Shown: piece by piece, positions 1-64,000 of the stretch | Layout: every line of letters starts with the position of its first letter | Position numbering within the stretch: position 1 is the first letter of the stretch | Assembly: GCA_013368325.1 (NCBI GenBank) | Contig: JAACJK010000006.1 | Coordinates: 186,001 to 250,000, forward strand | Reading direction: 5' to 3' | Length of the DNA: 64,000 nucleotides | Source: Ephemerocybe angulata | Taxonomy: Eukaryota; Basidiomycota; Agaricomycetes; Agaricales; Psathyrellaceae | Notes under the pieces: model-generated | What the model was told of the DNA's origin: nothing | The model's database searches: none | What the model saw: the letters and a program-made list of their open reading frames with translations, nothing else | Program-made: the position numbers and the translations under genes

Positions 1-1180
1 GTAGAGTTTCAAGCGCCCTGAGAAGAGAGCCGATGGTCGTACATCTCTCGAGAATGAGTTCCATTTGCAGCCGCGCCAGAAGAAACCTAAGAAGTCATTG
101 TAAACATCGGTAAGGAGTCGAGACGCTCGTAGGCAAAGAAAGAGGCACTCACATTCCTTTAGACTTTTCCACGATCAACCTAGTGAACCGCTCGGCAACG
201 GTAGGGTTGTCCGACAAGATCCTGGACAGCTTTGTACTCTCTTTCACCCTCTGGGCAACATATATTTCGATATCTTTCGTCCGCGCCTGGACGGGTATGT
301 GTAGTGCCTCTGGAGTGTAGCGATGCATGAACAGTTCGAGAGGCCGACATGTGAACAGGATATGGATATGGCCCGGGAGTGAGGTGAGAACGCCGAGCAA
401 CCCATCCTTGGTCGCGTCGCCCACCTCGTCAAGGCCGTCGATGACAATGAAGGCATCCGAGAATAAGTTCAAGCTGCTTTTGAGAAGCTTGATGGCCTGA
501 GAGCATGAGAGCTCGTCTCGATAATTCTTAGCGCGCTTGTAAGTGGGAAGGATGTGTAGAAATGCGGCTCTGTGAGAGCTGACAAGTTGGGCGAGTAGAC
601 CTGCGATGATGTCCAGGAGCGCGTGCTTCTCTGAGTATCGGAGAAAAGCGTATATCACGGCAACATCTGTTCGATCAGAGAAATTGTCCTCCAGATGCTC
701 TACAGATATTGATCTGGAATGGTAGTTCAGCCAGTTAGAAGGCACGGTGAATATGAACAAGTTGACAACGCACGCAAGGATCGTCTTGCCAGACCCAGCT
801 GTGGACATCGCTTTGTCAGGGTGGAACTACAGGGTCCTGTCTCGGTACTCACGAAGTCCGGTCGCCCAAACCACCGTCCCTTTTTGCCTCACAAACTCTC
901 CAAACTCGAACGTAGCTACAAGCCAAGACCCGGTGTCGTCCATCCTTGCCTCCAACGACAGCCGATATACAGATCGGAAGTTTGCACCCTTCAACCACGC
1001 CGCAACTTCGTCAATGCTAGCTACTCGAACAGAAGTGAGCAAGCCTAACACCAGAACGGCTCCTACAACGTCCTCACCTTCGGCACTGCTTATCGGCGCA
1101 GGATTCACAATAATGTCCCTTCCGGCATTTTGGATGGTCATTTCATGGGCATTGAAGGTCGATGCGTTCTGAAAGGACCT
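1..1180 (-). CDS. NACHT-domain P-loop NTPase, NLR-like (3' end beyond window)
   Basis: Partial gene running off the left edge. Supported exons (minus strand) are about 1180..853, 798..153 and 86..1; introns 852-799 (54 nt) and 152-87 (66 nt) have GT/AG ends and keep frame. The first junction creates the Walker A motif GLPGSGKT, and the Walker B/NACHT motif FIVIDGLDEV lies near 430-460. Upstream, a FQNAS...MTIQNAGRD stretch and AAWL..A.FRS are typical of the N-terminal linker of mushroom NACHT proteins. After the second intron the chain continues GMFLLARLQM, the usual segment after the NACHT core. Such proteins act as STAND-type signalling switches, often in heterokaryon incompatibility or non-self recognition; that role is inference here. 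The 5' end is unresolved: the frame stays open to about 1384 without a convincing ATG, and another small intron may lie near 1010-1060. Confidence 0.8.
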
Positions 1181-1961
1181 CGAACCGCGCTCATCTGAGC
1201 GTCCCCTGCCTGCACATAGCCCAGTTAGCTGATTGGATCGATAAGGCCCCGAGCAAAGGTACGAAGAAGACTTGCCGTGATCAAACTGTAAGTTGCGTCG
1301 ATCCATGCTTCGCGAGGCAGGCGAAAGCAGAAACCCGTCCAGACGTGGACGTCTAAAGCAAGGTGTGCACTTGCAGTATCCCACCGTCTAATCTAACCCT
1401 CTTTGGCGAGTCACTGCCTCCACGGTCCAACGTCCCAGGTGACCGCGGAAGCATTACATTAGGCGCCGGCGAGCGAGGATGCAAACGTGATGAGCCCAAG
1501 GTGGCCTGCAGTATCCGCGGGTAAAAGGCCTGGCACTATAAAGGGAGCCACAGATATTCGGGGACCCGAGAGTTCTAGAAGGCCCCAACTTCCAACTTGG
1601 AGCCGAACATTTCCATCCAACAGATCCAATGTTCAACCTCCTCTCCTCGTTGCTCCCCTACTCGTGTAAGACCGAAAGCCCAACTTCATTTCTGCACTGG
1701 CTAGGGCGTTTCAGGTCGAGGAAAAGACTTTCCAGGATTAGCTTGGAGTTTGGGAGGAGAGGGAAATTTTGGTGGTTGGGTGGAAACGACAGCGAACTTT
1801 TTCTGTGGGCCTGTGGGAAACTGACAAAGGCTTAGTCAGCCGGAGCCGCCCACTCAGGTTAGGGGCACCAATTAGCGCCCATACACGTCCTTCCATCTCC
1901 TCCCCCCACCCATCCCCTCCTACAACCCATCTCTACCGACCTCTGAAGCCCACCAGTCTCT
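1181..1961. other. intergenic, no gene seen
   Basis: Divergent interval between the NACHT gene (-) and the ERG26-like gene (+). The open frames here have no recognisable motif. It presumably holds both promoters, but no TATA box or other element stands out. Confidence 0.5.
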
Positions 1962-3457
1962 ATGCAAAACGACCTTGAGCCGGAGAGGTACCTCGTAATC
2001 GGAGGCGCCGGCTTCCTCGGGTCGTACATCGTCGAAGCGTTGTTAGCGCGCGGGGAGAAGCACGTTGCGGTGTATGATTTGTTGCCACCTTTGGAGGGGG
2101 AGGAGAAGAAAGGGGTGGCTTATTATGAGGGTGATGTGTTGGATGAGGAGAGGCTTGTTGAAGTTTTGCGCAAGGTACGCAGTGCGGCCAGTGCCACTGA
2201 TGCTCAATGCATTCGACACCGAACTGACGATCGAACTATCGTTCTATGGTAGGAAACATCGACAACGGTATTCCACACCGTATCCCCCATCCACGGCCTC
2301 GACCGCGCAATATACCACACCGTCAACATCACCGGCACAAAACACATCCTCTCCGCTTGCCGCACCGCCGGCACCATATACTCCTTCGTCTTCACCTCGA
2401 GCACGGGTGCCGTGTGGAGAGGCCAACCTGTGAGAGGTGCGACGGAGGCTGAGATCCCGCTCGTTGAAGAGGAGTGGGATGTGTATGGGTATACGAAGGC
2501 TGTTGCGGAGAGGATGGTTATTGAAGCGAACGCGAATGGGGAGGGGGGCATGCGGACGGTTGCGTTGAGGCCGTGTGGGATGCTTGGGTGCGTGCTGAGT
2601 TATTTGGTTTGCCGCGGGCGCTTGGCGGTATACTGAGGTGTTTTGGTGTGGGTGTAGGCCGGGGGACAAACAGGGCATGTGGCAGTTGGCTGAAGCGTAT
2701 GAGAATGGCCAATATAAGTATTCAATCGGGAAAGGAGACCATCTCTCCGACATAACCTACGTAGGTGAGCTATCTCATCATCCTATTCCGGCCCCAGGAA
2801 GCCGTCACTGACGAGCGCTACCTCTCCTTCTACCATTATAATTATCAATTGGCAACAGGAAACGTCGCCGACGCCCACCTCCTCGCAGCAGACAAGCTCT
2901 CCCCTCACGCCTCCCCAGCAGACCGCGACGCCGTCTCCGGCGAAGCCTTCTTCATCACCAACGGAGCCCCGGCCCCGTACAACCGATACCTCGCGATCTC
3001 ATGGGGCCTCATGGGTGCCGACCTCAGCCAGATGGTGGTTCTCCCTGTGTTCGTTGGGTGGCTTATGACGATTTTCAGTATTGCGTGGAGCCGTGTTACG
3101 GGGAAGAACACGCTGTTTACGTGGTATCTTTATGCTGTTTTGACGACGGAGCAGTGGTATAGCTCTGAGAAGGTGAGTTTCTATAGGTGCCATTTCTGGC
3201 GCGCCACTCGTAGCTCACTCGCTTCTCTCTCTCACTTTGATTGACTGGGTACTACTAATAGGCTAAGAAGTTGTTAGGATGGGAACCCCACGTCAGTCTG
3301 GAGGAAGGGTGTAAGCTCTCGAACGAGGCAAGTCCCCCTTTATGATAGCAAAATCCTCTCCCAGCTATCTAACGTGAGAGATGTGCAACAGTGGTGGAAG
3401 CAAAAAGGTGCCAGGCAGCACGCCGAGAGGTTGAAGCTAAAGAACAAAGCCGTTTGA
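1962..3457 (+). CDS. ERG26: ERG26-like sterol-4-alpha-carboxylate 3-dehydrogenase (3-beta-HSD/SDR family)
   Basis: Six exons: 1962-2174, 2253-2587, 2658-2764, 2859-3172, 3262-3327, 3392-3457, giving 366 aa, close to the family length. The Rossmann motif GGAGFLG is at residues 14-20. The catalytic Tyr-x3-Lys is in VYGYTK (about 149-153). SDITYVGNVADAH and NGAPAPYN follow, as in ERG26/3-beta-HSD proteins. A hydrophobic stretch near residue 270 (VLPVFVGWLMTIF) fits ER-membrane association. In ergosterol synthesis ERG26 carries out the NAD-dependent oxidative decarboxylation of the C4-carboxylated sterol together with ERG25/ERG27. Intron 5 (3328-3391) starts with GC (GAG|GCAAGT), a GC-AG intron. 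Exon phases agree at all five junctions. A paralogous sterol or secondary-metabolite dehydrogenase cannot be excluded, and a decayed relative lies at 5.6-6.3 kb. Confidence 0.85.
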
Positions 3458-3938
3458 TTGGAGCGTCGCGAGAGGGTGGCCTCCACATCAATGTTTGTTT
3501 ATCTACTAGTCATATGGGTAATATATAATACATTTTACAGTCAAGAATGCTGAGAGACAAGGGCAGGTAGACTGTCACTTAGAAGGGGCGCTAAATACCG
3601 AATTGGTCATGCCTCTCTAAAGCCAAAAGGACAACGCTTAGATCTAACAGCTACAATCTTATCTTCTCCCAAACAGTACGGGAACCAGATATTGACTGGG
3701 TCCCTACACCTCCTTGAGCCAAAGGCATCGAAGATAGACGGACCAGCACCCAAGGCGACCCATCCTCAGTTTGAGATATGATGGTGCTTTGACTCGCATC
3801 CCTTTAGGGAAATCTCGTAACGTACCCCGTGACATGCACACCTCCACCATTGACAGGCACGCGACGCGTTCGTTGATTGTTTAATTGTTGATGGGTCCAG
3901 ATGGGATGTGATTCGTGGCCCGTAGGCGGGTCTATCTA

Positions 3939-3996
3939 GGGCGTGGTATGGTATGGTATGGTCGTGGTATGGTGTGGTATGGTCGTGGTATGGTAC
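3939..3996. repeat. simple repeat, GGTAT/GGTC-rich
   Basis: Short tandem array of GTGGTATG and GGTCGTGGTATG units between the ERG26-like gene and the small Ser-rich gene. No coding signal is seen, and the rest of 3458-4213 holds nothing recognisable. Confidence 0.8.
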
Positions 3997-4213
3997 ATGC
4001 AGGTCGTGAAAGGTCGTTAGCGTCGTGGGTGGGTCGTTAGTGGAGAGAACAGGTAGGTAAGTAAGATATAATAAATATGCGCTGGACCGGTTGGACGATG
4101 AAGGGGAGAAAGCATGGGACACACAACGGTGGGTTGAAGGTCGGAGGCAAGGTAAGGGAGAACGCAGGAAGGATTAATGGTGGTGGTGGTGGTGGTAGTA
4201 GCAGCAATCACAG

Positions 4214-4856
4214 TCACGTCGATGTTGCTGTTGTTGTTGTTGTTGACGTGGTCGAACTGGAGCTCGGGAATTGGCCAGCAGCCGAACTCCCAGGCCGACT
4301 CGAGCTCTCGCTCATACCCCTCGCCCGCCCCTCAGAGAGAGCCTCAATCCGCCTATTCGGAATACACAAGTCGTCCTTGCCCCGCACGCTGACAAAGTCG
4401 TCGAACGAGTCCTCCTCTCCCTCATACGGGCTCGAAGAGGAGTTAATCTAAACACATCCACTGTCAGTGCAGCCCTTTTCGCATACCCACATCCAAAAAG
4501 AGTATCAAAACCACGACACTCACCCATTGGCCGAGAACATCCCCAACGCGCCGCGCCTCCTCCTGGGTAAACGCACAGCGCGTGCCCTTTTCCGCATGCA
4601 GCTTCAGCAAATCGCTCAGCGTGCGCCCGCCCTCGCCCTTTCCTATCGACCGCTGGCTCGTCTCCTTCCTTCTCGGTGTGCTTTCCTCAAGTCCTGCCTG
4701 GTTCACCTCCTGGGGGAAGAGAACCGAGTTTCTAGGTGTAAGACGCGGTGTGTCGGACATCGTGACAGAGGTATCCCAGTCTGCGGCGTCGATGGAGGAG
4801 GAGGAGGAGGAGGCGGAGGCGGAGCGGTGGAAGGGTTGGCGCGGGGAGGAGGCCAT
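4214..4856 (-). CDS. small Ser-rich conserved-type hypothetical protein
   Basis: Two exons: 4856..4524 and 4447..4214, intron 4523-4448 (76 nt, GTGAGT...TTTAG), phase 0, 188 aa. The start chosen is the ATG of MASSPRQPF; an in-frame ATG at 4916 would add 20 residues. Order: a Ser-rich N-terminus with acidic and Ser runs, a likely folded core SDLLKLHAEKGTRCAFTQEEARRVGDVLGQW (about 80-111) joined across the intron to an Asn-Ser-Ser acidic segment, then a Ser/Thr/Gly-rich tail ending in a poly-Thr stretch encoded by an ACA repeat. The core resembles a short conserved segment of small basidiomycete proteins of unknown function. No enzymatic motif is visible. Confidence 0.7.
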
Positions 4857-5639
4857 TTTGGGGTGTGCGGGTGGTGGAGGGACAAGGAACGCGCCGCCAC
4901 TGCCACCGACGATCATCCAACTGCCTCAGCGCCAAACACGGCCAAGCACATCGGAACAATAGGCCGAATAATGAATTTCATGCTTATTCAGTACCATCAC
5001 CTGCTCCCGGGCCCACGTCGAGCTTTTTGGCTAACAGCGCTGTCTGGGTTTTCTTACGGCTGGCCCAACTCTATCGGCGGTACCTCTACTTCGAAGCCTA
5101 TTCAGCCCTCAGTGCCTATTGATATCGACTGTCGACTCCCTAGTCTCTCAGCATGCGATGAAGCTCAAGTGAATGGCAGAAGCGCTAACTTGAGCTCGTC
5201 ACCCGAAGAACTGAGTGCAGTAGCCTTCCACGTTACACACAAGGGGATTTTACAGCTTCGCGTTGAGTCTTGACAGCTGTTTACCAAGAGTCATCTGCAG
5301 GGAGGAGGGCACCTACTCTGGCACTCATCTGCTTCTCATATTATGAATCGCTCACATCCGGATATCAGATCAGAAGTGCTGTCTTGAAACGCTTTCAGAG
5401 GCTAGTTGAACTCTATAGGCTTCGCCTGGACTTGCGAAGGCCTCACCCCATGTTCCGTGCCCGGCGCCTAGGTTGAACTCTCAAAACGTTAAAACTGTGT
5501 TTGTAGCTGATTGCGGTAGCCCCTGGCGGTGCACGTAAGCGGATATGGGGAGCACACTTCTGGCTCCTTACGCAGCCAATACCTGCAGGTCACTTGGGGA
5601 ATGGTCTCAAGGAGGTGGAGGAGGAAGCCGCGGAGACTG
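4857..5639. other. intergenic, no intact gene
   Basis: No motif-bearing frame is seen. It may contain eroded 5' sequence of the ERG26 relic that follows, but similarity upstream of about 5640 is too weak to call. Confidence 0.4.
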
Positions 5640-6330
5640 TCAGTTGGGAAGTGGAAGTGCGTCACGATAGAAAGACACATCCCCGACATAACCTACATGG
5701 GCGGTCTGTTACACTCATCAATTGCTGGTGGTGACGGAACCCCGCTACACCTTCGGCGACTGGCGCTGAATCCTCCTTCTACTAAGTACCCTCATCAATT
5801 TCCAATAAATAGGACTAGGCAATGTCGCCGACACTGCTGACGAGATCTCATCTCATGCCACTCCTTCGGATTGGGAAGCAGTTTCTGAGGAGGCCTTCTG
5901 GATCTTCGTCGCCGAAAGAGCCCCACCAGTACGATCTATACCTTAAACTTAATTTCGTGGAGAGTTATAGATAGAGCATCTTCCTCTATTTATCGCCTCG
6001 CTCCCACCATTGATTGCAGTCGCATTGCAGGGAAGAAGGCCTTCTTTCTCATCGTACCTCTACGCTGTTTTAACAACGGGGCAGTAGTACAGCTTCGAGA
6101 AGGTAAATAGATGCACGTTCAAGCCCATGTACAGCTCGTGACTCGTTTCTCTGACTGCCTGGGTACGAGGAGAGAAAGCTGTTGGGCTGTGAGCTTCGCC
6201 TAATCTTGAAAGAAGGCTGCAGGCGCTCGATCGAGGCGAATTCCCTGCTTCTATCTTTTTCCTGTCATTAACCCTCCTTGTGATAGTTTCAGTGGACCGA
6301 AAATGTGCCAAGCAACGTGTCAAGAAACTG
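5640..6330 (+). pseudogene. decayed ERG26-like pseudogene
   Basis: Fragments follow the exon order of the intact gene at 1962-3457: HIPDITYMG near 5680-5700 (cf. HLSDITYVG), NVADTADEISSHATPSD near 5822-5872 (cf. NVADAHLLAADKLSPHASPAD), YLYAVLTTGQ-stop-YSFEK near 6058-6105, and RKLLGCELR...LKEGCRRSIEA near 6165-6240 (cf. KKLLGWEPHVSLEEGC), then the equivalent of the last exon start near 6293. Frames are interrupted by stops and indels and no start can be assigned. It lies in direct orientation 2.2 kb downstream of the intact copy, consistent with an old tandem duplication. Confidence 0.75.
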
Positions 6331-6604
6331 TAGCAGAAGTTCATGGGTGTCCGATTGACGGGAATTAGTCTACCTATTCGGTACATCAAAGCCCAGCGCG
6401 AAGTCTTAGACTCCGAGGGATATGTTACGGTATATTTACAATGCCAGTGACCTAGGAATACATACATGGATATCACGAAAACGGGTATGAAGGGAGGCTA
6501 TAAATACAACGAATGGTATATGCAATAAGGAGTGACTAGGGATAGAAAAAGGAAATCTACTATGAGGGGAAAGGAAATGATAAAAAAGTCCAGCGCAACC
6601 ACAA

Positions 6605-7954
6605 TCACGAAGCAGATCTCGACCTCACAGGAGAAGAATCAAAGGATACAGCTCGTCCTGTACTCTCCCATTTCTCCAAGGTAGCCATCAGCTTGCTTGA
6701 CTTCGCTTTGACATCAGCGATTGCATCGTCGCCCAGTATCAAATGAGAAGGCCAAGGCTTGTGTTCCGCCGTACCCTCCCCTCGGACGATGTCGACGACC
6801 AGCTCCATGGCACGGACGGGGTCGCCCTTCTGCGTCCCTGTGATGGACGCAAACCTCTGGGCTGTGGTCTCGCGGACGTTGTCGTACGCAGCGATCGGTC
6901 GGTCCTGGAAGAAAGGCCGGGAGTGGATGCCTTCCGTTCTGAATGCGCCCGGCGCAACAAGGAGGACTCGGACATTGAACTGCGCGAGCTCGGTGGCCAA
7001 GGTTTCCGTGAACGCTGAAGATCACAATCAGCAAACGGAATGGAGTGTCACATCGGGTCCAGGACGCTCACCATGTACGGCAGCTTTGGATGCTGAGTAG
7101 GGACCAACTCCCTGTTTGAGATGGTTAACATTGAGCATCATCATGACGACAGATTCCCTCTTTGGGAACTTACCACCAGTTCCGTCTTCCATGCTGAGCG
7201 ACTACCGACGTTGACGATACACCCTTGGCTCTCCCTAATCCAAGGAAGCGTCACGGTGGTCATGTCGATGAGTCCGAATACGTTCACATTAAACGTCCGG
7301 CGGTATAACGACGAGCTAGATGACATGGTTAGCGACCTCGGATTGCGGGCAAATAAAGAGATCCTTACCCTCCCTCTTCCGACAAGCCGACCAAGCCTTG
7401 GCCTGCAATACCACATGGTGAGCATGGTTTCACTCTGATGCACATCTCCAAGCTTACCAGCATTGTTCACCAGCACGTCAATCCGACCCCAGATGGCAGC
7501 GGCTTCGTCGACCTTGGCTTTGAGACACTCTTCACCCTCAGTGACATCCAGCTGAATTCGCCTGAGGTTCTTCTCAAATTCCTCGGGTAGCGGTTCGTCA
7601 TCGAGATCAGCGTCTAATGACCTCACTGTTGCGATCACACAGTCCCCGCGCTGGAGCGCTGAGCGGACCAGCCGGCGTCCAAAGCCTGTCGATGTCCCTT
7701 TGGAAATAGAGCTTGTCAACATCGGCTTCAGCAGTGGAGAATGAGGATGAGTATTCACCAGTGATCAGCCAGACAAGCTGTTTCTGAGGACGGAACGATT
7801 TGACGGCGATGACAGGCTTTTCAGACTTGGATACGTCCTTGCTTGAGTGAGAACGGCCAACGAAGAATTCGTGAAGGTGCTCATAACGGCGAGCAGCGTC
7901 GCTGATGAAATGCAGGCGGGTGTTGAAGTACTGGAAGAGGCTCTGCATTATCAT
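6605..7954 (-). CDS. classical short-chain dehydrogenase/reductase (SDR)
   Basis: Six exons: 7954..7759, 7697..7458, 7402..7369 (34 nt), 7315..7174, 7111..7072 (40 nt), 7014..6605; 353 aa; all phases agree. Motifs in order: cofactor loop TGTSTGFG (about 65-72, formed across intron 1), DVTEGEE, NNAG (formed across intron 2), IVNVGSRS, catalytic YSASK (about 209-213, in the 40-nt exon) and APGAFRTEG. It is predicted to be a cytosolic NAD(P)-dependent oxidoreductase; the substrate is unknown. The N-terminal 50 or so residues before QLVWLITG are unusually long, so a later start is possible. A truncated, frameshifted copy lies at 34.58-35.36 kb and a more diverged relative at 43.4 kb. Confidence 0.88.
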
Positions 7955-9044
7955 CTCTGGGGGGAAGGTGGCGAAACACTTTGGAAAGAGGAATGCTTCT
8001 GCGCCCCAGATTTTTATATCAGCAGAAGGTAAATACGGGGAAATAAGATGAAACAGGCTTTTCTATGCCGCGCCGCGACAATCGTGCAGAAATGCACCGC
8101 TCATGTGGCCCTTCTCTCCACTGAGGCTGTATGATTCAGATTCGAAAACCTGACAATCAATCATCGTCTCGGCTCCCTTGGAGGGAAGATGAGAAGGCCG
8201 TCCAAAGCTGCTAACTCGATCAGCCACAAGTACATAATCGCAGCCGTTCTAAAGTGGTGTAAACTTACAAGAAGTTTCGGATACTTTCTCCGCTCGCCAT
8301 GCGTACGAGCGCACCTTTTCGATAACGTTTGGCAGATGTCAGTGGGCTGCGATCTTCAGCTTGGAATTAGCCGCTAAGATCTCCGAGCGAACATCGTAGC
8401 ATCGCGTTAAGCTTTGTCGACAACCCAATGTCATTCGATGTATCGCTTATAGCGTCGATCCCCTGGAGAGTATTTGGTGAGGGTAAGAGCCTGAGACCTC
8501 TGCGCAACCTAAATAAATCGGTGATAAGCACTTGTATGACTATCTTGAGGTACCGCACCACACACTCTATTCTGGGGCAGAAGCCCTTTTGATTGCGCCC
8601 GCAATCGCGATGGTCTATCTGCGCAGGCAAGTGAATAGAATGAAAGAAGTGATGTATACCACATGCAGTGAATGGCCACCTTTTCCAGTTTACCGGATAC
8701 TAGGCGCTCCTAGATCCCAACCCGGATCATACATATAGCTCTCTTCTCTTCTAAGACAATCCATGAAAGCAAGGATTGCTTCGACGAAGGGCCATGAGAC
8801 TCGAAAAGGGTCAGCGAGGCGAAAGTACTAACCGCGAGAAAGTCGGGAGAAAGCTGTTTGAAACACCCGGTCAGCGACGATACATGCTCCATCAGTCCGG
8901 CTGGACACGTACCAAGATAACTTGGACCATGAGAATCTCCAAGTGGATGTAGGTGGCGATTGGAGGCACGACTACGCTCAGATGACGATGGTAGCGATGC
9001 AATCTCAGTATGATTCAAGACGGCCGCTTCTCTGGATTTAATAA
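7955..9044. other. intergenic, weak frames only
   Basis: Several short frames exist (for example minus strand 8630-8367 and 9018-8710) but none has a recognisable motif. Sequence from about 8838 on is duplicated at 35,366 onward; the part up to about 8837 is absent from that copy. Confidence 0.4.
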
Positions 9045-9532
9045 TCAGGACCAGGACAATAGGGTCGCCAATCCAAGGGGCAAGATAAGCGGGGCACGGA
9101 AGCGAGAGAAGTGCAGCATAAGTATGGGCCAGATCAAGTGTGCCTCAACGCAGACAAGAAGGCACCGGGCAGGCCCATTGGAATCCTCGCAGGAGTTCTG
9201 AGGGCGGTTCTCAATGATGTTCATCATCGTTTTAGACTTCCACAAGGCAAAGTTAGGATGCATTAGCCATTCAATACCTTCTAACGCGGCAAGATCAGCT
9301 TCTTTGTCCAAATAGCAACTTGAAAAGATTCACATTGCTCGTCCCCACTGATGCGCCAACCAACGTATTGTGTCTGAAACGATCCTGCGTCGACGGCCAT
9401 CATATCGTTCTTTAACTCATTTTCGACGGAGCGCCCAGAGACACAGAAAGACACGGGTTTCTTGCATTCTGACACGAGGCGGATCATGGGGTGGTTGTGG
9501 TAAGAGAGAAAGAAGCGACAGGGTGCTCCCAT
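9045..9532 (-). CDS. uncertain small gene or relic downstream of the PD-(D/E)XK gene
   Basis: Starts with MGAPCRFFLS at 9532. A 59-nt intron (about 9357-9299, GTTGGC...ACAAAG) would join FQTQYV to EADLAALEGIEWLMHPNF and keep frame; without it the frame stops early. A TATA-like GCTATATAC lies about 40 nt upstream. No family is recognised. The copy near 35.7-36.06 kb differs by small indels that shift the reading frame, so the gene may be dead in one or both copies. Confidence 0.35.
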
Positions 9533-9580
9533 GAATGACAACACGTGGACTACTGGTATCGGAACTGGTCTGTATATAGC

Positions 9581-10346
9581 TCATTTCTCAAGTTTGTACA
9601 AATTCTCTCCACCTGTCGGACGGAGCTGATGGAGGATGAGTAAGCGAGAATAACAGGAGTAGCGAGCAGCGCACCCATTCAAGAAGCAGTCCAACAACTC
9701 TGCGGAGTTGGTCCTCAAAATGGGCGTTCCCAGGGCGATAGAGGTTTTGCGTTATCGATCGGTAATACGTGTAGCTGCTGTTCTCGCGCTTTAAAATAAA
9801 GAATATGAACTTCTCGCCATCCGACAGACAAAAGCGCACGGTGTCCTCCCTAGAATTTATGAGCAGGGGGGGTCAGATTAGATCATATCGAAATGTTGGT
9901 TCGTATACGCACTTCGAATTCGATAATACTACCATCGCTTGCGTCACAGCCTCAGGAATGAACGACCCCAGGCTAGTCTTGCCCGCAGGCTGACGCTTGG
10001 CCTCAACAAGAAAAAGGCGCCCTTCCGCAACCTGATACACATATTCCTCAACAAATGGGTCTGGGCCAACCAATCGGGCTTACAACAGATTCTATCAATG
10101 GGGTGATCGAGGAACAATGGCAAAGCACGTACCTCGGTGGTCACCCGCTTGGTCTGGTACATACTCTACGATAGCGTAGTCCACACTCCCACTGAACGTC
10201 ACCTCGTAGCCGTCCTTCTTAAACAAAGCCTCACGTGGCTTCATTTCAGGGATAATAGCAATGTCTCGGTGGGGCGATTTCACCGAGATAACATCTCCAA
10301 GAAAGAGAAGAATGGCATCGAGAACCATTCGAGCTCCAGCCTCGTA
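9581..10346 (-). pseudogene. PD-(D/E)XK nuclease-like gene, 3' exons (split by the 22.5-kb element)
   Basis: Exons 3-6 of a six-exon gene: 10346..10133, 10078..9913, 9849..9675, 9625..9581. Exons 1-2 are at 33350..32926, on the other side of the mobile element. Exon 3 begins EAGARMVLDAILLF. The putative active-site residues are the Asp in SGSVDYAIVEY (exon 3) and Glu-x-Lys in FLVEAKRQ (exon 4), followed by PEAVTQAM, VRFCLSDGEKFIFFILKR and a C-terminus ending in ENLYELEK. This fits a restriction-endonuclease-fold family repeated in mushroom genomes. All introns keep frame, so the exons themselves look undamaged; the gene is broken only by the insertion. An uninterrupted copy is at 36,099-37,343. 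Confidence 0.8.
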
Positions 10347-10367
10347 CTAACAACCTGTGGGCAGATG

Positions 10368-10405
10368 GCCGATGCTTCGCACGGCAGTTATTCCGAGGCA
10401 TTTTG
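10368..10405 (-). repeat. 3'-terminal hairpin and internal copy of the asymmetric terminal inverted repeat
   Basis: Positions 10390-10405 (plus strand ATTCCGAGGCATTTTG) are the inverted match of the right terminus at 32,864-32,879. Positions 10368-10385 (GCCGATGCTTCGCACGGC) can fold into a 7-bp stem with one bulged base and a 3-nt loop, 14-15 nt from the element end. This is where rolling-circle elements carry the termination hairpin. Confidence 0.75.
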
Positions 10406-10776
10406 CCTCCATTGGCTGCAGACGGCCTGCGATATGGCTGATCAGGCCTTTTTCAAACTCAATGCAGCAAGATCACTTCGACCCGTCGGACGCCGTAGTA
10501 GCGGCGATGGCATCATACTGCTCGACCTAATTAGGCGATCAATGGGCGGCATCACGCAACCGGTGGCCCCAAGGGAAGTGGATGTGTTATTACCATAGCG
10601 CAAGTCATCCACTGGTGGTAGTCGTTGGCTGTCGTGCTACCCGTCGCTGTCCTACCTTAGCTTCCGGACTGTCTAGATCATGTAGTACCGACGCGGTCAC
10701 CACATTATGCTTATTGGACACCTGTTCACACGCGTGACGTTAACACTATCGATATAGCTTATATTCGTTTCGAAAC

Positions 10777-11351
10777 CTAGCGAATGATGTAAGCGCCTCC
10801 CGACAACCCATGCCCTCCCTTATCTGCCTGCGAGTTACGTTAGTATAACGGCGAAGTGAATTCAGGGCGAAAAAGTGTGCATTACCATTTGCTCAAGCTC
10901 CCTCGCTCCATCCTCCCATCGCAGGCCCCTGAGGTGAGTAGCAACGCGGTAGACCGTCATGATGATCAACTCGAAGGCTACATTTGAATTGTGCAGATAC
11001 ATCATCGACATGAAATGTCGGCTGACCACCTTCGCGTCGTTCGTGTCCATGAATCCGTGTCCCAGTCCAGCCTCCGCTGCGGAAATGGCAAGTGTTTGAG
11101 CCCAGCGGCGGATGACCACGCCTTCGTACTCCCGGTTGGTTGCGTTCCAGACGTCCCTGGAATGCAGGTATTGGTCTCTTAACGCGTTGTACACCCGTAC
11201 GGTGTGCTCCTTGAGATCTTCTGGGTACATGGCCCGGTAGTAGTCGTCCGGTGTCTGTTCGTACTTCGTTGTTCCGTCAGTCCAGCGAGACGCAGTACAC
11301 GGGTTTGAAGAGGCTTACCATTACGCTGCGGCTGGATGACTGAGGGTACAT
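10777..11351 (-). CDS. cargo gene 1: small hypothetical protein, 153 aa
   Basis: Three exons: 11351..11319 (33 nt), 11263..10886, 10827..10777. Intron 1 acceptor could instead be at 11254 (3 codons shorter). Intron 2 has a consensus branch site (TACTAAC) and ends CGCAG. Phases agree and give MYPQSSSRSVM...DDYYRAMYPEDLKEHTVRVYNALRDQ... ending GGAYIIR. The middle looks alpha-helical (RWAQTLAISAAEAGLG; HNSNVAFELIIMTVYRVATHLRG). No known domain is recognised. A TATA-like ATAAAAGG lies about 70 nt before the ATG. Same strand as, and just downstream of, cargo gene 2. Confidence 0.65.
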
Positions 11352-11417
11352 AGGGAAAGGACAGTGGGGATGGGAGGCGAAGCGACGGAAGTTGGGGTAG
11401 AGACGCAGGCTGTCTGG

Positions 11418-11425
11418 CCTTTTAT
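11418..11425 (-). promoter_or_regulatory. TATA-like box of cargo gene 1
   Basis: ATAAAAGG on the minus strand, about 70 nt upstream of the ATG at 11,351, the same spacing as the other TATA boxes in the element. Confidence 0.5.
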
Positions 11426-11794
11426 GTCAGAGGATGCCGTGTCAAGTGACCGCACGTTAACCCGAACAAATCGCCGTTTGGCCTTATAGAATTCTGATTC
11501 CAGGTCCATGATGTGTACAGGGACCGTTTGGATGGCTCCGACGCTGGTTGCAAGACCCTGTAAATTAGACTTGTCGCCGGGGGAACCCCCGTTTTATTTT
11601 CCGTGTAAACCGAGGGTCCTTTGGGACGTAACTTTAACTGAGCAGGCCACTTCAGGAACTATAGCAAGGTCATCCGGTACGGTGAGGATAAAATACAGGG
11701 AGTGGGTATATACAGTAGGATTGATACGACGTAAAATATGCATTAGATGGTAGTAGAACGAGCTGAACGGCGAATGAAAGAGAGGAGCGGGATA

Positions 11795-12590
11795 TCAGAG
11801 CGCGATGAGGGCCTCACGGCGTCTGACCGTGGAGTGTGTAGTGGCGATGGGATGGGCACCGGCGCCATCGTCGTCGTCTTCGCTTTCATCCTCCGAGCAG
11901 CGTTGCTCATGTCCGGCACTCCCTTCGCTGCCTGAGGGCCAATCTTCGTCGTCGCTCTGGTCAAGAGAAGGTCCTGGTCCGGTCACATCGTCACTTTCTC
12001 TGTACAGTATACCAAACTCTCGTTCTGCGTAGGAGGGTCAGAATAGTTAGTAAGACGACTCGACAATAGAGGTGCTCGCGCACTACGGCGTACCTATACT
12101 GAGGACGCGTGCGTAGTATGCGTCCTCCATCTCGCGCTCCCCCAGAGCATACATACGCGCTCGCACCTCCCCCACCATGTCCCTAGACTCCTTCCAACGA
12201 CGTAGTGCCAGGCAGTACTTTATCTCTGCCGCTTCGCTCTCCTCCTGGACCCTATGAATATATCCGTCGCTGCTTCCTTCGAGGATATGTGCGGTGACCA
12301 ATGCCCGGGACATCTTGGCCAGTAGGTCCAGCTCCGCCCGGCGCTCGTTCTCACTGGCCTCCTCTTGACGGTCGGCAGCCTTCGCCAATATACTGGTATT
12401 TCGGCGGTGAAGTACAAGGACAAGGGAGCCTATGTGCACTATCGGTAGTTGCTCGAGGTATTCCAGTGGATTCTGTGAACATAGGTGGGCATCGTGAGCA
12501 TGCGCGCGAACATATGCAATGCGCGATTGCACGACTCACAGCTGGGGGGAACCGGCGGCTGGGGCGGGAGGGCGAGTAGCTGCGCGACAT
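11795..12590 (-). CDS. cargo gene 2: helical hypothetical protein with acidic tail, 219 aa
   Basis: Three exons: 12590..12540 (17 codons, Ser/Arg/Pro-rich start MSRSYSPSRPSRRFPPA), 12472..12094, 12024..11795; introns of 67 and 69 nt with GTGAGT/CACAG and GTACGC/CGCAG ends; phases agree. The central part NPLEYLEQLPIVHIGSLVLVL is followed by long charged helices, likely coiled coil, then EFGILYRESDD and a Ser/Asp/Glu-rich C-terminus. No known domain. The start is supported by a TATA box (ATATAAG) 65-70 nt upstream; the other open frame through this first exon has no ATG. Confidence 0.68.
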
Positions 12591-12654
12591 TGTGGACAGA
12601 CGGGGGAGAGAATTTGTGGAGGGACTGACCGTTTGGGGAGGGTCCTGTCACAGT

Positions 12655-12661
12655 CTTATAT
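12655..12661 (-). promoter_or_regulatory. TATA box of cargo gene 2
   Basis: ATATAAG on the minus strand, 65-71 nt upstream of the ATG at 12,590. The interval 12,662-13,433 between the divergent cargo genes 2 and 3 is AT-rich near 12,715-12,765 and has no gene. Confidence 0.6.
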
Positions 12662-13433
12662 GGGGCCGTGGGTGGACCAAACAAACATCATTTCGGGTGC
12701 CGGTGTACGGGCATATATAATTTAATAGTCTTCAAATATACATTATGTTGTAGATATTTTGTTACAGACATCAGATAGCGAGGGACGTGAATGCTACCCT
12801 TTTCTACGGCGGCTCAGAACGTGAGGCCCTAAGACGATACCCTCCGTACATGATGGCCGAGAGGGGTGCGCAACCCTGCGTAGGAGGCGAAATACAACGC
12901 TAATCCTACGTCTGCTCTGTCGTCTGTAGCGCGAAGGCCTTTAGGATTGCAAGGAGCACTTAATTCACCGTCCACATATCTCATCCGTCTCGAAAGGTCC
13001 ATGGACACGCAGGCATCTCCACGGACCCCCATCAGATCGGGTTAGCGGGCACTAGACGGGGTTATACAGGTCTGATGTCTTACTCCCGCGTCTCCGACGT
13101 TGTCGAATAGACTTTGGACGGTATGATTATGACATTGGAATCAGAGGTATGGTTCAGGGTGACTGGGTCCCAAACGACTGGCCTGATGTCAGGTCGCAAA
13201 GTTCGCGTAGCCTAAACACAAGTTCCACTGCGCCGAAACACCGAGCTTAATGGCGTCCACCGGTTGAATACTCAGTTGGTATTCGTCTGCCTCTACGTTC
13301 CGGTGCGACGAAGGAGAGTGAAATGGCAAGCCCAAGGAGAGGAGAGCACCACCTGAAGTATGCCAGTGCGTGGGGAATCATTGATAATTGATATCAGATC
13401 ATTATTGATCCTCAGAAACATTGTTGGGAACTT

Positions 13434-13442
13434 TATATAAGG
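13434..13442 (+). promoter_or_regulatory. TATA box of cargo gene 3
   Basis: TATATAAGG, 71 nt upstream of the ATG at 13,505. It is the same nonamer as at 33,418-33,410 in front of the PD-(D/E)XK gene. Confidence 0.65.
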
Positions 13443-13504
13443 AAGGTATGCCGGCGGGCCCTCTCCTGACATAACCACATCGATCCACCCCGTTTCGAGG
13501 CGCT

Positions 13505-14155
13505 ATGGTATCACCTCAGCACAAGGTATACGACAAGGATGTCGAGCTATGCGTAGCAGCGGCCAGATCTGCTTCCAGGGTGAGCCGTGGTATCTCAGCG
13601 TCAGGCGTGCCGCCTAACCCTGAAGTTCCCTTTCTTAGGACGAGCGATGGCCCATGGTGAAGTGTGCATTCTTCGGGTCCAGGTGCACGAAGCCCTTCAT
13701 TGTTCCAGCGGGCGTGCAATGTGCCTCCATAGACAGTGGGAGGGGGATGGACGTAATGTTCCGGTCATACGTGAATGCCCTGACCCCGCGGTCTTCATTG
13801 GTGTTCAACCTCGACCACTACATGATCGAGGTGAATCGGTACCCAACCCATAGCGTCGTCGAAGGTCCATGGCGTTTCACTGTCTTTACGTCCAGCAACG
13901 TAAGTCCACCTACCGTCACCCGACTAGTGGCTGAACTGATGCCCTATTGCGAAGCCCCACGACGCCGAGAACCAGCTCATCCAGAAGCTGCACGGCGCGG
14001 CAAACCTCCACATCCTCGGGTCTGTCCTTGTCGTGAAGAGCAACCACATGGATGTGGTGCATCCGGTCTGCGAAGCCGACATGGTGCTCATTGAGACCAT
14101 GCTTGTAGAGTGGGTTTATTCGCTTATCGTACATCAGATCTCGTTCTGTCACTGA
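13505..14155 (+). CDS. cargo gene 3: hypothetical protein, 178 aa (module gene A, left copy)
   Basis: Three exons: 13505-13579, 13639-13899, 13955-14155; all junctions phase 0. Contains WPMVKCAFFGSRC, a Pro-Ala-Gly-Val loop, WRFTVFTSSN and, after intron 2, AENQLIQKLHGAAN.HILGSVLVVKSN. The C-terminal segment (N.L...G.VLVVK) is shared with cargo gene 6 at 17,161-17,928 (NQLYSL...WGNVLVVKAD), so the two are diverged paralogues. It resembles a hypothetical-protein family found in many copies in mushroom genomes, recalled without a search; function unknown. It lies head-to-tail with cargo gene 4. Confidence 0.68.
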
Positions 14156-14416
14156 TATTATCCCAGGACCCTCAGTACGCGATACCGACAGATCATGTTC
14201 ATGTCTGCGTCCCTGGCCGCGGAGCTCGCCTCCAATTTTTGAAGCGCGTGGTACTGCCGGCTTTGGGGGGCCTGTGCTCTTAGCGCGACGGCAAATATTC
14301 CTATAAATTCGAGTTTCCGAGCATCGTTGTACCCCCAACATTTTACTAGCCATAATAATCTCTCTACCTCACACTCGTTTACTCTCTCTACTACCTCACA
14401 CTCGTTTACTCTATCT

Positions 14417-15663
14417 ATGAACTCCTTGCTCTCTCCCTTCAATTCGCCTGTTGCGTCCGATACGACGTCGACTCCTCCCTCCTCTCCCATATCCACTCCA
14501 CCCGCCCTTCTGCCCGCATTGGTCACCCCTCGCACACCTAAGAATAGGCGCAGCCCGCTAGTCAAGACGCCCACCAGGTCCTCAGCTCGCTTGCCCATAA
14601 AGAAGACGCGATATCCTAGTTTCCCTCCTCAAGACTATCTTACCCCCCTTTTCCGCCTCAAACTCGCTAACAGGGCCGGGTCCTTTCGCTTCACCGACGC
14701 CGAGGTAGTATTCCGCACTCCGGAGCTCGCCGCTATCATTCTGTCCTACTGCGACTGGCACACTATCCAGAACGTGTCTCGCACTTCCTTCTATGGGCGA
14801 AGCGTCGCGCAGAGGGCCACGAAGGAGGCGATTCGGGCCGTCCTACTCCAGTTCGTGGTGTACGATGACTTCGGGAGCTTCATGACGATGTTAGAGGAGA
14901 CGGGGGCTGGAATTGGGGGCTCTGTTGCCCGTCGTATATTGGCGACCAACTCAGCGATGATGCAGGATGCGATTGAGTATCGAGACGACCGCTATCTGCG
15001 CTCGGGCGACCTCAACATTATCGTGCCTCGCGGGCAATCGAAAGCGGTAATCCAGTGGTTCACGGATCGGCAATACGACCATTGGACGAAGACGAAGCCC
15101 GCACGCGCCTATCAGTCTTCCGTACTAAGCTTCAGCAGCGCAACCAGGAGCGCCAGAGTCGGCATGAAGGTGAGTTTCGATATTCATAGCCCATAGTCCC
15201 AGACTAATCGAAGGTACAGACGTCCAGACTCACCATTAGTGAGAGCGTCGGGAACATCATGCAAGTTACGCTCGCATCTACCTTGACCTGCCAAACCAAC
15301 CTTATCACATCGACTCGCGTGTATGCAGCCTACCCTACGCTGATCAGCGATCGCAGCGCGCTACGAACGGACATCTCCAATGCTGTCGCACCCCGCCGCA
15401 TCAGACCACCGTACGTGCTCGAAATCTCCAACGCGCGGTGGACTGGTCCATGCGGAATCCATTGTCCGTCCCTCATCCGCAAGACCGTCGGCGACAAGGG
15501 AATCGCATCATTCTACTGGAACCCTAACTTCCTGATCCCCGCCTCCCGGTACAAAGACACCGACTCCCTCCTCGCCCAATCTGTTTTGCAGTGGCGCTTC
15601 TCGAAGCGGTGTGTCAATCCCAAGTGCGGGCGCTTCTCGGCCGTCAAGGGCCGTATCTTCTAG
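14417..15663 (+). CDS. cargo gene 4: hypothetical protein, 398 aa (module gene B, left copy)
   Basis: Two exons: 14417-15169 and 15220-15663 (acceptor 15214 also possible, adding two residues). The start is the ATG of MNSLLSPFNSP; a TATA-like CTATAAATTC lies about 115 nt upstream, followed by a 22-nt direct repeat. N-terminal 80 residues are Pro/Ser/Thr-rich and basic, probably disordered. Then comes a folded part with TPELAAIILSYCDW (F-box-like helix pattern), ETGAGIGGSVARRIL, DLNIIVPRG and, after the intron, ISNARWTGPCGIHCPSLIRK and a Cys-rich end KRCVNPKCGRF. The GGS-I/V-A/V and DLNI/V-VP motifs plus the terminal Cys motif recur in cargo gene 5, its paralogue. Confidence 0.7.
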
Positions 15664-16147
15664 GCGCTCGCGGGTATACCTCCACTTGACTCCTCACCCC
15701 TCTCTGACGCTGTTCAGCTGCACTTGAACATCGCCGACATACCCAGCCTTCATTGTTCGACCTACCCTTTAATTCATCGTTAATACCACGCCATTACGGA
15801 CTCTTCATTTTTAGTGTCTTCCATCTTCCACGGTTCGCCGGTCCTTCTACGAAACGGTCATCCTCACTCGCCACCTTTACTCTTGCGCCGATCCTTATAA
15901 CTTTAGTCGTTTTACTTCCATCGTTCGTCGGCCCATCTGCGCCAACCTCACACTCCCTGGTTTCCCATCTCCTTCTGCTATACCATCTTACATATAACGT
16001 ATTCGTCCCTGTACCCTCTGCCTCAACAGCTCATATACCTACAGCCTTTACGTTTTCGCCTCCTTCCTCAATCACGAGCAATCGTCATAGTTCATAGTAC
16101 TGAATAAATCACCACTTGTTGTTTTGCGTAGTACGGTGCGACATGGA
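15664..16147. other. spacer between convergent cargo genes 4 and 5
   Basis: Pyrimidine-rich on the plus strand; a 114-codon plus-strand frame lacks recognisable features. It presumably holds both 3' UTRs and is the axis of the inverted two-gene duplication. Confidence 0.5.
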
Positions 16148-17123
16148 TTACGGATTGAGATACACACTGCGTGCCTCGAAGAGCTGCATGTTGGGGCACA
16201 ACGGATTGTGGCAACGACTACTCACCCTCCAAGTCAACGGTTCTGACGAGCAAAACGCTTCACCTGCGGCAGGCATCCGTCTCCAGTAGGAATCCTGCGG
16301 CGCCTGGGGATGTGAATAAGACCACGCGTAGATGGCCGCCCCTCCGTCTTTTACGCTCTTCCTCCATGTCGTCGGGCAGTATATCCCACATGGCTTTGTC
16401 CAGTGCGAGTTGGTATCAAACACGGTGAAAGTCTGTGCTCCGGTACGTTCGCCTCCGGCCTGGCCTTCGAGTATCAGACTCTCGTTCGCGAAGGTCGTTC
16501 GCGGATAGAAGACGATCAGCGATCCAGGGATTATCGCGTTCATCTGCGCGGTGAACGGCGAACCGAGAACAACGCTGAGAGATTTTGTGTTGCTTGCATA
16601 GAGCATGATGCATCGAGTCTAAGGTTGAGCGGGTCGGTATCGACAACGCGTAGGTAAAAAGTGCGCGTACTTCACCATTAACCACCTGCTCAAACTTCTC
16701 GACGAGGTCCACGTAGGGGGATGTCTTCTCGGACGGGGGCAACGTTATGGAGTCGTAACCCAGGCTGTGGAAGAACGAGCGCATAGGATCTTCCAGGCAC
16801 AGGCCTGTTACGACGTCCAGGTTGGCCGGCTGACGGGTTGGGTGGATGGACGAGTTGACGTGCAGCACTGATCGCACCACAGATCCTATGACCGCCCCCT
16901 CGCATTCGTACAGGCGATCGAAGAACTCTTCGCAGCGGGGAAGAGGCACGAAGTCCGCGAGCGCGTCAAAGACGCGACGCCGCAACTCCTCCTGGATTGC
17001 ATGTCGACCGTCTTCGCACAGCTGAGGCGCTTGGTGAAGCCGACTGGTGGGCAAATGCGATACGACTTCGAGGCGCACATCCGCCGGCAAAGTCGGAGAA
17101 GGGGTAGGTAGAACTGAGGACAT
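16148..17123 (-). CDS. cargo gene 5: hypothetical protein, 307 aa (module gene B, right copy)
   Basis: Two exons: 17123..16671 and 16618..16148; intron 52 nt (GTACGC...CTTAG), phase 0. N-terminus LPADVRLEVVSHLP is F-box-like; AVIGSVVRSVLHVNSS, NLDVVTG and, after the intron, SVVLGSPFTAQMNAI, WTKPCGIYCPTTWRK and a final Cys motif SRCHNPLCPN. Order, motifs and the intron position match cargo gene 4, so they are paralogues in opposite orientation. The start is only 38 nt after the stop of cargo gene 6 on the same strand, with no visible TATA box, so 5' sequence may overlap the upstream transcript. Confidence 0.7.
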
Positions 17124-17160
17124 ATTTCTTGGCGATATGGAAAAGACAAGGTGCGGTACG

Positions 17161-17928
17161 CTACGCCCAACTGGATCCCCACCCGCTTCCGACGCTATCA
17201 GGACTGACTAATGGATTGATGCCTCGTGGTACATCGTATAACCGCTTATCCTCGAAGAAGCTATGCTAGCAGTTAGCGAAGCACCATACCGTGAACACGC
17301 ATGAGGCTTACCTATAGACCAACGTCTCCACGAAGTAGAGGTCCTCCACTACGACATCGCAGACGATGCCGTCCTTGTCGGCCTTCACGACGAGAACGTT
17401 GCCCCATACGCTTCGTATGCCGCTTCCTGCCCTAGCCTTGAATAAAGAGTAGAGTTGATTCAGCGGAAGGTCGGTCGAACCCCGCCCCTGTGCAGAAGAA
17501 CGTCAGTACGAATTGCCGGACAAGGGAATCAGAGCGTGAAATTGGTCGCACCCTTTTCTTCGCTCTGAATATTGACCAAGTATAACGCTGAGGGCGGGGA
17601 GCGCAGGATGGATAATGCGTAATACAATGTCCGCCTCCCTCGAGGTTTCTCAGCGTGGGGGGGATAGGGACTGCGGTCGGCTGACATAAATACCGTTCGA
17701 CGTAGAGGTCAATCGGTCGAGTCCCCTCCTCGAATCCAGGATGGACAGCGACCGAAACTATCTGGACGCTCGTACTGTGAGCGCCTATGACGCTGGCCTT
17801 CACAGTCCTGAACAGCCCATGCTATTGAAGGGGAATCAGACTCCTGTTTCCATCGCGCGAGCTTCACGCACCTGTTGGGCCACGTCGAGGCCGTTGGAAA
17901 TCGACCTAATCTCGTCTTCGCTGTGCAT
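17161..17928 (-). CDS. cargo gene 6: hypothetical protein, 200 aa (module gene A, right copy)
   Basis: Four exons: 17928..17872, 17821..17552, 17487..17312, 17260..17161; phases 0, 0, 2 agree. Starts MHSEDEIRSISNGLDVAQQ, then a beta-rich part (VQIVSVAVHPGF, DLYVERYLCQ, PRPQRYTWSIFR), then NQLYSLFKARAGSGIRS.WGNVLVVKADKDG, which matches the C-terminal segment of cargo gene 3. The last exon (FFEDKRLYDVPRGINPL...) is not found in the left copy. Function unknown. Confidence 0.66.
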
Positions 17929-18095
17929 TGGGCGGGAGGCAGGAATGGGGCACTGCGTTCATCAGGCCGCCATCGTCAAGCGACTAGTTCGTGCGAGCCG
18001 AGCTGTGACGGAGCGCACGTCGTAGCCTTGATGCCTGCAGCACCCTTGTCTGTATCACAAGGATATCAGCGAGGGGCGGGAGCACATAGAGTCTT

Positions 18096-18451
18096 CTAGC
18101 CAGGCACACCTATATTCCTTTTGTTCGACAAGATCCGTAAATGTTTCAGATGTACAACAAAAGGTGAGAAGAGCGCGCGGGCTTCGGCAGGGAGGGTGAG
18201 CTGACAGGCTCCATGTCGGATACGATGGAACCCCAGATCCTACCAGATCTCAAAGAGAGCTTACCTAGAATGGGGTAGTAGAGGGCGACGGCATCGATGG
18301 GTCGGGTGGTATCTGGGATCGAGGGGTGCAATGGCGAAGGGCACAATTGGAATCGAGTTGCTTTGGACTGGGTATGTTTGGTAGACGGTACATAGCACTC
18401 GATGCCAAACAAGCGACCATTGTCGCCAAACACGTGCACGTCGCGCGTCAT
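18096..18451 (-). CDS. cargo gene 7: small hypothetical protein, 90 aa
   Basis: Two exons: 18451..18265 and 18181..18096, intron 83 nt (GTAAGC...GAAG), phase 1. MTRDVHVFGDNGRLFGIECYV...DAVALYYPILG then ARALFSPFVVHLKHL. No family recognised. The ATG is 7 nt after the RepHel stop on the same strand, so it could be a separate gene, an unrecognised 3' extension of the RepHel transcript, or spurious. Confidence 0.4.
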
Positions 18452-18457
18452 TGCAAT

Positions 18458-21400
18458 CTACATCTGGGTGTACACTGCCATGGACGCGACCTTGCGGTCA
18501 AATACGGAGAGCGTGTTCTTATGAAGACCACTGGACAACGAATACTCGTAAGTAACCAATCCGTTCATCTGCATATCGTCATAGCGGTACACGCGCAAGG
18601 ACTCGTCCACGATACGAGCCGCGAAGTGATCGGCTCCCCAGTACACAACGCCCGCCAACCTATAGCGCGCGTTACTCAGCTCTATGCTCGAATCGATTAC
18701 CAGACGCTTTCTAAGGGTATCGAACGGTAGGAAGGGCAACTGTACGCACATCAACTGCGGGTACTCATTCTCGAGCAAGAGGTCGCCGTCACAATCACTG
18801 CACGAGCCTGCGACGGCTTCTAACGACCTGACGTATGTCGACACCTGTACGACCCGAGAGAGGCTAGATCTCATATCGACATAGGGGCCAATACCCTCAA
18901 AGACACCAGTGCCAGGGGTTCTTGCATGGCAGCCCATGCATAATCGGTATGTGAGGTTTGAAGGGCTGCCGAGCTGCGAACCCCCAATGATCTGCACCAG
19001 GGAATAGAGGTCGGTCCCCGCCTGGCCCCTCGGGAAGCTATCACCTTCCGCAAGCCAGAGCCTTTCACGTATGCCGTATCTGCACTCGTTTAACGCGGCA
19101 GCTCCCCGGTCGATCGCGGCGAACATCTCGAACATGTATTCCAGATACCAGCTCGCAGGTGCGAGCTGGGAAATGAACGTCGTACTACGCGTGTACCACA
19201 CGTATCTCAATATTGTAAGGAAGGAATCATGGGCACAGCTCCAGTCAACTGAATCCCACTCCCAGCTGTCCAACCACTTCTCTCTGAACTCCTCTTGACG
19301 AGACTCGCGCGGTATTTCAGGGTCTACCCTGATTTTTTTCTTTGCACTCTCCACCAGTGCAATATGATCAGCCTTACGTTTTCTGTTACGCTTCGAGGCT
19401 TCGCTCTCCCCGGCTGACCCCTCCTTCCTCTTCCAGGTCTTGTACGCTACGACTGTCGACGCTCTCAACTTTTGCACCACTTCCGCCGGGATCTCTCGGT
19501 CGTAACGACGCTTCGTGATTTCGTCTAAAGTGTCAATCATACGGAACTCCTGTCTGAGATGGCCAGATATACCGCCTGTGAGCTTTTCCTCTTTGAAATC
19601 TCTGAGGATCGCAGTTGCTGACGCCTTAGTACCCCTCGACAGGGCAGTGTACATTGCCTGATGGTTCCGCGAACGCGTAAGATCGACCACGTTGACCTCC
19701 CTGGTCTTACCCTGGGAGGCATAATCAGTCATCGCGAAGTTGAGGATGACGGGTACCTGTTGCCGGGAAACGCTGATCTTCGCGTCGTTGGGCAGGACGG
19801 CTGTAATCGCAGTGGAGATCTTCATTAGCGGCACGACATTCTCTTCGAGATAGGGTAATTTGATGGGGTCTTTGGGATTGAGGAGCTCGACGAAGAGTAC
19901 GTCCAATGCGAACTTTCCAGGGTGACCTGAGATCTCACGAGAGGTCCAGCCTCTGACCTTAGCCTCCTGACCCTTCGTAATGCACAACTCAGTTGCGTCG
20001 TTATTCCGAATCATGACAGGCATCCCTACGCAAAGAGGCAGACATGCTGGTACATGCTCGCTAGTATACGGCGGCGACGTCCAGAGAGCTTCGCGAACGG
20101 TGTCTGTCAATTTTATCTTATGTTGGGCGGGAGGTGGCGGGGCCTTCTTGCGACGACCTCTCTGACCGTTGGCCGTGCTCTGCTTGTCGATGCAGTAGAA
20201 CATGAAGAGGGGCTGTTTGCTTTCGTGTGCAAAGCGTACGGCGTTCATCTCGTTTATTTGGTCCTTGTGGGTGTTCCAAGCAGTGATGATGGATACGTTA
20301 CGCCATAGGGGATCCCCAAGGCTTATTGACGGATTGTTCGCAGGTATCCTCGAACGTAGGAATTCAAGATCAGCTTCGGTGCATTCCCTGTACCGCATAT
20401 TGACAAGACACGTTCTGAGTGCGTCTTCGTCTGCATCGTCCGACTCCGTTTGCCGCATGTTCTGACGCAGAACAACAACCGTCACAAACATGTTCCACAG
20501 AAGGAGTCCAAGGGTATTATCTTGGTCGCCCTGGACCTGGCGGGGCAACTGGACCTTTGAGACTTCTCCGCTGTAGAGCGAAAGCCCTTCGCTGGTGGTA
20601 GTTGAGCGAAGTCGCCCGCTACGATGATGTTCACTCCGCCGAAGGGGAGGTCATGCAACGTTGTGATGTCCTTCAACCTGGCATCGATCAAATACAAGTC
20701 TTGGCATGACACCATGGATATCTCGTCCATGAAGACGTAGTCGACCCCTCTCATTCGCAGGCGCGCTTCATCTAGCGCTTTCCCTCCCCTGGGGGCGTAC
20801 GCGCGCCTATCCCCCGTAGCGACCCCAAGATAAGAGTGGTAAGTCGACCCACGCACCACCGACGCCGCCGCACCGGTGGGTGCAGTTACCACCATCCGGT
20901 TCCCTTGATTCCGCACGTCGAACCATAAACGCAACGCGTTTATAACCTGCGTCTTTCCTGTGCCCCCCATGCCACCTATGTACATGAGGAGCTGGTCGGC
21001 ACGGGGTGACACAGAATGGTTGGCGACTATCCTGAAGGCACGCGTCTGCTCCTCATTCAGTGAGTACAGCTGCACAGTTTCATTCAGTTGAGCGCTAACA
21101 TCGGCGTCGTTCAGGTTGAAGTCAGCGTGGAAGTACGACCCTGGGACACACGGGCGTCATTAATCACCTGCACGTCGATGTCCATGTCATCTTCCAATGC
21201 GTACTGATTTGGCACAGCAGTAGCCAGGCGCGCATTCATGACTTCCGCTCTCCGATGCGACGACGTCCTTCCATTTGCTTGGAGCAAATGATCGCTCCGG
21301 GGCAAACGCCCTACCAGCCATTGAGGCGGTAGACGACGCCCCGTCTACATGCCAACCAGCTGAATGGAGGACGACCTCCACTTCCTTCATCTGATCCACC

Positions 21401-24400
21401 TTCTTCTGGGACCATGTACCGATCTCCTCATCCTTTGGATCGACATCCATGTCGAAGTGGTCATCCTCGTTGGGTAACTCCTCGCCCTCGTCGTCAGACC
21501 CCGCGTCTTCGTCACCATTATACTGTGCGGCTACCTGGTTCCGCAATTGTGCATGATAGTCGTCCCGGCTATCGTAGCACTCGTGCCGGATCATAAAGTT
21601 CTGAATGATCTTCAAGTGCCGAGGTGCAAACGAATGCCTATCGAAGGCGCTCTCCCAGTCCTCCGCTGAAGACCTCAGATCCGTGGCGACCCTCCACGGT
21701 GAGAACAAGGTGAGCATAGTGCAACAGTAATAGTTTCTGTCGTCGCTGTCTGACCTAGGGAGATGAGGGCCGATGATGTTAGGCACGACGAGCTGCATCC
21801 GCCCACATCATATAGAACGCGGTGAGTATCTCTTAGTGGGTGCCCTTCCAAGTACTTAAGTAATTTAAGGGAGGGTTTCTTGATACCTACAACGTACTTC
21901 CGCACACTACACTGGATCCAGTCGTAAAGGCATACCGTGTCCAATTCAGCCGGGCGCATGACATAGTCATCCACGTTCGATTTACTCAGTATTCTTCCAT
22001 GTGATCTGGACACCGTCACCGTGTCCGTGTCCGCCGAGGGAGTGGTATCCCCACTGTCCACGTCACTGTCGGTACCATCCCCGTCGTCGGTTGGAGACTC
22101 GAACGACGAGGACAAATGCGGACCCTCGCAATCCATCGGGTCTCCACTTGTCTCGAACGTTTGGGTAATAGCGTCCCATTTTTCGAGGACATAAGAGACG
22201 TAAGGCCTCCAGTAGAGTGTCACAAAGTCATGGCTAGAATAGTGATCAGGATGACCCAGCAAGTACATTGCTGCCATGGGTCCCCCAATCTCTATCTTCG
22301 AGGTTAGTGAGTTGGCCATCTTGAGTATGAGCTTGCGGGCGGCATCGTTCTCATCCTTGCTCTCATCCTTGATATCCGGGTTTCTCTCGAACACGTCATA
22401 TATAGACGAGAAGATCTGGTACGTCTTGAGGCCGAACTTACTGATGTAATCCGCGATGTATCCAGCCGACGCCTTAACGGCTGTCCCCGACGAGAGGGAA
22501 GTGCAGTCTGTGTTACATCCAAAGAGGTAGACCATCAACTCGTTCACTGTATTAATCCACGACTCGTTCTTCTTTAGATTAATATGACCGTCAGTGTCGA
22601 TAACAGTGCTCTTGAACAACTGCCTTGGAAACCTCCCAGTGCAGACATGGTCCTTATTCAGGCAACCTTTGCCAAATACATGCTGGGTGCGGACGCCGTT
22701 CGTTATGACATCCCGCTTGTAATAACATGTATGGACATTAGAGCGGAAGAGAATGTTATCTACGGTGTCCTTGTAGTGACCAGTCCACTCAGATAGTGCA
22801 AAGCACCCGTCGCACGTACAATCGCACGATGGGGCGTCTGCATGTTGTGACCTAGCATCCGGAGGTGGGCGGGGCAGAGCCTGCGTGGGGTCATGTACCG
22901 GGGTCTCAGATTTAACGTCCGTTTCATTGGGGAGTCCGTCTGTTTGCTGCATTTTATCGGGACGCGCTGGGTCATTGGGCGATTTAGAGTCCTTAGTGCG
23001 GAAGCGTGCCTTCATGTCGTCCATGGTGCCCGTCATGAAATCCCCTGTCTGACAGCCTTCTAGATAGGCTATTAACTCTTTCACGAAATCTGAGTCTTTG
23101 GCCATTATCCGGTCTCGGACCTGCTGAGGGGACAACGCGCAAATTATCCAAATAAGCATGTGCAGATGCAAAGTCATCCGACCCTGCTGCTCCACGGTGC
23201 CATAGTACGCAGCAGTGTGGCCGAACGCTCCCGCTCGCCCTCCGGGGTCAGCCCACCGCAGTAGGTGCTTGATGAGAAGGAGAACCATGAAGTTAAAGAA
23301 CCTCGCACCTGCAACGGGGTTGTTAGATACTAGACGAGCTCTCTCCTTGTATTCTCGGATCTCCGGACTAAATGAGGTCTTTTTGTCGGCCCAATAAATA
23401 CATATAGGATGTTTGTTATCCGCGGGGGACAACGTGATGAACCACGACGGTGCGCCCCTGTACGCTATGAGGGACCATATCTCACTCCTCATGTTCTTTT
23501 TACCAGCCAGTGACCCATAGACTGAGCTGCCGACATGGTCGATCTGATCCATGAGAGCGAAACAACTCTTTTCTTCTTCGGTCTCAGGTTTTACGGTCTC
23601 TCCCTCTTGCATTCGGACGGCTATCTCCTTCGCCACAGCTGGGTTGATGTTATGTATCCTCGCGGCGACCGAGGTGAAGTTGGCTCGTTTCATGACGATC
23701 ATGCTACCGGACCGTGCTCGTTTGATCTGCTCGTCGTTGAAAGCCACAATGACGAATCGCGAGTCGGTCTGGAACCGCTTGTCATGGTACATCAGCAACC
23801 AGGTTTTCTGCGTAGACTCAGCTACTAAGCCCATCAACCTAGGATTCCCTAACCCACCGGCACCATAGGGAAATAACCAAGGGTAGAGCTGAGGGTAGAG
23901 CTGAGGGTTGTGGTACTTGGACTCTGGTGCGTCAGCCTGCCCCACAGCAAGAGCGCTCCCACCAGTACTGAGATGATGAACTGCTGCTGCCTTGCGGGCT
24001 GCTGTGGACATTGTCTCCAGATGACTTCCGATTAATCCGCTGACGACGAAGGGACATTTGCCGCCCTCGTCGGATTCGACAGGCTCCTCTACAGCATCGG
24101 TTTCGTGCATGCTCGTTGCGGCAACGTTTACACTCGCTTCCGCGGCCTCTGGACGATGCACCCACCTCACGATCGGTCCACTCACAGGATACGAGTTGAG
24201 GGTGATGTGGTCAATCTGCAGATCAGTATAGTCAACGTGATTTAGTTTTAACCACTCGAGTGCACGACCTACGGCGCTCCGACGAACGAGCATGGGAGTC
24301 CGTTCAAGGTCGTCTTCCGTCGGAGGATTAATACCCGTGAAGATAAACGCCATTACCTCATTCATCTCTGACTGTGGGGGTGGCAAGCTGTGGTAGACTT

Positions 24401-25961
24401 TCAGGGTGGGCAGAGCAAATGATATAGCGTTAGCGGTCATCTTGGAGTGAGAATACCCTATGGTACCGACGCGTACTACACATCTGTTCGTTCGGGCTCT
24501 GGCAATCAAGCACTGCTCTGCATAAGATAAGTCCGACAGAACCGACGGAACCTCCCCCACCCATAAACCATTAGCGAGCGCGTTGACCGGTCTTCGACCC
24601 TGGGCTAGACAGGAGGCGCACTTGGCGCAAACGGTGTCGACGGACTTGTCTATGACAGGTCCTGCATCGTATGTTATGGGTTCGTCGGGAGAGAGCCGCT
24701 CCTGTCGCGCGACGCCTGGTTCCACCAGAGGGTCCAGTGGACAGTCGAGAGATTCGATTGGCTTCAGTTCTGTTAGAAGGGTCAGTTGCCCACACACGGC
24801 GCAACCGGCTTCTTCAAAGCATGAAGGGCGAATATCATCGCAGAACTCTCGTATTATGGTGATCTTCTCTAAATCCGACAAAGGTGGCGGCGGGTACGGT
24901 TTGATATTAGTGTCTTCTCCGGGTTCCAAGATGACAGTCGGCGGCACCTCCGCAGTAGTGGGCGCTGGCTGCTTGCGTTCTGTCCGTACGGGATGAAAGG
25001 TCGCCCTGTAGCGGGGGCACGTATCTGTACAAGCGTGATCACCGAGAGCTAGAAGGGTATCAGCCTTCGGCGTTCGCGCAAGGGGTTTCAGTCCATGTAA
25101 CGTCGCAATCAAGCTGACCGCCGTTTTACCGGCCTTCTTCGCAATTCTCATCCAAGGTACAGCATAACACACGAGAGCGGTCCCATCCCCAACATTATCA
25201 CACCTGTCCAGTGAATCTCCAGCCGGTTCCAACTTCGTCAGGCGTGCACCAAGCGCGTATGCACCTCGACAGTCCGGTGCGATGGTCCCAAACATTTCTA
25301 TCTCCTCCAACGAGAATGGTTTCACGTTCTTCGTGGCATCGTCCATGTACTCCTGTCGTGGAGTCAACACCGATCGTCTGCGGGCCGCTGCGTTCTTGGG
25401 GGTGAACACGGCGCGATGAGGCTCGCAGTCGACGCAGACATGCGCTCGGAGCTGCGTTTCCACGTCCTGCCTTGGGCTGCCGCGAGGGACTTTAATACCG
25501 TGGACCGTCGAAATAGATTTCAACTCTGTGTAGTTGAAATGCGGCACTAGGGCCTCGAGAGCGACCATCAAGGAGAAAGAGTCGGGATTCTCAGCCAGAA
25601 TAAGGTCCTGGTTGTGTAGCGGTGTGTAGCTGACAAGGTCATAGTAAGCGTCTGAGGGCATCCGGTTCTGGGGGTCGTCAAACACCATGTATGGCGCAAG
25701 CTCAGCCCAGGTAAACTTCCTTTCAACATGGGCCCCACCCCCGACGAGAGGGGGTCGCAGAAGATCACAGGTATCAGGTAACGGGAACGCGATGGTTCGA
25801 TTCGTGGTAGAGTGCATGACAAGACGAGTCACAAATCGTAGTAGGGAGACAAGGGGCACAACGGAGCCAGGCTCGCAATGGACTATGCCAGCAAGGAAAT
25901 GGGTGGCATAGGCGTTGATCGCTAACATGACCAAACATGCCCAATTGGGCAGCGACGACAT
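18458..25961 (-). CDS. RepHel: HUH rolling-circle replicase + PIF1 helicase + USP-like peptidase, frames disrupted
   Basis: Rolling-circle transposase, read in pieces 25961..~21795, ~21798..21187, ~21240..21110, ~21130..20482 and ~20590..18458. N-terminal part: Cys-rich segments (CAVCGQ; CAKCASC) and NGLWVG. HUH motif HLHMLIW near residue 930 and Tyr motif GYIADYISKFG near 1165 (nicking and joining). PIF1 part: Walker A GMGGTGKT near 20,960, VFMDEISM, AGDFAQLPP, late motifs ASQGKTREVNVVDL and YTALSRG. After about 19.3 kb comes a separate domain: DWSCAHDSFLTIL (possible Cys box), CMGC and CSDC pairs (zinc ribbon), YRLAGVVYWGADHFAARIV (His box), as in ubiquitin-specific-peptidase-like folds. 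Clear frame breaks occur near 21,795 and 20,590; two more between 21,130 and 21,260 could be indels or unusual introns. Read as coded, it would not give one protein. Confidence 0.8.
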
Positions 25962-26072
25962 GTCTCCTCCAAGATCGGTTCGCCTTCGTGCCCATCCAAG
26001 TCAACCGTTGCGAGAAACTCTGGTAAGATATTATTGTAAAGCGCTGTCGCAACATAAGGTCGGGTATATACA

Positions 26073-26202
26073 AAGGAGTGTGTTTATGTAGTCAGACATG
26101 CGGTCGAAATAAGCGTTAAGATGAAGATGAACGAGTGAAGGAGTGTGTTTATGTAGTCAGACATGCGGTCGAAATAAGCGTAAAGATGAAGATGAACGAG
26201 TG
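26073..26202. repeat. tandem repeat, 2 x 65 bp, upstream of RepHel
   Basis: Two adjacent copies (26073-26137, 26138-26202) beginning AAGGAGTGTG and ending AACGAGTG, differing at one visible position (GTTAAG/GTAAAG). They lie 110-240 nt upstream of the RepHel start. A TATA-like GTATATAC (minus strand, about 26,071-26,064) sits at the edge. A regulatory role is inference. Confidence 0.85.
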
Positions 26203-26560
26203 TGGGGAAGGATGTAAGTACAAGCGGGTATACAACACATAACGTGCGGCGGCTTGAGTAGAAAGGAACGATGTCATGGCAAATTATGGACGGGACGGTG
26301 GATGTGGGTTTGCCGTGGATACCACTGTCCTATGCTGGAGGGGTGCCCAGCAACATAACCCAGTGGATGTTGAAGCTGACGGACCAGAACTTGGTCCTGG
26401 AATAATAAACCGTGATGGTGTGAGCTATGATGGCGAAGGAGTTGGTCGGAATTTCCTGCGTCCACCGAGGTAACGAATCCAGACGGTCAAGGTCGCGGGG
26501 AAGGTTCAAGGTGAAATCGCGACAGTCGTATACGGGGACTAAGGAACATATATAGTCAGG

Positions 26561-29500
26561 TCACGTAACACGGGGGTATCGCAGATTGGACGCACTTTCG
26601 TCATCTATCCCAAGGGTAAACGGATCCTTGGACGGTGCTCTGGCGGAGCTCGAGGACGAAGCGGTCGCGGGGCTGGGCTTAGACGGAGAATACTTTTTCG
26701 ACGAAGACGCGGATTCATTATCTGATCGGCCATGCGTCAAGAAGGTATCGATGGGAGCGTGTAGGCTACTCACCTCCAAAGACGGAGCGCGTGGTAAACT
26801 GCATCTCCTCTCGCCCGACCTGGGAGGAGAGCTCCTCTTTCGAAAACGCTGCACAGACGAAACCCACCATGCGCTCGAACTCCTGGGAATGAAACACTCC
26901 GTTCACCCTCTTCTGTTTGATACCAGTGGGCGAGGGCGCGAGGATATGCGACTCCTTTACCTGCACAGGTGCCAGACAGATCGCTACCTTCCGATCTCCA
27001 GTGTAGAGGTGGAGAACAGGGCTCGGACCCGCAAGTTCGCGAACGAGAACGTCGAGGGGCGAAATACGTGCTATGTTGATGAAGTGCCTGTGAGACTTGA
27101 AATCGATGGCGTGGATGGCAGAGCTGCAACGATAGGGTTACAGGGGGGCTACGGATAGGACAAAACACTTACTCGTAATCGAGTTCGGGACAATCCTCTT
27201 CCCAATTCGAGAACAACATGTAACCGTCGCCTCGAATGTTCGTCCACAGCTTGAAGATGCCCCTACTAGGAACGTATACGTTAGATAATGAGACGGGTGC
27301 AGAAGAAACAATCCAACTCACGGAAGGGGAGGGAGATTCTTATATAATTCCGCGAGCGCCGGGTCCTGCAAGTCGGTATCCGTGACTTGACACTCGTCCG
27401 GAAGCGACCTGAGCTTGTGAAAGTAAGCGTCACCGAGAAAGGTACCTTTCCTTGGGGTGGCTGGAGTGCTGCGCTTGATGACGGACTTGAAAGAGCGCTT
27501 GGGATTCTTGGGCGCAACGGGCGGTACCTTGGGCGCTGTAGAGGATTCCGTGGAGGGGGCGGGGGCGGGGCTAGCACCGGAGGGCGTAGCCTCCAGCGAG
27601 GCGTCCGTGCCGAGGACGGTAGATGTTTCGACGGACCGACTGGCTGCTGGGGCGGGGGCCGACTTGGACGTGCTGGCGGTCAAAGGGGTAGATGTCCTAT
27701 TACCACGCGGGACAGGGGTGGACGTCAAAGGCGCAGTGGTACCCTTCTTCTTCGAGGTGGAGGCAGGGGCGTAGTGCGCGGATGACTTCGGTGACGCGGA
27801 GGCAGGAGCGTTGTCGTCGTGCACCTCTGACGGGACGGGAGCCTTGCCTTTGGACGACGATTTATGGGGCGCGACCGCAGGGGTTGGGGCGACTAAGGGA
27901 GCCGACGCGGACTTGGACTTTCGCGGGTTTGGCTTGGTGGAGGATGCGGCAGGCGTGGAGGGGGGCATAGCGACATCCAACGACGGTTGGTCTTCATGCT
28001 GAGCAGGCGTCGTCATTGCTTTGGATGGCGATCTGACACGAGCAGGTGTGGGCGACGCAGTCGTGACTGCAACAGACCGGGATTGAGTTCCGCGAGGAGG
28101 GGGACGTTCAGCGCCGTCGTTGTGGCTCGAGGTACTGGGACGGGTGGGAGGGCGCGTGCGTGCAGGTGGGGCCTTGGCGATGGAAGGTTGAATAGCAGAG
28201 GGGGCGAGGACAGCTGGGGATGGGACCTTGACGTGGGGCTGGGTAACAGACTTCGAAGACGGCGCGGTGCGCCTCACCTTCCTCGAAGGCGTCGGGGACG
28301 GAGCGACGGGTTCACCTTCGTCCTCGTCGTCAGCAGGGGGGCGTACGACCGGGGCGGGTTCCGCAACATGGGGTTCCCTGGTGCAATGGTCAGCGAGAAC
28401 GCGGAGGACGGTATTAGGAGGTCTTACTGGGGAATGTCATCGACGTCTTCGATGAAGTGCTCGTCGCCGCCCACTTCCTCACCCGGCTCCTCTGAGAGGG
28501 CGCCGGCCCCATCGTCCTCAGCCATGGAGTCTTCGCCCTCCTCAGCTGCGTCGTCTCTAAAATAACGACATTAGCAGGAAGCAGTGACACAGAAAGGTTG
28601 GGATACCGACATGAAGGGATCTTCCAGATCGTATTCGTCGACATCTTCCTCCAGGGGAGCGGACGGATGGAGCGCTGCGGACGCTTCGCCGTCGTCTGAC
28701 CCGTCGACGGAACCGTTTACTCCATCTTCATCTACCTCAGCGGATTCTGACATCTCGTAGTCGGCGATTGGTTCGTCGACACTCGCTCCGTCTTCGACCA
28801 CGTCCATGTCCTGGTTGACGTCGCCCTCCAACGCCATATGGGGGGGTGCGCTAAAGTTATTTCCATGAGCTTTCGTACGTGTATATTAACATCACCAACA
28901 CATACCTTGAATCGTCAACGGTCGCACACCGCGGACGTTTAGCGCTGCGAGATAAGTAAGCACTACGCGATTCAAGGGAGATGACATGCACATACTTGGG
29001 CTGATCGTCGTCGCTTTCGCCGGAGGAAGGGCCGTCCGACAGCACGGCGGTGTTCTTTGCTCGGCGTCGCTTCACTGCGGTATTGACGGAGGAGTTGATG
29101 GACCTGTTGGAACGAGCGGTCAGGGCTTGAGGCATAAGAGGATGACAGGTATGCGCACTCAGCGACGGGGACAGGGGCAGGAGCACTGCTCTTTGCGCTG
29201 GAGGCACGGGTCCTGATGATGGAGGGAGCTGAGGGCTTGACACGGTTCCTAGGCGCCCGGTTGTGGTACATCGAGTCGTCGGCGTCCATGCCTACCCCGC
29301 TAATACGCAGCACCGTTTGTAAGCAAGGCGAAAGGAGGACGAGGGGATACGCACGCATCGTCCACTGAATCGTCAGCGTCTACGACGTCGCTAGCTGCGT
29401 CGTCGTCGACTTCAACTTCGACAGTGCCTCCACCTGGCTTGAACTTGGTGACGCTAACCGGGAACAACAGTGAGACGTTATCATATTCCATTCGGCTAGG

Positions 29501-29815
29501 TCTACTTACAATCCCTTGGAAGAGGAGCTAGAGGTACCGATTAGACGTGTTCGTACTGTAAAGCAATGGGGACCCGTACCTTTTGGTAGGCGAAACGGTC
29601 GCCTTGACCTTGGGGGCAGCACCACGTTTCGCTTGGGGAGCCTGCCGACCCTTACCTTTGCCAGATGTCTTCTTGGAGGGCTGCGTCAGAGGAGGTTCGG
29701 CAGGTGGCGGGGTGGCATCTGGCACGTCGGTCAAGGGCGAAGATGCGCGGGGGGCAGGGGAGGGGGACCTGGACGCTACTTCTGCGTACGTAGCCTTATT
29801 ATGAAGTTGGGTCAT
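26561..29815 (-). CDS. cargo gene 8: large Pro/Ser/Ala-rich acidic protein, 12 exons, 889 aa
   Basis: Exons: 29815..29580, 29527..29510 (18 nt), 29453..29355, 29299..29159, 29103..28996, 28944..28906 (39 nt), 28850..28611, 28556..28428, 28377..27322, 27265..27173, 27123..26774, 26721..26561; total length divisible by 3 and every phase agrees. Starts MTQLHNKATYAEVASRSPSP. Basic clusters KRRRAKN and AKRPR (possible bipartite nuclear signal) are followed by strongly acidic exons 7-8, a long disordered Pro/Ser/Ala stretch in exon 9, then a folded C-terminal part RGIFKLWTNIRGDGYMLFSNW (exon 10) and HAIDFKSHRHFINIARIS (exon 11), ending in a Ser-rich tail. Intron 7 uses donor GTCGGT, chosen because only it keeps frame. 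Function unknown; predicted nuclear. Confidence 0.72.
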
Positions 29816-30411
29816 ACTAAGGTACTTGAAAGGGCGATGATGGGGTGGAAGGAGGGTGGGGATGGGATGGGGAGGGACGAAGTTCAGAGACCCTGCAATC
29901 TATACTACCCTGATGACGCGGCTGATAACGAGGTCCGCGCAGAGAGGCGAAACAGACGGAAAGAGTCCACATGTATGCCAGGTCGATAGTAGCGTTTCAG
30001 AGGGTCGTTGGTCCGTCCGGAGAGCTTCTAGCTGGGGAGAGCGCAAGGGAGAGCGGAGCAGAAAACCGATATGGATGTAGCGCCGGGCACGGGAGCGCAA
30101 GCTGTCACATGGTCTCGGTTCCCACGAACACCCCGCCAGGACGCGAGCAGTGCCTTGGACCTTAACCTTGCGCCATATCGTGCGGACTCCTTCGCTTGCC
30201 AGGTCGCCGTTGATTTCATAGCTTAACTCTCAGCATCTTCCATGCGGCTCAGCCGGTATCAACCGCGTTAACGATGATATCCCTGAAATACATCGGAAAA
30301 CATCTCCAATCGGTTGGTGGAAGAGGGGAGGTGCAAAGGGGTCCGAATAGCGACGATTTGCACACATGGTACATTGTGGAATAGGTACTAACGACATATT
30401 TCCCCGTCGCG

Positions 30412-30418
30412 TATAAGA
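30412..30418 (+). promoter_or_regulatory. TATA box of cargo gene 9
   Basis: TATAAGA, about 67 nt upstream of the ATG at 30,479. The 29,816-30,411 interval is the divergent promoter region of cargo genes 8 and 9 and has no gene. Confidence 0.6.
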
Positions 30419-30478
30419 CGAGAATTTCGCCCCGTCCGGAAAACCAGCCGATCGAAACACACCCTCATCAAAGCATCC

Positions 30479-32105
30479 ATGAACTGCGAATACGACGCCC
30501 TGAAAGCCAGTGAGTTAACCATCAGTCCCTGCACGACACGCAATACTGAATGTCGTTACAGAGGAGGTGCTATCTGCGATCCGTCTGGATGACTATAGGG
30601 CGTCGAAGGGGGTGGAAGACGCGGCGATCGGGGGTTTGGAGCGAGTAAAGGTACGTGCAATACCCATCCGGCGTTGGGACGGGACTGAGCGCGACTGAAC
30701 AGCTGGACGGAGTTCGCGTGGTCGACTTACAATATCCACCATCTACTCGACTCCTTGAGGGTGACGAAGATTCGGAGGTGGTCTTCAAGATACAGGGCGC
30801 CATATGCGGAAAGGATCTCCCCCCTGTTATCAGCCTTCCGTACGCAATATCCTGATTCTCTGACGAAATGCCAAGTACTGAAAACGGTACAGATACGGTA
30901 CTACGTCTCCCAGCAGAATTCGCAATCTCAGGCAACACGTGAAGATAACAGGCTTCGGTTCACAGGAATTCGAAGGTTACGTCGACAAGCTCCATGACAT
31001 CCACGAAAAGTTCAGCAACCACGTCGTGGACCGTACGGTCGTCCCCTTCGATTTCCTTCCATACGAAGGTTACGCGGCACTGGACTCGCACGCAAGGTAC
31101 TTTACGGACCGGCAGCTTGTACCATACGAAAGGAGTCATCGTTTCCTTCCTGGCGTCGACCCACATCGAGTTCTGCGAAACGTCCAGCCCGACGACTTCA
31201 TTCACGGACCGGACAACGTAGTCGAGTACTGTGCGAGGACCGTCGGCGCGAACGGTGGCATAAAGTAAGCAGCGTCTACTATATCGAGAACTCGGGCACC
31301 CCTGCTGACGAACTTACCATTAGGTACTCTCCTTGCGAGCCAAGTATATTCAAGGTGGGCGACCTGGTGGAGGTTGCGTTCTCCTGCGTCGGGATACCCG
31401 TCAAAGGCCAGAGGATGCGCTTACTTCTGCAACTCCGCGGTGTGACGCTCCTTGACAATCTCGTTCGAAAGGTACGGTACCGGGCAGTTTAATCGAGGCG
31501 TTGCTGATGGTACATCTGTATATTAACAGGAGTCGGAACGACGGGATAGGCTGACCATCGCGACGGCCGTCATACACCGAACCCCGAAACGCAAGACGCT
31601 CTATCTCTCCCATTACGAACACATAGCTCCCTCTGCGAGCGTTGTGAAGCGCCAGAGGACGGAGGACGACGACCTTCAGGCGAGACTGTTCCAATCGGAG
31701 CCGCGCGGCGAGGCGTCCCTTGTAGAGGAGGGAGAGATCACCGACAAAGCTGGAGCGGGGCAAATCGACGTGGCGACTGGGGCTGATGGGGAGGCTGCTT
31801 TGGCAGACGTTATGGAAGGAGCGGTTCGGGACACCTCCGCTGGACTTCCGGACATGGAGCAGCTTGTGGAAGCCCCAGCTGAGGGCGGCGTCGATACCCT
31901 GGACGCGACGCACCTTGGGGACGGCGATGGACTCGAGGACAACGGGGAAGACGGGATGACGGAGTTCGGAGACGTCGAGGACGGCTATGACGACTTGGCG
32001 GAAGGAGAGGGCGTTGAAGTATTTGGGGAGGGCGCCGCAAGGGAGGACGCGGTTGGCCGTGTTCACGCCATCGAAGATGGTGTCGAGGCGATGAACGTTG
32101 ACTGA
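30479..32105 (+). CDS. cargo gene 9: hypothetical protein with acidic C-terminus, 450 aa
   Basis: Six exons: 30479-30509, 30562-30650, 30703-30839, 30893-31264, 31324-31471, 31530-32105; phases 1, 0, 2, 2, 0 agree. N-terminus MNCEYDALKAKEVLSAIRLDDYRASKG; middle YVDKLHDIHEKFSNH and SRHARYF.D.QLVPYERSHRFLPGVD; then IFKVGDLVEVAFSCVGIPVKGQRMRLLLQLRGVTLLDN, a beta-rich segment with the feel of a BAH-type module, HYEHIAPSASVVKRQR and a very acidic tail ending EAMNVD. It resembles a repeated mushroom hypothetical-protein family; no catalytic motif is seen. Divergent from cargo gene 8. Confidence 0.7.
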
Positions 32106-32389
32106 GGTAACGGACGTTACACTCCTTTTATTTCTGTATTTCCCATAACGTGTTTTCAACGTACGATTGCGATCGTTCCTCACAGTCTTTCACATTCCAT
32201 CTTTTCCATCTTTACATATATACTGCACACTACGTGCCATATACCTCGTTATACTCACTACCATTTAGTGTTGCCCACAATCCTTGATATCTACTCTATC
32301 TAGCTTCCTATCTGTGCACATTACCACACTCCTTTGCATATACCCATACTGATGTTGCTACATGATACTACAATACACACTTACCAGGT

Positions 32390-32845
32390 TCACGCCGGAC
32401 GGAGACGCAAGAGAACCGGAAGTGCAGCGAGGACAAAGGACGGGCACAGGGGAGAGGTGACGAGGGCTGAATGGGAGGTGCGATAACGTTGGTTTGGGAT
32501 CTGTGATAAGGTTGGTTTGACAGGCAACAGCGCCCCAGACAATGACGAAGTAAGAGGACTATGAATTGAGGAGGGACTGTGGTAGCGATGGAACATACTG
32601 GGAAAGGTCCGGCACAGGCGAGAGGCGGGCAGTATGGCAGATGTGATACGGTTGGTATGGGATATGTGATAAGGTTGGTTTGGCAGCCTAATGCGCCTCG
32701 GACATTGAGGAATTAAGACGACTACGATCTGAGGAGGAAGTGGATATGGCGATTTGCGGCAGGATGCGGCAGACGGAAAATGCCGGCTTGGCATTGATGG
32801 ATTGATGCACAGGGAGAGCTCACGGGCTTGGCGCGACGAAATGCA
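32390..32845 (-). other. open frame inside the element that could splice to the interrupted host gene
   Basis: A 151-codon minus-strand frame following an acceptor ACTCGCAG at 32,846. It is in phase 0 with the donor ATGGAT|GTAAG of exon 2 of the PD-(D/E)XK gene (exon ends at 32,926; intron 80 nt, with a TTTTGAC branch-like site). Translation would be CISSRQARELSLC..., without domain signals. It may be exon trapping by the element end, or chance. Confidence 0.35.
32436..32756. repeat. imperfect tandem duplication, about 168-bp period, near the right end of the element
   Basis: Two diverged copies (about 32436-32592 and 32604-32756) share GGCACAGG.GAGAGG, a motif TGTGATAAGGTTGGTTTG, and AGGA.T.TGA.GAGG blocks. 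It is a subterminal repeat, a common place for transposase-binding or replication-initiation sequence; the role is inference. Confidence 0.7.
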
Positions 32846-32863
32846 CTGCGAGTGTAACCGAGT

Positions 32864-32877
32864 CAAAATGCCTCGGA
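32864..32877 (-). repeat. terminal copy of the asymmetric inverted repeat (element 5' end)
   Basis: On the RepHel strand the element starts TCCGAGGCATTTTG here, immediately after the host base T. The inverted partner is at 10,390-10,405. Confidence 0.75.
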
Positions 32878-32925
32878 ATCCGAGGCGCGGTGAGCATAAG
32901 AACCACAGATTGGATGCTTACTTAC

Positions 32926-33350
32926 ATCCATGTTTACGCGCTGGTATATCTTGCGCAGTTGGGACAGAAGATCATTGAATAGTTCGTTCAGGAGGTCGTC
33001 CTTCTTATTCTCTTCCAGGAGGTTATCTAAGTTGCCGTTCACGAAGACGAGGCGCCCCTGTTTGACGCCGAGATTTTCGAGTTCTGTCATGGATGCGTTC
33101 GAGAACGACACTTTCTGGATAACATTGAGTGAGCAGATACGGGCTAAGTGTCAGAACGTACAACTCGTTTGCTTTCCCTCAAGATGCGATCTAGCATGTC
33201 CACATGTTTCATCACTTCCTCCATTTCCGTCCCTGTTTCCGCGACTTCACGTAATTCCCGTAGGTTATCAAGGCTGGTCTTTAGCCTCCTCATCTTTGAG
33301 ATGTCAATGCATTCGTCGTTGAGACCGCGGTGGCGTTTGGGGACCGACAT
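32926..33350 (-). pseudogene. PD-(D/E)XK nuclease-like gene, exons 1-2 (5' half of the split gene)
   Basis: Exon 1 33350..33162 (MSVPKRHRGLNDECIDISKMRRLK..., charged helix) and exon 2 33114..32926 (KVSFSNASMTELENLGVKQGRLVFVNGNLDNLLEENKKDD...), joined in phase 0 over a 47-nt intron. Exon 2 ends with donor GAT|GTAAGT. In the intact paralogue this intron is 57 nt and leads to the nuclease exon; here it contains the 22.5-kb element. The promoter keeps TATATAAGG at 33,418-33,410, 60-70 nt before the ATG, so the fragment may still be transcribed into the element. Confidence 0.8.
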
Positions 33351-33409
33351 AATGGTGCGAGGGGAATGCAGGAGAGGGTCTTGGTGGAGAAGAATATCAG
33401 TATTCCTAC

Positions 33410-33418
33410 CCTTATATA
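33410..33418 (-). promoter_or_regulatory. TATA box of the split PD-(D/E)XK gene
   Basis: TATATAAGG on the minus strand, about 60-68 nt upstream of the ATG. The duplicate at 37.3 kb ends before this point, so it lacks the box. Confidence 0.65.
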
Positions 33419-34097
33419 CGTCCACCCCGTCAGCCCCTTTCCAGCCACCTCGTCTCGGGGCTGACAGGTGTGCAAGACGGGGGCCTGGTAGGTAAGACCA
33501 GGAGAGGGTCGTACCAGAGACTGCAGCTTGAATGAAGTGACCTATTGGCCCCGGTATATGCTCTCGAGAACGTCGATCTTGCGAAGCACAGCGTGGCGTC
33601 CCTCCTGCGACGACTAATTCGTACCCGGGGGACCTGGGTTCGCTGTCGAGGACTGGAGGGTGGCAGCGCCCGCACCAGTTGCCAGGCTACGTTCCGGATG
33701 TCTTGAAAATTGTGTCCCATTTCGATTATGCCGAGCTCGCTGTCGGCCTAAGCCTCGTTGCCAAAAGTCGGCGTCATGTTATTCCGTAACTTGGTCGCTG
33801 AGCACATGAGGGTTGAAAACAAGTGAAGCGATCAATCTGCGGCCTGTTCTTGCCCTCGAGTCTCGACGCGACGCACGACGATGAGCACATCTGACTGCAA
33901 GTTTGCTGGTGTGCATTCTTGTGCACCGCTCCAATTGCGCCAAGTCAGGCACATCTTGGTTAAAAGCGTAGCAACAAACCGACAACAAACACCGATCCGA
34001 GGTTTCGTTGGAATTTCGAAAACGTTGTACGATCCTCATGTTCCTACAACGAGCTCGAATCGCTGACCGTGGCCTCTAGACGACCCAAATGCACTCG
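33419..34097. other. spacer between the duplicated loci, no gene seen
   Basis: No motif-bearing frame is seen. It separates the occupied locus from the downstream duplicate. Confidence 0.4.
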
Positions 34098-34580
34098 CGA
34101 TGGCTAGTTTCCTTCGCAGAAAGTCCAAGTAGTCCGACGTCGCCAAGCAGCAAGGCCTCCATATCCGCCCCGGTACCCCCACCTCCGCCAGTCGCAACGC
34201 TCCTCTTCGCCCGCTTTGCGTCGTCGTCGTCCAACCTCAGCAATGGAGAACAGTCTGATGGAACGAGGGCAGTGTCTTCCCCAATGAACATGTCCAACCA
34301 TGCGCGGAGGGAGAGCACGAAGGGATCACCGTATCGCGGGGGAAATGGGGCGGGTTCGGTGAGCACTGCAAGCGGGAGAAGCCAGACGACGACCACGAGC
34401 CCGCGACTTCCGCCGTCATCGTTCTACACCGAAGAGCGACCGTCTATCAGCCGACTATCCCTGGAGAAGCCACTGCCTGCACCCTTCTCACCAACGTTGC
34501 CGACCTCGCCTACGGAACCAAGTCGTCGTTTTGTAGGTCGTGGACCTCCTCCTGTTACGCAACTTAAACAACCTTTGCGG
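34098..34580 (+). pseudogene. truncated, frameshifted 5' fragment of a Ser/Pro-rich protein gene
   Basis: The ATG at 34,098 gives MASFLRRKSK then a stop; shifting frame continues SPSSPTSPSSKAS...APVPPPPPVA...LFARFASSSS, Pro/Ser-rich to about 34,575, where homology to the SDR locus begins abruptly. This looks like the start of a host gene, broken by a one-base frameshift and cut by the duplication junction. The original gene is not in this window. Confidence 0.5.
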
Positions 34581-35363
34581 TCCCCTCGGACGATATCGAC
34601 GACCAGCTCCATGGCACGGACGGGGTCGCCCTTCTGCGTCCCTGTGATGGACGCAAACCGCTGGGCTGTGGTCTCGCGGATGTTGTCGTATGCAGCGATC
34701 GGCCGCTCCTGGAAGAAAGGCCGGGGATGGATGCCTTCCGTTCTGAATGCGCCCGGCGCAACAAGGAGGACTCGGACATTGAACTGCGCGAGCTCGGTGG
34801 CCAAGGTTTCCATGAACGCTGAAGATCACAGTCAGTCAACGGAACGGAGTGCCACATCGGGTCGAGGACGCTCACCATGTACGGCAGCCTTGGACGCAGA
34901 GTAGGGCCTGTTTGAAGTGAGATGGTTAACATTGGGCATCAACATGACGACAGATTCCCTCTTTGGGATGCACTTACCACCAGTTCCGTCTTCCATGCTG
35001 AGCGACTACCAACATTGACGATACACCCTTGACTCTCCCTAATATAAGGAAGCGTCACGGTGGTCATGTCGATGAGCCCGAATACGTTCACATTAAACGT
35101 CCGGCGGTATAACGACGAGCTAGATGACACAATTAACGACCTCGAATTGCAGGCAAATAAAGAGATCCTTACCCTCCCTCTTCCGACAAGCCGACCAAGC
35201 CTTGGCCTGCAATATGTACCACATGGTGAGCATGGTTTCAGCCTGATGCACATCTCCAAGCTTACCAGCATTGTTCACCAGCACGTCAATCCGACCCCAG
35301 ATGGCAGCGGCTTCGTCGACCTTGGCTTTGAGACACTCTTCACCCTCAGTGACATCCAGCTGA
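34581..35363 (-). pseudogene. SDR pseudogene fragment (copy of 6777-7554)
   Basis: Near-identical to part of the intact SDR at 6605-7954. It begins inside exon 6, contains exons 5, 4 and 3, and ends inside exon 2. The exon carrying the catalytic Tyr-x3-Lys has lost about 8 nt just before the Tyr, shifting frame. Both ends are abrupt: 34,581 after GTTTGCGG-like unrelated sequence, and 35,363 where it meets sequence equivalent to 8,838. Confidence 0.85.
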
Positions 35364-35699
35364 GTGAAAGTCGGGAGAAAGTGTTTGAAACACCCGCCCA
35401 GTCAGCGACGATACATGCTCCATCAGTCCGGCTGGACACGTACCAGATAACTTGGACGATGAGAATCTGCAAGTAGATGTAGGTGGCGATTGGAGGCACC
35501 ACAACGCTCAGATGACGATGGTAGCGATGCGATCTCAGTATGATTCAAGACGGCCGCTTCTCTGGATTTAATAATCAGGACCAGGACAATAGGGTCGCCT
35601 ATCCAAGGGGCAGGAAGGCAGCATATGGGCCAGATCAAGTGTGCCTCAACGCAGGCAAGAAGGCGCCGGGCAGGCCCATTGTAATCCTCGCAGGAGTTC

Positions 35700-36060
35700 T
35701 TTCTGAGGGCGGTTCTCAATGATGTTCATCATCGTTTTAGACTTCCACAAGGCAAAGTTAGGATGCATTAGCCATTCAATACCTTCTGCGCGGCAAGATC
35801 AGCTTCTTTGTCCAAATAGCAACTTGAAAAGATTCACATTGCTCGTCCCCACTGATGCGCTAACCAACGTATTGTGTCTGAAACGATCCTGCGTCGACGG
35901 CCATCATATCGTTCTTTAACTCATTTTCGACGGAGCGCCCAGAGACACAGAAAGACACGGGTTTCTCGCATTCCGACACGAGGCGGATCATGGGGTGGTT
36001 GTGGCAAGAGAGAAAGAAGCGACAGGGCGCTCCCATGAATGACAACACGTGGACTACTGA
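35700..36060 (-). pseudogene. copy of the uncertain small gene at 9045-9532
   Basis: Contains FMGAPCRFFLSCHNHP, VSFCVSGRSVENELKND and QTQYVG as in the other copy. A one-base difference after DLAA brings a stop (AAQKVLNG-stop), and a 4-nt indel follows in the next segment. Probably non-functional. Confidence 0.5.
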
Positions 36061-36098
36061 CATCGGATTATTGGGCGACTGGTCTGTATACTTATAGC

Positions 36099-37343
36099 TC
36101 ATTTCTCAAGTTCGTACAAATTCTCTCCACCTGTCGGACGGAGCTGATGGAGGATGAGTAAGCGAGAATAACAGGAGTAGCGAGCAGCGCACCCATTCAA
36201 GAAGCAGTCCAACAACTCTGCGGAGTTGGTCCTCAAAATCGGGGTACCCAGGGCGATAGAGGTTTTGCATTATCGATCGGTAATACGTGTAGCTGCCGTT
36301 CTCGCGCTTTAAAATAAAGAATATGAACTTCTCGCCATCCGCCAGACAAAAGCGCACGGTGTCCTCCCTAGAATTTATGAGCAGGGGGGGTCAGATTAGA
36401 TCATATCGAAATGTTGGTTCGTATACGCACTTCGAATTCGATAATACTGCCATCGCTTGCGTCACAGCCTCAGGAATGAACAACCCCAGGCTATCCTTGC
36501 CCGTCTGGTACTTGGCCTCAACAAGAAAAAAGAAGCGCCCTTCCGCAACCTGATACACATATGTCTCACCAAATGAGTCTGGGCCAACCAATCGGGCTTA
36601 CAACAGATTCTATCAATGGGGTGATCGAGGAACAATGGCAAAGCACGTACCTCGGTGGTCACCCGCTTGGTCTGGTTCATACTCTACGATAGCGTAGTCC
36701 ACACTCCCACTGAACGTCACCTCGTAGCCGTCCTTCTTAAACAAAGCCTCACGTGGCTTCATTTCAGGGATAATAGCAATGTCTCGGTGGGGCGATTTCA
36801 CCGAGATAACATCTCCAAGAAAGAGAAGAATGGCATCGAGAACCATTCGAGCTCCAGCCTCGTACTAACAATCCGCCGAGGCGCGGTGAGCATAAGAACC
36901 ACAGATTGGATGCTTACTTACATCCATGTTTACGCGCTGGTATATCTTGCGCAGTTGGGACAGAAGATCATTGAATGGTTCGTTCAGGAGGTCGTCCTTC
37001 TTATTCTCTTCCAGGAGGTTATCTAAGTTGCCGTTCACGAAGACGAGGCGCCCCTGTTTGACGCCGAGATTTTCGAGTTCTGTCATTGATGCGTCCGAGA
37101 ACGACACTTTCTGGATAACATTGAGTGAGCAGATACGGGCTAAGTGTCAGAACGTACAACTCGCTTGCTTTCCCTCAAGATATCTAGCATGTCCACATGT
37201 TTCATCACTTCCTCCATTGTCTCTGTTTCAGCGACTCCACGTAATTCTTCCCGTAGGTTATCAAGGCTGGTCGTTAGCCTCCTCATCTTTGAGATGTCAA
37301 TGCATTCGTCATTGAGACTGCGGTGGCGTTTGAGGACCGACAT
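36099..37343 (-). CDS. PD-(D/E)XK nuclease-like protein, uninterrupted copy (324 aa)
   Basis: Six exons: 37343..37158, 37110..36922, 36864..36651, 36596..36431, 36367..36193, 36143..36099; all phases agree. Residues 1-125 are a charged helical N-terminus (exons 1-2). The nuclease-like domain follows: Asp about 181 in SGSVDYAIVEY, Glu/Lys about 223/225 in FFLVEAKYQ, then PEAVTQAM, FCLADGEKFIFFILKR, FEDQLRRVVGLLLEW and a C-terminus ENLYELEK. Compared with the split copy, exon 1 carries three indels, all multiples of three, which suggests the protein stayed under selection for a time. The duplication ends about 17 nt before the ATG, so its TATA box is missing. Intron 2 (36,921-36,865) is the unoccupied target site. 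Confidence 0.8.
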
Positions 37344-37602
37344 AATGGTGCGAGAGGAACGAAGCCAACCACAACGGCTGTGGTAAGTACTGTGTGATTG
37401 ATTACATAATATTAGTGGAGTACAGATGAGATGTGCGCCTTAAAGTTACAGCGCAGTGTGTGACGTTCGGTCCCAGCCCCCCGCATTCTTTTCTCATGTC
37501 GTCAGTCGGGCAATCCGGTTTCGTCTATCACACAACACTCACTACTAATACTGATGTTATTACAAGACACTGACATAGCAGGTTCCACAAGGTATACATA
37601 AT

Positions 37603-39412
37603 CTACATAAACACGCAGCTCTCCTCGGCACGATGGGGCGTGCTCAACATATCGAGCGCTCTCTTTCTGTCGCACTCCGCTGAGGTCTTCCAGACCCAAT
37701 CCCACGCCTGAGATATATCCTTGAAGAGCCCATCCAGCTTCTCCTTCGACACCATGTCGCCCTCACAGACACCCTTCAGGCGTGGGTGATCGAGTTCGCA
37801 CCACTTCCCCTGGTCTCGGGACGCCAATAATATCTTGTTGGCGGCCGGGCATCGAATGGCATTGTACACTTCAGCTATCTTTGGAATGTTCTTCCGAGTT
37901 GCCTCTTGATTTGTAAGAAGAGAAGCAAGGATATAAGCATCCTATCCAATGGTCAGCGTTCCTTTCCAATGTGCACCGTGGTGCTATTGCACCAACACGC
38001 CAACGTACCTCAATTGCCTGGCCGGCGCCAGCGCCTTGGTGCGGCGTCATTGCGTGGGCCTAGGAGTATGCATATGAGTAAGGAACGTGCATTACGGTCT
38101 TGGTAATCCATACCGCATCACCAGCCAGGAACACGCGATGCGAAGCATATCGTTCGAGGGGATTGAGGTTATTGATGGCCCACTTCGTCGGTTTTTGAAT
38201 GCACTAGGGGAATCGTCAGCTCTAAGATCTGAACTCTCGCTTGGGCACGAAGATTGACTGACATTAATCAGGGCTTGGACCTCGTCTTCCCAGCCGACAT
38301 ACTGCGCGCGGAGCTCATCCTGATTGGCACTCATCGGCGGCACTTCTGTCCATTCTACCCCCTCCAGCTCGGGATCGGTGCAAAAGGCGACCACGTTTGT
38401 GAACCTCCCATTCGATAGAGGGTATACGACCAGATGCTTCGGGTGGCAAGATGTCAGAAGACCGGCAGCATGATGCGTACTACAGATCATACCTTGTACT
38501 TCCCGCAGTACTGAAAAGATAGATCCTTAATTAGTGTCCATCGAAATACAGAGGGCCTGGGGCAGACTCACGATTACTGGGTTCGTCTTCGCGCGATGAC
38601 CAGGGAACGCCTTCTCAATGTCATCATGTGATAGGAGACCTCTATATGCGAAGGTCCCAGACCAGACTGGATCTGTACAGATGACGAAGTCTCCTTTCGC
38701 GATACCCTTGCAGAACTGCTTGCGTATTGATGACCTGATGCCATCTGCGGCGACAAGGATGTCACAATTGACGGTAGACCCGTCCTGGAACTCCAGCTCG
38801 ACATGGTTCTCGTATTCGTTGTACCCGGTCAACCGCCTGTCGAGTTTAACACAACCGTTCGTATTAACCCGATCCATAAGGGCCATTTGAAGCTCTGCAC
38901 GGTGGAAGCGCATAGTTCCACCTGGAGCGAGCGAGATAGTCAGATGAGATACAAAAAGGAAGGATTTGAAGGAACATGCCGTACCTTTCATCTTGATATC
39001 GCTGATATGAACACCTTCGCGTTGGTCGCTCTTCCTCAGCTGGAAAACAAGGCCTAGAAAGCAATGAGCTTAAAGATGAATCTACGGCATGTGCATTCCC
39101 TTACGAGGTTCGTCTGTTGGAGCCTCGTCCATCATCTTGACAAACGTTTCCTCCAAGTCAATCGCACGAAGGATTTCCCAACTTCTCAGCCAGAGATTGA
39201 TACCAGCTCCGATCTCTGCGAGGGCTGGGGCAGCCTCATAAACTTGTATGTCAAGTTTCTTCTCCTTGTCCATGTGCTGAAGACCGGCACATAGCATCAA
39301 TCCGCCTATCCCTGCGCCGCTAGTTTGGAGTCAGGAACGAGTAATACGGGGACGGAAAGAGCGGCACATACACGATAGCAACTCTCAGAGGCTTTTGAGG
39401 TTCTGATGCCAT
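37603..39412 (-). CDS. FAD-dependent monooxygenase, salicylate-hydroxylase-like
   Basis: Nine exons: 39412..39372, 39319..39105, 39053..38985, 38921..38572, 38510..38493 (18 nt), 38436..38263, 38203..38114, 38059..38009, 37941..37603; 448 aa, all phases agree. FAD-binding VAIVGAGIGG (residues 11-20, formed across intron 1), EIGAGINLW, GGTMRFHRAEL, second FAD motif VAADGIRSS, and the C-terminal LAGDA.HAMTPHQGAGAGQAIED motif formed across intron 7. This is the group A flavoprotein hydroxylase pattern: NAD(P)H and O2-dependent ring hydroxylation; the substrate cannot be told. The 18-nt microexon encodes YCGKYK. Confidence 0.88.
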
Positions 39413-40239
39413 AGTGTAGGAAGTCAATTGGAGGAAAGGGCGACTGAAAGCTTGGAAGGTAAAGCACAAACCGTCAGCCATCTCTCGCTTTATATACACC
39501 CGGTCCAGTCCTAGATGTGGTGGCCTCAGGCCGTAAGGCTCGGCTGGATCTTAAGCAGACAAGACTCGTAGATGAGGGGTATCGATCCTGTCGGGCCACC
39601 AGTTTTGGGGGTCGACCAACGAGGGTTACCCCGCTTCCCTGCGTCGAGACTCAAGCGTGGTGCGAATACGATGTCCATGCGTGTTCTGAATCGTGCCATT
39701 TCTGCTTAAGGCAACAGTAGAAATGGTTAGATAGGAGCGCACAGATGGTTGTAAGTGGATATATCTGACCTTAGATTAACCGCGCTAAAAGGAGGTTGCG
39801 ATTCCGAGTCGAGGGGCTCCTTGAGGCTGCGATCCTCGAATTGTCTAGGAGTAATCCGGGTTCGTTACCCCCCAGGACCGTTTAGTGCCCCTAATGAAGA
39901 GTACCCCTTGGTAATAGAAAAGGCGGTATTCGAAGAGAATTCCGTCTTTCCGTCTGGCTAGTTCGAACCCAAACTTGCGAATGGAAAAGGTTCGGTGGAA
40001 CCCGGGAAGTGGTGTCATTCGGGCGCTTATTGGCCAGCGTGGGTAAATTACCAGAGCGTTCTCACGATAGGGTCGTGACTCAAGCGCTGGGGCCGGGACT
40101 CTCGGTCACAGCTCACCGCCAACCTCCGAGTCCTTGATCTCAATCCGCCATGTTCAGAACAATGTTCACCCTTTGAGTCTTTGAAGATAGTGAACCGCCA
40201 AGAACACATCCACATATACTAGACTAGACTGGTAAAAAG
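39413..40239. other. intergenic, no gene seen
   Basis: Divergent interval between the FAD monooxygenase (-) and the membrane protein (+). Short frames only; no promoter element recognised. Confidence 0.5.
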
Positions 40240-41269
40240 ATGCCAGCTGTCGAGTTCTCGCTGGATGAAGCAGGGAATCCAATCCTTCCATCAACGACAC
40301 CAGCTTTCCGCCCGAACGACAGTGTTGCAGGTTTCAAAATTGTCCCATCTCATGAAGATTTATCGCTGCACCCTCGAGTCCTTTGGAATCAATGCAAGAA
40401 ATACATGCTTTGGGATCACAGGACGTACTATGGTCAGTTTAGTTTCGACCTGCTATAAGTTATTGCCCCATTTCACATCGCTTCAATAGGTTTACTTGAG
40501 CTTCTTGCCGGGTCAGTAATCGTTTTGTCTATTGTCGGCATGAACGAAGGTAGAGATACAGGTTGGTCCTGGTCCCGCGCCCCATCATCTCCGCCAAATG
40601 CTAAACTCCGAGCAAACTTTCCTCAGAGAATATGATTCAGAAGGCGGGTCAAGGCCTGTTTATTCTGGCCGGAATTATACCTATGTGCGTTCTCCTTCGG
40701 AAAGCTAACTGGTGTCACTCTAAAATCTACTTCACACCCTAGCCACTGGTATAGTAACCAGAGATTATCGATCCACATCCTGACCCAGGCTCGGAGCCAT
40801 ATTGCTATTCTTGCACTACTAACATTGGTGACATTTGGTACGTTGCGATGCCGTTCGTCGTGATTATTGACAGTCCCACTCACACCGAGAAACAGTGTTG
40901 CAAATTGTGACCCTATTCACATCCGAATGTGAGAAGGCTGGGTACGGGTTCTGCGAATCTGAAGTCAGCAGTAATATTCAGACCCTCCTTTGGCTAACCA
41001 TACCGACATGTAAGTGCTACCATCAAAGTGATAGGAAGCGCACAGCTAACTCGATCTCTGTAGTCGTTTGGACGGCTATGGTTATCTGGAAGGTGACACA
41101 CTCGAGGCCTATTACAGCCCAAGATCCTAGACTTGCTGAGCTCCCCTCTATGACCAGCGACGATGGAGACAGCGTTGATGATGAGGCCACGTTGGCATGG
41201 GCCTCTGCTAACGTAGCTGATGGTATCGAGGATGACTCGCTCGAGCCTCTAGGCCAGGTCAGGTTGTGA
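40240..41269 (+). CDS. small multi-pass membrane protein, 241 aa
   Basis: Six exons: 40240-40432, 40490-40549, 40627-40684, 40743-40837, 40896-41009, 41064-41269; phases agree throughout. Soluble N-terminus (MPAVEFSLDEAGNPIL), then hydrophobic segments LLELLAGSVIVLSIVGM, GLFILAGIIPIHW, HIAILALLTLVTF and TLLWLTIPTFVWTAMVIW, so about four membrane spans, and an acidic C-terminal tail of about 50 residues (DDGDSVDDE...). Many short exons follow the spans. No family is recognised. A second protein of similar design follows at 41,614. Confidence 0.7.
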
Positions 41270-41613
41270 TACTAGTAGACTGAGGCAGGTTGATTCACAA
41301 ATCGTATACCCCAATCTTCAAGTTGGATGACCTAGAAAGAAAAGAGCTGGAATACATACCCGTGTTAGTCCGAAGTCACATTGAACTAACCAGGAATAAA
41401 CTTGTGGTCGACGCGCGCAAGACGGCGACGCCCCTGAACAACGCCCATCATTTCGCCGTGTGATCCGGAGTGAGGGATGATATACACTGCTCAACGCGCT
41501 CGCAGCTCTTCTTCACGAACCTCTGTGAGCTCTCGTCACCACCCTTCTGTCTATGAATCTGTAAACCCCAAAAATCTCTACAAAACTCTATACGATATTC
41601 GCAGGCCGAAATC

Positions 41614-42612
41614 ATGACAGCAACGACCACTGAAGACAACACGGCTGGCGGGTCCAGCCCCAAGTTTTCAATGAGTTTCCTCAAATCGCTGGCCGAATGG
41701 CGAGTCTACCTTGGTGAGCAGCGAGGGCTTTCCTAAAACTCTCGTTGTGGGCGCTCTACAAAGCCGACCGAGTTGGAGTACTGGGCATAGGAACTGAGGC
41801 TAACGTTCGACTTAGGTGTAGCAATATTTTTCGTTGCTTTCACACTTATATTCGGAATCGTTACTCTATCGTTCTTAAAGCCTAGGCAAGAACGTAAGTA
41901 AACTCGTGCTTCCTTGTATCATTGAAAGTGTCCTAAAGGTACTTCATCTCCAGCGTTGATGTTCGGGCTCATGATCACCTCGATCTTGCTTTCTCTGGGA
42001 ACTTTCGCGGCCTTGTGTTTCTTGTGTGTACCTCACTTATTTACTGTTCCATGGGTATCTTAACATCTTGATTTATAGCGTCCAGCGCGCCAAAGATCAG
42101 AAGTACGGGGACCAGCCTTTCGATCCCAACGTCGTCGATGTCGGTTTCGCTTTTGGTATCGCCGGCTTATTTGGATGTGCGTACTCAGTCATGTCCCTTC
42201 ACCTTTGGGCAAATAACTGATGGATTGGCGTAGTGAGTGCTCTTTCGGAGCTGAAAGAGCTTCCCAATAGATGCTACTCTGGGCCCAATGAGGACTTCAA
42301 GATCCTTGGGCCAAATGTCTGCGGTGTGATCACGACGATGGGCGTCTTCTCTTGTCTCGGTGCCCTAACTAGTAAGCATTACTACTTGTCTACTTTGCCA
42401 GAGATTGACGTTTAAATCGTCTGCCAGTGCTCATTACCATGATCCTTGTGGCCGTCGCAGTCCGAAAGGCCATCGAGGTTGCCAAGCTCCCTCCTCCCGT
42501 TTTCCCGAGTGGGGCAGAGCCAGCCGTCATGCGCTGGCTAGACCGGTCTGACCCATTTGCCGCAACTGGGAGAGGGGCCCCAAGTAGGCAGAACAGCTAC
42601 AACAACGTGTAA
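41614..42612 (+). CDS. small multi-pass membrane protein, 222 aa
   Basis: Six exons: 41614-41713, 41816-41893, 41954-42023, 42079-42176, 42234-42371, 42428-42612; all phases agree. Membrane segments: VAIFFVAFTLIFGIVTLSFL, MFGLMITSILLSLGTFAALCFL, and VCGVITTMGVFSCLGALT continuing into LITMILVAVAV, with GFAFGIAGLFG as a weaker fourth. A loop contains AKDQKYGDQPFDPNVVD. The C-terminus is Pro-rich and soluble. No family recognised. Confidence 0.7.
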
Positions 42613-43395
42613 AGTACTTCTTCCGTCTTATAAGTGATTGTATATGTGTTTCATCGGAGACTTTGTGCTCACATATAGTGTCGCGCCCAGTGTTATGTAT
42701 CAGGCTAGGACAGCCGGCGTTTGGTTTGTGCCATGGCAGTGGGGCATGCCATCGCTGATTCGAAATCTTTCGAAATGTCTCCGCTAATGCACAGATATAA
42801 CTGGCACAGGACCTATCAATACTCAGTCCCATAAGTATGCGCGCATGATCTCGGCGATAGGGATCTTCCTGCTCCTCCCCAAGGGCATAATACGTGGTCC
42901 TGGTTTTGAGTCATCAGGGTGACAGGGTCCACTATTCGCCACCCTCGTCAAAGTCGCTTCAGTGACCAGTCGTCCGACATCAAGATAGTGTCTGGTGCGC
43001 CGCATAGTTGCCCAGTCTTTGGAAGGACTCCAATAAGTATAAGTCCTCGATCTCAGCAACTTGAAAGTTCGGAATATACGGAGCGAGCGCTTACCCTCAT
43101 ACCCGGATGATGATGTCAACTACTTCCCGGTAATCTTACAATCTGGCAGCTGCCTTCATCACCCTATGACCCCGGTGTGTAAGTAGGTACGACCCCGTCG
43201 CACTGCTCAGGAGAATAGTATCACGTCGTGATATGTATAAGGTCTGTGATTGGACACGCGTACGTATCACTCCAGAGCTCAGGCGCTGCCTCTCGTGTGC
43301 AGTTTGATCCATGGGTGGATCAATTTGCAGCGCTTAAAACACTTCTGCCCTCCTTTCTCTCCTCCCCCATCTACAACGATCAGTACGCCCCTCCA
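42613..43395. other. intergenic, no gene seen
   Basis: Upstream region of the SDR gene; no recognisable coding segment. Confidence 0.45.
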
Positions 43396-44642
43396 ATGAA
43401 CGGCCACGCCGAGAAGAAACAGCTCGTCTGGATTATCACAGGTACACACATTGATTAGTTCTCTAAACAGGATTGAAGGCATCAAGGCCTGACAAATTCA
43501 TTCATCAGGAACATCGTCAGGTTTTGGCCGACGACTCGTAACTTCTGTGCTAGCACGAGGAGATCGTGTCATTGCATGTGCAAGGTCGCTCGAGAAACTC
43601 GAGGCTGAGCTTGCAGCCTGCAACCTTTCCAACTCGGATAAAGAGAACTTGAGGTCGCTTCAGCTCGATATCACAGAGGGAGAAGACATCTTGAAGGAAA
43701 AGGTCAACCATGCTGCAACATTCTGGGGGCGTATCGATGTATTGGTCAACAATGCAGGTGCGATTTATGCCCACCACGTCGTGACTGGTACAACCCATTG
43801 AGTAATACGTTCAACTAGGTTTCGGCCAGCCATCGCTAGTCGAGGAGGGCGGGTATGCTTCCTTACACGAAGGCAACCTCTGGATATTGAGCTGAAAATA
43901 TGTGAAGGTCTAAAATGGCGAGGAAACAGTTTGAAGTCAACGTTTTTGGTTTGCTGGATATGACATCTGCCACCCTCCCTCACATTCGGGCGAGGAAAGG
44001 GTATCTCGTCAATATAGGAAGTCGCTCAGGATGGCATACTGAAATCCCAGTAAGCCTTGATATCGACCAATCCTGTGTAAGATTAGCTGATTAACGGTTC
44101 GGACTTATAGGGCCTCGGTAAACTGAACATTCTTCTGAAAGGTTGATGAACTTGCCGCTAACCGCGTCATGAACAGGATTTTACTCGTCTTCCAAAGCTG
44201 CAGTGCAAGGTACTTGGCCGTTTGTATGCAAGCGAATGTGCTCACTCACATTTCTTTAGCCCTCACGGACACTATCTCAGCTGAGGTCGCGCCCTTCGGA
44301 GTGCGGGTGGTGCTCGTCGCCCCTGGGGCTTTCCGCACCGAAGGAATCTACAGCGGAACCTTCTACGGGGATAACAAGATTTCGCAGTACGATGAGCTGA
44401 GAGAAGCAAGTCTGAAACGCTTCAACTCTGTTCCTGGGACCGAGAAGGGGGATCCTTCCAAGGCGATGGACCTGCTCGTCGACGTCGTCAGAGGGGAGGG
44501 GCGCGCAGCAGGGAGACCATGGCCACGATACCTACTTTTGGGAGAGGATTCAAATGCCAATGCATTGTCGCGGATGGAAAAGATCACGAAGGATATCGAT
44601 GAGTGGAAAGACCTTACCACACAAGGTGTTGCCTTTGATTAG
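43396..44642 (+). CDS. classical SDR, 297 aa, with a 7-nt microexon
   Basis: Seven exons: 43396-43441, 43509-43757, 43819-43852 (34 nt), 43908-44049, 44111-44117 (7 nt, GGCCTCG), 44177-44209, 44260-44642; total divisible by three. Motifs: TGTSSGFG (about 15-22), DITEGED, NNAG, LVNIGSRSG, catalytic YSSSK (about 162-166) and APGAFRTEG. Introns 1-4 occupy the same positions as in the SDR at 6605-7954, so the two are paralogues. The microexon is required: skipping it shifts frame, and including it gives G-L-G before the Tyr, matching G-V-G in the paralogue. The 28 or so extra N-terminal residues of the paralogue are absent here. Confidence 0.88.
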
Positions 44643-45466
44643 ACAAGTGTGGACCACAGTAGAAGCACCAAAAATCCGATATGGGGACACAAACCATATA
44701 TTGGGCAGATAATACTTGTGATTTTTGGCTGAAACTTAGCGTTCTAGCTTAGCCAGCTTCTCTAGACCGGTCCCGGTCCTGTCTAAGCAAAATGAGCGCT
44801 CATTAAGCGCGCAGCGTACCACTAGCACACGTGGGAATAGCCCCTGTGTCTTCGACAAATTTCGGAACCCTGAAGGTTTTCACACGTCTCCTTGTCTTCC
44901 TTCTTCCTCCATCTCGACCTCAGACTCGCATGTCACCACCACCAGGACATCTAGTATAGGCCCAGCATTTCAGAGCGCAATGAAATAATCGAATCTCAGT
45001 GAACACCAGTCTCTGGCAATTGTGGGGTCTTGAACTGTGTTTTCCACGAACCTCCGTCAGCGTCCTTTCGAGTCAGTAGCGGCCCAAGAGAACATACCAT
45101 ACCGGTCAAGTTGATATCTGGCCCATCCCTGGGCGACTGATCTGTCTTAGAATACGTTCCTTGGTGGCAGGAGCGCAGTCGCACTGAGTGCCACATCTGA
45201 ACGCCGGAAACGTGTCCACCTTGGAGGGTATTGTGTATCGTGCGGTGCCACTGCGCGGCCACCAATCAGTAAATCTCTGCTAAAGGTACGTACACGTCGC
45301 CCTTACTCGCCAAGATGCATAACTGATAAGGAAATCGCCGTCGTGTCCGCAGCATCCTTTATCGTGTTTTGGGCAGAGTCCATTCAAAAGAGCCACTCAT
45401 TTATCTTCTGAGCTACTTCACTCTCACCCATCCACTTGTTCTCTGTTGTTCTTCTGGGTACTCGGC
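44643..45466. other. intergenic, no gene seen
   Basis: No motif-bearing frame recognised. Confidence 0.45.
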
Positions 45467-46522
45467 ATGGCGGACCGTTCAGGGAAACGACCTGTGTTAA
45501 ACGATCGCGTCCAATCCAATTCCGATGCAGGACATGGCTCGACACCTACCAAAGATCATTCTAACAGCGATAGAGACAGGGTTCCCCGTGTCTTGAGGCG
45601 GCGATCGATCTCATTCCGTCGTGTTTTCACCCTTCTCTGTACCCTTTCTGGCCTCTGGTTCGCGTACAATCGGTTCTTTGGAAGTCCTTTGGCGAGCGGG
45701 CTTGAGCTTTTCGTATGTTTAAATCCAAATCTATGACGTAGATATAAATACTGACAACAGGCCGCCTTTAGAAGGACGAGTCTCAATACCAACTTATGGT
45801 TCCGCCTGGCATCGAACTCGAGAAGTGTACCAAGTGGGACGGACAAGACGAAGAGCCCTCTTACGATGGTACAACAAGCACCGATTATGACTATAACGCG
45901 AAAGATAACACCTACTGGGTGCAACCCCCGCCCCTGCGTTCTCCCCCTCCCCCTCCAAAAGGCGATTTTGTAGTCCAACCTCTTCCTGATAAGATGCGGA
46001 TTGTCCTGTCATCCGCCGAGTTCAACACCTCTCTGGACAATGATATCCTCTTCATTTCGACTGGGAACTTGGCGGCAGGGTCGTTCTGGATCGACCAGTC
46101 CGAGGACGCAGTTGGCGACCAGGTGCAGACGAGGGTCGAAGCAATGACATTTGGAGACCAGTGGGGACATGACCATGAACGATTCCTTGGCTTGGCGAGG
46201 GTGTGCAGGATCAAGATGGTAGGGGGGGCGTCGCAAGGTACGGGGGTTGGGATATTTGTGAGTCTATTCAGATGTTTGGTTATGAAGCGAGTTACTGAAG
46301 CGAAAATTGAATTAGACGCCCGAGGTCAGACGCTGGCTGCCTTGGACTCCCAAGTCACGGACAGCACCCCAGTTCAAAATCATTGTCCGGTTACCTAAGA
46401 AACGGGTCGAATCTGTAAATCGTAGCAAGCTTCCCATCGGAAACTTCCAGACGCACATGCCCGGCTTTGCTCACTACAACCTCTTACCAGAGGGAACAGT
46501 TACGCTCAAGAACTTCTCCTAG
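45467..46522 (+). CDS. DUF7330-like membrane-anchored protein, probably truncated (230 aa)
   Basis: Exons 45467-45712, 45772-46257, 46316-46522, phase 0 at both junctions. An Arg-rich stretch precedes a single membrane span (VFTLLCTLSGLWFAY, about residues 55-70), giving a type II-like layout. The following part has DNDILFISTGNLAAGSFWIDQSE, GVGIFTPEVRRW and GNFQTHMPGFAHY, similar in pattern to the DUF7330 proteins common in mushrooms. That family normally continues with repeated LKTSNAPI-type beta strands; here a TAG stop follows VTLKNFS, so the C-terminal half is missing. Sequence to about 46,860 shows no convincing continuation. Confidence 0.6.
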
Positions 46523-46861
46523 GACGTCCAATGGATAGGACCCTTTCCAGCGGATGCGGAGAGTCCTCCTTCTTGATTATGAGTACGATGTTTCAAACGA
46601 TGTATGAGATAATTGTGAAAATCTGTACCAGTACACGAATGCTATCTTTCTGCTCGTCTTGCAAGTGTATCTCCACGCTTACTAAGGAACGGTTACCGAC
46701 TTTACGGACGATTATGGACGATGGATGGTGGATGGAAGTTAAGCGCCCGTGGGACTTGATTTCACGTGCACTGTCAATGGCTATCAAATCAGGCTATAGC
46801 CGGAACGCGGTCTCCTCTGTTCCCCCATCTCACCGTACGCAGATCCTCTACAAACGCGATA

Positions 46862-48121
46862 ATGGCGACGAAACCTACTCTCGAGAAGCCCATTGCTGAC
46901 GCAGACGACGATCTTGACGAACTTGACGGTGCGCGGGTGTTGCCTTTGGATATCATCAGGTCGACGAGACAGCTAACCTGGAACCAATTACTTCTACAGA
47001 TGTCCTGGATGAATTCACGACGAAATCTACGCCCTCTGCACCACCACCGACCGCAGCGACTGCGAGCTTTGGGAATCGACCACGGACCAACACCCGTGTC
47101 GATGGGCTGCCAGCATCTACCCCTGGCCTAGGGCCCCCTCTCGATCCTACATCGGAGGTTGACGAAGACCTCCTCTCTTCCGAATTCGCCAAGGAGCTGG
47201 CAAAGGGAATGGAAAGCCTCATGCGAGACATCGGTGCAGAAGCGGGTGCGCCTCCACCAGGCGATGGAACAGGGATGAACGAGGAGGAGGCGGAGGAGCA
47301 AGCCAGGGCATTTAAAGCTGCATGGGAGGCAATGCTTGTCGATGGTATGAATGGCAAGGAGGGAGAAGATCCGCTGGTATCCCTTGGAGATATCCTCGGC
47401 GATGCGAAACCGACTTCAAACGCTGGGGCTTCGGGGTCCCAGGCTAGGGGCCAGGACAACTTCCAGGACAAGATCAAGCAAGCGATGGACAAGATGAAGG
47501 AGACTGAGAATAAGACTAAGGCGGCTGAAGGATCAACCAGCGGCGCCGATCCCAACGCGATGGAGGAGCTGTTGAAGTCTTTGGGCGATCTGGGTCTGGG
47601 AGATCTGGGATTGGACGGGGGCGAGGGTGGCGACGATTCGGAGCTCGCTGGTTTCCTCGAATCCATGATGGGCCAGCTGATGAGCAAGGATATCCTTTAC
47701 GATCCTTTGAAAGAACTGGCGGACGGGGTTTGTCGATTTCCCAGAGTTGTACTGGATGACATTACTGACACCAGCCTATCAGTTCCCCGGATACCTCGCC
47801 AGTCCACCACAGCCTCTGTCGACTGAAGATAGGGAACGATATGAGAAACAGCTATCTTGTGTCCAGCGGATTGTGGCCGTGTTCGACGAGCCTTCATACA
47901 GTGATTCAGACCCAGAGAGCAACAAGCGTATCGTTGACTTGATGTCGGAGGTACGTAGCTTAATCCAGTCTCCTCCTTCACCCTCTCATCCGAGGGCATT
48001 TTAGATGCAAACTTTTGGCACACCACCCACCGAAATCATGGGTGCACTTCCTCCTGGCTTTGACGGTTCTGCCTTCCCCGGCCTTAACCCGAACGACTCT
48101 GAGAATTGCATAATCGCATGA
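46862..48121 (+). CDS. PEX19: PEX19, peroxisomal membrane protein import receptor
   Basis: Four exons: 46862-46928, 47000-47727, 47783-47950, 48005-48121; 359 aa. N-terminal acidic DADDDLDELDDVLDEF (PEX3-binding region), central SSEFAKELAKGMESLMRDI, a Gly-rich linker, then FLESMMGQLMSKDILYDPLKEL and the C-terminal cargo-binding part. It ends with the farnesylation box CIIA (residues 356-359), as in other PEX19 proteins. PEX19 binds newly made peroxisomal membrane proteins in the cytosol and docks on PEX3. All phases agree; intron 2 has the donor GTTTGT. Confidence 0.93.
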
Positions 48122-49539
48122 AGGCCTTCTTCAATCCTGCGTTTCCTTACGCTACCCGACGCAAACCCAGCAACCCAAGCTAACCAATTGTTGATACCGT
48201 GATGTACTCTAATTGCTGAATTTCGTGTATAATACCAAATAGCCCCTAACATGACCGGAATGTGAATAGGTATGGGAAAGTTTATGCAGATCAGTTCACT
48301 TTCCGCCAGCAGATGATTCAATTGCCTTAAGCTGATGACAGGAGTTGCCCACAGCAGGTTTACCTTGGGTTTACCTTGGGTTTACCATTCTTACATCTTC
48401 TATTGACTGCAACCAGTGAGTTCCTCTACTCTTTTCAATTGTTTCATCTCTGATGTTTGTGTGTAAGAACGGCGACGATGGGCTTCTTACAACATCAAGA
48501 CGCCCGGGGAAACGAACCACCCTCTCCATCTGAAATCGACATCATCCGGAGCAGCATTGACGTTTCGCGAGCCCAGTTCTCAGCACTGGCTGGGATGCCC
48601 TACAATCGAAACTTGAAGAAGCATGCCGTCCCGAGGAAAGCGCGGAAGCATCTATCCACTCTTCATGAATACCACCGGATACTATCGCTTGTGCACCTCA
48701 TCCCAGAGGAAGTCCTCGAGTACATCTTCTTCCTTTCGACAAACGTTGGTCATTCTCCCAAACACAGCGAAGCAGTTCGAAACACTCTCACCTCCGTGAG
48801 CAGGCGCTGGAGATCAGTGTGCATTTCGTCTCCCAGATTCTGGTGTAACCTTGGCAAGATCGAAGTTTCTGTATCACTCACCCCGCAGCGGGAGGCCCGT
48901 CTTCTTAATTGGTTGAGGCTCGCACTGAACCGTTCTGGCAGTGCGCAGTCGATTACTTTCTCCTTCGATGCTGGAATGCCCTACCTAGACCGGTTGGTAC
49001 CGCCCGCAACCCGAATCCTTTCACTCCTGTCCCAGTTTTCCCGACAGTGGGAGGATGTCGAGCTTACCGTACATGCAGGTGTTAATCGAGCGCTTGACGG
49101 AATCGACGGGAACCTCCCTCATCTCCGGAGGTTATCGCTCATACACCAAGGAACGGACGTCCCGCATCGCCTCGACCACTTCTCAGACGCCCCACTGCTG
49201 CGATCAGCGACAATCGTCTTCCCAGGTCTTTTCACTCAACTGCACGAGTTTCTCAAGCTTCCTTTCAACCAGTTGGAGGAGTACTCCGAGGATGTGGGTT
49301 CGGAAGAAATAGGTTTCCTTCCAGTTCTTTTGACATCACCCATCCTCCACTCCCTCCAGTGCAGGCTCAAATCCCTTCCATACCCCAGTCCCCTTCAACA
49401 CGAAAGTCTTCGGAAGTTGCATATCGAGTTCTCGACTGACAATTCGACTGCCCTTCGACTCCTCAATCTCCCTTCACTTACGGACCTCTCCATTACCTCC
49501 ACCGAGACTCAACACGCATTCCCATCCATCCTAGCACTG

Positions 49540-49544
49540 ATCCT
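49540..49544. repeat. target-site duplication ATCCT (left)
   Basis: ATCCT directly before the TG of the left LTR; the partner is at 54,732-54,736 after the CA of the right LTR. Confidence 0.9.
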
Positions 49545-49865
49545 TGTAAGGGATACACCTAGACCGTGAGGTATGAACGGATCAGTATCCCATATAGAAG
49601 AGAGACTGGATATATATTGACCTAGACCGTGAGGTATGAACGGACTAGGGAGATATAAGTACAGGGTCGTAACAAGAAACAACAAGAAACACCCACTCAG
49701 TATCCCATATAGAAGAGAGACTGAGTGAGCATGAACTAGAGGTACGTAGTATATAAGAGGAATGCAAGATCAGATGAGCTTCTATACGTGATACGTAGAG
49801 TGAACGAGAACGATGATGAGATAGATGGAAAAGGAAACTATGGTACCCAGTGCCATGGTCCAACA
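49545..49865 (-). repeat. LTR (3' LTR in element orientation)
   Basis: 321 bp, TG...CA ends. Contains an internal near-repeat (CTAGACCGTGAGGTATGAAC occurs twice) and the stop of the element ORF. Confidence 0.92.
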
Positions 49866-52800
49866 CACCCCCACCATCTATCGAAACAATGAAAAACGCC
49901 CAAAGGAAGAGACAAGAAAAATAAAAAAATACAGAAAGAAACCAAATTACGAGGAGGAAGCATGTCCCCATATTGCACCCAGTTCACCACGACTCTGTTG
50001 GTGAAGGTAAAATAAGCGGAATCGCGGGAGAACTGTTGAAGAGCATTGGTATGGCTGGCGTGCGAGTCGATACCGGTTATCATCGACCCCATGTCCGTCC
50101 CGAACCACTGAATCCCCTCCATTAGACTGTTGATCACCGCATACGATAGAGTCACAGTCCCCTGCTTGATCATTGCCCAACCGGCCAATCCACCAACAAT
50201 GCTTAGCCCACATCCTGAACCACTCCTCCGGATACCTGAATCTGGAATCCGGTGTTTGGCCGGGATGTCGCAAGTTCTAGCAAGGCATTGGGTAGAAGTC
50301 GAAGATGATTGAAACAAGGAGGTATGAGGTGCAGGATAAGTGAGCGGCTGCACGAGATGCCTTGTACCCGTGAAGTCACACAGGACTCCCCTTTCCGCGA
50401 AAGTGCTCTCTGCCGAAAGGCGTAAATTAAACTGCCCGAGAGTCGCAGCGACGAAAGCACCCGAACGGGCACATAATGCAAGATTCCTGAGATAAATCAA
50501 ACACTCAGCCATGTTGCCCTCTGCACCCTGATACCAGCTTCGTCGATGCCGGTAATGGAGTAGTACGGATCGGCCCACGGCATGCCCTTCCCTTCGGCGA
50601 ACAGGATTGGAAAGAATTACCACCGGAGACCGTGATGCGAGCTCGATGGGATCGCATCCACAACGAGTGTCCTCTACTCTGACCTTCTGCTCATCGAGGT
50701 ACGCGACAAACGCACCACCGATGAACTCCTTCGCACCGTCCATGCGCACAGAGCCGACCCCCTCCCCAGTCTGGGACTCCCAACGTGCAGTAGCCTTCTT
50801 GAACGCATCGAGAACCGCCGCGCTGGACCAGTATTTGAATCGGCCACGACGCGGACCCGACGAAGAAACAACCTCATGCGGGCCACACGTGTCCATATGA
50901 ATCCTCTCAAGCGGTTTCGAGGCTCGGTTGCCCGGGTTCGGTATAGGAGCTCGCGCGCCTTTCCTGACTACGCAAGGAGGACAAACCCGATCTTCGAAAA
51001 CACCTGAGTACGATCTACCCGTCGCATAAGAGCCGGTCAGAAACTGACAAGTTTTATCGCGGCCCAAATGCCCCAGACGTTCATGCCAACGCTGGGGGGT
51101 GGGAGGCTTGACAGCCAGCATGGCCACCCCAGCCCCAACTTCACCTCCGCCATCCTCTATCGCCGGAACCTCAGGCAGTACTTCTCCCTCCACCTGCCTG
51201 GCTACCTCGGCGTCAGACCCTGTCGGAACTTCAGGCTGTGCCGCGCCACCATCCAACGTCGCCGCCGCAACGCTAGAGGGACTGTCCGGCCGTGACCTGG
51301 CTACCTCGACACCTGGCGGTAACTTTATCTTCGCGGGGACAAACGACAACTTCCCGCAACGCCCAGCCTCAACGCTTAGTCCAGGCCACGGAGTAAGGGA
51401 TCCGAATCGTATGAACGTTCTACCATCAGGGGCCGGCAGGTAATTGATGCCAACTCCCCTCTCCTGAAGCGTTCCCACAGAAATGAGGTTGCAAGGTGCG
51501 TCGGGAGAGTAGAGCGCCCGTCCCATCACCAGGACCAGATCGGAGCCATCCTTCCCCGCCCCCCGAATCTCCAATTTAACCGTCCCCCTGCCCCGAGTGG
51601 ACACTATACCGCAGTTTGCCGTCATCACATCCTGGGTAATCGTCTCTTCGAAGTCCCAGAACGCGCCCCTATCGTTGAAGATATGTGACGTACAACCAGT
51701 GTCCAGGAGGTGCTCAAATCCAGGCGGGAACAGCTTCATCTCCCCCTTGCTCACCAGCATAGCCGTCTCGTAGCACGGAGACTCATTGAATTGAGGAGTG
51801 CTACAAAGCTCAGCAGACGCCAAGTGTGCCTGCCGGGTTGCACGACCACCAGGGCCATCGGCAGGCGCAGCATCAGCTACGCCGCCAGACGTAGCGCCAA
51901 CTCCCGTAGCAACTACACCCGGTTCCGTGCCACCCCCAGAAGTTCCACTTCCTGTCCGGCCTCGCTCCTTTGCCCCCCTGGCTTTCTTCGCTGAGAGATG
52001 TATTGCCTCGTCTCTCCTACCCTCCATTGCTCCCCCCTTTTGAAAGCAGAACCGAGCCCAGTGGCCTTGCTTGTCACACGTCTCACAGCTGGGACGGTTT
52101 TGGTTATTACCACTGCCAGACAAGGATGACGAGGAGTGCTTGGACAATGTGGAAGGAGAGGGGAACGTAGCGGCGACGGACGCCCTGTTTGAAGGTGTTG
52201 CTGTGTCTTGACCGGCACCGTAGGTACGGTACAAGAAATCCCAGGTATCTCGGGCAGTCGCTTTGGCGTGCGTATCCACATTGGTAGAGGGGATAGATAC
52301 GAGGATAAAGGGTTCAAGGCGGGAGACAATGATCCAGCGGGCGGCATCATCGTCTATCCACCACTCTTCATAGTCCCAAGCCGCAGTGTGGCTTATTGCC
52401 GGACTCACAAGTGGCGGGGGGAAGGATGGCATTTGAGAGGGACTAAGGTCGGGATCGCCAGCGCTAGAGATATGCGACAGGTAGCCCGAAGAGCTGATCA
52501 GTTCTCGCACCCACGAGCTCCACACCGCATAGTCGCCAGAACTACTCAGAGTCGCATACTCATCGACCTCAGGAGGTTGCCTTGTTGCATGGCTCCGTAG
52601 ATGAGCGCCCGGCTGGGAAGAAGGGTTGGGAGTAAAACCGAAGGAATGCTGGGGCGGAGGTGTACTAATTTGGTCAAATAATGGAGGAATCAGTGCGCCA
52701 AACGACCGCTGGGAGGGCTGCGTGTCAAACGTATGAGGCGAACCACCGAATGTCTGATGCGGGGCGCCAAACGTGCCAAATGGACCGCTCGAGAACGCGA

Positions 52801-54334
52801 ACTGTTGCTGGAGTTCGAAAGGAGCGTGAGGCTGGAGAGTAAGCGCACCTCCAGAAGAGGCGCCGCCATTTTGTTGAGAGTATGCCCACATCGGTGAGTG
52901 CTGTATGTAGATGGGAATGGTCTGTCGAGGTGGTAAAAAGGGCGATTGTTGGTATCCGTCCCCCCATGGTGAATGCTGTGGCAGGGTAAAGGCGTAGGGT
53001 GACGGCCAAGGAGACTCCTTCCGCCCAAAAGGTGAAGCGGGATCTTCGCGATTAGCCTCATAGACGAGGTTATCGGATACTTCCACAGCATCCACACACA
53101 TCCTATCATCCTCTAAGTCCCCACTCTCAGCTTTTTGGTCATCCTCACCCCCATGATGAGGTGTTTCTTCATCGACATCCTCCACCCGAGCAAATTCAGG
53201 TGTCCTCCTCTCGGCAAGTCCCTCCTGCCTCGTAGACGGGTGAGAACTGTAAGTGAACCTTGTGTTCCTTCCTTCTTCCTCAAGATTCGTGAGAGAAAGA
53301 TCGTTTGAATTGGGAGAGACGGTTCCAGGAGCAGAGATGGTGTCGGGACGAGGAAGAGGATCAGAACCCCATGTTAGGGTATCCCTCGGAGTTGGAAACG
53401 CTGCATCACCCGGTTCAAAACCCCCATCAGGACGTCGTAGGTGACGACCTCGATTCTCTTGACGTCGTCTGGACCTGGCAACAGTGGTCCAAGCACCACC
53501 CCCATCATCTACCATATCTCCACAGGAAGGACGCTCGGCCAGCTGGGAGGAAGTAAATCCAGGCAGGGTTGGAGCCGCACCCGGAGAAGCGAGCATGCCA
53601 GGAACCATAGTACTGAAATCCACAGTCGAGGCTTCGCGTGAATTTTCGCGAGAGGAAAGGTGTGGTAGAAAGAGAGCGTTGGAAGATGTTGACCATGACG
53701 CGCGACGATGAGACTGGCGAGGGTTGACCTTTGAATCGATCTGCTGAGGACCGAAGGAGTGAAGGACGCCGGAGGAGCGGTCCCGAGAAAAGTTCACGGA
53801 GGTAGCAGCTCCCTGAGAGTTGTCCGCACTGAGAACGCCACCCGGGACACGGGAGGCAATGCTGGAGTTGTTTGAAGCACAGATGGAATGCTGCTCAAAG
53901 CCAGACCCAAAGTAAGGACATTCCCCAGCGACCTGGTAGGGATTATCTGGCCCGAATCCAGGCACCGTTGCAGCCGGACCTGGAGAAGCGAACATCCCGT
54001 AACCTTGAGGATAAATGGCAGGAACCATAGGATTTGCAAAAGATGCCTCGCGTGAAATTTCGCGATAATGGAGTGATGGGAATAAGGCGTTGGTCGATGT
54101 AGACCACGACGCGTAATGAAGAGGAGGCTGGCATGGGTCGACTGTTGAATCAATCTGCTGAGGCCCTGCGATGCTCCGATCTTGCTGAATGAGTTGTGTA
54201 CTAGCGCGATGGAAATTCGTGCTGACGGAGTGAAGGACGCCGGAGGAGCAGTCCCGAGGAGGGTTTGTGAAAGTAACAGACCCTTGAGAACGATTATCCG
54301 CACTGAAAGTGCCACCCGGGACACGGGAGGCCAT
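49838..54334 (-). CDS. gag-pol polyprotein of the copia-type element, RT-deleted
   Basis: Single frame of 1498 codons. The first 600 or so residues are Ser/Pro-rich with a repeated block (ASRVPGG...SADN...SSGVLHS, twice, about 165 residues apart). The gag core follows (DYAVWSSWVRELI; ARDTWDFLYRTYG), then zinc knuckle CETCDKQGHWARFC, protease LLDTGCTSHIFND, GAG-pre-integrase WHERLGHLG...CPPCVVRK, and integrase Asp residues in RIHMDTCGP and VRMDGAKEF; the third acidic residue and the RT are missing. The last part (GGLAGWAMIKQGTVTLSYAVI) recalls the RNase H C-terminus. The join shows shifted sequence, so the tail is probably not functional. Confidence 0.8.
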   Translation of the reverse strand: MASRVPGGTFSADNRSQGSVTFTNPPRDCSSGVLHSVSTNFHRASTQLIQQDRSIAGPQQIDSTVDPCQPPLHYASWSTSTNALFPSLHYREISREASFANPMVPAIYPQGYGMFASPGPAATVPGFGPDNPYQVAGECPYFGSGFEQHSICASNNSSIASRVPGGVLSADNSQGAATSVNFSRDRSSGVLHSFGPQQIDSKVNPRQSHRRASWSTSSNALFLPHLSSRENSREASTVDFSTMVPGMLASPGAAPTLPGFTSSQLAERPSCGDMVDDGGGAWTTVARSRRRQENRGRHLRRPDGGFEPGDAAFPTPRDTLTWGSDPLPRPDTISAPGTVSPNSNDLSLTNLEEEGRNTRFTYSSHPSTRQEGLAERRTPEFARVEDVDEETPHHGGEDDQKAESGDLEDDRMCVDAVEVSDNLVYEANREDPASPFGRKESPWPSPYAFTLPQHSPWGDGYQQSPFLPPRQTIPIYIQHSPMWAYSQQNGGASSGGALTLQPHAPFELQQQFAFSSGPFGTFGAPHQTFGGSPHTFDTQPSQRSFGALIPPLFDQISTPPPQHSFGFTPNPSSQPGAHLRSHATRQPPEVDEYATLSSSGDYAVWSSWVRELISSSGYLSHISSAGDPDLSPSQMPSFPPPLVSPAISHTAAWDYEEWWIDDDAARWIIVSRLEPFILVSIPSTNVDTHAKATARDTWDFLYRTYGAGQDTATPSNRASVAATFPSPSTLSKHSSSSLSGSGNNQNRPSCETCDKQGHWARFCFQKGGAMEGRRDEAIHLSAKKARGAKERGRTGSGTSGGGTEPGVVATGVGATSGGVADAAPADGPGGRATRQAHLASAELCSTPQFNESPCYETAMLVSKGEMKLFPPGFEHLLDTGCTSHIFNDRGAFWDFEETITQDVMTANCGIVSTRGRGTVKLEIRGAGKDGSDLVLVMGRALYSPDAPCNLISVGTLQERGVGINYLPAPDGRTFIRFGSLTPWPGLSVEAGRCGKLSFVPAKIKLPPGVEVARSRPDSPSSVAAATLDGGAAQPEVPTGSDAEVARQVEGEVLPEVPAIEDGGGEVGAGVAMLAVKPPTPQRWHERLGHLGRDKTCQFLTGSYATGRSYSGVFEDRVCPPCVVRKGARAPIPNPGNRASKPLERIHMDTCGPHEVVSSSGPRRGRFKYWSSAAVLDAFKKATARWESQTGEGVGSVRMDGAKEFIGGAFVAYLDEQKVRVEDTRCGCDPIELASRSPVVILSNPVRRREGHAVGRSVLLHYRHRRSWYQGAEGNMAECLIYLRNLALCARSGAFVAATLGQFNLRLSAESTFAERGVLCDFTGTRHLVQPLTYPAPHTSLFQSSSTSTQCLARTCDIPAKHRIPDSGIRRSGSGCGLSIVGGLAGWAMIKQGTVTLSYAVINSLMEGIQWFGTDMGSMITGIDSHASHTNALQQFSRDSAYFTFTNRVVVNWVQYGDMLPPRNLVSFCIFLFFLSLPLGVFHCFDRWWGCVGPWHWVP

Positions 54335-54410
54335 GCTGGACTCGCTTGAAGTGAAAAAGGAGAAGAAAAAAGAAACAAGCTACGCTCAGTAGCACAAGGT
54401 GCTCATAACT

Positions 54411-54731
54411 TGTAAGGGATACACCTAGACCGTGAGGTATGAACGGATCAGTATCCCATATAGAAGAGAGACTGGATATATATTGACCTAGACCGTGAGG
54501 TATGAACGGACTAGGGAGATATAAGTACAGGGTCGTAACAAGAAACAACAAGAAACACCCACTCAGTATCCCATATAGAAGAGAGACTGAGTGAGCATGA
54601 ACTAGAGGTACGTAGTATATAAGAGGAATGCAAGATCAGATGAGCTTCTATACGTGATACGTAGAGTGAACGAGAACGATGATGAGATAGATGGAAAAGG
54701 AAACTATGGTACCCAGTGCCATGGTCCAACA
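54411..54731 (-). repeat. LTR (5' LTR in element orientation)
   Basis: 321 bp, same as 49545-49865 by eye. Followed inward on the minus strand by AGTTATGAGCACC, a possible primer-binding site of the half-tRNA type used by copia elements (uncertain). Confidence 0.92.
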
Positions 54732-54736
54732 ATCCT
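54732..54736. repeat. target-site duplication ATCCT (right)
   Basis: Follows the terminal CA of the right LTR; matches 49,540-49,544. Confidence 0.9.
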
Positions 54737-55430
54737 CACATCTGGCTGTCTACTCGAACGCCTAACCGTCCTATGTATGACCGACGACTGGGATCTTTCT
54801 GAGGGCGTCTTTATGCGTATCCTTCGTCGGTGCCCAGAACTTTCCTACCTCGAAACCAACCACATACCCGAAGCCGATCTCGAGGAGCTTCAGCAAGAGT
54901 GCAATACCAGCACCCGAAGTTCTCAGGTCACCATACCCTGCCTCCAGAACCTTGTCCTGCATCGGAAGCATTATGAATCTTCGCCATATATTGACTTTAA
55001 ATCCTTAACCGTATTGGCGAAAGCTCGAGACGACATGCACGAAGGGGGGATGACTACCAAACTCAAAGTCCGCGCCAAATTAGCCTGGTTCACTGAGAAC
55101 GCGTCTCTATGGGTGCTATCCGACTTAGATGGCCTACCTCCCCGTGATTCAAGGCGTATGATGCAGTTAAATGGCTGGGCAAGGGTCCTGAGGCTGTATA
55201 TAACTTACAGTCCTCCAGGTTCCTTCCCACTCCTGAGGCCTCGTTATCTCAAGTTAGTCTGGAGGTTGAACAAAGTGCTCGGGGAATTGGAGGGATTCGC
55301 CCTTGAAGGGATGGAGTCCCACGCTTATGTCTGTGCTTTCCTTTATGATTTTGCTTATGCTCCAAATTCTGAATGACGCTTTTGCCCTCTAGCGCTCTGA
55401 TATCCCTGCCCTACTTTACAGGATAGGAAG

Positions 55431-56143
55431 CATGGGACCATACGCCAATCCCGACGACAAATTATTTCATTTCGTTGCTCGTGCGAAGCGCCTTCTTGAT
55501 ATATGGATGCCAACGCTTATTGAGCACGCGCGGACCAACCGATTCTGGGCTCGTCGAGGGAGGGAAGAAATAAGTTATATACACAAACACAGCGGCAAGT
55601 CAGATTCAGTGGTTAATTCCGACGGCTTTGCTGATTATTGGCGACCTCCTCAGATAAACGAGTATTGAACGATAGAGTCCGTGCAACCATCCTGGGTCTC
55701 AAGGACGCCGTAGCTGTGTCGCCTACTCCTTCGTAGCAACTGCCGCCGCGTGGGTGCAGCGAGTGGGCACCGGAGGGCGACCAGAGAATCGAGCCCTTCA
55801 GACTTTAGCGCCCGGCAGCTTATTGTACGAGTACCCCACGGGGTGGGGTGCAAGATTCGGGTTTTTAATGAATACCGATACATAGATACTGCTGAGGGTG
55901 ACTTTATGTCAGGATACAAGACCACAGAAGATCCTGGCAAGTGGTCGTAGGATACGTCGACGTCTCGGTCCCGGAAGCTCGATGTCGTCACGGCACGGGT
56001 CATCAAATACAAGCGCCGACTCAGTACTTGCCGGACAGTGCCGATGCGCGCTAGTTCTTGAACCTCGACCACGACATAGAACGACGATGACCAGGAAACT
56101 CTCGACATTGCCACCAGAAATTGTAGGCGAAATACTCGACTAT
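55431..56143 (+). pseudogene. duplicated fragment of the 59.52-59.93 kb region with a 317-bp extra segment
   Basis: 55431-55556 matches 59518-59644 (GPYANPDDK.FHFVARAKRL.DIWMPT), and 55874-56143 matches 59645-59925 (SGYKTTEDPGKWS, then the start of an F-box gene MTRKLSTLPPEIVGEILDYL). Between them 55557-55873 is unmatched in this window. The F-box start is cut after DYL and continues into unrelated sequence, so no gene survives. Confidence 0.7.
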
Positions 56144-56169
56144 CTAAACGTGACCGACCGGTTACCGGT

Positions 56170-56628
56170 CTATGACCGGATTGTGAATAGGTATGGGAAG
56201 TTTATATGCAGATCAGTTCACTTTCCGCCTGCAGCAGATGATTCAATTGCCTTAAACTGAAGTATGACATGTTGCCCACAGCAGGTTTACCTTGGGTTTA
56301 CTTACATCTTCCCGGGCCATTGACCGCAACCAGTGAGTTCCTCTACTCTTTTCAATTGTTTCATCTCTGACGTTTGTGCGACGATGGGCTTCTTACAACA
56401 TAAAGACGCTGGAAACGAACCACCCTCTCCATCTGAAATCGACACCATCCGGAGAAGCATTGCCATCTCGCGAGCCCAGTTCTCGGCACTGGCTGGGATG
56501 CCTTACAATCGAAACTTGAAGAAGCATGCCGTCCCGAGGAAAGCGCGCGAGCTCATCGACTCCGAACTATTAATTGCCTTGCAACAACACCATCAGCGAC
56601 GGTCGGAACGCACAAGGACGACATACTG
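56170..56628 (+). pseudogene. truncated copy of the F-box gene promoter and 5' end (from 48.25-48.65 kb)
   Basis: 56170-56548 matches 48247-48645: upstream sequence with the GGTTTACCTTGGG repeat, then MGFLQHKDAGNEPPSPSEID and NLKKHAVPRKAR. Homology stops at GCGCG; the frame then ends after 76 codons or so of the original plus unrelated residues. It joins directly to the fragment at 55.43-56.14 kb. Confidence 0.75.
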
Positions 56629-56904
56629 ATAGACGACGGGCCGATGACCTTGCCATTGCAGCACCGGCTTGCGTCGTCGGGGGATTCCTCCTGCATGGGA
56701 CGCCTCTCTTTGCTGGATCTTTCTATGGCACATCTTGTTGATGTCGCAGCGGAATTCAGCAACCAGATAGTCTTGTTTAAACGATTCTTTTCGTTCTTGT
56801 CTATTGATCCTGTGGTTTGAGATGTACGAGGGGGAGTTGAGCAAAGAAATTAGGGGCCTTTGATTGGATTGACGAAGTATCGACTGTTCCGAACGTCCAA
56901 GACT

Positions 56905-58518
56905 TCAGTTCGATAACATCATCCGGTACAGCTTGGTGAAATTATTTATGCATCTTCCCAAGCATTGAAAGCCAAGAAAGGTGTACATCGGGAGAGAAGT
57001 ATGGGGGGAGTTCCCCGTTAACGTTTCAGCCTCGTCGATCCTATCGGTATTTATTTCGACAAAGTCAACGAGGATGATTGGAATTTCGGCGTACCAATTG
57101 ACATGCAAAACCTGCTTAGACGATAGAGTGGGCATCCTCGAGTAAATATTATTGACCAGGTTTGCCAAGTCCGGGCTATTGCACCACCACCTCTCCCCGA
57201 GGACGACGATCTCAAGAGACTCCATCCCAGCGAAGCACTCCCCCGCCATCGAGTCCATTTGCTCCCAAAGGTCGACGTCGAGGATGGCCTTCGATGAGTT
57301 GCGCGCGTCTCTTGCGAGGAACGCGGGTTGACAGAGGATTTGTAGTGTAAACGTCAAGCGCAGAACCCGCAAACTTTCATGGCTCAAGTTTCGGAGGGCA
57401 GTGACGATGGCGTCTGTGTATGGTTGAGGTATCGGTTGGCAACTCAGCATGACCAGGAACTCGACATCAAGAGTTTGAACGAGGGGAAATTGGTGAAACC
57501 GTAGAAAGTCTAGCTCAAAATAAGCCTTCATATTCATTATTTTTGGAAAAGAACAAAAAGACTAACCTAGAGCTCGCAACTCCCCCTCTGGACGGCCGGA
57601 GTTGATATGCACATGAAACGATAGCCTTTCAAGGTGGACTGCGCACTTCAAGAGGAGTTCCTGTATCGCGGCCTCCGCAGCGCTATCGTACTGGGTAGAA
57701 TGCACCTGCAGGCTGCGCAAATAAGAAGCTTCCAACTGAGCATCGTCTTGGGCAAATCCCGTCAGTAGCTTCTGCAGGGTGGTACCACAATCGGCGATTT
57801 CGAGGGATTCGAGTCGCCCTTTGCTTGCGCGTTCGCCCACACTGGCTGCAGGTCCCCCAGCCTTTATGCGCTCCAAGTTACGGTCGGAGAGAGATACAGA
57901 AAGGAGAGCGAGCTCCTTGAGATTGGAACGGTCAATGAGGGGAGTAAGCTCCATGTTTATGATCCTGTTCAGAACGAGGGTTTCGAGACTCGGAAGACAG
58001 AACAAGTCGAGCAGTGCTCTCTGAACGGCGACGTCAATAAGATCCCAGTCGATAAATGCACCTAGCTTGTCATTGGTCACCGATAACCTCCTCAGCGACA
58101 CCAGCGACTGCAGGATGTCTGCAAGCCCATCGGCATCGCTTCGCGTTAGCCATTCGAACGAGCCACTATCTATCCTCCACGTCGACTGCTCGACAAGGTG
58201 GATGCTTGTGATGCACGCCGCGAAGCTCGGGTCTGCGACGATGATATCGCGCAGCCTCCGAACGTATCGGTGGGTGGAGAGGCTCTGGGCGATTATGATT
58301 TCCGCTGATCGGTGCTGGCGGACGTGGGTTAAGAGAGCGCGGTCGACGAGCGCGAGGCGGGAGAGGGTGGCCTTGTCCTTGTTTTCCGTGACGAAGTCGA
58401 CAATAAGGGCCAAGAGTTCCTCAGGGAGTTCTAGTGGCATTGCGTTGGGTTTGAGGTGAGTGTGAGAGTCAGGAATGACACAGAAACATCCGTTGCCGTT
58501 TCCTTGAGTGTGCGACAT
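56905..58518 (-). CDS. F-box-like leucine-rich protein, 518 aa
   Basis: Two exons: 58518..57567 and 57509..56905; intron 57 nt (GTTAGT...GCTAG), phase 1, giving GELRAL-D-FLRFHQFPLVQ. F-box LPEELLALIVDFVTENKDKATLSRLALVD (about residues 30-58), then DPSFAACITSIHLVEQ and a run of leucine-rich segments (LVSLRRLSV, LPSLETLVLNRI, RSNLKELALLSV, LESLEIADCG). Likely a substrate receptor of SCF ubiquitin ligase; partners unknown. The start could be the later ATG of MPLELPEELL (residue 27). The orientation is opposite to the neighbouring F-box gene at 59.9 kb. Confidence 0.8.
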
Positions 58519-58620
58519 CGCGCAGGTGTTTCTCCCGCGGTCCCAATATGGAAAGGGCGGCTGACAAGCGCTGAGCGCTTAATTGCACGGAGAACTGATA
58601 AGCGGCACACATAAGCTGGC

Positions 58621-58905
58621 ATGGAGGAAGAAGAGGAGCTGATGGACGCCCTTTCGCCCAAGTACGGCCAGCTCAAGAGGAACAAATGGTGGTTGATTGC
58701 GGAGTACATGTGGCTACATCTCCGATGGGAGGACCTGTCTACTTCGCTAGTGTCAGACACCTGTCACTGCTGGTCAGGTATCGTGCATTCCGCCCCACCG
58801 ACTTTAGCACCCACTCCCTCTGCACGCGAATGGCATCGCTCGCGGGGCGAGTTTCCAGAACACGATTGGCTGTCGTCAAATATGGGGGAGGGCACGACTG
58901 GCTAG
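58621..58905 (+). CDS. possible relic of a DUF2235-type protein
   Basis: MEEEEELMDALSPKYGQLKRNKWWLIAEYMWLHLRWED: the DALSPKY.QLK...WW pattern is like the C-terminal part of fungal DUF2235 (Tle1-like hydrolase) proteins. The rest of the frame has no similarity. Too short to be functional; weak call. Confidence 0.25.
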   Translation: MEEEEELMDALSPKYGQLKRNKWWLIAEYMWLHLRWEDLSTSLVSDTCHCWSGIVHSAPPTLAPTPSAREWHRSRGEFPEHDWLSSNMGEGTTG

Positions 58906-59350
58906 GCAGAGAAAGGTGAAAGTCAGTTCAGTGCGGGGGTTTAACTGTTCGTTGTGCGCGGTCTCGTGTTGGGCCCCCGTCATTTCAGCCCTCATCGTGC
59001 ACCACGTACGGCCCCCCGGCATGCACACCTCTCGAGCTCAATCGTAGGGTTCCTTATCCTGCCGGGGTCGTGGTTCGGGGTACTCGTTGTGAGTGGTTCA
59101 ACACGTCGCCTGTCATTCAAGGTAGCTGATCGTCTTGTTCAATAGCCAGCGCAGTGGGACAACCGTGCTTGGTTAGTCAGGAAGGTGTTCATGTGAGTGC
59201 TTGGTTAGTGAGGATTCAGAAGGTGTTCATGTGAGCGTCTTCCTCCGCGCGGCATTTCAACCCATAGCTAACGTCACGCACCTTTCGAATCGCAGCCCGG
59301 CCTGTTTAACGCAGACTTGGGATCACTGACTACAGGCGTTCACATATAGG

Positions 59351-59716
59351 TATGGAGTCAACGACGGGCGCTTCACGACCGCCTCGCGCGTCGCGCTCAT
59401 CATCATCTCCGCCATCACGGGCGCTAATTTGTCGTTGCGGCTTTCATACGGTGCGGATTCTGGGAGGCTCCAACGCAAAAAGGGGAGGATGCTTCAGTGC
59501 GAGGTGTACAAGATAGGAAGCATGGGACCATACGCCAATCCCGACGACAAAATATTTCATTTCGTTGCTCGTGCGAAGCGCCTCGTTGATATATGGATGC
59601 CAACCATTATTGATCACGCGCGGACCAACCAATTCTGGGCTCGATACATAGATGCCGCTGAGGATGACTTTCTGTCAGGATACAAGACCACAGAAGATCC
59701 CGGCAAGTGGTCGTAG
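59351..59716 (+). CDS. 3' exon of an unidentified gene
   Basis: After an acceptor-like ATATAG the frame reads YGVNDGRFTTASRVALIIISAITGANL (possible membrane segment), then GSMGPYANPDDKIFHFVARAKRL, YIDAAEDDFLSGYKTTEDPGKWS and a stop. Upstream exons could not be found between 58.9 and 59.35 kb, so this may itself be a fragment. Its second half is duplicated at 55.43-55.95 kb. Confidence 0.35.
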   Translation, partial: YGVNDGRFTTASRVALIIISAITGANLSLRLSYGADSGRLQRKKGRMLQCEVYKIGSMGPYANPDDKIFHFVARAKRLVDIWMPTIIDHARTNQFWARYIDAAEDDFLSGYKTTEDPGKWS

Positions 59717-59863
59717 GGAGTACGTCGACTCGGTCCCGGAAACTCGATTTCGGCCCGGCACGGGTCATCAATTACAAGCGCCGACTCGGTCATTGCCGGA
59801 CAGTGCCGATGCTTGGTAGTGCGCGCGCTAGTTCTTGAACCTCGACCACGACATAGAACGACG

Positions 59864-61737
59864 ATGACCAGGAACCTCTCGACCTTGCCACCGGAAATTA
59901 TAGGCGAAATACTCGACTATCTACCGAGATGGCGCGTGCTTGGCCTGGCTTCAACTTGCCGCAGTTTCAGTGCATGTTGTGCACGAATTGCATACAAGAG
60001 GATCGACCTCCATGACCTGGAACGAGTCAAAAGTTGCTGTGAAACTCTCGCGTTCAACTACACGCTTGCTGGATATGTCAGGGAATTTAGCATTGTTCTT
60101 GACCCTCGGTTAGTGGCTGAAAATCAATAGTGGCGCCTCTTTGACGTCAATTATGCTTCCCGAATTCTAGGAATTGTCGGGGCCCTCCCAAAGCTACCTT
60201 TACCCCGCAGTTCAACCGTCTCTTACGCTCGGCCTTGCAGAACACATCTACATTTCTTACCGCCCTCGAGCTTCGCATGCCGAATGGAAACGTCAACTCG
60301 TGCTTAAAGCGCATGTCCTTTCCCCAGCTCAAGATGTTTCACGTGGAAACGGCGCTTAGCGCCGACCTGGCGCAGTTTCTCCTCGCTCATCCGGACTTGG
60401 AGAACCTCAGAATAATGGGCCCGATGGTCCTGCCTGCCAAGGCACGCGGAAGCAGGGGAGCGTGCATAGCCATGTCGATCCCAATGACGGATTTGAAAAA
60501 GTTTGCAGGGCCGCCTGGGTCGTGTGCCATCTTTCTCCCCGGTTCAAAGGTCAACGACGTCGAAATAACTACTTCGGGTAATCCACAAGGGCCTGACTGG
60601 GAGAGCGACTTTGTAGATGCGATCCTAAAGTCTGGACAGCCCATCAGGGCGGTTGGGTTCAGCGACTTTATCTATCGAGATGTCCTGTTTGATCTCATCG
60701 GCGAGAGGCTTTCCAACATCTCCAAATTAACCCTAGGTTTTACGGAGACTGACCAAGTTACAGTTGGTGCCATACTTTCTTTGTTAACAGCAACCTGCTG
60801 ACTTTGTATAGACGGTCTTGGACGGGTTGGCGAAGGTTTTGCCAGACCTGCCTCACTTATATCACCTGCAACTCACACCGCCATCCCCACACCGCCTCGA
60901 CTTGGCAAAGTTGAATGAGGACCTTCTCGACCTCGACTATACACTCCTCTGCCAGCTAACCCATCGCCGAGAGACGCTGTCCGTCTGCGACCTTCTCAGT
61001 GAGTCCTTTCATCAATAGCGACACTTGCGAATCTCACGAAGCGCACAGCAAGCGTGACATGGGCACGACTATCCAACTCAGGGGACTGGCTCCCGCTCTT
61101 CCCAACTCCTGTTGGCATTCACTGGTGGTTCCAGCGGACACCGTTGTGCATGCATATCCAACGACGTGTTATCTCGCATCTCGCGAACGATCTGGCCGAC
61201 ATGGACGATAACGACGACGAAGACGAGGAGGATGTCCAACCAGACGTTCACAAGCTCGCTACAGCCGTCGGATTTATCGTGAACCGCGCTTATGACATTC
61301 CCAAGGATGAAGAAGAGGACAGCAGTGACAGCGGCGGCGAAGACGAGGGCGAGCATGAGCCCCTTCGCGTTCCTGTGCGCAACGACAAAGGCCAGCTGGT
61401 CCAGCCGTACAGCGATGACACCAATGCTGAGCACTGGGACATGTTCGCGTCCATCATCGGGTTTGTGGGTCTGCATCCAGCGCCCATATTCCTGCAGAAC
61501 ATGGCAATGTTTGATTTATTCTTGCCGACAATCGACACGCCCGTCCCTCTGCTTAACGATGCTCAGAAGGAGCTGATGGGGATCATTATGGATCTGCTAT
61601 ACAATTCGTTCAATGAGAAGAACGGGATCAAGCTGGAGAGATACTTCAGGAACCCGGAGGAGCACTGGGGGAAGAGGACTATGACTCTGGGGGTCGCGTT
61701 TCAGGATGCAATTATCCCTATATCTTGCTTACTTTGA
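59864..61737 (+). CDS. F-box-like protein, possibly with an extended acidic C-terminal part
   Basis: Exons 59864-60112, 60172-60762, 60812-60998, 61049-61737; frame is kept at all junctions, 571 aa if one gene. F-box LSTLPPEIIGEILDYLPRWRVLGLASTCRSF (residues 4-35), leucine-rich part LTALELRMP, FPQLKMFHVET, LENLRIMG, LPDLPHLYHLQL. Donors of introns 1 (GTGGCT) and 2 (GTTGGT) are weak. The last exon encodes WLPLFPTPVGIHWWFQR, an acidic run DDNDDEDEED and GFIVNRAYDIPKDEEED..., unlike F-box proteins; it may be a separate gene starting near MHIQRRV (about 61,149), with the F-box protein ending at 61,018. Confidence 0.6.
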
Positions 61738-62136
61738 CATATCCGCACCAATATTGTAATGTACTTTCAACTCCACCACTAATCTGCTAATCATGTATTG
61801 CGAAGTGAATCATCCACCTTAAACCCTCCTGGTCGGAGTGACTTCATTTTGGTCGTCTGTAGGGAACGGAATGAAGATGATTGCCCTTCTTGGAGACCAG
61901 CTGAAGCGGGGTGTGTACTCGGTGTGTACACAGACCTCTTTATTTTCGTTTTCTTTGGATGCCTTTTTCTCGTCCGAAGAGGGGAGTAAGAGCAAAGGTG
62001 TGAATTGTGAGTCCCCGTATCTACTACAATTTTCCATCCCCTATTATTACGTCGGAGACAGCCAGCAGGGTCCTTCACACGTAATTCGTTTGAAGGACTT
62101 CTGTCTTCCCAAACGAGTCAACCCCAAACTCAAAAT

Positions 62137-62897
62137 ATGGGCCGCAGAGCGATATATTACACTGTTGCTGAGAAGAAGGAGGCCCACAGGGCCAGGAGAT
62201 CGGTGCTCAACCGGAGGCCAGAGTAAGTACAGCTGCACGCGATCGGTTTTGTGCGATTTACTTACTCTCTTTCCCTGGTAGAGCCGTCGCGCGTAAGAAA
62301 GCCGAAAATCGCCGCCGATACCTCAAGAGCAAACCTTTACCCACCATTCCCGAGGCCGTGAAGGGGCAGTCACTGATGCCCATGTCGTCGACGCAATGGC
62401 GATCGACCTATGAGCGTTTATATCACGGGGAGGACACGCTCTTTTTGGACGATATTGAACTTGGTGGAGCCGACTTCAAAGCCCTTGCGGACCTTCCTCC
62501 CTATCCCAGCACCCTGACATCTCTCAAAACTTTCAACGACACATGGGTTGAGCTCTCTGCGGCTATCCACGGCTACCTGGTCCACCGCTACGTGCAAGAG
62601 CTCGAAGGACACCTTAATGCACTGAACATTTCAGATTCGGATACGAGGGAGGAGCTGTGGAGGCGATACTATGCCTTGTCGAAGCGCAGGGAGGTTTTTG
62701 CCGATGTCCTGGTAGGGACGAAATCGATGCTGCGGTACAGTCCCTCCGAGCTTCTATCAATGATTAACATGCAATGGACGTCCCGCTTGCTCGTATACGC
62801 TGTAGCTGACCTGGAAGCGGCTAAATCCGGTCGAACATGTTTGATACGTGTATATACTGATAGATTACGGGAGCTGGGGCAGCTACACACTGAGTAG
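62137..62897 (+). CDS. hypothetical protein with basic N-terminal region, 233 aa
   Basis: Exons 62137-62222 and 62282-62897, phase 2, intron 59 nt. Starts MGRRAIYYTVAEKKEAHRAR...VARKKAENRRRYL, a strongly basic stretch like a DNA- or RNA-binding basic region, followed by LPTIPEAVKG and a helical body (STQWRSTYERLYHG; LFLDDIEL; REELWRRYYALSKRREVFADV). The design resembles a repeated mushroom hypothetical family; no named domain. The interval 61,738-62,136 has no gene. Confidence 0.65.
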
Positions 62898-63515
62898 ATA
62901 CTAGTAGAGATGTGCATAATTTGCAAGCCACGCCTCAACGCGTCTCCCCACTCCAACAGTCTTTGTCGTTCCTTATGAGGGGTATTGGTCTGGACGTATG
63001 GTGTGTGCCAACACGCGCCCGAGAAGATACTCGATGAAGCCAGGCACCGAAAGCTTTTGAAACTAAGCATCGAGCAGAAAGCCTGTTACCAATTTGGCGA
63101 GTAAATGGGAGGTAACCCATTTGTACAATCTGTTGTCTTTTTTGAGGGCTCAAACTGTCAATGGAGCAGGCGGCAGCGCATGAGAGGAAGCAAATTCCAG
63201 CGGTAGTATCAGGTGTTCTTCCACAGAGCCGATAGCAACTATGCTACATGTTTGAATACAAAAATATACACGTCGACAAGGCCATCGCGCACAGTATGAG
63301 ATAACAGAAAAAGGAAGGTCCAGTCCAGAATTAAGTGAATGATACACCATACATACTTACGCGTCGATACATGCGTCGTCCGCCCCCCACCCCCAGGTCC
63401 GACCCCCCTTCACATGCTCCGAAATGCCTCGTCCAGGCACCGCAAACATTCCACACAGTCCAAGCGTTATACATGCCCCTTCCAACCTTCCACATTCGTC
63501 TTTTATCAAAGCTAA
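62898..63515. other. intergenic, convergent 3' regions
   Basis: Lies between two convergent genes; no coding motif seen. Confidence 0.5.
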
Positions 63516-64000
63516 TTACCGCAAGCCTTGATCATACCGTCCATACGCTCCCGTCTGTCCATATCCAGGCTGAGGCGCACCTCCTGGCGGACCACCGGAT
63601 CCATACTGTGGCGGCGGAGGGCCTTGCTGGCCCTGCTGCTGGTACTGCGCACTCCCCCCTCCATACAGCGTCCCACTCACCGGCCTCCTCGCCCCTGCAC
63701 CGACGCCCGCACCTCCAGCGCCGGCGGGAAACTCAGAGCTCAGCGGGCTGCCCGTGTCGCCGTCCTGGTACGCGCTGATATCAAAGCCATAATCGTACTC
63801 CGTCTCCGGACGCGCAGGCGCTGCGCCTGGTGGCGGGGGTGGCAGGTCTCGGCTTACGCGGCTGCGGTGGTTCGGCCGGTACTGAGGCTGGCCTGGAAGA
63901 AGCTGCTGAGGCGGCGATTGCGACTGGGGTTGCGATTGAGGGGGAAGTTGTTGCTGGTAAGGATATGGACTGCCCGTATTAGGAAGTGGGCTGGGGGCCC
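63516..64000 (-). CDS. Gln/Pro/Gly-rich protein, C-terminal part (5' end beyond window)
   Basis: Minus-strand frame open from the right edge to a TAA at 63,518-63,516: PYPYQQQLPPQSQPQSQ, RPNHRSRVSRDLPPPP, ETEYDYGFDISAYQDGD, a Gly/Ala stretch, then repeated QYQQQGQQGPPPP and GQTGAYGRYDQGLR. Low complexity, likely disordered. Codon use and the length of the open frame support a real gene; the family cannot be told without the missing 5' part. Confidence 0.65.
   Translation of the reverse strand, partial: APSPLPNTGSPYPYQQQLPPQSQPQSQSPPQQLLPGQPQYRPNHRSRVSRDLPPPPPGAAPARPETEYDYGFDISAYQDGDTGSPLSSEFPAGAGGAGVGAGARRPVSGTLYGGGSAQYQQQGQQGPPPPQYGSGGPPGGAPQPGYGQTGAYGRYDQGLR

Follow-up and report, generated by a model that had tools for sequence, protein, structure and literature searches.

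The locus analysed here raises three connected questions: whether a block of about 22.5 kb in Ephemerocybe angulata is a single mobile unit, to which class of transposon it belongs, and whether the genes that it carries beside its RepHel form part of it. The window, by which we mean the whole stretch of 64,000 nucleotides that was analysed, also holds a second copy of the flanks of the block, from which the limits of the insertion could be read. All coordinates are window positions.

10353-32878, minus strand: very probably a complete giant Helitron2 (E1), delimited by the empty site, by a second copy (E3) stopping at identical bases and by ends shared elsewhere.
34581-37359, no strand assigned: empty site, with both flanks duplicated without the element; junction at 36870-36872.

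Alignment confirmed the claim of the earlier note that the flanks recur at 34.58-37.36 kb without the insert. The left flank (6777-7555 and 8838-10353) aligns to 34581-36871 and the right flank (32880-33366) to 36876-37359, at 93.5-95.7% identity, and the duplicate contains no match for 10354-32879. The description of the duplicate as the flanks minus the insert stood for the alignment of both flanks and required one correction: the duplicate is additionally without 1.28 kb that is present in the filled copy at 7555-8838, a separate difference. The junction sequence CTAACAATCCG occurs once, at 36865. When the flanks were joined in silico, the alignment to the empty copy was continuous across the junction, the sole difference nearby being CCG versus CCGCCG in the empty copy, a 3-nt difference located 2 nt to the right. 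The same alignment bears out the proposed absence of a target duplication, which applies to E1 only and is read from one empty site, itself a paralogous duplicate. Since one A is ambiguous, E1 spans 10353-32877 or 10354-32878. The Helitron and its RepHel lie on the minus strand of the window, with the 5' end at 32877/8 and the 3' end at 10353/4 (±1 nt).

The earlier note had allowed that homologous insertions might end at different points; they finish at identical bases, and the same ends are joined elsewhere to other sequence. For the left 300 bp, each of the 22 matches, E1 included, starts at base 10353. The right 300 bp gave 22 matches, two of them an internal repeat and 20 terminal; 19 of the latter stop at base 32877 and one (C94) is 7 nt short. 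Outside the homologous ends the sequence is unrelated between copies. E3, which lies split across two contigs, is 99.4-99.9% identical to E1 and occupies an unrelated site, and a diverged collinear copy of 22,997 bp (E2) is contiguous on a single contig. A duplicated chromosome block or an assembly effect would agree with the duplicated flanks and with the position of E3 and of a further copy, E5, at contig breaks, but is contradicted by the common end bases with unrelated sequence beyond them, by the contiguity of E2 and by the Helitron2 structure of the ends; we set this explanation aside as extremely unlikely. The region 10353-32878 is one mobile unit, with its ends fixed within 1 nt.

The ends have the following structure.

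32858-32878, minus strand: 5'-terminal hairpin TTCCGAGGCATTTTGACTCGG, the first 15 nt of which are the 5' asymmetric terminal inverted repeat (ATIR).
10391-10405, minus strand: 3' ATIR; its 15 nt are the complement of the 5' ATIR, at a distance of 38 nt from the 3' end.
10368-10385, minus strand: 3' subterminal hairpin GCCGTGC-GAA-GCATCGGC in which one base is bulged; it is situated between the 3' ATIR and the element's 3' end.

These hairpins and ATIRs are arranged in the Helitron2 layout, as had been suspected from the sequence, and the 15-nt complementarity was reached by none of 2000 shuffles. Helitron2 termini are present in all eight elements tested. The 5' ATIR measures 13-18 nt and begins 0-1 nt from the 5' end in seven of them, and in E4 the longest exact match begins 6 nt in; in E1, for which the 5' hairpin was folded, the ATIR lies inside the hairpin, in keeping with the Helitron2 position at 0-2 bp from the 5' end. 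The 3' ATIR is found 38-44 nt from the 3' end, upstream of the hairpin as in Helitron2, and this hairpin is similar across the eight elements. These distances, 38 nt in E1, go slightly past the 20-30 given for Helitron2 (Bao and Jurka 2013, PMC3627910) and are roughly those of FoHeli, 20-40 (PMC5148889). E1 does not have the canonical Helitron1 ends 5'-TC...CTRR-3', its 3' end being CCCACAGG(T) and its 5' end T/TCC. Pfam detected no AP-type endonuclease, the mark of Helentrons, in the RepHel frames, and no recombinase family corresponding to the captain tyrosine recombinase of Starships among the frames and models scanned. RepHel itself combines a HUH/tyrosine Rep domain with a PIF1-type helicase, and by its ends and these domains E1 is very probably a Helitron2.

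The earlier count of nine genes beside RepHel is not supported: five, namely A, B, C, D and F, are backed by conservation with the diverged copy.

10777-12590, minus strand: gene A, the outermost gene on the Helitron 3' side, backed by conservation with the diverged copy.
13505-15663, plus strand: gene B, modelled as two pieces (13505-14242 and 14417-15663) that may belong to a single gene.
16148-17928, minus strand: gene C, a paralogue of B, in two model pieces.
18458-25817, minus strand: RepHel, 4 exons, 2391 aa, with DUF6570, Helitron_like_N, PIF1 helicase and a long C-terminal extension.
26330-29815, minus strand: gene D, with a conserved C-terminal domain and a long, low-complexity middle; kept beside F and RepHel.
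30479-32105, plus strand: gene F, 6 exons, a predicted OB-fold ssDNA-binding protein; the gene closest to the Helitron 5' end.

The Helitron_like_N domain of RepHel contains the HUH motif HLH and the tyrosine motif YIADY. The long C-terminal extension has no Pfam match and gave five hits against PDB sequences, the best at E 0.27, and the N-terminal frame had no match among PDB sequences; a search for RepHel in viral contigs and plasmids returned none. The C-terminus (SCAHDS...ADHFAA) may have the look of a cysteine peptidase. For A, B, C and F, all Pfam matches of the models were under the curated cut-off. The predicted structure of B, with a mean pLDDT of 51, is too low in confidence to interpret, and B may resemble a nucleotidyltransferase; among the matches found, relatives of B are confined to E. 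angulata.

Between E1 and E2, dN/dS is 0.07-0.18 for A, B, C and the core of F, values that are favoured to be low because E1-E2 conservation was used to fit the gene models. The conserved domain of D, spread over several exons, has a pN/pS of 0.26, against 0.20-0.23 for RepHel. More weakly constrained stretches occur in A (parts at 0.50 and 0.91), in the middle of D (0.66) and in the tail of F (0.55). Read from these ratios, purifying selection is shown to act on the extra genes between E1 and E2. E4, E5 and another strain are independent of the model fitting, and the F and B models are independently present in that strain. The E5 match to A contains a stop, as do the E4 match to C and that to RepHel; a search of E4 for A gave no match, and the RepHel model meets one in-frame stop in E2.

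Wide divergence notwithstanding, E2, E4 and E5 share the same gene order and have comparable lengths of 23.0, 25.9 and about 24.7 kb, the last obtained by arithmetic from overlapping contig ends. A size far above that of published fungal Helitrons (PMC6431247, PMC5148889, PMC4289320) might suggest a shorter Helitron interrupted by or adjoining other elements, its outer ends being fortuitous. This nested composite is contradicted by independent copies of identical content, and we set it aside as scarcely credible. E5 has undergone a recent burst, and its copies are near-identical. In most cases some 5-16 kb separate their ends from the end of a contig, and a subtelomeric location was considered and rejected: none of 20 contig-end pieces holds a telomere array (TTAGGG/CCCTAA 0 or 1 each) and 15 of the 20 overlap others, so the contigs break inside the repeat. 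Short non-autonomous copies of the element are also present.

The association of F, D and RepHel was assessed with 38 of 41 F rows, leaving out two second pieces and a 44-residue fragment (C218:504118). For the F-D pairing, dropping extra pieces of the same loci reduced the 35 D rows to 32 and the 53 RepHel rows to 33; for the F-RepHel pairing, all 106 PF14214 rows were merged into 100 loci. F and D have identical order and orientation in 30 of 30 pairs. A RepHel-type gene lies within 40 kb at 32 of the 38 F loci, compared with a chance expectation of about 14%, and order and orientation are the same in all 32. The omitted fragment breaks the order and, if included, changes the counts to 30/31 for D and 32/33 for RepHel. 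The remaining six F loci comprise two near contig ends and four real exceptions, and 68 of the 100 RepHel-type loci are without detectable F. Apart from the one fragment, these counts uphold the view of the earlier note that the block moves as one element.

They also bear on whether the element is an ordinary Helitron that not long ago picked up a stretch of host genes irrelevant to its own movement. Gene capture is a well-known habit of Helitrons, the relatives of B that were detected all belong to E. angulata, and A is missing from E4 as searched. The genes are nevertheless intact and under purifying selection, F and D keep their order and orientation beside RepHels only 41-44% identical, and only the four exceptions place F away from both RepHel and contig ends. 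In view of the selection and the fixed F-D-RepHel order we set fresh capture aside as unlikely, although it may still hold for A, B and C at their origin, which are additions confined to one branch. Gene D is probably a second transposition factor.

The product of F has an acidic C-terminal tail with AMNVD as its last residues. In the fold search its top matches, at modest TM-scores, were single-stranded DNA-binding proteins (SSBs) from phages and from a single large DNA virus, and the modelled fold is that of the T7 gp2.5, Enc34 and CP312R type; a profile of 17 F proteins found nothing among PDB sequences at E up to 10. On this structural model, F is predicted to be an OB-fold ssDNA-binding protein of phage/viral type. 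Such matches would suit an integrated replicon of viral or plasmid type with a Helitron Rep, in which F would serve as the viral SSB. Against this, Pfam identified no capsid, polymerase or packaging family in the 26 frames and models scanned (whole gene D excluded), and the element resembles a transposon in its ends, in its RepHel architecture and in having short copies, which makes such a replicon very improbable.

We are left, with good confidence, with a complete giant Helitron2 at 10353-32878, in which RepHel and the five genes form one unit that would move by RepHel-driven rolling-circle copying of one long single strand coated by the predicted F protein. By analogy with known Helitrons, the HUH/tyrosine domain would nick the 5' end (window 32878) and the strand would be peeled off by the PIF1 domain; the 3' ATIR and hairpin (on the 10353 side) would terminate transfer, and the strand would be joined beside a T in the target. 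F would shield the 22-26 kb single strand. With about even chances, E1 represents an undescribed lineage of giant rolling-circle transposons of the Psathyrellaceae, in which a core kit of three genes, RepHel, phage-type SSB (F) and D, has stayed together as RepHel diverged to about 41% identity; its members would be autonomous single-stranded replicons of 22-26 kb or more, permitted this size by their own SSB, with one subfamily jumping now. The literature that was searched, which leaves out most subscription papers and preprints, shows no comparable giant multigene Helitron.

A Helitron of 22-26 kb whose gene set is fixed and under selection alters the prevailing picture of Helitrons. It suggests that their size may be bounded by the need to protect the single-stranded intermediate, and that certain lineages may have answered this limit with an SSB of their own, apparently different from the RPA of plant Helitrons. 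Together with the short non-autonomous copies, the near-identical ones of E5 possibly provide a live test system.

The Helitron2 group (PMC3627910) and FoHeli of Fusarium oxysporum (PMC5148889) share with E1 the hairpin/ATIR layout at both ends, the HUH and PIF1-type RepHel and the lack of a target duplication, but FoHeli measures about 5-11 kb (PMC5148889), against 22.5-26 kb and five extra genes here. HELPO1 and HELPO2 of Pleurotus ostreatus (PMC4289320) are likewise Helitrons of a basidiomycete and carry additional genes of unknown origin; they differ in size (1.5-13.7 kb), in a RepHel of about 1400 aa rather than 2391 aa, in having few genes rather than a fixed five, and in canonical CTRR-type ends with AT insertion rather than Helitron2 ends. 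A Helitron2 of Agaricus bisporus that carries a TET/JBP dioxygenase (PMC12730594) similarly combines an Agaricales host with an accessory gene, which is of a different kind; Pfam gave no TET/JBP match for the frames and models scanned in E1. Those plant Helitrons that have an RPA-like protein (PMC4683698) also encode their own single-strand-binding protein, as predicted for E1; their host group is unrelated, and the modelled F appears to match phage/viral SSB folds best, rather than RPA. Starship elements (PMC12134995), to which the locus had been likened, are also large, fungal and multigenic, but pair a tyrosine-recombinase captain with variable cargo, whereas E1 has a HUH RepHel and fixed genes. 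The analogy is weak, because the passengers of E1 form a long-established, invariable set, evolving together with the transposase, and one of them is predicted to be a replication protein. The best reading, preferred over Starship-like variable cargo, is a lineage of giant Helitron2 elements that bring along a replication kit of their own.

The flanks of E1, the giant Helitron2 copy at 10353-32878 of the window (C11:186001-250000), are duplicated without the insert at 34581-37359, with 93.5-95.7% identity in a self-comparison of the window. Joined together, these flanks align to the empty copy across the junction, a CCG triplet differing 2 nt rightward. Both ends, which the earlier note had placed within 2 nt, are thereby fixed apart from one ambiguous A at the junction, because of which the start is 10353 or 10354 and the end 32877 or 32878; target duplication is absent, as had been claimed. 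Exactly one junction A/T of the empty site is target-derived, and the same A/T was found at all ends inspected (18 left and 19 right), making insertion next to a T the likely rule for these elements. Two further features lie at the borders of E1.

Features at the borders of E1 (window positions)
7555-8838: 1.28 kb segment in the filled flank copy that the empty duplicate lacks (at 35363/35366); an indel beside E1, separate from it
32435-32574 and 32603-32737: direct repeat (78%) immediately internal to the 5' end of the Helitron; the copy E3 has it as well

The whole genome (58.7 Mb, 232 contigs) was searched with both E1 ends. The left 300 bp gave at least 22 matches (self included), all 22 starting at base 10353; at least 22 were obtained with the right 300 bp, two being an internal repeat and 20 terminal, of which 19 stop at base 32877 and the remaining one, on C94, stops 7 nt before it. 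At the 18 of 22 left ends inspected with flanks, ACCTGTGGG stands at the boundary and the outer sequence differs, and all 19 right ends inspected show CCTCGGA then A, those on C41 and C39 having one flank in common. The proposed check, that the same ends be found joined to other sequence, thus gave a positive answer. E3, the second copy, has its left part on C42 up to the contig end and its right part on C153 from the contig start; the pieces are 99.4-99.9% identical to E1 (39 mismatches summed over pieces overlapping by 3.8 kb) and their flanks have no match to the window. The C42/C153 overlap contains 0 mismatches and 29 gap openings, and the assembly therefore breaks inside the repeat. The third copy, E2 (C11:281466-304462, 22,997 bp), is contiguous and collinear with E1 along the entire element, at ~70-78% identity in the longer alignable blocks and down to 38-55% in spacers in global alignment.

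RepHel, the transposase gene, is on the minus strand, and read in that direction the Helitron 5' end (window 32878) is TTCCGAGGCATTTTGACTCGG, which forms a hairpin. An inverted copy of the first 15 nt of this hairpin lies 38 nt from the 3' terminus (window 10353); after it come the hairpin GCCGTGC-GAA-GCATCGGC and, last, CCATCTGCCCACAGG(T). Eight elements were compared (E1, its four giant copies or relatives E2-E5, and three short copies): the longest stretch shared exactly by both ends measures 13-18 nt, sits 38-44 nt from the 3' terminus and was matched or beaten in 0 of 2000 shuffles per element. Bao and Jurka describe this layout for Helitron2 (PMC3627910), and Fusarium FoHeli shares it (PMC5148889); the element is Helitron2-like, as first proposed.

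Gene models were generated with a purpose-written two-sequence gene finder on E1 and E2; the many frames of lower score that it also gave, on the strand opposite the chosen genes or in overlap with them, were set aside by judgement. Five genes besides RepHel were obtained; the nine initially counted are not supported.

Genes of E1 from the E1-E2 gene finder (window positions)
10777-12590, minus: gene A
13505-15663, plus: gene B
16148-17928, minus: gene C
18458-25817, minus: RepHel
18458-19450: RepHel C-terminal extension, 71% identity between E1 and E2
26330-29815, minus: gene D
30479-32105, plus: gene F

The RepHel frames match the DUF6570, Helitron_like_N and PIF1 families (Pfam) and contain the motifs HLH, YIADY and GGMGGTGKT. 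The C-terminal extension gave no Pfam match and no convincing PDB match; its SCAHDS...ADHFAA motifs may resemble those of a cysteine peptidase. B and C are diverged paralogues in facing orientation (25% identity, E 1e-17). Between E1 and E2, dN/dS was 0.18 for A, 0.10-0.17 for B, 0.11-0.12 for C and 0.07 for the F core, and pN/pS was 0.26 for the conserved D domain versus 0.20-0.23 for RepHel, where synonymous sites are saturated; both ratios lean low, because E1-E2 conservation guided the fitting of the models. Weakly constrained parts, by pN/pS, are the D middle (0.66), two parts of A (0.50 and 0.91) and the F tail (0.55). The E2 RepHel has one in-frame stop relative to the model, and its long exon is open over residues 56-1388.

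Other features of the window
149-808: reading frame that matches NPHP3_N (NACHT-like), probably a piece of an NLR-like host gene
49838-54334: open frame of 1498 aa matching Pol_BBD (Pfam), a retrotransposon polyprotein, repeated in flanking copies (48-60 kb)

B, C, D and F recur in the same order, at ~47-71% identity per exon, in E4 and E5, which were not among the sequences used for gene models. A matches E5 at 32-33% identity with a stop within the match. In E4 no match to A was found, and those to C and to RepHel contain one stop each. On C38 and C128 the order F, D, RepHel, C, B, left end was found again. For order counts, 38 of 41 F rows were used, leaving out two second pieces of used loci and C218:504118, a 44-residue match that does not fit the order. 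D lies within 30 kb of F at 30 of the 38 loci, with order and orientation the same in all 30. RepHel-type genes were collected in a genome search with Pfam PF14214 (106 hits merged into 100 loci); one lies within 40 kb at 32/38 F loci, where ~14% is expected by chance, and order and orientation are the same in 32/32. Among the six F loci lacking one, two (C18:981974 and C90) belong to E5 pieces close to a contig end, and four are true exceptions (C18:193817, C126:508570, C133:457686, C218:651540), one of which keeps D. A count with the RepHel protein as query (33 of 180 candidates scored) gave 25 within 30 kb, 24 of them consistent; in the inconsistent case, C228, the nearest match comes from another RepHel on the contig. 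RepHels at 41-44% identity (C98, C105, C189, C207, C218, C220) retain both F and D. As judged by sequence comparison, the gene set of the element is old and fixed. F is missing within 40 kb at 68 of the 100 RepHel-type loci; this genome therefore holds several Helitron lineages, the giant, F-bearing one being among them. At five loci 21-33 kb separate F from the RepHel-type gene, suggesting elements that are larger still, or insertions inside them.

Widely spaced F and RepHel-type pairs, usual orientation
C11:90915-115181
C128:67760-92889
C28:520774-554679
C190:542460-570242
C218:508599-537954

Left parts of E5 from 11 places were aligned to one of their number along 5.5-6.6 kb, with zero substitutions and 0-3 gap openings; the 300-bp flanks of these parts and of E4 have no similarity to one another. 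E5 is, by the appearance of its copies, a recent burst. C199 and C226 share ~80 bp at their ends, inside the E5 repeat, from which a full length of ~24.7 kb is inferred (12.1 kb from the left end to the C199 end, 12.7 kb from the C226 part to the right end). Three short copies of 2.4-2.6 kb keep the element ends and are likely non-autonomous partners, gene content having been checked in the C155 copy.

Short copies with E1-type ends
C155:191288-193913, none of the element's genes present
C126:389290-391915
C207:479547-481946

The 17 relatives found for F all come from Ephemerocybe, Candolleomyces, Coprinopsis, Coprinellus or one other source, and the 4 found for B from E. angulata only. The second E. 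angulata strain, DFP72DRAFT, has three B proteins on contigs sized 667161, 605860 and 346635, and contigs of those sizes also bear an F protein. Its protein P0018 matches the B frame of E2 at 100%, and P0001 agrees with E2 at 99.5% across its last exon, so that the E2 insertion is probably common to both strains; the E2 contig and the DFP72DRAFT contig with matching proteins are of similar size (669,542 vs 667,161). None of the DFP72DRAFT proteins listed exceeds 77% to E1, which suggests that E1 may be absent from that strain.

In the proposed mechanism, transfer would begin with a RepHel nick at the 5' T/TCC end, continue with unwinding by the PIF1 domain and stop at the 3' asymmetric terminal inverted repeat (ATIR) with its hairpin. 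Bao and Jurka proposed that the two ATIRs pair and mark the end point (PMC3627910). F, a predicted OB-fold ssDNA-binding protein, would coat the long displaced strand probably with D as a partner; A, B and C occur solely in the nearer branch. Many plant Helitrons bear an RPA-like protein (PMC4683698), which perhaps answers the same need.

The published fungal Helitrons compared here are smaller than E1: FoHeli measures ~5-11 kb (PMC5148889), HELPO, with canonical ends, up to 13.7 kb (PMC4289320), and a 2019 review gives 14 kb as the upper figure for fungi (PMC6431247). A Helitron2 of Agaricus that carries a TET/JBP gene is reported in PMC12730594. The analogy to Starships drawn in the earlier note holds for size class and for nothing beyond it, the gene set here being old and fixed.
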